This document shows positions 1 through 43,070 of a DNA stretch of 43,070 nucleotides, piece after piece. Source of the DNA: Muribaculum sp. (GTDB lineage Bacteria; Bacillota; Clostridia; Lachnospirales; Lachnospiraceae). The stretch is from the NCBI GenBank assembly GCA_023663735.1, contig JAMPGV010000021.1, forward strand, positions 1 to 43,070, read 5' to 3'. Within the stretch, counting starts at the first letter, position 1. Each line of letters opens with the position of its first letter. Position numbers and translations under genes: made by a program. The notes under the pieces are model-generated. The model was not told the DNA's origin, searched no databases, and worked only from the letters and a program-made list of their open reading frames with translations.

Positions 1-242
1 AGAGTCATTGTGCAAATTGCACATTCAACGCAGACACGCTTTCGCTCCAACCTCATCGCAAACGGTCAAGGTGAGAAGCACTTCTAAGGCTTGCACCATA
101 GGGTGCTTCGCCAAGAAGTGCTAAATCTCACCTCAAGATGCTAAAATACAGCATCTAAGTGCCGGCGGTTCGCTAGGGTCTGCTTATGAATATACAATCT
201 GCACAATTCGGATTCCAAAAAATATCGTTTCGCAAACGTCTA
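1..242 (+). repeat. Palindromic repeat element, copy A (left end cut by window edge)
   Basis: This is a member of the five-copy repeat family, with the same orientation as copies C, D and E. By comparison with copy E, about 29 bases of the left end lie outside the window. The conserved landmarks are present: the arm ATTGTGCA near the start, the central hairpin GATGCT-AAAATAC-AGCATC (about 135-153), GTCTGC, and the right terminal repeat beginning TTTCGCAAACG. By sequence it groups with copies B and E. It differs from all other copies in carrying a nested hairpin insertion in the left arm. It ends about 75 bases before the + strand gene at 317. Confidence 0.85.
70..132 (+). repeat. Nested hairpin insertion inside repeat copy A
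   Basis: A 63-base segment found only in copy A replaces the left arm of the second stem. It forms three stacked inverted repeats: GGTGAGA (70-76) with TCTCACC (126-132), AGCACTTCT (77-85) with AGAAGTGCT (114-122), and TGCACC (92-97) with GGGTGC (101-106, one mismatch). It may be a second small element inserted in the first, or a longer natural variant of the element. Confidence 0.7.
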
Positions 243-316
243 ATTACATATCATAGAGAATAATCAGCGAATCATCGGGCTGTCATCAGGAGACAGTCTG
301 GATACAATGAGGAAAC

Positions 317-880
317 ATGGGCGAAGGAAACGATTATTTTAATCAGGCGCTGTCGGATTTTATGTTCGAGGCCGCAAGCGGCGGTTCCATCCGCCATCTG
401 GTGAATCTGGGGTACTCCGTGGATCAGATCATGGAGCGGCTCTCTTTTCCCACGCCCCGGAACCGGGTGGAGGAGACGGTGTATCGGCATATGACCGAAA
501 CCGGACTCCTGTTGGAACAACTGCCCATCGGGCCGGATTCCCTGCGCCGGGTCACGGTGGAAGCCGCGCATCTCGACCAAGTCAGCGCCCGGATTCTGGA
601 ACGGATCCGGCCAAACGGGGAGGAGAGCACCTATCTTCTGTGTCCCTTCGGGTATCTGCGCAAAAACGACCCGGAGGCGCTGGAAAACCTCCTTTCCTGC
701 TTAAACTCCAGAGAACAGGAATATCTCCGCGGCATCCGCTGGAAACGGAACGCCATGTACCACAGGCTGAACAGCCGGATGCGGGAGATCGCCGCCAAGC
801 TGGCGCTGCGGGGCGGCATGGAGACCACCTGTTACTTCCTGCAGCTCGGGGAGACGCTGGTCATCCGAAAAACAGTCTGA
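317..880 (+). CDS. Conserved-looking hypothetical protein, 187 aa
   Basis: I do not recognise this family. The start ATG is preceded by GAGGAAAC, a good Shine-Dalgarno site. The protein is soluble and has no signal peptide or membrane segment. It is mildly acidic in the N-terminal half and rich in Arg and Glu throughout. The C-terminal third (about residues 125-180) is predicted largely helical and has the pattern LNSREQEYLRGIRWKRNAMYHRLNSR. A residue run LLCPFGYLRK lies near position 105. It is the only + strand gene in the first 37 kb and is followed by an intrinsic terminator, so it is probably monocistronic. It is convergent with ftsH. Nothing in the sequence assigns a function. Confidence 0.8.
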   Translation: MGEGNDYFNQALSDFMFEAASGGSIRHLVNLGYSVDQIMERLSFPTPRNRVEETVYRHMTETGLLLEQLPIGPDSLRRVTVEAAHLDQVSARILERIRPNGEESTYLLCPFGYLRKNDPEALENLLSCLNSREQEYLRGIRWKRNAMYHRLNSRMREIAAKLALRGGMETTCYFLQLGETLVIRKTV

Positions 881-885
881 TAAGT

Positions 886-915
886 AAAAAAGACGGCTTT
901 GCAGTCGTCTTTTTT
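886..915 (+). terminator. Intrinsic terminator of the 187-aa gene
   Basis: AAAAAAGACG (886-895) and CGTCTTTTTT (906-915) form a 10-bp stem with a 10-base loop. The stem ends in a T-run and begins five bases after the stop codon. Confidence 0.85.
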
Positions 916-1079
916 AGAGAAGGTATTTCTTACTTATGGGGTATAGCAAAAAACTATAATGTATTGGGGGGTTACGCATATTATAATAGCATCGTCCCCC
1001 TCGTTTGACTACTCCTAAAATACACAAATTTTACAAAAATCGTGTTTTATTATTGTGTGTTTTGCACAATTTCGGGACT
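916..1079. other. Convergent intergenic region without recognised gene
   Basis: This is 164 bases of AT-rich sequence between two convergent genes. It holds a GGGGGG (966-971)/CCCCC (996-1000) inverted repeat around an AT-rich palindrome, and ATTGTG/CACAAT (about 1055-1074), a weak stem downstream of ftsH. Neither has a convincing T-run on the ftsH strand, so I do not call an ftsH terminator. Confidence 0.5.
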
Positions 1080-2891
1080 TTATGCGGTAAACAATGCCTC
1101 GAACTCATACTGCGTGATTTTCTCTTTCTCCAGCAGAAGCCCGGCACAGCTGTGCAGCACATTCATATGCTCGGAGATAATTTCCTTGGCCTTGGCATAG
1201 CACTCCTCCACAATGGCCTTGACCTCCCTGTCGATCTCCGCGGAGACCGCCTCGCTGTGGCTCTTGGCATGTGCCAAATCCCGTCCGATAAACACTTCAT
1301 TGTTGTCATCGTCATAGCAGATGACGCCGATATTCTCGGACATGCCGAATTTCGTGACCATTCTGCGGGCCGTCTTGGTGGCGCGCTTGATGTCGCTGGA
1401 AGCGCCGGTGGTGATATCGTCGAAAATCAGCTCCTCCGCAATTCTTCCGCCCAGAGAGACCATGATATCCTGCATCATTTTCCCCTTGGTGAGGAACATC
1501 TCGTCCCTCTCCGGCAGAGGCATGGTATAGCCCGCCGCCCCGGAGCTGGTAGGCACAATGGAAACTGTGTAAACAGGCCCCACATCCGGCAGGACATGGA
1601 ACAGGATCGCATGACCCGCCTCGTGGTAAGCGGTAATCTTTTTGTCCTTGTCCGAGATGATGCGGCTCTTCTTCTCCGTGCCGATTCCCACTTTCACGAA
1701 AGCTTCCCGGATATCGCTCTGGGTCACATAGCTGCGGCTGTCTTTCGCCGCGTTGATCGCCGATTCGTTCAAGAGATTCTCCAGATCCGCTCCGGTGAAT
1801 CCCGCCGTGGTCTGGGCGATCTGCTTGAGATCCACATCCTCCGCCAGCGGCTTGTTCTTGGAATGTACTTTCAAAATGTCCTCTCTCCCCTGTACGTCCG
1901 GAGCGGCCACGGCCACCTTGCGGTCGAAACGCCCGGGACGCAGGATTGCGGGATCCAGAATATCCACACGGTTGGTGGCGGCCAGCACGATAATGCCCTC
2001 GTTCACGCCGAAGCCGTCCATCTCCACCAGAAGCTGATTCAAGGTCTGCTCTCTCTCGTCGTGTCCGCCGCCCATTCCGGTGCCGCGGATGCGGGCCACC
2101 GCATCAATCTCGTCGATGAACACGATACAGGGCGAGTGCTTCTTGGCCTCCTCAAAAAGGTCTCTCACGCGGGATGCGCCCACGCCGACGAACATTTCCA
2201 CAAAATCGGATCCGGAGATGCTGAAGAACGGCACGTCGGCCTCTCCTGCCACCGCCTTGGCAAGCAGCGTCTTACCCGTTCCGGGAGGGCCTTCCAAGAG
2301 GACTCCCTTGGGAATCCGCGCCCCCACCCGGGTGTATTTGGTCGGATCTTTCAAGAAATCCACGATCTCCGCAAGCTCCTGTTTTTCCTCCTGCATCCCC
2401 GCCACCTGTTCAAATGTGGCGTTCTTGTCGCCGACGGACATCTTGGCACGGCTCCTGCCGAAATTCATCATCTTGCCGTTGTTTCCGCCGTTTGCATTCT
2501 GCGCGTTCATGGTCATGAACAGGAACACCCCTACCGCCAGCACGATCAAGAGCGGAAGCAGGCTTGTGAGCAGCCAGCTGTCTCTCTGCACGTCCTCCGT
2601 CAGCGGGTCATACCCGTTCTCCCGAACCAGCTGCTCAATCTCGGTGATATCCGTCACATACAGCCTTCTCTCGACGCCGCTTCTGAGTTCCACCTCCAGA
2701 TACCCGGTGGGCGTCTCTTTGTTGGGCTGTATGACAATCTCTTTGATGTTTCCGTTCTTCATGTCCGTCTCAAAGGCTTTTCTGGTGTAATCATCCCGGT
2801 TGCTGCGGAACATATTCAGCCCGATGATCATAACCACCAGCACGATGATCCAGACAATATACGAGTTTAAGTTTCTTCCGTTTTGCTTCAA
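1080..2891 (-). CDS. ftsH: ATP-dependent zinc metalloprotease FtsH
   Basis: Membrane-anchored AAA+ protease that degrades misfolded membrane proteins and short-lived regulators; in Bacillus it is needed for sporulation. Numbered from a possible upstream TTG at 2921, an N-terminal membrane segment (about 21-38), an extracytoplasmic domain and a second membrane segment (about 118-137) are followed by Walker A GPPGTGKT (211-218), Walker B VFIDEID (267-273), a second-region-of-homology Arg segment (RPGRFDR) and the zinc site HEAGH (433-437) with a later Asp ligand in ASSDIKR. There is no ATG at the 5' end. TTG at 2921 lies inside hpt with little Shine-Dalgarno support. TTG at 2891, preceded by AGGGG and giving the N terminus MKQNGRN, is preferred here (603 aa). 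It is the last gene of the spoIIE-tilS-hpt-ftsH group, in the order known from Bacillus and clostridia. Confidence 0.95.
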
Positions 2892-2913
2892 TGTACCCTT
2901 ACCCCTGCTCTTT

Positions 2914-3438
2914 CTAATCAAACTCTACGATACCGATATAAGGAAGATTTCGGTACCTCTGTGCGTAATCCAGTCCGTATCCCACCACGAATTGATCCGG
3001 TATCTCAAATCCCGTGTAGTCCACGTCCACGTTCACCACCCGCCTGTCCGGTTTATCCAACAGCGTACACAGCCGCAGCGAGGCCGGGCCTCTGTCGCTC
3101 AACATCTCCATCAGGTAACTCAAAGTCCTCCCGCTGTCCACGATATCCTCCACCACGATGACATGCTTATCCTTGATGGATTCGTCCAGATCCTTCACGA
3201 TCTTGACGATGCCGCTGGACTTCGTGTCCTTGCCGTAACTGGAGACGGACATGAAATCCAATGACACGGGAACGGTAATGCGCTTTGCCAGTTCACACAA
3301 AAAAAAGCTTCCGCCCTTGAGCACACAGATCAGATGCACCCGTTTTCCGGCGTAATCTTTGCTGATCTGATCGCCGATTGCCTGAATGCGGGCGTCCACC
3401 TCATTCTCCGACAAAAGAACTCTCACATGTTCTGCCAT
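2914..3438 (-). CDS. hpt: Hypoxanthine (guanine) phosphoribosyltransferase
   Basis: Purine-salvage enzyme that joins hypoxanthine or guanine to PRPP to make IMP or GMP. The 174-aa length is normal. The PRPP-binding motif VIVVEDIVDSGRTL lies at about residues 93-106. The flexible-loop SSYG motif (about 66-69) and the C-terminal YRNLPYIG segment of bacterial Hpt are present. The start ATG has a strong site, GGAGGAGGAAAATG, that lies inside the end of tilS, and the two genes overlap by 38 bases. The tilS-hpt-ftsH order is widely conserved in Firmicutes. Confidence 0.95.
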   Translation of the reverse strand: MAEHVRVLLSENEVDARIQAIGDQISKDYAGKRVHLICVLKGGSFFLCELAKRITVPVSLDFMSVSSYGKDTKSSGIVKIVKDLDESIKDKHVIVVEDIVDSGRTLSYLMEMLSDRGPASLRLCTLLDKPDRRVVNVDVDYTGFEIPDQFVVGYGLDYAQRYRNLPYIGIVEFD

Positions 3439-4864
3439 TTTCCTCCTCCGTACTGCTGCCGCCGCAGCCTTTTAATAATTGTACCTGTAAAACCCGTTTT
3501 GTATTCCCGCTGACTTTATAATACTCGCTGATGCGGTATCCCACAAGCCACAGCACATGGGAACCTTCCGCCAGCAGAAGAACCTGATCCCGCAGGCCGC
3601 GGGGTATTTTCTCCGTGACCATATACTCCTTTAACTTCTTGTGGCAGAGAGCGCCTCCGCCGTCCCGTATGGTCAGATAATCTCCCTCGGCGCGGGTTCT
3701 AAGCACCGGCGATTCTATTATTTTATCATAATCAAACCATTTCGTATACTCATTTTCCGGAAAAATCACGGAATTTTCATCATTCCGTGGCAAATCTTTG
3801 GCGGACAGCACTTGAAACGCCACATGGGCGTCCTCCGCTCTCCTCTCCCCGCAGGACGGCTCTCCCGTCCCTTCCCCACGGCCAAGAAAGACTCTGCCGT
3901 ATTCCCGCCGCCCCCGGATTCCAAAGGGCAGACAGACCGTGCGGTTCCCCTCCCGCAGGCAGAGATCGTTCAATTCCTCCACATGAATCCGGAAAATATC
4001 TCCCGCCCCCGGGGCAAGCGACCGGATCAGTTCATGGAGCATCCGCTTGCGGATCGCGGGATGAAACGCCTCAAACGCCCCGCAGTCTATCACCCGGCAG
4101 TTCCCGCCGTCCTCCGTACACGCCGCAAGAGCCTCCGCCGTCTGTCGGCCAAGGTACTCCTCCGCCTCCGCCACCAGCTCCGCAGTCTGTCCCATATGGC
4201 GCAGACAGCCCTCCACCTCCTGCTCCGCATAGGGCAGAATATGGTGGCGGATTCGATTGCGGGTGTAGAGATCCTCCCCGTTGGTGGCGTCCCTGCAATA
4301 GTCTTGCCCAATTTCTTCCAGATAATGCTCGATCTCGTCCCGCTGCACACACAAAAGCGGACGGATGATCTGATCCCGCACGGGCGGTATGCCCGCCAGC
4401 CCTTTCAGACCCGTTCCCCGGAAAAGATGAAACAGCATGGTCTCACTCCGGTCATTGAGGTTGTGCGCCACAGCGATTCTGTGCGCGCCAAAGTCTGCCG
4501 CCGCGTCGCGAAACGCCCGGTAGCGCACGATCCGCCCGGCCTCCTCCCCGGAGCATTTCCACTCCTTAGCCAGCCTGTCCACATCCGCCTCCCGCAGATA
4601 AAAAGGCACGTCCTGCCGTCCGCACAGCTCCTCCACAAAGCGGGCGTCCTCTCCCGCCTCGGCGCGGACGCCATGGTTCACATGAACCGCCGCCACGTCC
4701 AACCCGTACCGCTCTCTCCACTTGAGCAGCACAAACAAGAGGCAAACCGAGTCTGCCCCTCCGGAAACCCCGGCTACCACCCGGTCTCCCGGACGCAGCA
4801 TGTGATGTTCCCGCATGTAGGAATCTATTTTGTCCTCAAATGCCCTCGTCTGTGTCCTTTTCAT
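3401..4864 (-). CDS. tilS: tRNA(Ile)-lysidine synthetase TilS
   Basis: Modifies C34 of the tRNA-Ile with anticodon CAU to lysidine, so that it reads AUA and is charged with isoleucine. The PP-loop motif SGGADS is at residues 34-39. It is followed by the N-type ATP-pyrophosphatase domain, with VAHNLNDRSET in place of the common HxxDDQAET, and by a C-terminal TilS substrate-binding domain with KKLKEYMVTEKIPRGLRD (about 390-410). The length is 487 aa from ATG 4864, which gives the N terminus MKRTQTRAF. A longer upstream reading runs into spoIIE and is rejected. The Shine-Dalgarno site of this start is weak, and the gap after the spoIIE stop is 38 bases, so translation may depend partly on coupling. 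The last 38 bases overlap hpt. Confidence 0.93.
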   Translation of the reverse strand: MKRTQTRAFEDKIDSYMREHHMLRPGDRVVAGVSGGADSVCLLFVLLKWRERYGLDVAAVHVNHGVRAEAGEDARFVEELCGRQDVPFYLREADVDRLAKEWKCSGEEAGRIVRYRAFRDAAADFGAHRIAVAHNLNDRSETMLFHLFRGTGLKGLAGIPPVRDQIIRPLLCVQRDEIEHYLEEIGQDYCRDATNGEDLYTRNRIRHHILPYAEQEVEGCLRHMGQTAELVAEAEEYLGRQTAEALAACTEDGGNCRVIDCGAFEAFHPAIRKRMLHELIRSLAPGAGDIFRIHVEELNDLCLREGNRTVCLPFGIRGRREYGRVFLGRGEGTGEPSCGERRAEDAHVAFQVLSAKDLPRNDENSVIFPENEYTKWFDYDKIIESPVLRTRAEGDYLTIRDGGGALCHKKLKEYMVTEKIPRGLRDQVLLLAEGSHVLWLVGYRISEYYKVSGNTKRVLQVQLLKGCGGSSTEEENGRTCESSFVGE

Positions 4865-4902
4865 ATACTGTAAATTTATCCCAATTTCACACAAAAAGCA
4901 AG

Positions 4903-6171
4903 CTAAACCGCGGAATTTTCCCAGATTCCCGCCACCAGCACGGTCATATCGTCCCGGATATGCCCGCCGCAGGCGCACAGTGCGCTCTCCAGAAGCCTCT
5001 GCGCGATCTCCCCGGGATTCGTCTCCGCCAAATCCGCAATGATCTCCCGGAGCATCTCCTCCCCCTCTTCTCCTCCGAAAGCGTCGGACACGCCGTCCGT
5101 CATCAAAATCACATAATCGCCGTCCTCGAGCTGTCTGCGGATACCGCCGCTTTGGATCCGGCGGAAAACCCCCAGCGGAAGACTCCCCTGACAGATGCGC
5201 TCCACCTGCGTCCCCCGCTTGAGAAAGGACACGGCGCCTCCCACCTTGCAGAACAGGCAGGAGCCGTCATACAGATCCAGATCACAGATATCCAGCGTGG
5301 GATGGCTGTATTCCCGCTCCCCCGCATAGAACGCCAGATTGACCATGTCCGCGGCCGCCAAAGGCTCATATTCCGCCTCCAAAAGCTTCTCCATCAAATC
5401 CAGCACCTTCTCGCTGTCCCGGCTGGCCTGTTCCCCGGATCCTGTTCCGTCCGACAGTAAAAGCGTCACTTTTCCCTTCTCGGATTCCAGAACGGAGTAA
5501 TGGTCACCCGAGACGGTCTCGCTCTCCTTGGTCACTTTGCAGAACCCCGTGAGCGTCACAAAATCCGCCTCCTCCATAAAGACAAAGTTGTGCGGCTCCC
5601 GCTCCACCAGATAGGGACTGCTCACCGACAGCTGCAGCGGACGCTTTAAGAGAACCGACAGCATATCCGCCACTCGGGATGCAGGACACCCTCCCTTGAT
5701 GTCCGTCGAGAGCGTCATACTGACCGCATGGGTTTCCTCCTCCTGCTCCGCCAGATAACAAAAATGATCCGCATAGATGCTCTCCGCCCGCAGCGCGTGC
5801 AGCAGATATTTCCGGCATTGATCCTCCATGGGACGGCACCGGAACAGCTCGTCCGCCAGATGCGTCATAATCTGCGCCACCTCGCAGAGATTGTGGCTGA
5901 TGAGCATCCGGTTCTCCACCGAGCGCCTCTGCGCCAGCACTTCCCGTCGATCTTTCTCCCGATTCTCCTCTCTCTCCGCGTCTCCCCAGAGGGCGGCGGA
6001 CGTCTCCCCCTCTTCCTCCACGTCCAGACTCCGGGCAAGCTCCCGGAAACTCTCCGCGTAATGTAACAGCTTCCTTCTGCACATTTCCGGCACACGAACC
6101 GGATTGTGTGCCGTCTCCTTCTCCCGTCGGCCGTATAAATGTTCTCTTGCCTCTTTTACCGCTGTTATCAT
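4903..6171 (-). CDS. spoIIE: SpoIIE-family serine phosphatase, without membrane domain
   Basis: PPM-type protein phosphatase. In Bacillus, SpoIIE dephosphorylates SpoIIAA in the forespore and so releases sigma-F. The catalytic domain is clear: VSGDHYSVLESEKGKV, then SDGTGSGE (240-247), TDGVSDAFGG (about 364-373) and RDDMTV near the C terminus, which carry the metal-binding Asp residues. The preferred start is ATG 6171, with GGAGGTGGAA upstream; a GTG four codons earlier would place that site inside the gene. The protein has 422 aa, about half the size of Bacillus SpoIIE, and shows no transmembrane segment. The N-terminal 130 residues are polar, charged and probably coiled-coil (EREENREKDRREVLAQRR). 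The gene sits at the conserved spoIIE locus, so I infer true SpoIIE function with a lost or relocated membrane anchor. It has its own promoter after the divIC terminator. Confidence 0.88.
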   Translation of the reverse strand: MITAVKEAREHLYGRREKETAHNPVRVPEMCRRKLLHYAESFRELARSLDVEEEGETSAALWGDAEREENREKDRREVLAQRRSVENRMLISHNLCEVAQIMTHLADELFRCRPMEDQCRKYLLHALRAESIYADHFCYLAEQEEETHAVSMTLSTDIKGGCPASRVADMLSVLLKRPLQLSVSSPYLVEREPHNFVFMEEADFVTLTGFCKVTKESETVSGDHYSVLESEKGKVTLLLSDGTGSGEQASRDSEKVLDLMEKLLEAEYEPLAAADMVNLAFYAGEREYSHPTLDICDLDLYDGSCLFCKVGGAVSFLKRGTQVERICQGSLPLGVFRRIQSGGIRRQLEDGDYVILMTDGVSDAFGGEEGEEMLREIIADLAETNPGEIAQRLLESALCACGGHIRDDMTVLVAGIWENSAV

Positions 6172-6280
6172 TTCCACCTCCACGCCCTTTTCTGTACCTG
6201 CCCAGATGCCATGTCTGCGCAGGCAGCTTGGGACGCCCCGGGGAACCGTCCGACAGTTTCCGGGGCAATCCGTGAAGTAT

Positions 6281-6313
6281 AGTATAATCAGCGGCGCTCA
6301 TAGTTTTTGTCAA
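6281..6313 (-). promoter_or_regulatory. spoIIE promoter with 21-bp spacer (Spo0A-activated sigma-A type)
   Basis: On the - strand, TTGACA (6313-6308) and TATACT (6286-6281) are both near-consensus but lie 21 bp apart, too far for ordinary sigma-A promoters. Spo0A-activated promoters of B. subtilis spoIIE and spoIIG are known for consensus-like hexamers with 21-22 bp spacing. The -10 lies about 110 bp before the spoIIE start codon. A normal spacing would require a poor -10 (TGATTA at 17 bp). Confidence 0.65.
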
Positions 6314-6339
6314 AACAGGGACAAGCTGCCTTAATTTTT

Positions 6340-6347
6340 TGCGACAA
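6340..6347 (-). promoter_or_regulatory. Spo0A-box-like site upstream of spoIIE
   Basis: TTGTCGCA on the - strand differs at one position from the Spo0A consensus TTGTCGAA. It lies 26 bp upstream of the -35 hexamer. The -35 itself is embedded in TTTTGACAAAA, whose complement TTTTGTCAAAA also resembles a 0A box. Match length is short, so this rests on position and gene identity. Confidence 0.45.
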
Positions 6348-6376
6348 AAAAACCGGGGCGGCAATTCCGCTCCGGT
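6346..6376 (-). terminator. Intrinsic terminator after divIC
   Basis: On the - strand ACCGGAGCGG pairs with CCGCCCCGGT around a short AATTG-type loop and is followed by seven T residues. It begins at the divIC stop codon, so the yabP-yabQ-divIC transcript ends here and spoIIE is transcribed separately. Confidence 0.85.
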
Positions 6377-6708
6377 CAGTCATTCTCTTTGAATAAAATT
6401 TCTCCCTCGTACACCAGCCCCAGCTTCTCGTTGGCGACCTCCTCCACATACCGCTTGGTCTGCGTGTATTTCCGGAAATTCTCGATCTCCTCCGCCTGCC
6501 GGTCCGCTTCCTCAATCTGCTTCTTCAGCTCCGCTTCCCTCTGGGCATATATCTCCAGCCGCCCCGTCAGCTCCACGCTCCGTATCGCCACGGCCGCGGT
6601 AATCAGAGCCACCGCCATGACGACCAGTATCATGCTGAAACGATTCTGATTTCTTTTTCGGTAGGCGGCGCGCTTGCGCTGCTCACCCCGTGCTTTTCCT
6701 CTTGCCAT
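6376..6708 (-). CDS. divIC: Septum formation initiator, DivIC/FtsB family
   Basis: Small bitopic division protein that joins FtsL and the other partner proteins at the septum. The 110 aa comprise a basic N-terminal cytoplasmic tail (about 1-24), one transmembrane helix (about 25-42, MILVVMAVALITAAVAI) and an extracytoplasmic coiled coil (about 50-80, rich in Glu, Lys and Gln). The C-terminal part contains RYVEEVANEKLGLVYEGEILF, the family's typical end. The start ATG has GGAAGGAAATGCC upstream, inside the end of yabQ, and overlaps that gene by 26 bases. The place after yabQ is the conserved divIC position. Confidence 0.88.
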   Translation of the reverse strand: MARGKARGEQRKRAAYRKRNQNRFSMILVVMAVALITAAVAIRSVELTGRLEIYAQREAELKKQIEEADRQAEEIENFRKYTQTKRYVEEVANEKLGLVYEGEILFKEND

Positions 6709-7213
6709 GGCATTTCCTTCCTTTTACGTTTATTTTAAGTAATTTTTTCGCATACGTCAACTTCTTTTTTAAAATACGGCGTCCGATCTCTTTTTTCTTC
6801 CGAATCTTGACGGCCCGCCTTCTGGCGGCACGCGCCGCGCGCACGCGGATCTGCCTCCAGAGAGCCGCAAAAGGCCGCAGCACGAACCGCACCGCAGAGG
6901 CCGCCATGCGCACAATCCACCGGAGAAACCGGGACACATACTTCACCAGCGGGGGGCTGACAAGTTTCTTATAGAGCAGCATCCCCGCAAGCGCTCCGAG
7001 TATGGCAAACCACCGCAGCGTCCCGTTGCTCTCGCGGTGCATCAGCAGGAAAACGCGCACCGTACAGTAAATCCAGAACAAGATGTCCTCCAGCGACACC
7101 AAAAAACTGCCGTGGGGAAACACCCGCCGCAGAATCCGCAGGATATCGTAGACGAACGTAATAAAAATGCCCATAAACAGAGCGTACAGCAAAAATTCAT
7201 TTTCACTTGCCAT
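6683..7213 (-). CDS. yabQ: Spore cortex biosynthesis protein YabQ
   Basis: Membrane protein needed for spore cortex formation in Bacillus, where it localises to the forespore surrounding. The 176-aa protein has about three hydrophobic segments in its first 80 residues (about 6-26, 42-58 and 66-82) with the family pattern FITFVYDILRILRR. A long, strongly basic C-terminal half (RVRAARAARRRAVKIRKKK) follows. The start ATG has GGAGGGGCGGCGG upstream. It lies 12 bases after yabP and overlaps divIC, so the three are one transcript. Confidence 0.9.
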   Translation of the reverse strand: MASENEFLLYALFMGIFITFVYDILRILRRVFPHGSFLVSLEDILFWIYCTVRVFLLMHRESNGTLRWFAILGALAGMLLYKKLVSPPLVKYVSRFLRWIVRMAASAVRFVLRPFAALWRQIRVRAARAARRRAVKIRKKKEIGRRILKKKLTYAKKLLKINVKGRKCHGKRKSTG

Positions 7214-7225
7214 CCGCCGCCCCTC

Positions 7226-7513
7226 CTAACGGAACAGCTTGGCAAGCAGGGATTCCCCCTTGTGTCCGGCGCCGGCCACATCCGAGTAGGTGAAACTGTC
7301 GATTTTCCCTTCCACGTCCACCTCGCCTTTATCCAGCGTCAGTCTGCTGACATGAAGATCGTCCCCCTTAATCATCAACATGCCCTGTTCCGTCTCCAGA
7401 AGAATTTCGTGGATATCGAAGGACAGCACATCGTTGACCCCGGTCAGCGTACAGTTTTTGCGATTGTTCATCGTGACCTTGTGCATACGCACGGTAGACT
7501 TCAGATCCTCCAT
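7226..7513 (-). CDS. yabP: Sporulation protein YabP
   Basis: YabP/YqfC-family protein, made in the mother cell during sporulation in Bacillus. The 95-aa protein shows the family motifs TGVNDVLSFDIHEILLETEQGMLMIKG and LTLDKGEVDVEGKIDSFTYSD. The start chosen is ATG 7513, with GGAGG eight bases upstream. An ATG five codons earlier (7528) has no Shine-Dalgarno site and overlaps that of the chosen start. Repeat copy B ends 33 bases before this start and separates yabP from rqcP. Confidence 0.9.
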   Translation of the reverse strand: MEDLKSTVRMHKVTMNNRKNCTLTGVNDVLSFDIHEILLETEQGMLMIKGDDLHVSRLTLDKGEVDVEGKIDSFTYSDVAGAGHKGESLLAKLFR

Positions 7514-7532
7514 AAACGGCACCTCCATACAC

Positions 7533-7547
7533 TTCTTACAAAGTATA
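7533..7547 (+). repeat. Direct repeat flanking copy B, yabP side
   Basis: TTCTTACAAAGTATA matches the sequence at 7753-7767 in 14 of 15 positions. The two bracket repeat copy B and look like a target-site duplication. On the - strand the repeat reads TATACTTTGTAAGAA and lies just ahead of the yabP ribosome-binding site. Confidence 0.75.
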
Positions 7548-7751
7548 GGCGTTTGCGAAACTTCAGTTTAAGTAAGCCGAATTGTGCAGATTGTATATTC
7601 ATAAGCAGACCTTAGCGAACCGTTGGCACTTAGGCGCTGTATTTTAGCGCCTTATGTGCCACTACGGTGAGGTGAGAGCGAAAGCGTGTCTGCGTTGAAT
7701 GTGCAATTTGCACAATGACTCTTTGTAAATTAGAGCGTTTCGCAAACGCCT
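7547..7751 (-). repeat. Palindromic repeat element, copy B
   Basis: 205-bp element, inverted relative to the other four copies. Its terminal inverted repeats AGGCGTTTGCGAAAC and GTTTCGCAAACGCCT are perfect. Read on the - strand, the central stems are ACCGT/ACGGT, TGGCAC/GTGCCA and GGCGCT/AGCGCC around the invariant loop AAAATAC. It is very close to copy E in sequence. A 15-bp near-perfect direct repeat flanks it. It lies between rqcP and yabP, which are adjacent in B. subtilis. Confidence 0.9.
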
Positions 7752-7752
7752 A

Positions 7753-7767
7753 TTCTTATAAAGTATA
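7753..7767 (+). repeat. Direct repeat flanking copy B, rqcP side
   Basis: TTCTTATAAAGTATA is the partner of 7533-7547, with one mismatch. It supports insertion of copy B into a single ancestral site. Confidence 0.75.
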
Positions 7768-7810
7768 TGAATCCCGCCGCAAAATAGACCTCGCCCGGCC
7801 GTGCAAGCCT

Positions 7811-8050
7811 TTACAGATAGCGGAACAGCTCCTTCGCCTCCTCCTTGCGCACGGTCTCCTGCACATCCAGCACTTCCACCTTCACTTCCTTATTGCCGAA
7901 GGAGATGGTGATGATATCCCCCTCCTTTACATTGGCCGAAGCTTTCGCGGGCTTATCGTTAATCAGCACCCTGCCGCTGTCGCAGGCCTCGTTGGCCACG
8001 GTGCGCCGCTTGATCAGCCGGGACACCTTCAAATATTTATCCAGTCTCAT
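7811..8050 (-). CDS. rqcP: RNA-binding S4 domain protein, RqcP/YabO family
   Basis: A 79-aa protein consisting almost wholly of one S4 domain (MRLDKYLKVSRLIKRRTVANEACDSGRV). RqcP works with RqcH on stalled 50S subunits in ribosome quality control and C-terminal alanine tailing. The start is ATG 8050, with AGGGTGGTGTG upstream. A longer reading from 8128 crosses the HU terminator and is rejected. Its place upstream of yabP matches yabO of Bacillus. Confidence 0.9.
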   Translation of the reverse strand: MRLDKYLKVSRLIKRRTVANEACDSGRVLINDKPAKASANVKEGDIITISFGNKEVKVEVLDVQETVRKEEAKELFRYL

Positions 8051-8095
8051 CACACCACCCTGCCTTTCCGCAGACAAAATTTCTGAAAATTTTTC

Positions 8096-8126
8096 AAAAA
8101 AAGAGAACCCTCTTACAGGTTCTCTC
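8096..8126 (-). terminator. Intrinsic terminator after the HU gene
   Basis: On the - strand GAGAGAACC and GGTTCTCTT form a nine-base-pair hairpin, TGTAAGAG being the loop, followed by a run of seven T residues. It separates the strongly expressed HU gene from rqcP. Confidence 0.88.
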
Positions 8127-8144
8127 ATCTTGCATAAGCCGTCT

Positions 8145-8420
8145 TTATGCGTTCAGAACATCCTTCAGAGCCTTGCCGCCCTTGAACTTGGGAGACTTGG
8201 ATGCAGCAATCTTCATAGCCTTGCCGGTCTGGGGATTTCTGCCCTCTCTTGCGGGTCTCTCGGATACCTCGAAAGTACCGAAGCCAACAAGCTGAACCTT
8301 GCCGCCCTTCTTCAATTCATCTGTAACAACATCGGTGAAAGCCTTGAGAGCCTTCTCAGCATCCTTCTTAGAAAGATCAGCCTGGTCAGCCATAGCTGCG
8401 ATCAATTCCGTTTTGTTCAT
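8145..8420 (-). CDS. hup: HU-family DNA-binding protein
   Basis: Histone-like nucleoid protein that bends DNA as a dimer. The 91-aa sequence starts MNKTELIAAMADQADLSKKDAE and contains the HU signature GFGTFEVSERPAREGRNPQTGK in the DNA-binding arm. The start ATG 8420 has GGAGGAGTTCAAA upstream; a longer in-frame reading is rejected. A consensus-like promoter lies upstream and a strong terminator downstream, so it is a highly expressed single-gene unit placed between mazG and rqcP. Confidence 0.97.
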   Translation of the reverse strand: MNKTELIAAMADQADLSKKDAEKALKAFTDVVTDELKKGGKVQLVGFGTFEVSERPAREGRNPQTGKAMKIAASKSPKFKGGKALKDVLNA

Positions 8421-8503
8421 TTTGAACTCCTCCTGTAATAGGTTTACTTGGTGTGCGTTACGTTGCGTATTGCTCAATGCCTCTTTTGAAACGCCTATAC
8501 ATA

Positions 8504-8532
8504 TATATATCGGTTTTTTCCGGGTTTGTCAA
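8504..8532 (-). promoter_or_regulatory. Sigma-A promoter of the HU gene
   Basis: On the - strand TTGACA (8532-8527), a 17-bp spacer and TATATA (8509-8504). It lies about 85 bp before the start codon. Confidence 0.85.
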
Positions 8533-8589
8533 GGCATTTTGCGATAAATAAAGCTTTTTCTTGCGAAACGCGCCGATTTGAATCCCTCG

Positions 8590-9309
8590 TCAGGCGTCGT
8601 AGCGGGATATCAGAGCCTCGATTCTGTCCGAGAGAATCTGTTCCGGATACAGCTTGTGCATACGGCTGATGTCGGCCAGCGCCATGAGCGCGTCCCCCAC
8701 CTGCTCTGCGGTCTGCCCGACATTTTCCTCACCGCATTCCGGTGCGGATTCCCGCAGAGCTTTCGCCGCCGTCTCCAGCGCGGCGGCCGCGGATGCATAG
8801 TCCCGGCCCGTTCCGTAGAGCTTGTCCTCCTTCTTCAGCACCTTGACGGCTCTCGCAAGGGCGGAAAGTTCCGGCGGAATCTCCCGCAGAGGCGGCTGGC
8901 TTTGTTCCCTGCCCGCTTTCTCCTGCTTCTTCATCTCCTCCCAACGATCCAAAGCCTGACGGGAGTTGTCAGCGGCGGCCTCACCGAACACATGGGGATG
9001 GCGGCGCACCATCTTCTCCGCCACCTCGTTCACCACATCTTCCATGGTAAAAATCCCTTCCTCCTCGGCTATCCGGGCGTGCATCACCACCTGTAACAGC
9101 ACGTCCCCCAGCTCCTCCCGCAGATTGTCATAATCCCCCGTCTGGTCGTAGATGCGGATTCCGGCCAGCACTTCCGCCGCCTCCTCCGCCATGCAGGGGC
9201 GCAGGCTCATATGGGTCTGCTCCCTGTCCCACGGACAGCCGTTCTCACTGCGCAGGGTTTTGATGATCTCCAGAAAATCCTCATAGGTATATTTATTCGT
9301 CTTCTTCAT
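8590..9309 (-). CDS. mazG: Nucleoside triphosphate pyrophosphohydrolase MazG
   Basis: House-cleaning enzyme that converts NTPs to NMP and pyrophosphate. The N-terminal MazG domain has CPWDREQTHMSLRPCMAEEAAEV, with the metal-binding EExxE, and then EELGDVLLQVVMHA. A second, weaker MazG-like half fills the C terminus (EQVGDALMALADISR). The length is 239 aa from ATG 9309. The Shine-Dalgarno CGGAGG lies nine bases upstream, inside the 3' end of the PEGA gene, which overlaps by 17 bases. The two are therefore probably translationally coupled. Confidence 0.93.
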   Translation of the reverse strand: MKKTNKYTYEDFLEIIKTLRSENGCPWDREQTHMSLRPCMAEEAAEVLAGIRIYDQTGDYDNLREELGDVLLQVVMHARIAEEEGIFTMEDVVNEVAEKMVRRHPHVFGEAAADNSRQALDRWEEMKKQEKAGREQSQPPLREIPPELSALARAVKVLKKEDKLYGTGRDYASAAAALETAAKALRESAPECGEENVGQTAEQVGDALMALADISRMHKLYPEQILSDRIEALISRYDA

Positions 9310-10681
9310 CCTCCTCGTCCTCCGTATCCTCAATCTTCACCAGATCCGCAAAAGAATAAGAGAGATCTTTCTCCTCGTTATCCACCTGTATCGTGTAGCT
9401 TCTGGTGGTATAGCCTGTCCTGCGTAGCGTGATCACATGCGCTCCCGCCGTTTTCTTGAACGAGCAGGGCGCGATTCCCACATAATTGCCGTCCAGATAG
9501 ACCTCCACGTCGTCCGGCGAATCGATGTGGATCTTGTAATTGTTTGACGCTGCATCCGTCACATTCTTGTCCTTGTCTTTCTCCTCCTCTTTGTCCTCAT
9601 CCGCCGTCATGGATTCCAGCGCCACATTGATTCCGGCGGAAGCCTGTCCCACCCGGATATACTGGGTGATGGACTTATACCCGTCCGCCTTTACGATCAT
9701 CTGGTGAATCCCGTACTCCAAGGTCACGGGGCCGGAGACGTCCGTCTCGGTTCCGTCGATATAGACCGTCGCCTTGGAAGGGCTGATCGAGAACAGAAGC
9801 ATCCCCGTCTGCACTTCGGCCACCTCCAGATCCCCGATATCCAGCGCTGATTCCTCGTTCCGGTTGATGATGACGTTCTTTATGCCTCCGCCGCCCTTGT
9901 GGCTGATGCTCACCTGATAGCTGCCCTCCGGCACCACGATCAGCATGTCCTCCGCGATCTGCCGCACGATGGCCTGTCCGACCTCGATCCATCCGCCCAC
10001 GAAATTCTCATCGTTCACCAGACGCAGGTAGCCGTGTCCCTTCTCCACGCTGACACTGAGTACCTGATTGCCGATTCCCTGAAAACTCAACACATCCGCC
10101 GCGTTCAGATCCATTTTCTCGATATGCTGTCCCAGCGAGACGTACTGGGTATTGTCCGTAAGTTTAAAAATATCCTCCCCGATGGTCACTTCGCCGCGGA
10201 CATAGTCCATCTCATAGCGCGACACGCCCTCGTTGGTCCACGCTTCGGGGGAGCGCTGCATACTCACCAGATGTCTGCTGCTCTTTAAAAATGTGATGTC
10301 CACAATGTCCCCCACCCGGATCTGTTCCAGAGACACGCTCTCCCCGTACTTGTCGGTCAGCCGGGTGGTGCCGTCCATGGACAGGGTATAATATTTGCTC
10401 CGGTTCAGATTTAGAAAAGTGACACTTCCGTCATCTTTGTTTTTCTCGGTTAATATGGCCGTATCCGCGGAGTCGTAACTGTTCGGTCCGGTGAGGACAA
10501 AGCCCGTGTCAACCCGGCTCGGTTCCTGAGACGGAGCGCTCTCCTGCCGCCCGTAGTCCGAGCCGCAGGCGCACAACAGGAGCAGAAGCGGAAACAGTAA
10601 CAGGACGGGAGAACCGACTCTCTTTCTTTTGCGGTTTTGATTCCTTTTTCTTACAGTATCTGACATTCTTTTATCCAACAT
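9293..10681 (-). CDS. PEGA-domain lipoprotein
   Basis: 462-aa predicted lipoprotein. A basic N-terminus (RKRNQNRKRKR) precedes a hydrophobic stretch (about 25-38) that ends in a lipobox-like LCAC at about 36-39. The middle (about 60-270) has beta-rich repeats resembling cell-surface adaptor domains. Two PEGA-type modules follow: about 292-355 (SPSKATVYIDGTETDVSGPVTLEYGIHQMIVKADGY, in part) and about 385-440 (SPDDVEVYLDGNYVGIAPCSF, in part), joined by a charged linker DKEEEKDKDK. The tail is very acidic (EDTEDEEDEEDE), and this GAGGA-rich end also holds the mazG ribosome-binding site. The start ATG 10681 has GAGGAAAAGG upstream. Repeat copy C ends 27 bases before the start. Role unknown; it is probably an envelope scaffold. 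Confidence 0.85.
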   Translation of the reverse strand: MLDKRMSDTVRKRNQNRKRKRVGSPVLLLFPLLLLLCACGSDYGRQESAPSQEPSRVDTGFVLTGPNSYDSADTAILTEKNKDDGSVTFLNLNRSKYYTLSMDGTTRLTDKYGESVSLEQIRVGDIVDITFLKSSRHLVSMQRSPEAWTNEGVSRYEMDYVRGEVTIGEDIFKLTDNTQYVSLGQHIEKMDLNAADVLSFQGIGNQVLSVSVEKGHGYLRLVNDENFVGGWIEVGQAIVRQIAEDMLIVVPEGSYQVSISHKGGGGIKNVIINRNEESALDIGDLEVAEVQTGMLLFSISPSKATVYIDGTETDVSGPVTLEYGIHQMIVKADGYKSITQYIRVGQASAGINVALESMTADEDKEEEKDKDKNVTDAASNNYKIHIDSPDDVEVYLDGNYVGIAPCSFKKTAGAHVITLRRTGYTTRSYTIQVDNEEKDLSYSFADLVKIEDTEDEEDEEDE

Positions 10682-10708
10682 CCTTTTCCTCGCTCATTTC
10701 TAGGTGAT

Positions 10709-10915
10709 AGGTGATTGCGAAACGCTCCATTTCGTAAAGGGTCATTGTGCAAATTGTATATTCCAACACAGACACGCTTGCGCTCCCACCTCACCGTAAC
10801 GGCACATAAGATGCTAAAATACAGCATCTAAGTGCCGACGGTTCGCTAGGGTCTGCTTATGGGATATACAATCTGCACAATTCGGATTCCGAAAAATATA
10901 GTTCCGCAATCGCCT
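10709..10915 (+). repeat. Palindromic repeat element, copy C
   Basis: 207 bp. Terminal repeats AGGTGATTGCG and CGCAATCGCCT. Central stems ACCGT/ACGGT, CGGCAC/GTGCCG and GATGCT/AGCATC surround the loop AAAATAC. The outer arms ATTGTATAT and ATATACAAT also pair. It groups with copy D. The flanks ATTTCTAG and ATTTTTAG suggest a decayed direct repeat. It lies between the CotS-like gene stop (35 bases away) and the PEGA gene start (27 bases away). Confidence 0.9.
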
Positions 10916-10950
10916 ATTTTTAGTAATTGTGCAACGCGCCAATTTAGATT

Positions 10951-12003
10951 CTAAGGGGCATTTCCCGGTTCCCGGCATACGTTGCGGAACACCGTGTCCA
11001 GAAAATGCTGTTTGTCTTTCTCCTGTTCCACCAGTTTCTCCAACTTTTCCAGATTGCGCCCGGGAATCCAGGCTTTTCCGGAATTATAGTAAAAGTTGAC
11101 AATCTTCCGGAATTTCTCCGGGTATGCCAGCCGATAATACAGGTCAATTCTGCTGAGGGCGGACAGCGGCCGGGTCTTCTCGTAGGCCGCCAGCAGTTCC
11201 CTCCCCAGACTCACGGACCAGCTGCTCTTCTCCAGCAGTTTGCGCATCAGCAAATACAGATCCCGCACGGGATCATCCACCACGCATTTCTCGAAATTCG
11301 CCACAAACCATCCGTCCGCCGTCTTAATCAAATTGTGGTATTGATAATCCCCGTGGCAATAGGTGATCTTGCGGTTTCCCACGCCTTCCCCCCGCCGCAG
11401 TTTCTCATATTCGTCCCACTCCTTAGACAGCGTGTACGCCTGTTCCAGAAAAAAATCAAAATTCTGCTGCAGGCGGATCTCAAACCAGGTCTTCTGCCCG
11501 CGCTGCTTCAAATATTTGCGCACCCGCCGCAGTTCCCGGTTGCGCTTTTCATATTCCATGCCGGAAGACATAAAATACGGCCGAGCCGCGCTCTCCTCCG
11601 GACAGCCCCCGTCCGGCAGAAATTCCCCCTCGTCGAATTCCATCTCGGAATGAAGCCTTGCAAGCACACGGACGGACTCCAGACATTCCGCCCGGTCGTT
11701 GATATTGCACTCCCGTCCTTCCGCATAAGTCTTCAAAATATACATGGATCCGTCACGGTCCTTTACATACAGCGCGCCTTCTTTGCTCGGTATAATGGAT
11801 TCCACCTGAAGATCTCCGGCCTTCTGAAGATGCGTGAGCAGTCGGTTCTGGGCGGCAAGCCGCTCTTCATTTCCCGTGTATTCCTTAAAAATAAGGCTTC
11901 CCCGGGAGGTGTCACAGAGAATTGCTCCCCGTCCCTTGCGGGTCTTAAGCACCTCTATCTCATACTGTTCCAGCAAACTAACCTCTCTGTCATTCACCCT
12001 CAT
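10951..12003 (-). CDS. CotS-like spore coat protein, aminoglycoside phosphotransferase fold
   Basis: 350-aa protein of the APH/choline-kinase fold, CotS/CotI spore-coat group. An N-lobe with GSLIFKEYTG and ILKTYAEGRE precedes the catalytic loop YCHGDYQYHNLI (about 228-239). The following metal-binding position, usually DFD or DFG, reads NFEKCVVDDPVRDLY, so the first Asp is replaced by Asn. As I recall, coat-protein members of this family often vary here, so it may be a structural or weak kinase. ATG 12003 is only two bases from GGAGG; GTG at codon 3 has better spacing and may be the true start. It stands 72 bases downstream of cca and may share its transcript. Confidence 0.8.
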   Translation of the reverse strand: MRVNDREVSLLEQYEIEVLKTRKGRGAILCDTSRGSLIFKEYTGNEERLAAQNRLLTHLQKAGDLQVESIIPSKEGALYVKDRDGSMYILKTYAEGRECNINDRAECLESVRVLARLHSEMEFDEGEFLPDGGCPEESAARPYFMSSGMEYEKRNRELRRVRKYLKQRGQKTWFEIRLQQNFDFFLEQAYTLSKEWDEYEKLRRGEGVGNRKITYCHGDYQYHNLIKTADGWFVANFEKCVVDDPVRDLYLLMRKLLEKSSWSVSLGRELLAAYEKTRPLSALSRIDLYYRLAYPEKFRKIVNFYYNSGKAWIPGRNLEKLEKLVEQEKDKQHFLDTVFRNVCREPGNAP

Positions 12004-12075
12004 ATCCTCCTGACATCCGTGCTAATCTACTTTATGAAACAGCGTATGAAATTATGCAACGATTGCGCGGCGATC

Positions 12076-13431
12076 CTACAGCTTTTCCAGCTCCTCCAGA
12101 AGACGTTCTCTGGTATTGTACTCCGGATGCTCCAGCACCAGCTCCAGAAGCGCGTTCAGCTTCTCTCCGATCTCCGGACCCTGCCTGCATCCCGCCTCGA
12201 TCAGATCCCGCCCCGTGACCGCCAGACTCTTTAGGGACACGCACTGTCCCTCCTCCAGAATCTCCTCGTACAGCAGCTGCCAGCGGTCGATGATCTCCAA
12301 CTTTTCCTGCCGCAGATAATTGCTCTGCGCCAGCACATCCGCCCGCTTCACGGGAAAAATCAACGGAAAAATATCCTCCCCCACACGGTTTATGGCTCTG
12401 CGGACAATGCGCAGATCCGGAATCACGGAATTGCCGTAATCGTGGAACAATACGATCCGGCAGACCACGCGGATGGTCTCGTTGTCAAAACGCAGCCTGT
12501 TTAAGATCCGGCGAGTCATTTTTTCCCCCACCACATTATGCCCGTGAAAATGGGTGATCCCCGCCTCGTCCAGCTTCAGGGTGGCGGGCTTGCCGATATC
12601 GTGGAACAACATGGCCAGCCGGAAAATCCGGTCCGCCTCCACATTCACAAGCGAATGCAGAATATGTTCCCCCACGCTATACATGTGGTGCGGATGTTTC
12701 TGGGGCGTCCCCATACAAATGTCAAATTCCGGCAGAATTACTTTTGTGACGCCCATGTCATATGCATCCCGCAGGTAATCCGGATGCGGCGACGTCAAAA
12801 GTTTTACCAATTCCGTCTGAATGCGCTCCGCGCTGATCGCGCTCAAAGCGGGAGCCAGCTCCCGGATGGCTTCCCCGGTCTCCTCCTCAATATGATATCC
12901 CAGCTGGGCGGAAAAGCGTATGGCACGCAGGATGCGCAGGGCGTCCTCCCCGAAACGGGCCTTGGCGTCTCCCACACAGCGGATCAGCCCCCGCTCCAGA
13001 TCCGCCAGACCGCCGAAAATATCCACCAGACCGTGCGCCGCATTGTAAGCCATGGCATTGATCGTGAAGTCCCTGCGCCGCAAATCTTCGGTGAGGCTGG
13101 GCGTAAAAGAGACTTCACTGGGATGTCTGCCGTCCTCATATTTGCCGTCTATCCGGTATGTGGTGACCTCGAAGCCCTCCCGGTCCAGCATCACGGTCAC
13201 CGTGCCGTGCTGAATGCCCGTGTCGATGGTGCGGGGAAACAGCGCCTTCACCTGATTGGGTTTCGCGGACGTGGTGATATCCCAGTCCTCCGGTTCCCTC
13301 CCCAAGATGGAATCCCGGACGCAGCCGCCCACCACATAAGCTTCAAACCCTGCGCCCTCAATCGTATCAATGATATATTGTGCCTTGTCGGGTACGGCAA
13401 TCCGTACCTTGTCTGCCTCCGTCACTCGCAT
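12076..13431 (-). CDS. cca: CCA-adding tRNA nucleotidyltransferase with HD domain
   Basis: Adds or repairs the 3' CCA of tRNAs. The class II polymerase-beta head has VVGGCVRDSILGREPEDWDITTSA, with the DxD metal site, then RRRDFTINAMAYN and the RNA-binding domain EDALRILRAIRFSAQLGY. An HD domain (LFHDIGKPATL) follows; this is typical of the clostridial and enterobacterial forms. The 451-aa length is normal. The start is ATG 13431 with GGGAG close by; GTG at codon 3 is a reasonable alternative with better spacing. The two tRNA-Gly genes of this window do not encode CCA, so they depend on this enzyme. Confidence 0.93.
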   Translation of the reverse strand: MRVTEADKVRIAVPDKAQYIIDTIEGAGFEAYVVGGCVRDSILGREPEDWDITTSAKPNQVKALFPRTIDTGIQHGTVTVMLDREGFEVTTYRIDGKYEDGRHPSEVSFTPSLTEDLRRRDFTINAMAYNAAHGLVDIFGGLADLERGLIRCVGDAKARFGEDALRILRAIRFSAQLGYHIEEETGEAIRELAPALSAISAERIQTELVKLLTSPHPDYLRDAYDMGVTKVILPEFDICMGTPQKHPHHMYSVGEHILHSLVNVEADRIFRLAMLFHDIGKPATLKLDEAGITHFHGHNVVGEKMTRRILNRLRFDNETIRVVCRIVLFHDYGNSVIPDLRIVRRAINRVGEDIFPLIFPVKRADVLAQSNYLRQEKLEIIDRWQLLYEEILEEGQCVSLKSLAVTGRDLIEAGCRQGPEIGEKLNALLELVLEHPEYNTRERLLEELEKL

Positions 13432-13513
13432 ATCTCCCGTCTATTTCCAGATAAATTCATCCTCACCTGCTCTGATTGGTCCGTTCTTTGATCCGCCTTG
13501 GAATCTATGGATT

Positions 13514-13542
13514 ATTATACCCAAAAGTCTCCGCGCGGTCAA
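13514..13542 (-). promoter_or_regulatory. Sigma-A promoter of cca
   Basis: On the - strand TTGACC (13542-13537), a 17-bp spacer and TATAAT (13519-13514). It is located between the terminator of the ATP-grasp operon and cca. Confidence 0.85.
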
Positions 13543-13588
13543 ATAGTATTCTCTCCCGCCGTCTTGTGCCGCAGCGCGCCGTCATGCG

Positions 13589-13618
13589 TTAAAAAACCGG
13601 GCGTTTCAACGCCCGGCT
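13589..13618 (-). terminator. Intrinsic terminator of the ATP-grasp operon
   Basis: On the - strand GCCGGGCG and CGCCCGG form a GC-rich stem with loop TTGAAA, followed by TTTTTT. It begins 14 bases after the stop of the last operon gene. Confidence 0.92.
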
Positions 13619-13631
13619 CGGATATTTTGAC

Positions 13632-14561
13632 TCAATATTTTTCGATCAGTTTTATGACCGCCGTATTGGCATAAGTCAAGGGTTCATTATGCACAAAAAA
13701 CACCACCCTGTCAAAGGGAGCATAAAGCGTTTCCAGAACGTCCCCCTCATACGGGTTTAAGATATTTGCCAGCGGCTGTCCGGTTCTGACTTCCTCCCCC
13801 GCCTTTACCAGAGGTTCAAAAATACCGGATTTCGCCGTCTTTATCATAATCATATCCTCATCATGCACGATCTTGGAATGCAGCTTGTCCGGTATGCTGT
13901 ATTTTAACATTCCCTGCCCGGACAAAAAATTCATAACCGCCAGAACTGCCTGACCCGCGCTGTTTCGGTCGATTCTGGACGTCGTGGATGTATACAGGGA
14001 AAACGCCTGCGTATTCCACACCTGCCAGTTGTAATTCAGCGTTGCGGTATCATAAGGCCGTACCCTGCGGATGATGACATAAGGGAGGCCGAACAGCCTT
14101 GCCGTCTCGGGATCGCTGAAACCTTCGTCCATCAGCCGCACGTGGGGTACAAAATCCCCCGGCATATAAAAGGATGTAAACTGAATCCCGAACCGATACT
14201 CCGAGATTTCCCGGAAAACGCCGTCCGCAATCCTCTGGGTGGTCTCCCCCAGATCATACCCGGGGAACATTCTGTTGATATCCGTATTGTCCGTTGACCA
14301 GAATCTTTTCTGGATATTCATGGAATAGGGGTTGATGGAGGGGATGATCAAAATTTTATGCCCTTTTGCAATTCTCCCTTCCTCCTCCAACTGTTTCATT
14401 TTCTTCACCAGCTGGGAGCAGCAGTAGATCTGCTGTACCTCGTTCCCTCTGGAACTGCCCACGATACAGACAGAGTTTTCCCCGGTTCCAAATTCATATC
14501 CCGTCACGCGGAATGTATCCCGGTAGATTCCCTTGAGTTCATAAATGATCCTTTTATTCAT
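13632..14561 (-). CDS. AstE/aspartoacylase-like protein, zinc ligands missing
   Basis: 309-aa paralogue of the upstream gene and of the succinylglutamate desuccinylase/aspartoacylase family (M14-like zinc enzymes). Compared with the active neighbour, HGDE is replaced by RGNE (38-41) and the second histidine motif DIHAS by IQFTS (126-130). Two of the three zinc ligands are therefore lost, and a pseudoenzyme is inferred. The INRMFPG segment (95-101) and the C-terminal beta-barrel part (KSGIFEPLVKAGEEVRTGQPLANI) remain intact. The start ATG overlaps the stop of the upstream paralogue by eight bases, which suggests stoichiometric expression and perhaps a heteromeric enzyme. It is the last gene of the operon. 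Confidence 0.82.
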   Translation of the reverse strand: MNKRIIYELKGIYRDTFRVTGYEFGTGENSVCIVGSSRGNEVQQIYCCSQLVKKMKQLEEEGRIAKGHKILIIPSINPYSMNIQKRFWSTDNTDINRMFPGYDLGETTQRIADGVFREISEYRFGIQFTSFYMPGDFVPHVRLMDEGFSDPETARLFGLPYVIIRRVRPYDTATLNYNWQVWNTQAFSLYTSTTSRIDRNSAGQAVLAVMNFLSGQGMLKYSIPDKLHSKIVHDEDMIMIKTAKSGIFEPLVKAGEEVRTGQPLANILNPYEGDVLETLYAPFDRVVFFVHNEPLTYANTAVIKLIEKY

Positions 14562-15504
14562 AACCGCACACTTCCTTTTTCAGCAGACGCCCCATTAGGG
14601 AACCTTCAACCACCATGGGATAATCCCGTATGGTAAACAGCATACCGTCCTCGGGGGTTCTCACCTCATCCAGCACCTTCCCGCACAGCGGATCGACGAT
14701 CCGCCCGATGATTTCACCCTTTTCTAATTTTGCGCCGTGTTGTACATCCGGGATAAATACCCCGCTCACACCGGCATTTAAATAGCAGACGTCCTCCGGA
14801 TTGGTTGACAGGATCGGTTTTCTCACCGGTTGCACCTCCCCTGTCCAGATCCCCATTTTTTTCATCAAATGAAAAATCCCGTCCACCAGCTGATCTCCGT
14901 ATCTGCGCGTGATACGCATTCCCACGCCCATCTCCACCACCAGAACCGGCGTCCCGATACGGTTTAAGCTGTATGCGAAAGTGGATTCCAACACCGTACT
15001 CGCCCCATGCACCCAGATCAGATCCACATTGACCGCCTCCGCCATCGGCACCAGCCTGTCCCGGTGCAGCTCGTTAATGCGTATCTGCGGTATCTCCGTC
15101 AGATAAATATTGCTGGCATGGATATCCAGCACACAGTCGGAACCCGCCACATCCTCGATGATTCTGGCAACCACATGTTCTATCATGCTGCCGTCGAGAT
15201 CTCCGGGAAACATCCGGTTCATATCCAGATCAAAAGCCGGAATCCCTCTGGTGATGGAGTCAAGCCCCAGCGGGTTCATCGCCGGATAAATATCGACGAT
15301 CCCGGCAAGGCACTCCCTGCTCTGTGCTATGCGCCGCTGCAGCTCAAAACAGACATACTGCCCTTCCAGCTCATCCCCATGGATGCCCGTAACGATGCTG
15401 ATGCGCTTCATCTTATCTGCGGGCTGCTCCGGCAGAATGCGGTTCCGCCGGATCTCCAGCACTTCATCCACGGGCAGCCCCACCGCTGCGATTGTCTTTA
15501 TCAT
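14554..15504 (-). CDS. AstE/aspartoacylase-like zinc hydrolase
   Basis: 316-aa member of the succinylglutamate desuccinylase/aspartoacylase family, which hydrolyses N-acyl amino-acid amide bonds. The zinc ligands are present: GIHGDE (H42, E45) and LDIHAS (H129). The DMNRMFPG motif and a C-terminal barrel domain (SGVFIPDVQHGAKLEKGEIIG) follow. The start chosen is ATG 15504, giving the N terminus MIKTIAAVG. An ATG four codons earlier is only one base from AAAGG; neither has ideal spacing. The substrate is unknown. In this operon it could trim the product of the ATP-grasp ligase. Confidence 0.85.
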   Translation of the reverse strand: MIKTIAAVGLPVDEVLEIRRNRILPEQPADKMKRISIVTGIHGDELEGQYVCFELQRRIAQSRECLAGIVDIYPAMNPLGLDSITRGIPAFDLDMNRMFPGDLDGSMIEHVVARIIEDVAGSDCVLDIHASNIYLTEIPQIRINELHRDRLVPMAEAVNVDLIWVHGASTVLESTFAYSLNRIGTPVLVVEMGVGMRITRRYGDQLVDGIFHLMKKMGIWTGEVQPVRKPILSTNPEDVCYLNAGVSGVFIPDVQHGAKLEKGEIIGRIVDPLCGKVLDEVRTPEDGMLFTIRDYPMVVEGSLMGRLLKKEVCGYE

Positions 15505-15560
15505 ATGAATGACCATACCTTTCTGTAGTCTTCAAATCTACGGTTCTTCCTACCAGTTCC

Positions 15561-16358
15561 TTACAGCTGCGATTTTTCAATCTTTTCCACTAGGACAGCG
15601 ATTTGCTGCGACTGTGCGCCGCCGCTCCACATAAGCCCGCGGTTGATCGCGCAGTCGGCCGCATCCCTGCCGTGGCCAAGCTTGATATGCCGGTCTGACA
15701 CCGGACAGTCATTCGTGGGATCGAACGCCGCCCAACCGCCGCCGCAGAACGCCTCCACCCATGCATGGCTCGCGCCTTCCCCGACAATCATCCCGCATAC
15801 ATAGCGGGCGGGAATCCCGGCCATGCGGAGCAATGTGACATAAATATGCGCATAATCCTGACAGACGCCCTTTCCCATGCTCCATGCCTCCTCCGCCGCG
15901 GTATGAACCTGCGTGGCTCCCGGCACATAGGAGAAATCCCGATGAAGTCTGTGCATCCATGCCATGCATTGTTCATAGGGACTTTTACAGCCTGAAAAGT
16001 CATGAGACCGATAATAGTCCAGAAGGTTTGAGCCGGGGATACATTTGCCGTGGGGAATCCGGTAAAGCCCCGTCATCCCGTCATCCGGTTCCTCATAATC
16101 CGTCTGGCGAATCTCCACATCACCGCCTGCCTGAAATACAAACCTGTCATGCTCTTTGGTCTCACAGCCGTAGATCTGCCTGTTCCCGAACGAATCCTCC
16201 CCCATGGAATACTCTGTCTCAGGCAGTACGGAAAGCGTTATCCCCAACAGATGCTGCCTTGCGTCTTCCCTTGGAATACATTTGATCGTAAAATAGCACC
16301 TGCCGACAGTTTCCTCATACTTTAGTTCCATCCTGTACTCAAAATGCAGTACCGCCAC
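15561..16358 (-). CDS. Transglutaminase-like cysteine protease-fold protein
   Basis: 265-aa cytosolic transglutaminase-like protein with the bacterial N-terminal domain (about 1-110) and the catalytic core: Cys166 in GKGVCQDYAHI, His198 in GASHAWVEA and Asp213 in AAFDPTND. The start is GTG 16358, with AGGAG seven bases upstream; a longer frame overlapping the alpha-E gene is rejected. It lies 10 bases after the alpha-E stop. Genes of this type recur beside alpha-E and circularly permuted ATP-grasp genes, where they have been proposed to cleave or transfer amide-linked peptides. Confidence 0.9.
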   Translation of the reverse strand: MAVLHFEYRMELKYEETVGRCYFTIKCIPREDARQHLLGITLSVLPETEYSMGEDSFGNRQIYGCETKEHDRFVFQAGGDVEIRQTDYEEPDDGMTGLYRIPHGKCIPGSNLLDYYRSHDFSGCKSPYEQCMAWMHRLHRDFSYVPGATQVHTAAEEAWSMGKGVCQDYAHIYVTLLRMAGIPARYVCGMIVGEGASHAWVEAFCGGGWAAFDPTNDCPVSDRHIKLGHGRDAADCAINRGLMWSGGAQSQQIAVLVEKIEKSQL

Positions 16359-16368
16359 TAAACCACTC

Positions 16369-17040
16369 CTAACTTCCCCAGATAATTGCCTCCACGTTCG
16401 ATACAATTTCATAGTAATTCAAATTAGGATTTTCCACAAGGCTTTTCAGCAATTCCAATTTTGTTTCGTCATAAGGCAGTCCGCTCTTCTCCACCCTCGG
16501 AATCATGCGGTGTACCTCCCTAACCAGTTCTTTCCGCGACGCCTTCAGCCTTGCATACATATCAATGCGCTCGATCCGCTTCCCAGCCTTAATCATATTC
16601 CGCACCTGCTCGGAATCAATCTGGTCATCCGCAATGCCCCAGAAAGATAAGATATGATCTATCAGATCCTGCAGCTCGATCAGCGGCGACTTGCTCACCG
16701 CAGCCTTATTCATGTCATAAACGGCAAGCTGGACATAGGAAAACGCTTCGGAACCGATGCTTTCCCGCAGTACAATGGCATTGTCATACGCCCGGTTGAG
16801 ATTGCTGATAATGGAATCCGGATTCGCTGCGTCAAAAGGATAACGCTTGAGAAAATCTTCTTTTGACGAATAGATATTCGGAATATCAACAGACTCACAA
16901 AACGCCGGATAGCTGTCCGCCACCTCATCGATCATATTGTCAAATTTGGTAAAATAATATCGAAGGGTCGTGTACACACGCTCCGTGTACCTGCCCAGCC
17001 AGTACAAATGATCCGCCTGTTCTACTGATATAATACCCAT
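16369..17040 (-). CDS. Alpha-E domain protein (DUF403)
   Basis: 223-aa all-helical protein of the alpha-E family. It has the N-terminal signature ISVEQADHLYWLGRYTERV, which matches the family's conserved start, and the C-terminal AGKRIERIDMYARL. Its biochemical role is not established. It is nearly always found with a circularly permuted ATP-grasp partner and a transglutaminase, as here. It overlaps the ATP-grasp gene by 19 bases. Confidence 0.92.
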   Translation of the reverse strand: MGIISVEQADHLYWLGRYTERVYTTLRYYFTKFDNMIDEVADSYPAFCESVDIPNIYSSKEDFLKRYPFDAANPDSIISNLNRAYDNAIVLRESIGSEAFSYVQLAVYDMNKAAVSKSPLIELQDLIDHILSFWGIADDQIDSEQVRNMIKAGKRIERIDMYARLKASRKELVREVHRMIPRVEKSGLPYDETKLELLKSLVENPNLNYYEIVSNVEAIIWGS

Positions 17041-18341
17041 GTGTCTTTAAACCCTCCTCCCTGCGATGAATTCACGATAAACGAATCCGGATTTCTGGAA
17101 AATCTTGTCAGCCCGCTCCTCCAGACCATCGGCTCCTCCGCCGTCAGCACAAATGCCCGAAGGTCTGCCTTCCTCGGCACAATTTCTCCCTTGTCCACAA
17201 TGTCCAGATCCTGAAAATCAATGACTTCCTGCGCGATAAACCGTCTCGGCTCCTTCTTTAACAAGTCGATAAAATCCTGTTTCTGCCGTTTGGTCATCGT
17301 GCTGCCGAATACGACGCCATATCCGCCTGCCTCCGCCACGTCCTTTAACACCAGCTTGTCAAAATGCTCCAGAACATATCTCATATCCTCCTCATAAAAC
17401 GGCAGATAGGTCGGCGCATTGCCAAGAATTGGCTCCTCGTCCAGATAATAGCGGATCATCTTGGGGACAAAATAATAAATTCCCTTATCGTCCGCCACAC
17501 CGTTGCCCGGCGCATTGAGCAGCGCCACATTCCCCTTTCGGAACACTTCGTAAAGATGCGGGATGCCGATCAGGGATTCCGGATTAAAATTCATCGGATC
17601 CAGATACTCGTCCGAAATTCTGCGGTATACGGCTCCCACCCTCTCCTTGGTTCCGTTGGAGGAAATATAGTACAGCATGTCCTTCTCCGCAACCAGCTCC
17701 GAGCCTGTCACCAGATGCGCACCCGTCTTCTCCGCCAGATAGGAATGCTCAAAATATGCCGCGTTGTATCTGCCCGGCGTCAGGATCACCGTATGCCCGC
17801 CCGGATTGACATAGTCCATAGTCTTGCGCAAAAGGTCTGCATAATTGCGGTTGTCCTCCAGCCTGTAACTGTGGAAGGTATCCGGGGAACTCCTCCTGCA
17901 TAAATCTCTCGCGATCATAGGATAGGACGCCCCCGACGGCACTCTCAGATTGTCCTCCAGTATGTACCAGCTTCCGTCCTTCCCCTTCACCAGATCAATC
18001 CCCGATATATGGGAGTAAATCCCCTTGGGCGGAACCGTTCCCTCACATTCGGCCATATATCCGCTGGAAGCATAGATAAAATCCTCCGGGACGATCCCGT
18101 CTTTCACGATCTGCTTTTTCCCGTAAATATCCTTTAGGAATAGATTCAATGCCATGACGCGCTGTTTCAAGCCTTTTTCCAAAAAACAAAACTCGTCATG
18201 TTCAATGATCCTCGGTATGGAGTCAAAGGGGAATAACTGCTCTTTAAATACATTGTTTTTATAAATACCAAACTTCACTCCATAACGCGCCAGCAGTTCG
18301 TTAATTTTGTCCGTCTGCTTCAACAATTCCAGCTGCTGCAT
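17022..18341 (-). CDS. Circularly permuted ATP-grasp type 2 amidoligase (DUF404/DUF407)
   Basis: 439-aa predicted ATP-dependent peptide or amide ligase. Conserved stretches are LEDNLRVPSGASYPMIARD, VILTPGRYNAAYFEHSYLA, GVADDKGIYYFVPKMI and the terminal ADLRAFVLTAEEPMVWRSGLTRFSR (in part), all typical of the family. The start is ATG 18341, with GGAGGGATCGTT upstream. An upstream in-frame ATG at 18440 has no Shine-Dalgarno site, and longer readings run through a tRNA gene. First gene of the five-gene operon. Known relatives sit in amidoligase clusters thought to make modified peptides; the product here is unknown. Confidence 0.92.
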   Translation of the reverse strand: MQQLELLKQTDKINELLARYGVKFGIYKNNVFKEQLFPFDSIPRIIEHDEFCFLEKGLKQRVMALNLFLKDIYGKKQIVKDGIVPEDFIYASSGYMAECEGTVPPKGIYSHISGIDLVKGKDGSWYILEDNLRVPSGASYPMIARDLCRRSSPDTFHSYRLEDNRNYADLLRKTMDYVNPGGHTVILTPGRYNAAYFEHSYLAEKTGAHLVTGSELVAEKDMLYYISSNGTKERVGAVYRRISDEYLDPMNFNPESLIGIPHLYEVFRKGNVALLNAPGNGVADDKGIYYFVPKMIRYYLDEEPILGNAPTYLPFYEEDMRYVLEHFDKLVLKDVAEAGGYGVVFGSTMTKRQKQDFIDLLKKEPRRFIAQEVIDFQDLDIVDKGEIVPRKADLRAFVLTAEEPMVWRSGLTRFSRNPDSFIVNSSQGGGFKDTWVLYQ

Positions 18342-18403
18342 AACGATCCCTCCTTCCGATCCCTTCCGGAAATTCTTTTCAGGAATGTCTTTCAGGAATG
18401 CGA

Positions 18404-18433
18404 AAAGGCGTCCTGCCTGCCGCAGAACGCCTT
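18404..18433 (-). promoter_or_regulatory. Leader hairpin of the ATP-grasp operon
   Basis: In the 5' leader, AAAGGCGT pairs with ACGCCTTT and an inner CTGC with GCAG, giving a 12-bp hairpin with one mismatch. It is followed by TTC rather than a long T-run. It may stabilise the mRNA or act as a weak attenuator; it lies about 60 bases before the first start codon. Confidence 0.5.
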
Positions 18434-18462
18434 TGTTCATAATTGGTTCATAAATTAACTGT

Positions 18463-18491
18463 AGTATATTCTTCTTTTGATTGTGTGTCAA
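18463..18491 (-). promoter_or_regulatory. Sigma-A promoter of the ATP-grasp operon
   Basis: On the - strand TTGACA (18491-18486), a 17-bp spacer and TATACT (18468-18463). The -35 begins 24 bases past the 3' end of the upstream tRNA gene, so the operon can be transcribed alone as well as by readthrough. Confidence 0.85.
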
Positions 18492-18515
18492 GATTTTATT
18501 TGGAACATACAAAAA

Positions 18516-18586
18516 AGCGGGTGATGGGAATCGAACCCACGTATCCAGCTTGGAAGGCTGGTGTTCTACCATTGAACTACACCCGC
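18516..18586 (-). tRNA. tRNA-Gly (UCC)
   Basis: 71-nt cloverleaf. The acceptor arms GCGGGTG and CACCCGC pair with discriminator T. The anticodon stem CCAGC/GCTGG encloses loop CTTCCAA, so the anticodon is TCC. The T arm GTGGGTTCGATTCCCAT is normal. CCA is not encoded. A TTTTTT run directly follows the 3' end. Confidence 0.97.
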
Positions 18587-18675
18587 ATATTGTGCGGCAG
18601 ACACAAGGCCCGCACACAAAGGTATGAAATTATGCTGCTTGATGCTCCATGCGCCGCCGCAATCTACGACGCCAG

Positions 18676-18747
<72 letters not shown>

Positions 18748-18791
18748 AAATGTCCGCGGCCTGCCAAAAGCATTCCGCTAAGACATTGAAA

Positions 18792-18820
18792 ATGATACCA
18801 TATGAAATATACTTTGTCAA
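18792..18820 (-). promoter_or_regulatory. Sigma-A promoter of the tRNA-Gly pair
   Basis: On the - strand TTGACA (18820-18815), a 17-bp spacer and TATCAT (18797-18792), about 45 bases before the mature tRNA-Gly (GCC) 5' end. Confidence 0.8.
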
Positions 18821-18874
18821 CACAAATTTTGTGTGCAGATAGGCAGCCCAGATAGTAATCCCGTATGCACGTGA

Positions 18875-21800
18875 TTATATCTTCTCCCACCACCTCATAA
18901 TCTGCGAGAGGATCTTAAAGCTCACCTGTTTGCTGCCGCCATACTCCCCTTTTCCACGGATTGTCACTTTGGCGGTTCCTTTTTTCACATTGTTGGCATA
19001 GCTGCTCTCCACAATCTCATACTCGTTCTCCGACAATTCCCTGCCGCCTACTTTGACGGTGAGATCGGATTTGGACAGCACAATCTTCTCCCCGGTGTAG
19101 TAGATCTTCCGGTTCACTTTCACCGACGCCTTGGAAATATTTTTGCCTTTCGGCAGAATGCGAAAGACTGCTTGAGCCAAACCCTCGTAGTTGCCTTTTC
19201 CGGTTATGACTACAGTGAGTGTGGAACCTGCAGACACAATGTCGGTCTTCTCAAGCTCCACCCCGTTCTCGTCCAGATAGACATAGGTTTTCTCATAATC
19301 GGTTCCGGCTTTCAGCTTCCTGCCGTTTGGATCCGTGAGTACGGGTTTGCTCATAAACTTTCCGGCCTTAGCATTCTCCTCCAAATCCGGCGCGGTGACC
19401 GTCACGTTCGAGAGATCCTGTCTGGCGATCCGGAACGTCAGACTCCTGCTGCCGGAGAAGTTTTTCCGGCCTTTGACAAGAACCGTCGGTTCCCTGCCTT
19501 CTCTCGGTGTGACGGAAGTATTGTTCGAGTAGCTGAGCGTGTAATCCGTTCCCTCCGCCAGCTCCCGGCCTTGGAAGGTAATCCGCATCTTCGGTTTTGC
19601 GCCGCCCATCTCATAGGGCTGCAAAGAGGAACCGTTTGCAAATTCTACCTTGATTCCGGCGCTTCCCTCCGCCAGAGAATAGGCGGTAATCTTGAAGGAT
19701 TTGGTCACGGAGCCGCTGTAGCCTCCCTTGCCCGTTATCTTTACCTTGGCCGTTCCCGCCCGGTCATTGTTGCTGTAAGACAATGTATAGTCCACACCTT
19801 CCCTGAGGGCGCTGCCCTCCTGACTTGTGACCGTGATGCGGTTAAACGCCCCTGCCGCCGCCTTGGAATCAAATGCTGCCGCCCCGCCGTTATACGGAAG
19901 CGCGGAAGCCATCTCGATTCTGGCCGTGCCGATGGCAACGCCCTTGATCTTGAAGGAGACTCTCTTCTCACCCACATAGGTTCCCTTGCCGGTAATCACC
20001 GCCTCGTGCGTGCCGACCGAGATTCCGTCGTCCCCCGCCGCAAGGCTCACCGTGAAATCCTCGCCGTACACCAGAGGCTTTTTCTGATAAGTCAGCTGAA
20101 ACAAGTCGGCGCTGAATGCGATCTTGTGTCCCGTGTACTCCTGATCGGATATCTTGGAGACGCCGGCCTTGCTGATCAAAATCTCCGTTTCCGGATCGGC
20201 GATGGTCAAGGTCAGGGTTCTCTCCCCGCTATAGTTGCCGCAGCCTTTTACCAGCACCGAATAGACACCCGGCTCCGGATAAATATCATTCTGATCCTGT
20301 CCCCGGTCGCCCGGTTTGGGATATTCCACGGTAAAATCCTTTTTATTGGACAGCTTCTTCCCATTCCATTTCAGGACAGGCACGGGCTGGACTTCCTTGC
20401 CGCGGTTGTAGGCCGCCGCCAGATTGTCGCTCTGCACCGGATCGGAATAAGCATCCGAAGCATCCTCATCCGACTTAGGTTCCGTGATGTCTTTCGGCAG
20501 AATCTTAAAGGTTTTGCTGATCGTTCCGCTGTAATTGCCTTTTCCTTTGATCAGAACCGTGGGCGCTTTGGCCAGCTCCGCATCCGTCTGCAGGCAGTTG
20601 GCCGCGGTATTGTTCTTGTAGCTGACGGAATAATCCGCACCCGCCTTTAAGAGCGTGTCTCCGTAATAGACCTCCACCGCAGGTTTGACGGCCTTCCCGG
20701 TGTATGGCTGATCCGCGATACTATAATCCTGATCTGCACCCTCGGATTTCAGCCACAGACCTCTCTCGTCCTTCCAGCGCGCATAGAATACAAGATCTCC
20801 CGTACTGCCCTGTTCGATCACCGTCACAGGTCCGTCCTCAAACGCCGCATCCCGGTACCAGCCCGTGAACGCAAAACCCTCTCTGCCGTATGCGGGCCGC
20901 AGGGTGATCGTCTCCGACTCCACCGTATATCCGTCGGGATTCTCCGGAGCATTCACGCCGCCGTCCAGCTCATAGCGGACGGTATAGCGGATGGCCTGAT
21001 ACTGCGCTTTGATCACAAGATCCTGACAGACATTCTCAAAACTTCCCTCCCAGCCGATAAATTCATATCCGGCGGGCGCCGTAACCTCGGGCGCCGTGGC
21101 GCTGCCCCCGGCCTCCACTTCCTCAGTCTTTATGACTTTGCCGTTCCAGCCCTCAAAGGTCACATGGTAGATCACCGGATTATCCGGATTGTCGGGGTTA
21201 TCCGGGTTGTCCGGATTATCTGGATCTTGTGTCCCTCCGGATGACGCCACCGTCACGGCGCAGACGGCTTCCAGATCTCCCACGGACGCCTTGACCGTAC
21301 AGGTTCCCGCGCCTACCGCGCGGACAACACCCTCCGAGACTTCCGCCACCTCTGCATTGTCCGTACTCCAAACCACCGTCCGGGTGGCTGCATAGCTGGG
21401 GAAGATCTGCGCCTGCAGCGTGGTTTCCTCTCCCATTTTCATGCTCACCTTGGCAGGTTCCAGCCGGATTTGGCTGGCGGGAATCTCCACGTTCAGCTCC
21501 GCCTTGAGTACGTCCTCACGCGCGCTGACGCTCGGCGATTCATGCAGCACATACAACACTTCTCCCCGGCACAGCGCGCTGCCGTACAGATACAGCCCGG
21601 AAGAGGACAGATCTTTTGTCTCCTCCCGGACTTCCCCGCCCTCCATGGGAATACTGCAAATCTGGTTGGGCGTGTTATAGTAAAGTCTGTCTCCGATGCG
21701 GAACAGCCCCGAAAAAGCCCCGACCCAATATCCGCCGCCGCTGCTGGACCATGTGCCGATATTGTTCTTTATGACGACTGCGTCATCTGCCAGATCGGAC

Positions 21801-22969
21801 ATGTCTTTTCTGCTGATCGCTTTATTGCTATTGTCGATGTAATAGCACTGCCCCTCCGACAAAACAAGCGGCGAGCGGCAATTTGTCCAGAAAGCGTCGT
21901 CGTAGCGGTCATCTTCGGCCTTGAGTGCGACCGTCTTGCTCCCCTTGGTGATCACCCAGTCGTGATGATTCTCGCTGCCGCCCCCTCTTAGCTGGGAGAA
22001 CGCCTCGTCACTGACAAACATATAGTTGTGTACGGCGCGCCCCAGATTGTCCCACACGGGATCATCCCAAGTCACGTCCACCTGATAATAGCTTCCGTCC
22101 AGCCGGATCAGATTCCATGCGTGGTTCATGGCGTCGCTGCTCACCATATAGCACTCGATGCCGGCCTTGTTGCACAGAAGCTTATAGGCCAGCGCATAAC
22201 CCTGACACACCGCAATCCGGTTCACCAGAACGCCATAAGCGGAATAGGAAGAGGCGGGTACCGTATGATTGTTCAGATTCTCATAGTCATATTCGCAGTT
22301 GACCGTCAGATAGTCATGCAGGACAATGGCCTTTTCCAGCTCGCTCATCCCTTCGTCAATCATCGACAGCGCATCGTTTACCGCAGACCAAAACGCCTCG
22401 TCGTCACATCCGTCCAGATACTCCAGACTGACGCTGACCACGCTCTCCCCGCTGTAAGAATAGCGGAAACTGCTCCGGACAAAATACAGATCCGGATGGT
22501 CATTGAGTACGCCGAACACAAAGCCCGACACCTCGGATACCTTGATGTGGTACGCCGACAAGTCGATGGACGCTTTTCTGGCCAGCAGCTGCCGATACAG
22601 ATATTCCTCCGCATCGGCCAGCTCGCTCTCCGTGGCATACGGCCGCATCTGCGGCTCGTCCCGATACGCACTCTCGCCGAGTACGCTGAATGCGCCCTCC
22701 TGATAGACGCCCTCGCCGCCCTCCACATAAGCGGTTCGGATGTCCGCTACAGCCCCGACGTCCGCCCCCCCGAAGGAGGTCTCTTCATAGACAGACTGCA
22801 CCTCTGCGGCGGATTCCGCCGTCTCTGCCAATTCGGCCGTCACAGATTCCGCCGCCCGCACAGGTATTGCACTCTGGGGCAGGGACGCCGCCGCCAGAAC
22901 CGCCGCCAGAAAATAGGCCGACAGCCGCTTGCAGTTTCTTTTTGTTAGTGGATTCCTTTTTCGATTCAT
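18875..22969 (-). CDS. Giant secreted transglutaminase-core protein with BIG2, InlB and MBG-like repeats
   Basis: 1364-aa secreted protein. A signal peptide (about 1-40) has a basic start and hydrophobic core LSAYFLAAVLAAASL. An N-terminal alpha/beta region leads into a transglutaminase core with Cys255 (AVCQGYAL), His283 (MNHAWNLI) and Asp298 (YYQVDVTWDDP). A BIG2 domain (about 500-575), a Pro-Asp-Asn linker, InlB-type repeats (about 597-740) and about six MBG-like modules with GKGNYSG motifs run to the C terminus. No LPXTG or SLH anchor is visible. ATG 22969 has GAGGAG upstream and is chosen because longer readings pass through repeat copy D. The second giant transglutaminase gene lies just upstream. 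It probably acts at the cell surface as protease, cross-linker or adhesin. Confidence 0.9.
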   Translation of the reverse strand: MNRKRNPLTKRNCKRLSAYFLAAVLAAASLPQSAIPVRAAESVTAELAETAESAAEVQSVYEETSFGGADVGAVADIRTAYVEGGEGVYQEGAFSVLGESAYRDEPQMRPYATESELADAEEYLYRQLLARKASIDLSAYHIKVSEVSGFVFGVLNDHPDLYFVRSSFRYSYSGESVVSVSLEYLDGCDDEAFWSAVNDALSMIDEGMSELEKAIVLHDYLTVNCEYDYENLNNHTVPASSYSAYGVLVNRIAVCQGYALAYKLLCNKAGIECYMVSSDAMNHAWNLIRLDGSYYQVDVTWDDPVWDNLGRAVHNYMFVSDEAFSQLRGGGSENHHDWVITKGSKTVALKAEDDRYDDAFWTNCRSPLVLSEGQCYYIDNSNKAISRKDMSDLADDAVVIKNNIGTWSSSGGGYWVGAFSGLFRIGDRLYYNTPNQICSIPMEGGEVREETKDLSSSGLYLYGSALCRGEVLYVLHESPSVSAREDVLKAELNVEIPASQIRLEPAKVSMKMGEETTLQAQIFPSYAATRTVVWSTDNAEVAEVSEGVVRAVGAGTCTVKASVGDLEAVCAVTVASSGGTQDPDNPDNPDNPDNPDNPVIYHVTFEGWNGKVIKTEEVEAGGSATAPEVTAPAGYEFIGWEGSFENVCQDLVIKAQYQAIRYTVRYELDGGVNAPENPDGYTVESETITLRPAYGREGFAFTGWYRDAAFEDGPVTVIEQGSTGDLVFYARWKDERGLWLKSEGADQDYSIADQPYTGKAVKPAVEVYYGDTLLKAGADYSVSYKNNTAANCLQTDAELAKAPTVLIKGKGNYSGTISKTFKILPKDITEPKSDEDASDAYSDPVQSDNLAAAYNRGKEVQPVPVLKWNGKKLSNKKDFTVEYPKPGDRGQDQNDIYPEPGVYSVLVKGCGNYSGERTLTLTIADPETEILISKAGVSKISDQEYTGHKIAFSADLFQLTYQKKPLVYGEDFTVSLAAGDDGISVGTHEAVITGKGTYVGEKRVSFKIKGVAIGTARIEMASALPYNGGAAAFDSKAAAGAFNRITVTSQEGSALREGVDYTLSYSNNDRAGTAKVKITGKGGYSGSVTKSFKITAYSLAEGSAGIKVEFANGSSLQPYEMGGAKPKMRITFQGRELAEGTDYTLSYSNNTSVTPREGREPTVLVKGRKNFSGSRSLTFRIARQDLSNVTVTAPDLEENAKAGKFMSKPVLTDPNGRKLKAGTDYEKTYVYLDENGVELEKTDIVSAGSTLTVVITGKGNYEGLAQAVFRILPKGKNISKASVKVNRKIYYTGEKIVLSKSDLTVKVGGRELSENEYEIVESSYANNVKKGTAKVTIRGKGEYGGSKQVSFKILSQIMRWWEKI
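21178..21222 (-). repeat. 9-bp tandem repeat coding a Pro-Asp-Asn linker
   Basis: Five near-identical 9-base units encode repeated Asn-Pro-Asp in the giant transglutaminase protein, between the BIG2 domain and the InlB-type repeats. The third-base changes between units suggest selection on the peptide. Such tracts often change copy number by slippage. Confidence 0.85.
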
Positions 22970-23003
22970 TTCTGCTGCTCTCCTCATTTTATGATAACTC
23001 TCC

Positions 23004-23210
23004 GGGCGATTGCGAAACGCTACGTTTCGTAAAGGGTCATTGTGCAAATTGTATACTCCAACGCAGACACGCTTGCGCTCCCACCTCACCGCAACGGTAC
23101 ATAAGACGCTAAAATACAGCGTCTAAGTACCAGCGGTTCGCTAGGGTCTGCTTATGGGGTATACAACTCGCACAATTCGGATTCCGGAAAATATCGTTTT
23201 GCAAATGCCC
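23004..23210 (+). repeat. Palindromic repeat element, copy D
   Basis: 207 bp. Terminal repeats GGGCGATTGCG and CGTTTTGCAAATGCCC. Central stems ACCGC/GCGGT, GGTAC/GTACC and GACGCT/AGCGTC surround the loop AAAATAC; each stem differs from the other copies but stays paired. It groups with copy C. It fills the whole space between the two giant transglutaminase genes: its right end is two bases from the upstream gene's stop codon and its left end is 34 bases from the downstream gene's start. No clear direct repeats flank it. Confidence 0.9.
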
Positions 23211-23212
23211 AA

Positions 23213-26200
23213 TCAATACCTTGTGATAAAATAGGTGGCGTCCTCCAGCGTACTGCGGGAAATCTCCCGCCCCCAGTGTACCGAAGAGTTATAATTGCCC
23301 TCCGCCACAATGACGCTGTCCGACCGAACTTCCAGAATGATGACCGAGTGGGTATTCCCGTTGATTCTGGCGATATCTCCCACCCGCACGGCATTGGGAT
23401 CCGTATGTTGTCTGGCGGGAGCCGAGCCGAAAGCCGCGTCGCTGAGCATGAATGCAAATCCGGCGCATCCGTAGCCTCCGGAATAGATTCCGCCCTTCCA
23501 CGCGTAATAGTTATCGTTCGTCCACGGCGTTCCCTCGGGGTATTTGTCCTTCATGGCGATGATGGCGTCGTAGATCTCTTTCTCCTGTTCCGCTGCGGAC
23601 TGCATGGTATTGACGGTAAACTCGGCCAATTTTTTCTTGGTCAAGGTGGAAGTCGCCGTGATGGTATAGATGCCGATCTCCTTCACTTCCAGCTGCGCCT
23701 CGAAGGTGGATGCGCTCACTTTCAGCGTGACGGCCTGTTTGTCCGACACGACCCAAGACACTTTCTCCGTCTCCAGTGCGCGGGACAGATTGTTGACGTC
23801 CGCTGTCAGCGCATAGGACTTCTGCCATGGAATGGCAATGCCTTCCGAACCGATGAGTATTCCTTCCGCATCCGGCTCTTTCCGAAGCTCCTCCATACTG
23901 ACTACGCGCACATCCAGCACATCGTCGTCAGTGAGCATTGCCTTTCTGGTGGTAAACGAGATCTCGGGAGAGGTCTTCGTCCGGCTGCCGTCCGCACCCT
24001 GATGCGCCGTCACCGCCACGGTGTAAGCCTTATTGCGGTCCAGCCCGGAAATCTCGCAGGTATAGAGCGGCGCGGTCTGGGTACTGTCCTCTCCGATCAA
24101 GAAACGGTATTCGGCGTCCGCCTCCCGCCCCGTCGTCTTTTCCTTCAGCGTGATACTGTAAAAACCGTCCGCACCGGCCAGCGAAAGCACCGCCGCATCC
24201 GGCACAAATTTAACCGCCGCCGTGGTATCCCTCGGAACCACCGAGCGGATGACGGGGCCGTCGGAATCCGTAGACAAAAGCGCCCTCCCGTATCCGGCGG
24301 ACTCCTCCGATGCCTCACTCCAAGCCACCGCGTAAGGCACGACCGTCACATGGAAAACGGACAGGGTTTCCTTGCTGAGCGTGGAGGTGACGGTGACGGT
24401 AAACGTCCCCGCCTTTAAGGGATTGATCTGCGCCTGATAGGTGTCCTTGGACACCTTGACCGTGGCGATTTTCTTGGTGTCGGAGGAAATCGTCCATTTT
24501 AATTTATCCGCTCCCAGCACACGGTTCAGCTTCTTTACCTGCGCCATGAACACATAAGTCTCGTTGCTTTGCAGCAGGATGCTCTCCTTGGAATCATCCA
24601 CTTTCCTTCCCATGGAAGCGGGATTTTTGCGCAGCTCCTGCAGATCAATATAGTTTATGTCAATCGACCCGCCCGTTGCCAAAAGGGGCTTTAAGGTCTT
24701 GAATTTCTTGGCCGCACATGCGCACTCTGCACTCCCGTAATGAGCCGTGATGCGGACGCTGTAATCATGTTCCGCAGACAATCCGGTAATGGTGCAGACA
24801 TAGAGCGGATTCTTCTCCGTACTCTCGTCTGACTCGGCCATCGCATACCGTGCATCCGCCGCCGATTCTCCGGTAGCTTTGTCGATGATCTCCGCCGTAT
24901 ATCCGCTCGGCTCTCTCACCGTGGCGGCGGGTTTGAATTTCACGATGGCGGAGGTGTCTCTGGCTGTGATCTTCCGGATCACCGGCTGTGCCATATCCGT
25001 AATCCGCAGCGTGGCGGATACGGCGCTCACCGGATTTGCCGACGTTGCATGATCCGCCGCCGCATACAGCTCGACGGGAACCTGCAGCGAATTGCCCGAT
25101 TTGGCATTGCCCGCTGCATCCGTCAGGAACGCCGCCGCCGTGATTACGGTGTCCGCTGCATCGGCCGCCGGTGTGATATCGAAACAGTTGGTGCGCCGGA
25201 TCTGTGCCAGCGCCGCCTCGAAATCTACTTTTTCCAGATTGATCTCAGAAGCGCTGCCCTTGACGTCATAGCCGACCACGTCCCTGAGCCGCACGCTCTG
25301 CCCTAAGGCCAGCGTCGTCTTTTTCGCCGTCAGTTTCTGCGGCTCTTTGATCACCCGCACCGTGATACGGTTGGATTCCCGCACCGTGCCGGAGGCATCT
25401 TTCCCCGTCACATAGAGCTGCGCCGTACCCGCCTGCGTCCCCAGCTTGAATCTGCCGTTTTTGTCCGCGGAGGCAACTTTCGTATTGGTACTCTTATAGC
25501 TGACTTTCGTGTAGGCGGCGTCCGCATCCTGCACACTGTAGAAGAGCTGCACGGGAACCGCCTGACTGCCGTTTCCTAAGACGAACAGATCGCCGGAAAG
25601 GGTTCTGCCCGCCTCATCCTGCGCTGCCAGACTCACCTGCGTCAGAATCTTTTTCTTCGTCTTGGTCTGTCCGCTGACTGCTCCTGCAAAATACAGCGCG
25701 CCCGTGCGGCTTTGGGACACGCACCGGAAGTAGAACACATAGGGCGTATCCGCCCTCAGTCCCGCGATATCCTGCGTCTTCGCTCCCGCGGAAGCGGACG
25801 CCAGCGCGCATTCCGACACACCGAATTTCGCTTCCAATCCATCCTGTAGACGCTGTCTCTGCGTGTCTGAGAGATCGGACAAGAACCTGTCGTCCATTCC
25901 CTGCTCAGTGAGCGCCGCTTCGATAGAACTCTTCCAGTTGTTCTTCGCTTTGCCCATGGTGTCTTTATTGATCGGCAGAGCGTAAATTTCCATCTGCTGT
26001 CCCGTAGTATTTGCTTTCCAATTCGCAGTGACAGCAGTATCCTTGATCTGCGTGATCTTGACGCCGCCCGGCGCCGTCGGCACTTTGACCGTCATTTTCA
26101 CAGACGCCGTAAGCCCCTTGGCAATCCTGCCTTTGTCGTCTTTCGGCGTATTCCCGTCGCCGTCCCGGGCAGTCACCGTAATCGTCGCGGTTCCGGGTTT

Positions 26201-29200
26201 TAACGCCTGCAGCTCCCCGGTGACGCGGTTTATGCTGATGACGGAAGGATTGTCGGAAGTGAATACTTTCTGAATCACATCCCCCTCATAATATTTCACG
26301 ATGCTGACGTCCGCCGTCCGCTCCTGCCCCACATAAATGGTTGAGGAGAGTCCGTTGAACTTGATGGATTTGGGCAGACGAGCCTTTTCGTCGATGATCT
26401 CTATCACGCAATGCTGCGCCGTCTCCACACGGACGGTCTGTTTCTCCTGCTCCGTCCATGCGATGACAAGATCTTTCGCCATAGGTTCCGCGATCTTGAA
26501 AACCAGCGTCACATACGAGCCGTCCTCCGCAACCCGGGAATAGAAAGCGTCATCTTCCGGCGTCTCCACCCGCACCTGACCCGTAAAACTTGCGGTTCCT
26601 TTCATGGACTCCGGCGCGTCCACCCGCAGCGCGGCATAATTGCCCGCAGTCTTCTCCGTCTTGCCCGGGAGCAGAACCTCCGGGGAATACGCCACACATT
26701 GATAACTCACCGTAACCTTCTGCCCGGCGTCCTCCGCGCGGGTCAGGAAGGAGGACGCCTCCATGCCCTGCACGGTCTCTTCCTCCGGTGTGCTGAATTT
26801 CTCAAACGCCCCTTTCTTCAAAGCCGCGGTATTCAGGCTGTACCGCGTTTCCTGATAGACGGAAGCATTGCTGTCCGTGTCATAATCTACAGCCACGGTG
26901 ACCGCATCCGATTTGGAGAGATTTAAGATGACGTCCACATAGCCGTCCCGCAGCGTGGAATCCTTGAACGAATATTCCTGTGAGATCCACTCTCCGGCCT
27001 GTTCGCAGGATACTACGATCCTGCCGTCCTCCGTGAATTTGGACGGATCCGCCTGAATCCGCAGACCCAGATAATATCCGATCTCTCCCGCCGCCGTCTG
27101 CGGATCCGCTCCCAGATATCCGGTACACCCGTAAACCGGCATCAAAACGGATTTTGAGGCGTTCTTGGCAATGATCTCCGATCCTTTCACGGTATAGACC
27201 GCCGCCATCTTGTCCGCCGTCTGCAGCAGATTGCCGTCAAGCGCCTTGATCTGCCCGTCGTCTAAGGCGGTGACGGCAGAGAGGACGCTGCCCTCTCCCG
27301 GCCGGTAATCCTCCACGGAAATTTTGTCCATGAAATTCTGAATGAACCGCGGATCCTGCCACAGTTCCTGCAGCGGGGACGTCTTAAAATTCTTGCTGCC
27401 TTTTAGGAAACGTTTATCGCTGCAGTCGATATAATAATATTTTCCCCCTAATTCGACAATATTGTAGGTGTGTGCGCCCGCATCCGTCCCCATCAACACC
27501 TTTGCGGAGATCCCCATCTCCCGGATCAGGCGGTAGAAGAGCAGGGCATAGCTCTGGCAGGTTCCCTTTCCGTCATGGAGGCCGCTGTAGGCCGTGTGGT
27601 ACAGCCCCTCGTTTGTTCCGTCCACCCAAGTGATCTGATCAGCCACATACTCATAGACCGCCTTGATCTTGTCATAATCGCTTTTATTCCGGTCCGAATA
27701 GAACCTGCCGCCCGGACGGTTGACCATTTTGTCGATCTGCTCATCCATCCAGTCTTCCTGTTCCTTCGTGGTCAGGTATCCCACATTGCTCAAGACCATG
27801 GCCGCATAACTGTCTCCATAATAAGAGACCGTCTGGGTACTCGACTCATACCGGGAGAGTCCTTCTCCCAGATAATCCCCCTCGCCGGACTTCATGCCGG
27901 GTCTGTCCTCATAGAAATCAAAAGCTTCCTCATCAATCAAGTCAAAAAAGTCCGCGTCACCGCCATAGACCTTCTCAAAGACCTCACGATCCAACAGTAC
28001 GCAGAAAGACTCCTGCCTGTCCCTAAAGGACGCCCGAACCGCTTCCCAGAACCCGTCGGTATTGTCATAAACCGTAAGCCCCTGCGCGTTGTCGTAATCC
28101 ACCCCCGGCTCCGCCTCCAGCACCGTGAGCGGAATCGCGATTCCACCCGTGCAGCCTTGAAGCGTCACCGACACATAGTAGGAAGCATCCGCCGGCGTGG
28201 GCGCAATTCCCACAAGCTGCGCGCTGGCCCCGGACGCGTCAGAGTCCATGCCCAGATAGTCGAACGTGGGAAGGAATCTGGCATACAAACCGTCGTTGCC
28301 CGCCGGGGAGAACCCTCCCTCGCTCACACGCCACTCATTCCAATAATACCCGAGTCCGCTCTGCGCAAGAGGAACGACAACGGATTTCCAGTCCTCGCCG
28401 GAGCCGTCTTGGTAAATCAGGCGCACCCGCAGCTCAGGGCTGCTCTCGCCCACATGGAGCGTCAAAGCGTCTATGGGATTGCCCTGCGCATCCGTGATCT
28501 GAGCCCGGACGCAGTCCTCATCCCAATCCTCCAGCCCGCTGTAGATCATTCCCTGAGTGGAAACCACATTGCTGAAAGGCGTTCTCACATCCCCCTCATA
28601 CACACCCTGTATTTTATAATGATATTGCGAGCGCTCATAAGAAAATCCCGCGTCGTCGATATAAGACGTCGTCGAGGCCTCCGCGCTGCCGATTCTGCCA
28701 TACTCGCCGTCCGCTCCCACGGCACGGTAAATCTCATATCCCTTCAGTCTCTCGTCAAAGCTCCGTTCCCACGTCAGCGTCAGTTCCTCCGTGGAACTGC
28801 CTATATTTTTTAACGAAAGCACCGGGGGGAGCGTCGCGGGATCCACATCCGACCAATGCGCCGTCAGCGTGATATTCCCCGTGAGTACCGTGTCAAAATC
28901 AAACTGCCGTCCGTCCAGATACCAGCCCATGAAATACCAGCCTTCCCTGACAGGCTGCGCAGGCATCGCCGCGGTACCTCCGATCTCGACTTCCTGCGCC
29001 TCCACCGCGCTTCCGCCGTTGCTGTCAAAGGTGACGACGTATGTGTTCTGTCCGGGCGTCCAGACAAAAAACGTATATCCGTTCTCTTTGGCATACCGCT
29101 CTGCGGTGGAACCTTCCGCCCCATAGAAAGCGCAGCCCCAGCTCCCGATACAATCCTGTCCGAATTTCGTGGCGGCATTGGACACATAGACCTTCTGCAC

Positions 29201-29926
29201 AGAATATCCCTGAAACGCACATTCCCCGATCTCTTTCAAGCTCTGCGGCAATACCAGAGAGACCTCCTGACCGTATTCTTCGCTGCAGCCAAGGGCGAAT
29301 CCGTCAAAGGCAAACTCCCCGATGGACGTCAGCGTCTCCGGCAGAGTCAGCTTTCTGCCGGCCGCCGTGCAGTCCTGAAAGGCATATTGCCCGATGGTCT
29401 TTAAGCCGGACGGCAGCTTCACCTCGCCCACGAGACCCGTAAGCCCCATGAAAGCCGATTCCCCGATGGACGTGATCCGGTCATCCAGCACAAGCTGCCG
29501 GATTTCCTCCGCATAGGCGCTCCAGGGCGCATTCGTGTCAGGGTAATATACGAAAGGATTCTCCGGATCCTGATTTTCCGCATAAAAGCTCTTCATATCC
29601 CCGTATCCGGACAACGTGAGGACGCCCTGCTCCAACGTATAAGTAATGTGGTCGCCGCAGGTTCCCGACAGGGAATAAGATCTGCCGCCGTCCATAGTTC
29701 CGGTTTCGTGTGCGGACAGACTGTCGCTTATGGATGGTTCCGGGATTTCCTCTGCATTCTGTCCCGGTGTCCTCCGCAAAACTCTTTCTCCCGTGTCCTC
29801 CGCATATGGCGCGGCCTGCGTCCATACGCCGTCGCAGGGCAGCGCTGTAGCCGCCAGTACCACCGCCAGTGCAAACGCAAACAGCCGTCCCGCCGGTCTT
29901 CTTACAAATTTCCTGTTCCCAATCAT
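23213..29926 (-). CDS. Giant secreted multidomain protein: BspA-type LRR, transglutaminase core, C-terminal CHAP/NlpC-like domain
   Basis: 2237-aa secreted protein starting at ATG 29926 (GGGAGGGAATGTG upstream; a 29-codon longer reading has no site). A signal peptide (about 1-40) is followed by BspA-type leucine-rich repeats (about 90-290, LTSIGEFAFDGF), an InlB-type repeat (about 300-370) and a fibronectin-III-like region (about 375-460). A transglutaminase core has Cys790 (GKGTCQSYALL), His819 (AGAHTYNIV) and Asp834 (YYYIDCSDK). A BIG2-type domain (about 1180-1280) precedes several Ig/FN3-like modules. The last 125 residues look like a Cys/His amidase or CHAP-type domain (GGYGCAGFAF, THSVIIL, VAEGNYN), so peptidoglycan or peptide hydrolysis is possible. 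There are two catalytic folds in one chain. No cell-wall anchor is visible. Confidence 0.88.
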   Translation of the reverse strand: MIGNRKFVRRPAGRLFAFALAVVLAATALPCDGVWTQAAPYAEDTGERVLRRTPGQNAEEIPEPSISDSLSAHETGTMDGGRSYSLSGTCGDHITYTLEQGVLTLSGYGDMKSFYAENQDPENPFVYYPDTNAPWSAYAEEIRQLVLDDRITSIGESAFMGLTGLVGEVKLPSGLKTIGQYAFQDCTAAGRKLTLPETLTSIGEFAFDGFALGCSEEYGQEVSLVLPQSLKEIGECAFQGYSVQKVYVSNAATKFGQDCIGSWGCAFYGAEGSTAERYAKENGYTFFVWTPGQNTYVVTFDSNGGSAVEAQEVEIGGTAAMPAQPVREGWYFMGWYLDGRQFDFDTVLTGNITLTAHWSDVDPATLPPVLSLKNIGSSTEELTLTWERSFDERLKGYEIYRAVGADGEYGRIGSAEASTTSYIDDAGFSYERSQYHYKIQGVYEGDVRTPFSNVVSTQGMIYSGLEDWDEDCVRAQITDAQGNPIDALTLHVGESSPELRVRLIYQDGSGEDWKSVVVPLAQSGLGYYWNEWRVSEGGFSPAGNDGLYARFLPTFDYLGMDSDASGASAQLVGIAPTPADASYYVSVTLQGCTGGIAIPLTVLEAEPGVDYDNAQGLTVYDNTDGFWEAVRASFRDRQESFCVLLDREVFEKVYGGDADFFDLIDEEAFDFYEDRPGMKSGEGDYLGEGLSRYESSTQTVSYYGDSYAAMVLSNVGYLTTKEQEDWMDEQIDKMVNRPGGRFYSDRNKSDYDKIKAVYEYVADQITWVDGTNEGLYHTAYSGLHDGKGTCQSYALLFYRLIREMGISAKVLMGTDAGAHTYNIVELGGKYYYIDCSDKRFLKGSKNFKTSPLQELWQDPRFIQNFMDKISVEDYRPGEGSVLSAVTALDDGQIKALDGNLLQTADKMAAVYTVKGSEIIAKNASKSVLMPVYGCTGYLGADPQTAAGEIGYYLGLRIQADPSKFTEDGRIVVSCEQAGEWISQEYSFKDSTLRDGYVDVILNLSKSDAVTVAVDYDTDSNASVYQETRYSLNTAALKKGAFEKFSTPEEETVQGMEASSFLTRAEDAGQKVTVSYQCVAYSPEVLLPGKTEKTAGNYAALRVDAPESMKGTASFTGQVRVETPEDDAFYSRVAEDGSYVTLVFKIAEPMAKDLVIAWTEQEKQTVRVETAQHCVIEIIDEKARLPKSIKFNGLSSTIYVGQERTADVSIVKYYEGDVIQKVFTSDNPSVISINRVTGELQALKPGTATITVTARDGDGNTPKDDKGRIAKGLTASVKMTVKVPTAPGGVKITQIKDTAVTANWKANTTGQQMEIYALPINKDTMGKAKNNWKSSIEAALTEQGMDDRFLSDLSDTQRQRLQDGLEAKFGVSECALASASAGAKTQDIAGLRADTPYVFYFRCVSQSRTGALYFAGAVSGQTKTKKKILTQVSLAAQDEAGRTLSGDLFVLGNGSQAVPVQLFYSVQDADAAYTKVSYKSTNTKVASADKNGRFKLGTQAGTAQLYVTGKDASGTVRESNRITVRVIKEPQKLTAKKTTLALGQSVRLRDVVGYDVKGSASEINLEKVDFEAALAQIRRTNCFDITPAADAADTVITAAAFLTDAAGNAKSGNSLQVPVELYAAADHATSANPVSAVSATLRITDMAQPVIRKITARDTSAIVKFKPAATVREPSGYTAEIIDKATGESAADARYAMAESDESTEKNPLYVCTITGLSAEHDYSVRITAHYGSAECACAAKKFKTLKPLLATGGSIDINYIDLQELRKNPASMGRKVDDSKESILLQSNETYVFMAQVKKLNRVLGADKLKWTISSDTKKIATVKVSKDTYQAQINPLKAGTFTVTVTSTLSKETLSVFHVTVVPYAVAWSEASEESAGYGRALLSTDSDGPVIRSVVPRDTTAAVKFVPDAAVLSLAGADGFYSITLKEKTTGREADAEYRFLIGEDSTQTAPLYTCEISGLDRNKAYTVAVTAHQGADGSRTKTSPEISFTTRKAMLTDDDVLDVRVVSMEELRKEPDAEGILIGSEGIAIPWQKSYALTADVNNLSRALETEKVSWVVSDKQAVTLKVSASTFEAQLEVKEIGIYTITATSTLTKKKLAEFTVNTMQSAAEQEKEIYDAIIAMKDKYPEGTPWTNDNYYAWKGGIYSGGYGCAGFAFMLSDAAFGSAPARQHTDPNAVRVGDIARINGNTHSVIILEVRSDSVIVAEGNYNSSVHWGREISRSTLEDATYFITRY

Positions 29927-30020
29927 CACATTCCCTCCCAAACCGCTATCACAAAGATCCGTTCGGCCTTCATCAAACTGCAAAGTCAACGATTGCATCA
30001 TACTTTGAATCACACTTTAT

Positions 30021-30049
30021 ATGATAAAACAAATTCTCCAAATAGACAA
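30021..30049 (-). promoter_or_regulatory. Possible sigma-A promoter of the 2237-aa gene
   Basis: On the - strand TTGTCT (30049-30044), a 17-bp spacer and TATCAT (30026-30021), about 95 bases before the start codon. The -35 is imperfect. Two TTGACA/TTGACT sequences nearby lack a partner at proper spacing. Confidence 0.4.
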
Positions 30050-30096
30050 TATGTCAAAGTCAAACCTACGCCAAAATCAACACCTCCTGCGCCCTG

Positions 30097-31368
30097 TCAG
30101 GACGACTGCCGATAATACGCCAGCAAAAGCTCTACCACATGGCTGTAGCTGACCGTCCCCTCCGCCACGCCGTTGGCTTTCAACGTGGTATCCAGAAACG
30201 TCTCCGTGGCCTTGTCCACGGTCTCCGTCTCCAGAAGCGCCTTGCCCTCAATGCGCTCCCACTCCTCCTTAGTCACAAAGATATCATCCCGGTAGACCGC
30301 ATCCAAGAGCGCCACCGGCTCCCGCGCCGCACAAGCCGCGGCGAAAGCCTCCGGATACTCCTTTGCCGCCCTGCTCAGATCCCGCTCCAGATACCCCAGC
30401 ACGCTCAGATAACCGCTGTACTGAAAATAAATGTCCTCCGAATCCACACAGGCCAGATACCCGATCAGATTGGCCTCGTCCTCATAGATAAACCCCTTTA
30501 GGTGAGCCAGTTCGTGGCACATGGACGCGGGCTGGTTCATCACATACGCCACCCGATTGTAATTGGCCTCCATGGAAAAAGGGAAATACCACCCCAACAT
30601 CTTCTGCTGGCACATAAAATCCGAGAAAAACATAGGCTTGGGACGCGGATAATATCCCGAAAGCTGCCCGTACTCCTCCCCCAGACGGCGCATCTCCGCT
30701 CTCGCCCGATCCGCCATCGCGTTCGACGCTCCGCCTGCGGCCAATCCGTTTGCCCCCGATCCGTCCGACGCTCCGAAGCCGCCCGGATAAAGGATATATC
30801 CTCTCTCATCCCGCTCCACCTCGCCGGAGAGCCGGTTGCACTGTTCCGCCACGAAATCGCGCAGATTCATAAACTCCTCCAGCGAATATTCCCCGGAATG
30901 CCCCTCGGAGCGCTCCGATAATCCGCCGCCCAAATATTTCTCCGAAAAAGAAGAGACATGATACAGCATGGAACAGTTCAAGGTCATGACCACGCAGACA
31001 ATGAGCGCCAGCCACGCATAGCCTGCCAAATACTTCCTCACCGCCCGGAGGCCGAATCGCTTTCCGGTCAGCCGCATCACTCCCGCATACAGCACCGATA
31101 AGAAAGCCGCCGCCGTGAGGACGATTCCCGCCGCCAGCATCCACTCCCCCACGGAAAAGGGAAACCACCCCGTCACTCTTCCATAGGTGTTCACCCAGAT
31201 CGGAAAAATCCACGCAACATAGGCATCGCAAAAGGCCGCACTGCTCCACGCCAATCCGTTGAGCAGCGCCGTCGCCGCCGCGATGCCTAAATATACTTTC
31301 CGGGCCGGTCTGTCAGGCTTTGGCGTTCCCTGCCGCCTGTCCGTCCGCAGCCGTTTTCCCGTCCACAT
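30097..31368 (-). CDS. DUF3810 membrane protein, putative zinc metalloprotease
   Basis: 423-aa protein with three hydrophobic segments in its first 140 residues, then a large extracytoplasmic domain. The HExxH motif CHELAHLKGF (285-289 for HELAH) is followed by EDEAN, whose Glu can be the third zinc ligand, as in the DUF3810 family. A Gly/Ser/Ala-rich insert (about 195-218) precedes the catalytic region. The start is ATG 31368, with GGAGAGAGGC upstream; an earlier ATG at 31386 has no good site. It overlaps the 3' end of the MATE gene by 56 bases, so the two are co-expressed. Substrate unknown. Confidence 0.85.
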   Translation of the reverse strand: MWTGKRLRTDRRQGTPKPDRPARKVYLGIAAATALLNGLAWSSAAFCDAYVAWIFPIWVNTYGRVTGWFPFSVGEWMLAAGIVLTAAAFLSVLYAGVMRLTGKRFGLRAVRKYLAGYAWLALIVCVVMTLNCSMLYHVSSFSEKYLGGGLSERSEGHSGEYSLEEFMNLRDFVAEQCNRLSGEVERDERGYILYPGGFGASDGSGANGLAAGGASNAMADRARAEMRRLGEEYGQLSGYYPRPKPMFFSDFMCQQKMLGWYFPFSMEANYNRVAYVMNQPASMCHELAHLKGFIYEDEANLIGYLACVDSEDIYFQYSGYLSVLGYLERDLSRAAKEYPEAFAAACAAREPVALLDAVYRDDIFVTKEEWERIEGKALLETETVDKATETFLDTTLKANGVAEGTVSYSHVVELLLAYYRQSS

Positions 31369-32815
31369 GCCTCTCTCCGCTCCCATCTTTTTGTCCCGTC
31401 TGTCCGCCGTTTTGTCCCACTTTGATTCTGGATTTTTCCCAGATACGGCTCTTGTACAATACCAGCCAGATCATGGAAGAGATGCCGTTGCTGACCACCA
31501 CGGAATACCAGATGCTCCGCACTCCCATATCGAGAACCGTCTCGCAGAACCAGATGGTCAGAAAGCGGAAGACCCAGAGCCTCGCCGCATCCATCGCCAT
31601 GGTAAACTCCGTATGACCCGTTCCCTGAAACAGTCCCGTGGTGGCATTATAGACCCCGTTGGTGAAGCACCAAAACGCCATGATGCTCAAGAAGTCCGCC
31701 GCCATCTCCACCACCGCCGCATCGTCCGAGAAAATACTCACAATGCCGGTGGAGATCACATCCCTTGATAAAATCATACCACCAATGAACAAAAATACAA
31801 CACATATTTTCATGGAAAGAAAATACCCTTCCCTTGCGCGTTCCTTCTGCCCGGCTCCCATATTCTGCCCCACGATGGTCGCCACGGCGGAACCGATGCC
31901 GTTGGAAGGCAGCGTGATCAGTCCGTTGATCTTATTGCCGATGCCATACGCCGCCATCGCCTCGCTCCCGTAGGTATACACATTTTTGGTCAAAAGCAGG
32001 AAGCCCAGATGCATACTGCTGCCGCCGATTGCCGTGGGCAGACCGATCTGTAGGATCAATTTCACCTTCTCCCGCTCAAAGCGCATATGGCGCACATCCA
32101 GATGCACCTCTTGATTCCGCCTGCAGAGCAGATAAAAAGCCACGAACGCGGGAGCCATCTTCGCTAAAAGCGTGGCAAGCGCCGCCCCGGCGGTTCCCAT
32201 ATTCATTCCCACCATAAACAAAGGATCCAGAACCATATTAAAGAGAATACCGCCCAGATTCAGAAACATAGGCCGCACCGTATCTCCCTGCGCCTGCTGC
32301 ACCGCGGAGAAAATATTCACCATATACAGAAACGGCATATCCCAGATTACAATGCGCAGATACATGCAGGCATGGCCGAAAATGTCTCCGTCCGCCCCCA
32401 GCCAGCGCACAATACCGGAAGTCGCCGCAAACACCGCCGCCGCACAGAAGAGTGAAAAACACCCGGCACAGGCAAAAATCTGATTCGCCATGGATTTGGC
32501 ATTCTCCTTCTCGCCCGCACCGATATACTGAGCAATCAGCACGGAACCCGCCACGGTGATCCCCGTTCCCACACTGATGATAATATTCTGCATGGGCGTC
32601 ACCAGATTGATGGCGGCCAGCTGCTCCGTCCCGATCTGCCCCAGCCAGTAGGTGTCCGTCAGATTGTACATGGTCTGCAAAAAACTGTTGATGACCACCG
32701 GAACCGCCAGCGACAGGATCGCCCGCAGCATACTCCCCTTTAAAATGAAGTCCTGATTGTTCTTCGTCTGATTCCAGAATTTCCCGTTTCCTTTGATCCG
32801 ACTCATGCCGCTCAT
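31313..32815 (-). CDS. MATE-family efflux transporter
   Basis: 500-aa multidrug and toxin extrusion type transporter. Twelve hydrophobic segments fill residues about 28-445. The MATE motifs are ILSLAVPVVINSFLQTMYNLTDTYWLG near the N terminus and TGLFQGTGHTEFTMAMDAARLW in the C-terminal half. The hydrophilic tail (about 450-500) is rich in Gly, Gln and Lys and overlaps the start of the DUF3810 gene. The start ATG has GGGAGTGGTAGA upstream. It probably exports cationic compounds with Na+ or H+ exchange; the substrate cannot be read from sequence. Confidence 0.93.
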   Translation of the reverse strand: MSGMSRIKGNGKFWNQTKNNQDFILKGSMLRAILSLAVPVVINSFLQTMYNLTDTYWLGQIGTEQLAAINLVTPMQNIIISVGTGITVAGSVLIAQYIGAGEKENAKSMANQIFACAGCFSLFCAAAVFAATSGIVRWLGADGDIFGHACMYLRIVIWDMPFLYMVNIFSAVQQAQGDTVRPMFLNLGGILFNMVLDPLFMVGMNMGTAGAALATLLAKMAPAFVAFYLLCRRNQEVHLDVRHMRFEREKVKLILQIGLPTAIGGSSMHLGFLLLTKNVYTYGSEAMAAYGIGNKINGLITLPSNGIGSAVATIVGQNMGAGQKERAREGYFLSMKICVVFLFIGGMILSRDVISTGIVSIFSDDAAVVEMAADFLSIMAFWCFTNGVYNATTGLFQGTGHTEFTMAMDAARLWVFRFLTIWFCETVLDMGVRSIWYSVVVSNGISSMIWLVLYKSRIWEKSRIKVGQNGGQTGQKDGSGERHVDGKTAADGQAAGNAKA

Positions 32816-32854
32816 TCTACCACTCCCTTTTCCCCTCTATTTTACAACAAAAAG

Positions 32855-32901
32855 ACAGCGTTATCCGCCAGTTATTTAATCAACTTTCGGAAAAACGCTG
32901 T
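32855..32901 (-). terminator. Hairpin after the DUF3048 gene, possible bidirectional terminator
   Basis: ACAGCGT (32855-32861) and ACGCTGT (32895-32901) pair, extended by TCCG/CGGA, around an AT-rich loop. T-runs follow on both strands: CTTTTT on the - strand and seven T on the + strand. It lies 83 bases beyond the DUF3048 stop and 40 before the MATE start. Confidence 0.45.
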
Positions 32902-32984
32902 TTTTTTGTGATTTTGTCAACAAGAGTGTCATCCCGGACGCCATTCCGGAATGCAACTAGGAAGACCTGTTTGGCAAATCTGCG

Positions 32985-34238
32985 TTACTGAAAGATCGCT
33001 TTGCCGTCCGCCTCCGCATACTCGGAATACTCTTTCCAAATATTGCAGAGCCATGTCTTGCCCTGATTCAGGACGATCTCATTGCCGTCCTCGTCATAAA
33101 AATGGTTGGCGTCATAATCGCTCTCGTGCTTCCAAGTACCCTTAATCATTTTGCCGTTGGTGAACACGCAGGCGTCGCCCGTGCCGTGCAGACCGAACGC
33201 CAGATAATCGTGGTCGTCCCTCACCTCGCCATGGCAGACTTTGAAGATCACATTGGTGACCGCCACCTGCTCGCCGTTCATCTCGTCAATCTGTTCTGCG
33301 CCGTACTGAGTGCGGTAATAGAGACCGTCTTCCGCATTATAGGTAAAGCAGGCATTGTTCTGGCCGTATCCACCCTTGTTGCTCTGGCTTCCGCCGGGAC
33401 GGATCTCCAGCGCGTCGGGGAAATCCGCATACTCCGCCTTGCAGTCATTGGCAAACAGATACGCCTGAGGATCGCGGCCCAGATCTTCAAAACGCCCGGA
33501 CTCTTCGTAAGTCTTGCCATATCCCTTCGCTTCCACGCCCGCGCTGTAACCCTTCACGGACTGATCCGGCGCGTCGCTGCCGTCGCTGGGGCTTGCCGCC
33601 TTCAACCACATATATGCGGTAAACTCGGTGGCGTAACCGCCGCTTCTTCTATCCTGTCTTCTCGCAAACGCAGCCTCATAAGGACTGGAAATGCCGCCCA
33701 CCGCCTGAGAGATGTTGTCCACTCTGGAGGAATTCAACAAGTCTGACACATAGGGAACCGCCAGCCCCCAATGACAGTAAATGGCGTCCAGCGCCATGGC
33801 CTCGTATACAAAATAATCGCGGCTGCTGCGGATCGGCCCGATATAGGTCATATCGTCGTAATCTTCCACCACGCACATCAGACGGGTGATACGCCCCTCC
33901 ACAGGCGCCTCGTAAATGATGCTCGCCTGCGTGATTCCGTACTGGGGCATGGCAGGGGGATTGTTGGGGATCATGATCGCTAGCGGTCTCCGCTGAACCA
34001 CATCCGCATCCTTCCACTCTCCGGTGAGATAACTCTGCATCTTGCCGTCCGTCACCATTCTCTCGGTAATCACGGAAAACTCCTTGCTCTCCTCCTCCGT
34101 CAAACTCTCTTCCGTAGACTCTGCCACAGAGGAAGATTCCGGCTCGATCTCCTTAATAATCGGACCGTCTGTAGACTTGCCGCAGGCCGTCATCATACAA
34201 GTTGCAATCAAAATAGCTGCGATGATCTTCTTTTTCAT
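32985..34238 (-). CDS. DUF3048 lipoprotein (YerB family)
   Basis: 417-aa lipoprotein. The N terminus MKKKIIAAILIATCMMTACG ends in the lipobox MTAC, with Cys19 as the lipidated residue. An acidic spacer rich in Ser and Glu follows, then the two YerB/DUF3048 domains: RPLAIMIPNNPPAMPQYGITQASIIYEA, typical of the N-terminal part, and GTWKHESDYDANHFYDEDGNEIVLNQGKTW in the C-terminal part. It is envelope-associated; its function is not known. The start is ATG 34238, with AAGGATTATCAC upstream; a longer reading has no site. It has its own promoter. Confidence 0.9.
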   Translation of the reverse strand: MKKKIIAAILIATCMMTACGKSTDGPIIKEIEPESSSVAESTEESLTEEESKEFSVITERMVTDGKMQSYLTGEWKDADVVQRRPLAIMIPNNPPAMPQYGITQASIIYEAPVEGRITRLMCVVEDYDDMTYIGPIRSSRDYFVYEAMALDAIYCHWGLAVPYVSDLLNSSRVDNISQAVGGISSPYEAAFARRQDRRSGGYATEFTAYMWLKAASPSDGSDAPDQSVKGYSAGVEAKGYGKTYEESGRFEDLGRDPQAYLFANDCKAEYADFPDALEIRPGGSQSNKGGYGQNNACFTYNAEDGLYYRTQYGAEQIDEMNGEQVAVTNVIFKVCHGEVRDDHDYLAFGLHGTGDACVFTNGKMIKGTWKHESDYDANHFYDEDGNEIVLNQGKTWLCNIWKEYSEYAEADGKAIFQ

Positions 34239-34282
34239 GTGATAATCCTTTCGTAAAAAATATACTTCAAAACCCAAGTTCT

Positions 34283-34311
34283 ATTTTATCTTCTGTTTGC
34301 CGTTTTGTCTA
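34283..34311 (-). promoter_or_regulatory. Sigma-A promoter of the DUF3048 gene
   Basis: On the - strand TAGACA (34311-34306), a 17-bp spacer and TAAAAT (34288-34283), about 45 bases before the start codon. Confidence 0.7.
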
Positions 34312-34392
34312 TTTAAAATATCTTAATTTTTGTCTTTTTCCAGAAATAACCAAATAATTCGTACACTATTCCTACCCTATTCCTGCATCCTG

Positions 34393-34402
34393 TTCCTACA
34401 TT
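34393..34402 (+). repeat. Candidate left attachment-site core
   Basis: TTCCTACATT is repeated in the same direction at 37821-37830. It is preceded by TATTCCTGCATCC, against TATTCCTTGC at the right copy. It lies 20 bases past the 3' end of the recombinase gene. Two more ATTCCT motifs stand just to the left and may be arm sites. Confidence 0.35.
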
Positions 34403-34421
34403 TTCCCACATCGGCTGTCCG

Positions 34422-35663
34422 TCATTCGATTTTTTCCAATTCCTGCCGCATCCAGCTCAGTTCCCGTTTCGTATAAATTTTCTCCGTAATATCCGATACC
34501 GCATGGCCTACCATGTATTTAATCGCATATTCGTCAACGCCGTACCGTTTGGCCGCCGTGACAAAATGCGTCCGCCCGTCGTGAGGTCTGTGCAGCGGAT
34601 TCAGCTTCAATTCCTCCCGTATCCGCACAAACCCTTTGTGGTAACGGTCATAAGTCAGCATGGTGTTCTGCCGGTTCCGCATCGGCGTCATGCAGTTGAA
34701 CAGGTACTGGCTTCCCATAAGCTCCGCCTCTCTATATCTGCGCGCCACCAATCCCCTGATTCTGGGATGAATCGGCACCACCCGGTCCGTACCCGCCTCC
34801 GTCTTCATTCCGCCCTTGAACGTCCACTCCTCCAAATCGGTATTTTCCAGCTTCAGCAGACCGATTTCCTGCGGCCGCCACCCGGAATAGCACTGGATCA
34901 GCAGCACATCCACATAGCGCTTGTCGTCCACATGCTCCCAGAGCCGCTTCATCTCCTCGTCCGTAAAAGCCAGATGCCCTTTCTTCACCGTCACAATCTC
35001 CTTGATAACCTCATCCGGCAGATGAAAAGTTCTCGCATAATTCCGATCCACAATCTCATATTCCAACGCATAATCCAACATGAGATTGAACAGGGATTTG
35101 ATCTTATTCTTGGTGCTGGCGTTGGGATGCTGCTGTCTGCCCCTAACCACCGCAACCCCTTCCTCCATACAGGCTTTCACATGGCGCGCACGCACATCCG
35201 CCGCACGCATATCGTACAGGGAAGAACAATATCCCCAAGCCAGCGTCACCGCTTGAATGCTCGCCTCGGATTTTAACGTCTTGAAATACTCTGACGTCCA
35301 TCTCCCGTACAGTTCTTTCACCGTGATGGCGGAATCCATATCATAGGGATTCCTGTGATACTCCACCAGCGCCGCATAGGCCTCGCCGTATGTGGAAAAA
35401 TAAGCCGCCGGTTTGAGGGGTTTGCAGATGGGCCGCCCGGCCGGAGTCTTGCCCACCGTCACCATCGCCCGGAACGGCTTTCTTAAATTCCGGTTTTTGA
35501 TCTCGCTTATCTGGCCGAATCCATTGGGCAAACGCCTGTGTCTGTGCGCCGATCTGCCCGGTCTCCTAGTCTTGGCGTCCGCCCGCATCGGATAACCGCA
35601 ATGCGGACAATGCAAAGCCTTATCGCTCACCTGCAGTTCGCATTCGGGACATTTTATCAGCAT
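34422..35663 (-). CDS. Tyrosine recombinase with N-terminal zinc ribbon
   Basis: 413-aa site-specific recombinase or integrase. The first 25 residues form a zinc ribbon, CPEC (5-8) and CPHC (19-22). A basic linker, an SAM-like core-binding domain (about 110-220) and the catalytic domain follow. The catalytic residues are Arg263 (SGWRPQE), Lys287, His361 with Arg364 (RPHDGRTHF), His387 (MVGHAV) and the nucleophile Tyr397 (KIYTKREL). All are present, so it should be active. The start ATG 35663 has GGAGGTGAGCATT upstream. The neighbouring Rpn gene and repeat copy E suggest an accessory segment. Confidence 0.93.
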   Translation of the reverse strand: MLIKCPECELQVSDKALHCPHCGYPMRADAKTRRPGRSAHRHRRLPNGFGQISEIKNRNLRKPFRAMVTVGKTPAGRPICKPLKPAAYFSTYGEAYAALVEYHRNPYDMDSAITVKELYGRWTSEYFKTLKSEASIQAVTLAWGYCSSLYDMRAADVRARHVKACMEEGVAVVRGRQQHPNASTKNKIKSLFNLMLDYALEYEIVDRNYARTFHLPDEVIKEIVTVKKGHLAFTDEEMKRLWEHVDDKRYVDVLLIQCYSGWRPQEIGLLKLENTDLEEWTFKGGMKTEAGTDRVVPIHPRIRGLVARRYREAELMGSQYLFNCMTPMRNRQNTMLTYDRYHKGFVRIREELKLNPLHRPHDGRTHFVTAAKRYGVDEYAIKYMVGHAVSDITEKIYTKRELSWMRQELEKIE

Positions 35664-35681
35664 AATGCTCACCTCCGTATC

Positions 35682-35703
35682 GCTTATCATCAGCTTGTCA
35701 TCA
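35682..35703 (+). repeat. Tandem 11-bp direct repeat in the recombinase leader
   Basis: GCTTATCATCA and GCTTGTCATCA lie head to tail with one mismatch, between the recombinase promoter and its start codon. They may be protein-binding sites, for example for autoregulation by the recombinase. Confidence 0.6.
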
Positions 35704-35706
35704 GTA

Positions 35707-35735
35707 AGCATATCCGTCCGCCGGGAAATTGTCAA
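35707..35735 (-). promoter_or_regulatory. Sigma-A promoter of the recombinase gene
   Basis: On the - strand TTGACA (35735-35730), a 17-bp spacer and TATGCT (35712-35707), about 45 bases before the start codon and immediately before the 11-bp repeats. Confidence 0.7.
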
Positions 35736-35779
35736 TCTGTCCCGCAGCGGGAATCCTAGGCTGTCGCTTAGGATACAGA

Positions 35780-36736
35780 TTACACTCCCGCCCGCTGCAG
35801 AAAGGACTCAATGCTCTCCGCTCCTGCGGCTGTCTTCAGCCACTGCTTCAAGACGCTCAGATCCTGCTGGCTCAAAATCTGCTCCCGAAGGTACTCAGGG
35901 ACAGCGCCCAATTCTTCCAGAAGAAACAAGACCGATTCGGCCTTTCCCTCGGCTCTGCCCTCCGCGATCCCCTCGGTCATTCCGCGCTCATACTCCGTCT
36001 TGCGCATGGCGCGCCGGGTCTCTTCCTCGTCATACTCAAAAATACTCATGAACCTAACCTCCGCCTTATTCGCCAGCAGGAATTCCTTCAGAACCCCCTG
36101 AGCGATACACTCGTCCACCGCGCGGTCTACTGCTTCCCCGATGGGCAGAGACCCCGCATAGAACCTGACCTTGTCCACATACTGCATATACTCCCCCAAC
36201 GTCTGGCACTGAGCTTTCAAATCCTCATTGCATCCGGCATTGATATTGAACACCTGCACAATCAGCTCCAGTTCCGGCTCCGCTCCCTCCCGGCCTGCAT
36301 AGGCGTCCGAAAGCCGCATGGAAAGCCGTTCCGGGCAAGGCGCAGTCCCATTGTAGAATACCATGAAATGAGGCGCCGGAACAGGAACCGTCCTGCCGCC
36401 GTAGAGGTTCTCCCCCGCCGTAAGCCTCCCGTACTCCGCCGCCACATACTGCAGAAACCGCAGCGGCATGTTCGGGTTCACGGTGGACTGATGCTCAAAC
36501 AGATAAAGGTTCATGTCGATCAGCAGGGCAACGTCATTCTTCACCCCCAGATAGACGGCGCTCTCCAGCGTGACGATCTCCAGCGCCGCCGGATCACGGT
36601 AATCCTTTCCCGCAACCGCATTGTAAAGCCCCAGCAGCCTCGCCCGGTCCCGGAAAAGCATCCGAAATACCGTGTCCTTGTAACAGCGGTTCGGGTGCGC
36701 AGCCGCAGGACGGGTTTTCCTGTGTTTTCTCTTCAT
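35780..36736 (-). CDS. Rpn-family PD-(D/E)XK nuclease / transposase-like protein
   Basis: 318-aa member of the Rpn/YhgA (PDDEXK transposase) family, which are recombination-promoting nucleases often scattered in multiple copies. The N-terminal part has the family features YKDTVFRMLFRDRARLLGLYNAV and then DVALLIDMNLYLFEHQST, with the acidic D..EHQ nuclease residues. The C-terminal part has the helical repeat GMTEGIAEGRAEGKAE, typical of this family. The start ATG 36736 has AGGAGGTACTT upstream, and longer frames are rejected. Complete and apparently intact. Confidence 0.88.
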   Translation of the reverse strand: MKRKHRKTRPAAAHPNRCYKDTVFRMLFRDRARLLGLYNAVAGKDYRDPAALEIVTLESAVYLGVKNDVALLIDMNLYLFEHQSTVNPNMPLRFLQYVAAEYGRLTAGENLYGGRTVPVPAPHFMVFYNGTAPCPERLSMRLSDAYAGREGAEPELELIVQVFNINAGCNEDLKAQCQTLGEYMQYVDKVRFYAGSLPIGEAVDRAVDECIAQGVLKEFLLANKAEVRFMSIFEYDEEETRRAMRKTEYERGMTEGIAEGRAEGKAESVLFLLEELGAVPEYLREQILSQQDLSVLKQWLKTAAGAESIESFLQRAGV

Positions 36737-36755
36737 AAGTACCTCCTTTTGGGGG

Positions 36756-36779
36756 TGCATTTCCCAAAAAGGAAATGCA
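36756..36779 (-). promoter_or_regulatory. Perfect hairpin in the Rpn gene leader
   Basis: TGCATTTCC (36756-36764) and GGAAATGCA (36771-36779) form a perfect 9-bp stem with a six-base loop. It lies about 10 bases upstream of the ribosome-binding site. It may affect translation or mRNA stability, or be a binding site. Confidence 0.55.
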
Positions 36780-36934
36780 GAGGAAAACCCGGCTGTTCCC
36801 GTCCCGGCTTCCTGTTGACCCCGTGCGTTTTGATGTGTGGGTAAAAGCACAGATTTCGTTTGAAGTCAGACGGGAGAACTCCCTAAGACATGGCGCAGCC
36901 ATGGATGAATCCAAAGAATATATGCTTTTAGAAA

Positions 36935-36963
36935 AGTATAGCAGAGCCATTGGGGATTGGCAA
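36935..36963 (-). promoter_or_regulatory. Sigma-A promoter of the Rpn gene
   Basis: On the - strand TTGCCA (36963-36958), a 17-bp spacer and TATACT (36940-36935). It gives a leader of about 190 bases that includes the 9-bp hairpin. The rest of 36780-37019 shows no gene. Confidence 0.7.
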
Positions 36964-37019
36964 GAAATATTTTTGTTTGCGCCACGTAAAACACTGTGAT
37001 GCAAAAATGTTTTATCTGA

Positions 37020-37049
37020 TTGACACTGTTTGCTCATCGCACATATAAT
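37020..37049 (+). promoter_or_regulatory. Sigma-A promoter of the DUF2442 gene
   Basis: TTGACA (37020-37025), an 18-bp spacer and a consensus TATAAT (37044-37049), 29 bases before the start codon. Confidence 0.82.
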
Positions 37050-37078
37050 AGACTCAAAATAATAGGAGGTTGATGAAT

Positions 37079-37371
37079 ATGTTCCCTAAAATAATTCAGG
37101 TTGTTCCAACGAGAGAGTATACCGTGTATGTATATTTTGAAGACGGCAAAATTGTATGCTATGATGTAAAACCTCTATTGGATAAAGAAGTGTTTGCCGT
37201 TTTAAGGGAAGTTGAATATTTTATAAAACCTGTACGATAATGAACGATACCTTAGCATGGGATGTATCTGGAAACAGGGATAACACTATGTGTATTGATA
37301 TTGATCCGGATATGTTGTATGGGTTAGATGCTATAAAAGAGAAGCTGCCGATCAGTACATGGGAGCGATGA
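37079..37371 (+). pseudogene. DUF2442 gene broken by two compensating frameshifts
   Basis: Small cytosolic DUF2442-type protein of about 97 codons. The start ATG has GGAGG nine bases upstream, and the reading MFPKIIQVVPTREYTVYVYF is clear up to residue 40. At a five-T run (37200-37204) one extra T shifts the frame to a TGA at 37214. The reading continues as LREVEYF in the +1 frame, until an AAAA run (about 37226-37229) lacks one base. After that TCTIMNDTLAWDVSGN and a full C terminus appear. The net change is zero. Either a real decaying gene or two homopolymer sequencing errors. Promoter and ribosome site are intact, which favours errors or recent decay. Confidence 0.75.
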
Positions 37372-37541
37372 TTTTCTGGTTTGGCAAATCCGTATTCCGA
37401 AATCTACTGTTGCGCTATTTTACCCTTACGCTAAAACCCTTAACAGTCCGGGGCGAATCGGTAAGCAATACCGTCTTGTAGTTACAATTCCTAAAACCCT
37501 ATCATTCCGTCATTCTTTTCTTTCTTCCGCTATACTCACTC
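37372..37541. other. Intergenic region without recognised gene
   Basis: 170 bases with no open frame of note. CTAAAACCCT occurs twice (about 37430 and 37492). No promoter or terminator is convincing. Confidence 0.5.
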
Positions 37542-37553
37542 TTTCCACCATCA
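37542..37553 (+). repeat. Direct repeat flanking copy E, left
   Basis: TTTCCACCATCA is repeated perfectly at 37759-37770, directly at the two ends of repeat copy E. It fits a 12-bp target-site duplication. Confidence 0.8.
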
Positions 37554-37554
37554 C

Positions 37555-37759
37555 AGGCGTTTGCGAAACACTCTAATTTACAAAGAGTCATTGTGCAAAT
37601 TGCACATTCAACGCAGACCCGCTTTCGCTCCCACCTCACCGTAATGGCACATAAGGCGCTAAAATACAGCGCCTAAGTGCCAACGGTTCGCTAGGGTCTG
37701 CTTATGAATATACAATCTGCACAATTCGGATTCCGAAAAATGCAGTTTCGCAATCGCCT
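37555..37759 (+). repeat. Palindromic repeat element, copy E
   Basis: 205 bp. Terminal repeats AGGCGTTTGCGAAAC and GTTTCGCAATCGCCT (one mismatch). Central stems ACCGT/ACGGT, TGGCAC/GTGCCA and GGCGCT/AGCGCC surround the loop AAAATAC; an outer stem GCAGAC/GTCTGC also pairs. Nearly identical to copy B read on the other strand. Perfect 12-bp direct repeats flank it. It lies inside the accessory segment. Confidence 0.92.
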
Positions 37760-37770
37760 TTCCACCATCA
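37759..37770 (+). repeat. Direct repeat flanking copy E, right
   Basis: TTTCCACCATCA is identical to 37542-37553. Its first base is shared with the element's terminal CGCCT. Confidence 0.8.
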
Positions 37771-37820
37771 TATCATCCACACGGCTTGTCTGAGTTTTGT
37801 CTGCATTTATTCCTTGCTTA

Positions 37821-37830
37821 TTCCTACATT
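37821..37830 (+). repeat. Candidate right attachment-site core
   Basis: TTCCTACATT is the partner of 34393-34402. The pair would bound a 3.4-kb segment with the recombinase, the Rpn gene, the DUF2442 gene and repeat copy E. Confidence 0.35.
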
Positions 37831-37845
37831 GTGGCGAACCAGCCC

Positions 37846-37860
37846 GCTAAAATACAGCAT
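37846..37860 (+). repeat. Isolated match to the apical hairpin of the palindromic repeat
   Basis: GCTAAAATACAGCAT matches the hairpin tip of copies A and C over 15 bases, including the invariant loop AAAATAC. The surrounding sequence does not match the element. GCGAACC just upstream also occurs in the element, on the opposite strand. It could be a remnant of a sixth copy. Confidence 0.45.
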
Positions 37861-37893
37861 TTTCAAATTCTAATATAAAAGCTAGCTTAGTAT

Positions 37894-37931
37894 GATGCAG
37901 GGGTCAGTGTACTTCTCTGTACATATGCATC
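37894..37931 (+). promoter_or_regulatory. Leader stem-loop of the pectinesterase gene
   Basis: GATGCA (37894-37899) pairs with TGCATC (37926-37931), and TGTAC (37908-37912) with GTACA (37919-37923), giving a two-part stem-loop about 50 bases before the start codon. I do not recognise it as a known riboswitch class. No convincing promoter was found, although TATAAA occurs at about 37874. Confidence 0.45.
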
Positions 37932-37978
37932 GTGAAAAGTAAGAACAACAAACCAATCTAAAAGGAGGAAGGAAAGAA

Positions 37979-40900
37979 ATGTTTGAGCAATTAAACATGA
38001 CGAAAAAGCTGAAGCGGCGAATCGGCAAAGCAGTTTCCATTGCGTTGTCGGCTGCGATGCTTGTGACAGCGCTTCCGGCAGAACTGCTGGGAGGGGTCGC
38101 GAGTGTGAAGGCGGCGGATGTAACAGAGTCTTCTGCTGTCAATTTTACACAGTCAAAATGGACGGAAAAGACAATCGATAATTCTAAAAAATATGTCCGT
38201 ACAACGAAGTGGGATTTTAATACGGGCGTATTGTCAAGAAATAGCGAAGGAACGTTGCAAGAAGGCGATCCGAATGTTGAGTTGAACAACGGGGAGTCTT
38301 TAAAAGGGCTTAAATATGAGTATATTGGCAAGGCGGAGAGTAACTTGCCAAAACTCGTTATGTGGAAACGTCAATATGAAGGCAACTTAAGTATAGTAAA
38401 TTCTGGAAATGTGAAAATTGGCGATGGAGATGCTCGTCTTGCGATCCCCTTAAGCGAAGACACAGAATCTGTTGATATAGCTTTTACTATGTTTAGCAAG
38501 ACTGCGGCACGCATCATTGGCATTGGTGACGGTACAACCTGGTTAAATATATCCCAAGATAGTTCTAAATCCAACACTGATCCACATGTAACGGAAGTGA
38601 GCTTGAGTGGGGATAAGCAAATAGCTTATTTTAAGAAATCTAATAATGTATATAGTGAAGATAAACTCTCTAAAGTATATACATTTGATTCAGCCAAAGA
38701 TAATATAGGTGAGGCAGAATCTGTTTCCTATTATACAGATCCTAAAACTGGAGATAAATGGCTGTATATAATAGTAGGCGCTACTACGGCTAATGATACT
38801 TCCAAAGGCAAAACCGGTGAAGCCAAATTTATAGACCTTACCATCACCGAGACCAAACCCGTCAAGGAGGAACAGGAGAATCCGACCCCCACGCCTCCCC
38901 CTGTTGTTGATCCCGATGACCCTCCTTCTCAAGGGGGCGATGACGACCTCATCACTTATACAAGCACCTATCTGTTTACGGATGGTAGCATCGTTCCTGC
39001 AGATACGAAATTAAACGGAGATACAGCCGTAACCTCCGCCGACGGAAAGTTGAAGATTGAATCCGGTACCCAGAATGGATATGGATATAATGGAGAGCAG
39101 CATGGTGCCGTTTTCAAAAACGGCAATGTTATCACGATCCATGTGCTTGGCAAAGCCAAAGTATTCATCGGCGGCTGCCAATTCACGAATCCAAAGAATT
39201 CTGAGGATACAAACACTACAACACTAACGGTAACAAGCAATGGCGAAACCGTTAAGGCTTTTGATACACTTCATACAGACAAGTGCTATCACAACGATAA
39301 AACCGCAGGTTTGTCGTTTGAATACGATGGTGAAGAGACTGATTTGGTTATGACGTTTGGCGGCGACGGTACTACCTATGTCCCGATCATCACCGTGGAG
39401 CGAACCGAGCCTAAGCCTACCAAGAGCGAGGTGAAGGCTAGCGTTATCGTAAAAGACAACGACCATCTGCTTCAGACGGGCGATACCATCAAGCTGGTAA
39501 ATGCGGCAGATGAGACAGATGCGATTGACATTACTTCTTATACTTCTTCTGACGGAGAAGATGTAGAATTAAAAGCGAATTCGACTTACAATATCGTTTC
39601 CAGCAACGACGATATCAAAGCGACCGCAGACGGGAAGACAACTGTTACGACGACCACGGAAGACCTGAATGTAGAGGTAGACCTGAAGTCCACGGTTGTA
39701 AACCCGACCGTAACCATTAACGCTGCGGCCGAGGTAGCAGGTAAAGAGTACAAGCTGACTTTGACCAACGAGAGCGACCCTGCGGATAAACATGATCTGG
39801 TTAATGGCGAAACTGTCAAACTGAAAATCGGCGCAACCTATAAGCTCACCTGTGACAATGAGGCTGTGGAGGCTTCTATCAAAGGTTCCGTGCTTTTGAC
39901 GGTTGCCGAGGATCTGGCTGCTTTGACGATAGCGGTCACAGGGCCTGACACCACGCATCACACTTATGATGTATGGGATTTTGGCGCAGAGAAACTGACG
40001 AACACAGAGCTGATTACTTATAATAATCTGCTTACCGCTGATATTATCAACGGCTGGTTTTCCAAGATCGATCCCAAGTATACTCCCGGTTCGGTCATTC
40101 CGCAGAACACGCTTGAACCGGACGGCAAGGATGTGGATGCAGGAAACGGACTGACACTGGTAAGTAACGGACAGAAAGGCAAGTGGAGACTTCGTGGATT
40201 AAAGACAAACACGACAATTTCAAGTGAGCAGAATGAAGACTCCCTCACAGATGAATCCGGCAACTCTTATCAGGGAATCATGTATGACAATGCCGGAAAA
40301 GGCAAAATGTGGATGACGCTGGAAGTGAAAGCCGGAGACAAGGTGAAGGCGGTTGTATCCAGCAATGGCACAGCGTCCACGATTACCTGGGAATCTCCCA
40401 GCAAAAAAGACGTACAGACATTTGAGTTTACCCGCGCAAGCCGCACAAAACTGGCAAATACCTGTGTGTTCACGGCTGCGGAGGACGGCGCATATAAATT
40501 ATACACGCCGAACGAGAAGCTGGTAGTAGCCCGCATTTACCGCGAGAGACCCAATACCGCGACCGTGAGCGGCGCGGTAACACTTCCCACAAGTATTACT
40601 TGGAGCAATGACGCCAAACTGGTATTCACCAATCAGACTACCGGACAGCAGACAGAGGCTGTTGTGACGACTGGAACTGCCGGTAACTTGACCTATACGG
40701 TATCTCTGCTTGAGCAGTACGGTTATGACGTCAGTCTGGAGAATGTGGAAGGCTGCGTGGTTGGAGCCAACAATACGCTGACGCTGCCTAACGAGATCGG
40801 CCAACTCCAGTTCAATGTGGACTGTATCGCGGTTGATCTGGTGGCGGTGACAGGTTCCCTTGCGGATCTGACGCCCGAAGCCGCAGAGAAACTGGTACTG

Positions 40901-43070
40901 AAACTGAAAAATAGCGAGAAGATTTATGTTCCGAAGATTACGATTGATACGGAGCATGTGACCTATAGCGCGAAACTTGAGAGAGATGTGGAATATACGG
41001 TGACGGTATTGGACGTAGATGATTACACATTGGAGACCACCTCTGTCACGGCAAGCGCAGATGGTACGCAAGATATCAAATTTAAGAAGAAACCCACATA
41101 TGCGATCAACGTGACGCTGGAGGGACCTTCTGCGGATGATGCAGCAAAAGTAGCGCTGACGTTCTCCCGTCTTGATGGGAACTTCGAGCCGGACGGCTAC
41201 GAATACAGCTTCACCGGTACGCAGAATATCGAGTTAAGAGACGGGCAGTATAAGGTAAAAGCAGAACTGACAGGCTATACCCAGAAACTGACCTCCGACG
41301 TCAAGGTAAACGGCGCGGCGGTAGAGAAAACCATCGTGATGGTATCAAACGCTCCCGCACCGGCCATTCCTTATCAAGAAACCATTACCGTTGGTGCGAC
41401 AGGCGACTACCAGACCATCAATGACGCTCTGGCTGCAGTTCGCCGCATGACGCGCACAGACAGCCAGCGTGTAACCATTTCCATTGCACCCGGCAATTAT
41501 GAAGAAATGCTGGTTGTGGATGTTCCGAACGTGACGCTGAAGAACAGCAGCACAACGCCCAGCATTGAGCTGAAGAACAAGGGCGTTGACATCGACGAGA
41601 ACGCAGTACGCATTACCCATTACTATGGACACGGCTACACCTATTACAGCATGAACGAAAGCAGCAAGTATGACGCCGACTTGCTGGCAGTCAACAAAGA
41701 GAACGGATATCCCTCATTTGTAAATCCCGGAGCCGGAAGCACGGCTGAAAGCTACTGGAATGCAACCGTGATCATCGCTGCAAACGGTTTTCAGGCCGAG
41801 GGCATTATCTTTGAGAATTCGTTTAACCAGTATATGTCCGAGAAGGCAACGCAGGACGTCATCGTAAAACAGAGCGGCGCCACAGAAGGCGACGTTGCCA
41901 GATCCGAAATGAAGGCAGGCGATACCACCGTACAGAACAAGAAATATGTGGAGCGTGCGGCGGCACTGGCTATCAAAAACAACATTACTGAAAGCTACTT
42001 TGACAACTGTAAATTTGTAGGCCGTCAGGATACGCTGGATGGCGGAAGAGGATCCACAGCAGCTTTCTATAACTGCTCGATCTACGGCGGAACAGATTTC
42101 ATCATGGGACCCATGACCGCTGTATTCGCAAAATGTGATCTGGTGCTGAACACCATGGAAGACGGAAATGATGTGGCATATATCACGGCTCCCCAGCAGT
42201 CTTCCGGCAGGGGCTACCTGATGTACAACTGTGAAGTAAAATCCACCACGCCCAGCGTGGATACCGCTTCCACAAAGGTTTCTAAGCCCGCTTATCTGGG
42301 TACCCCTTGGGATTCCAATGGCGAGGCAGTGTTCTACTACACGATTATCGGAACTTCCAACTTTGCGGACGCCCCTGCTTCCTATGTATTGCCGGAAGGC
42401 TGGAGCAACCGTCTCTCCACACCGACGGACAGCCGGCTTTATGAGTACAAGACCTACGAACTGACCACAGACGCAGACGGCAAGGCAATCGACAACAGTG
42501 CAAGCAGAAAGTTTGGTCAGGTTCTGACCGAGCCTCTGTTGGATGACAACAGCACCATCTGCGTGGAAGCTTTCCTCGGAGACTGGAAGCCGTTTGCGGG
42601 CAAAGACATGAAGATCGTGCTGCCCGATAACACCACGCTCGACGAGCCCTTTGAGCCTTCCTTCGACGGTTGGGATAAGGTTGCAGAACCTGTCATCAGC
42701 GGCATAGACTATGTGAGCGGTGACGGCAATGACAAGAAGATTATTGTAAAGGTGACTGCTGACGTCAGCGACAATGGCGGCCAGCGTATCAAAGTGTCCG
42801 TAAAAGATGCAAAGGATGCGGATGCGGTAGCTCAGACCAAGTCTTCCACTGAGAAGAAAACGGAGCATACGTTTGAATTTACGCTTCCCGGTCCCGGCAC
42901 ATATGAAGTAACCGCAGCTTTGCAGCGGAAAGATCAAGCCGATAAGGTTGTTACCAAGAAACTGACCATCAAAGCCAACGGAAATGTGAACATATCCGGC
43001 GGAGGTGGAGGCGAAGGTCTCTACGTCGAACTGCTAGACGACGGCGACTATACCTACACGGGAAGCGCCA
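37979..43070 (+). CDS. Large secreted pectin-methylesterase-domain protein (3' end outside window)
   Basis: Open frame of at least 1697 codons without stop to the window edge. ATG 37979 has AGGAGGAAGGAAAGA upstream. A signal peptide (about 1-46, with VSIALSAAMLVTALPAELL) is followed by an AT-rich N-terminal domain (about 47-290), a Pro/Asp linker (about 295-320), beta-rich carbohydrate-binding-like modules and PEGA-like repeats. The pectinesterase (CE8) beta-helix spans about 1130-1540. Its motifs are YFDNCKFVGRQDTLDGG (Gln1350, Asp1351) and GGTDFIMG (Asp1373, the expected nucleophile). The usual Arg of YLGRPW is Thr here (YLGTPW), so activity is uncertain. More beta modules follow. Expected role: de-esterification of pectin outside the cell. 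Confidence 0.9.
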   Translation, partial: MFEQLNMTKKLKRRIGKAVSIALSAAMLVTALPAELLGGVASVKAADVTESSAVNFTQSKWTEKTIDNSKKYVRTTKWDFNTGVLSRNSEGTLQEGDPNVELNNGESLKGLKYEYIGKAESNLPKLVMWKRQYEGNLSIVNSGNVKIGDGDARLAIPLSEDTESVDIAFTMFSKTAARIIGIGDGTTWLNISQDSSKSNTDPHVTEVSLSGDKQIAYFKKSNNVYSEDKLSKVYTFDSAKDNIGEAESVSYYTDPKTGDKWLYIIVGATTANDTSKGKTGEAKFIDLTITETKPVKEEQENPTPTPPPVVDPDDPPSQGGDDDLITYTSTYLFTDGSIVPADTKLNGDTAVTSADGKLKIESGTQNGYGYNGEQHGAVFKNGNVITIHVLGKAKVFIGGCQFTNPKNSEDTNTTTLTVTSNGETVKAFDTLHTDKCYHNDKTAGLSFEYDGEETDLVMTFGGDGTTYVPIITVERTEPKPTKSEVKASVIVKDNDHLLQTGDTIKLVNAADETDAIDITSYTSSDGEDVELKANSTYNIVSSNDDIKATADGKTTVTTTTEDLNVEVDLKSTVVNPTVTINAAAEVAGKEYKLTLTNESDPADKHDLVNGETVKLKIGATYKLTCDNEAVEASIKGSVLLTVAEDLAALTIAVTGPDTTHHTYDVWDFGAEKLTNTELITYNNLLTADIINGWFSKIDPKYTPGSVIPQNTLEPDGKDVDAGNGLTLVSNGQKGKWRLRGLKTNTTISSEQNEDSLTDESGNSYQGIMYDNAGKGKMWMTLEVKAGDKVKAVVSSNGTASTITWESPSKKDVQTFEFTRASRTKLANTCVFTAAEDGAYKLYTPNEKLVVARIYRERPNTATVSGAVTLPTSITWSNDAKLVFTNQTTGQQTEAVVTTGTAGNLTYTVSLLEQYGYDVSLENVEGCVVGANNTLTLPNEIGQLQFNVDCIAVDLVAVTGSLADLTPEAAEKLVLKLKNSEKIYVPKITIDTEHVTYSAKLERDVEYTVTVLDVDDYTLETTSVTASADGTQDIKFKKKPTYAINVTLEGPSADDAAKVALTFSRLDGNFEPDGYEYSFTGTQNIELRDGQYKVKAELTGYTQKLTSDVKVNGAAVEKTIVMVSNAPAPAIPYQETITVGATGDYQTINDALAAVRRMTRTDSQRVTISIAPGNYEEMLVVDVPNVTLKNSSTTPSIELKNKGVDIDENAVRITHYYGHGYTYYSMNESSKYDADLLAVNKENGYPSFVNPGAGSTAESYWNATVIIAANGFQAEGIIFENSFNQYMSEKATQDVIVKQSGATEGDVARSEMKAGDTTVQNKKYVERAAALAIKNNITESYFDNCKFVGRQDTLDGGRGSTAAFYNCSIYGGTDFIMGPMTAVFAKCDLVLNTMEDGNDVAYITAPQQSSGRGYLMYNCEVKSTTPSVDTASTKVSKPAYLGTPWDSNGEAVFYYTIIGTSNFADAPASYVLPEGWSNRLSTPTDSRLYEYKTYELTTDADGKAIDNSASRKFGQVLTEPLLDDNSTICVEAFLGDWKPFAGKDMKIVLPDNTTLDEPFEPSFDGWDKVAEPVISGIDYVSGDGNDKKIIVKVTADVSDNGGQRIKVSVKDAKDADAVAQTKSSTEKKTEHTFEFTLPGPGTYEVTAALQRKDQADKVVTKKLTIKANGNVNISGGGGGEGLYVELLDDGDYTYTGSA

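Follow-up and report, generated by a model that had tools for sequence, protein, structure and literature searches.

A stretch of 43,070 nucleotides, referred to below as the window, contains five related palindromic repeats, and the question it raises is what these repeats are, how they move, and whether their fold is itself under selection. A sequence-only reading had described five copies of 205-207 bp. Four of them, B to E, are full-length and lie where that reading had placed them (Table 1), but copy A belongs to a longer class and is truncated on its left side by the start of the contig; with its inserted hairpin of about 65 nt it resembles the 254-289 bp class of the same genome. Copy B is oriented opposite to the other four. 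Pairwise identities are 94% for B and E, 88% for both C and D and C and E, and 80-85% for the remaining pairs among B to E. As to the proposed split into one subfamily of A, B and E and another of C and D, copy A shows no clear grouping with B and E, being 88.6% identical to C, 88.1% to E, 85.2% to B and 84.7% to D.

Table 1. Positions in the window of the five copies and of their parts
Feature	Position	Strand	Remarks
Copy A	1..242	-	long-class element; left end lost to the contig start
Copy A, right terminal repeat	227-242		
Copy A, extra hairpin inside the core	about 67-135		position read off the alignment
Copy B	7546..7752	+	complete MITE with both 16 bp ends
Copy B, ends	7546-7561, 7737-7752		each matches TAGGCGTTTGCGAAAC exactly
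Copy B, folded core	7605..7693	+ (RNA-like strand)	covariance model E 1.2e-21
Copy B, left direct repeat	7533..7547	.	15 bp, one mismatch to the right repeat; takes in the TA of the end
Copy B, right direct repeat	7753..7767	.	
Copy C	10708..10916	-	complete MITE; direct repeat: none scored
Copy C, folded core	10768..10856	-	covariance model E 1.6e-20
Copy D	23003..23211	-	complete MITE; two mismatches per end; direct repeat: none scored
Copy D, folded core	23063..23151	-	covariance model E 1.4e-20
Copy E	37554..37760	-	complete MITE with a perfect 12 bp direct repeat, TTTCCACCATCA
Copy E, direct repeats	37542-37553, 37759-37770		the right one overlaps the last two bases of the element
Copy E, folded core	37613..37701	-	P1, P2, P3, P4 and the GNRA hairpin P5

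The source genome, a 2.65 Mb draft in 73 contigs that is 87% complete, holds many more than these five copies: BLAST with copy C as the query finds 48 places, and the covariance model of the folded core gives 58 matches at E <= 0.001, which include B, C, D and E and leave out A. Lachnospiraceae, the family that the sequence-only reading had named, fits the source genome. The elements end in 16 bp inverted repeats, TAGGCGWTTGCGAAAC. Allowing up to two mismatches, the end motif TAGGCGNTTGCGAAAC is found 96 + 89 times in the genome, versus 7 + 8 times for the same motif written backwards. The 54 elements that could be paired by their ends within the retrieved stretches of this genome fall into size classes of 53-90 bp (7 elements), 201-209 bp (36), 225-241 bp (3) and 254-289 bp (8). 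Direct repeats flanking the elements were scored for 53 of the 54, one element having too little flank; 34 reach a score of at least 9, compared with none of 1965 mismatched flank pairings. In 21 elements the direct repeats are perfect, with scored lengths of 10-16 bp, mostly 10-13, which are ambiguous by about two bases because the element ends themselves mostly read TA. The seven elements of 53-90 bp have the same ends and no core, and four of them are flanked by perfect direct repeats of 10-12 bp.

The sequence-only reading had suggested looking for a transposase gene with the same ends, and relatives of the source genome do contain one, in an IS of about 1.75 kb that encodes an IS1182-like transposase. 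In genome G016 the sequences TAGGTAATTGCGAAAC and TAGGCGTTTGCGAAAC enclose a 501-codon transposase gene, on a stretch of 1742 bp that reaches the contig end. A scan of named genomes for the transposase returned 49 loci, mostly from Lachnospiraceae or from genera placed there, with a few labelled Bacteroidales, Oscillospiraceae or Clostridiaceae. Both ends are present at 31 of 51 transposase loci examined, most of these elements measuring 1.74-1.81 kb, and perfect direct repeats, scored at 10-14 bp, flank 14 of the 31 (e.g., L122, L123, L129, L130, L146 and L153), in a tally that was counted from result rows and contains two loci twice. With terminal inverted repeats, flanking direct repeats and a full IS that has the same ends, the repeats are MITEs, and the mobile part of these elements is ordinary in kind.

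Both transposase proteins that we checked contain the DUF772 domain (53-54 bits); DDE_Tnp_1 scores 30.2 bits in one and 22.3 bits, against a cut-off of 23, in the other. Their best NCBIfam match is the IS1182 model NF033551, at 82.1 and 81.3 bits. The transposase shares DUF772 and DDE_Tnp_1 with the IS1182 family, but a score of 82 bits is far under the curated cut-off of 270, and we therefore call it IS1182-like only. It occurs in three of the 61 genomes in our first sample (G005, G014 and G016), and no such transposase was found in the source draft assembly, which is 87% complete.

The idea that the core is part of this IS was rejected as not supported: none of 52 IS loci matches the core model, and the MITE is therefore not just the IS with a deletion. 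Past the 16 bp ends, the IS shows little likeness to the MITE ends in the few cases that we compared by eye. Across 299 genomes of the family, the core is present in 11 of the 27 genomes with the transposase, and 10.5 would be expected (p = 0.84). An association between IS and core over the family was accordingly rejected, and the core does not belong to any single transposon.

Read on the strand that carries the GNRA loop (minus for A, C, D and E; plus for B), the core is an 89 nt three-way junction with a CU two-nucleotide bulge, a UU/UAU internal loop and a hairpin of two pairs capped by the GNRA loop. Its order, on the strand opposite to the C orientation, is GCAGAC-CC-UU-P2-P3-UU-P4-loop-P4-UAU-P3-CU bulge-P2-GG-AGC GNRA GCG-N-GUCUGC. 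The minimum-energy RNA fold of copy E, obtained without an alignment, has the same junction (-106.1 kcal/mol, z = -11.6), and none of 200 shuffled sequences folds as well. The earlier observation that stems differ between copies yet remain paired is confirmed by the 38 distinct cores of the source genome, in which both sides of a pair have changed in 84 cells, versus 24.8 +- 7.8 after shuffling (0 of 500 shuffles). The loop AAAATAC, which had been called invariant, is so in the five copies and not across the wider family.

The covariance search and covariation test that the sequence-only reading had proposed found strong covariation, measured against controls that ignore shared descent. Alignment A1 holds 36 rows from nine genomes, with 12 of the 38 source-genome copies included and one false match (L001, 2966) removed beforehand; 91.2% of its cells are paired, and 149 cells carry double changes, versus 44.6 in shuffled and at most 32 in slid alignments. 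In an alignment of 114 matches (111 distinct rows), which was fitted to the model and spans about 58 genera by our own grouping, double changes are present at 31 of 32 pairs, with 945 cells versus 274 +- 13 shuffled and at most 165 slid. Alignment A4 was built from 100 loci chosen out of a larger set. The core is a homologous structure kept over about 58 genera. Rfam 15 yields only two tRNAs in the window at gathering score and no match at E <= 5 for five core loci, in agreement with the earlier statement that the family was not recognised. The element is not named in the literature that our searches found, as judged by title or by the start of the abstract; a 2017 paper reportedly covers 224 RNA motifs. 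Within what was searched, neither an absence of covariation nor identity with a named family emerged.

Relatives of the core are present in 9 of the 61 genomes in the first sample, all of the same genus. Some relatives of the core in this sample lack the ends described above and lie instead within other well-paired arms of unrelated sequence. With a model based on A1, matches were found in 116 of 299 Lachnospiraceae genomes, corresponding to 115 of 298 genera, and in 7 of 291 genomes of a class-wide sample, all seven of them Lachnospiraceae; the filters used in both searches were strict, and weak matches are lost. A renewed search of 38 positive genomes gave matches in all 38, with copy numbers of one in two genomes, 41 in G156, 45 in G085 and at least 115 in G328. 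Carriage by phages or plasmids was also considered and rejected. Two 15-mer scans of viral contigs returned 25 + 16 loci that all fail the model, BLAST of copy C against phages returned nothing, and nothing was returned when one relative's core and one core with its arms were compared to plasmids by BLAST.

The ends that surround the core differ between genomes. Both ends of a frame that we label TAGGCG are present at 16 of the 114 matches, versus one in the control; they come from seven genera and lie 57-63 nt off the core. Matches to a single TAGGCG end (10 of 114) are not above the control (12 with any end), and only the 16 two-ended cases were used. In G226, seven copies of 262-263 bp have the ends GGTGTCAAAAGCCCTTA, and direct repeats, scored without a random control, measure 8-9 bp in six copies and 6 bp in the seventh. 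Four long-arm copies of 232-234 bp in G328 have the ends GTAACAGTTCAGCC; their direct repeats, also scored without a random control, are 8 bp in L240 and 7 bp in L243, with none in the two copies of L284. Another subfamily in G328 has conserved flanks and no visible direct repeat. The same core is thus enclosed by three or more unrelated sets of ends, and so it looks like an exchangeable module. This bears on the earlier claim that the folded form is selected or required for mobility, whose second half is not upheld: the seven short elements do without the core, four of them with perfect direct repeats, and the core also sits between other ends. The core may thus not be needed for mobility, although deletion in place could also explain the seven short elements.

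The first half of that claim agrees with the strong covariation, but covariation does not automatically imply selection, because arm-to-arm copying in palindromes also yields paired changes. Template switching between the arms would turn single mutations into paired ones and leave the covariation as a by-product of replication, with no selection on the fold. The outer arms in 20 copies from G328 measure 23-75 bp, and 98.1% of their positions (731 of 745) form Watson-Crick pairs with almost no wobble, although between copies the arms are only 65% identical (over 26 nt) and the cores 90%. Such perfect arms, nearly free of wobble, look like the product of arm-to-arm copying in replication, a process to which we ascribe in part that the long outer arms in other genera stay perfectly paired. 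The alternative that the arms derive from the target was rejected: five sister species of G328 were found, the site of element E1 is empty in three of them and that of E3 in one, and these empty sites hold neither arm, so the arms travel with the element. In the source genome several pairs switch between UA and CG with no intermediate among the 38 copies, and one copy in G644 appears by eye to have become symmetrical, each arm bearing a GNRA-type hairpin. Some of the covariation probably comes from arm copying within palindromes. However, we consider it unlikely that it accounts for the fold as a whole. The core is asymmetric across about 58 genera, with its one-sided GNRA hairpin, CU bulge and unequal internal loop; arm copying would erase this asymmetry, and alone would not maintain it. 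Pairing also offers no explanation for the bases of the P5 loop, which are GNRA in 112 of 113 rows, the exception being AAAA and one further row being truncated there.

These loop bases also bear on whether the selected form would be RNA or single-stranded DNA, the latter acting during transposition as in HUH systems (IS200/IS605, REP/RAYT). The P5 loops are GAGA in 44 rows, GAAA in 42, GGGA in 8, GCAA in 6, GCGA in 6, GGAA in 5 and GUAA in 1, and in the P5 stem the second pair reads CG in 100 rows and UA in 12. The oligonucleotide d(GCGAAAGC) forms a stable DNA hairpin, which would suit a DNA structure, but DNA GNNA loops accept any base at the third position, whereas here that position is a purine in 113 of 113 rows. 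Pyrimidines occur in 13 rows at position two and in none at position three of the GNRA loops (p = 0.0002 by rows, 0.0014 by genus). A third position restricted to purines is the RNA rule for GNRA and favours RNA. The count of G-U versus A-C at paired positions, 60 versus 41 cells, differs little, which would suit DNA; by genus it is 49 versus 31 (p = 0.057), and 49 versus 22 with one pair left out (p = 0.002). This excess is mild and weaker than plain RNA predicts, and the wobble counts do not separate RNA from DNA. Terminal inverted repeats together with direct repeats in most of the copies tested are a mark of DDE transposition, which uses double-stranded DNA; the partner transposase is of the DDE type, and elements without the core exist. 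We regard a role as single-stranded DNA as improbable, and think it quite likely that the folded form acts as RNA. Docking of the GNRA loop into an internal loop of its own molecule was an appealing idea that was set aside, since the hairpin does not seem long enough. An RNA could also be an ordinary cis-regulatory riboswitch or leader that is carried along with the MITEs by chance. The context of the core was analysed for 95 of the 114 matches, those in loci of 2500 bases or more, and no open reading frame of at least 100 codons spans the element in any of the 95. Many copies lie close to genes, and by eye some are located directly ahead of an apparent ribosome-binding site, which would suit a leader. 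However, the orientation of the flanking genes is even (both opposite to the element in 33 cases, both the same in 30, convergent in 22, divergent in 8, and one side missing in 2), and a conserved neighbouring gene was rejected, as nothing beyond common families recurs: among the neighbour proteins of 88 loci only two shared groups exceed three loci, and the two members checked in each were ABC transporters and two-component proteins. Even orientation and the lack of a recurring neighbour argue against a cis-regulatory leader, which we consider very improbable, and for a benefit to element or cell irrespective of the site.

The explanation that we prefer, and consider likely as a whole, is that the cargo of these MITEs is a conserved module of folded nucleic acid. 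Shared ends and similar lengths of the direct repeats suggest that the elements are moved in trans by the IS1182-like transposase. The folded form would be under selection, most likely as RNA transcribed from the GNRA-reading strand, and our best guess is that the core is a putative RNA domain within read-through transcripts, which would arise when a neighbour's transcription continues through the element. The GNRA loop and both internal loops might be the features by which another RNA or a protein recognises this domain. Given the even orientation to genes and the lack of a recurring neighbour, the benefit may go to the element; for example, intergenic insertions could perhaps be tolerated if the module controlled the processing or stability of the read-through transcript. 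There is a fair chance that the folded core represents a new class of functional RNA. More tentatively, and with less than even confidence, one can picture an RNA domain of a new functional class, with a binding partner or activity of its own, which would serve as exchangeable cargo of several unrelated DNA transposon families and thus have reached over a third of the Lachnospiraceae genera. If true, this would be the RNA counterpart of a passenger gene, located inside MITEs.

Bacterial MITEs such as Correia/NEMIS, ERIC and RUP are usually viewed as empty shells for which the ends suffice. Like bacterial MITEs in general, the elements described here are short, intergenic and without genes, are present in many copies with direct repeats, and have terminal inverted repeats in common with a full IS; they differ in keeping a homologous three-way-junction core across a family and between unrelated ends, which to our knowledge known MITEs do not. 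A precisely folded core that is kept to family depth, joined to different ends and present in one to over a hundred copies per genome raises the testable question of what the cell or the transposon gains from the fold. In a family of common gut bacteria, it also offers naturally occurring data with which structural selection can be told apart from palindrome correction, a pitfall when covariation is analysed. REP/BIME sequences, as described in PMC3733652, are intergenic palindromic repeats with possible RNA hairpins, a likeness to the present elements; however, REPs are units of 20-40 bp that bear a tag, GTAG or CGTC, and are linked to HUH transposases (RAYT), whereas the elements here are about 207 bp long, and have inverted-repeat ends and direct repeats. 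Palindromes also make up 250 of the 3161 structured RNA candidates from the human microbiome in PMC8040213. The main text of that paper contains no word starting with "lachno" or "transpos"; the present motif may be among its 250 palindromic candidates.

In the long-class elements, domains have been gained in a nested series. The core of the copy at window 1-242, like the cores of those in the stretches L074, L075, L076, L077, L082, L084 and L088, contains a hairpin insertion, GAGGTGAG...CTCACCTTG, and some long-class elements carry AACGTAACTTCGTTACG as a second small hairpin. The GNRA hairpin has been lost from several of the long-class elements that have the inserted hairpin. A separate insertion, a 16-nt hairpin in the P4 loop, occupies the identical place in all five copies read from the relative G022 (L033, L040, L047, L051 and L055), out of 13 matches in that genome.

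Four elements of 75-90 bp in the window's own draft genome, G000 (L002, L072, L073 and L083), have no core but retain both ends, and are flanked by perfect direct repeats of 10-12 bp. These elements arose either through solo transposition or through deletion of the palindrome in place. The apparently symmetrised copy in the relative G644 is possibly a snapshot of copying from arm to arm of the palindrome during replication. By eye, both of its arms bear GNRA-type hairpins.

Features in the window and in other genomic stretches
Feature	Location	Remarks
Two tRNA genes	window 18516-18747	minus strand
Repeat, ~250-570 bp	L284:19079-19648 (G328)	overlaps or adjoins one folded element
TTTTGACACCC at contig start	G000 C12 (L071), C25 (L030), C41 (L027)	near an element
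Apparently symmetrised copy	G644:C3, in L328 about 2050-2620	judged by eye

Among the matches listed, the repeat that overlaps or adjoins a folded element in the relative G328 has many in that genome and in four of its five sister genomes. The TTTTGACACCC contig starts are similar to GGTGTCAAAAG, the terminal sequence in the second frame of G226, and because of this resemblance another type of IS may be responsible for the breaks in the G000 assembly at these three points.
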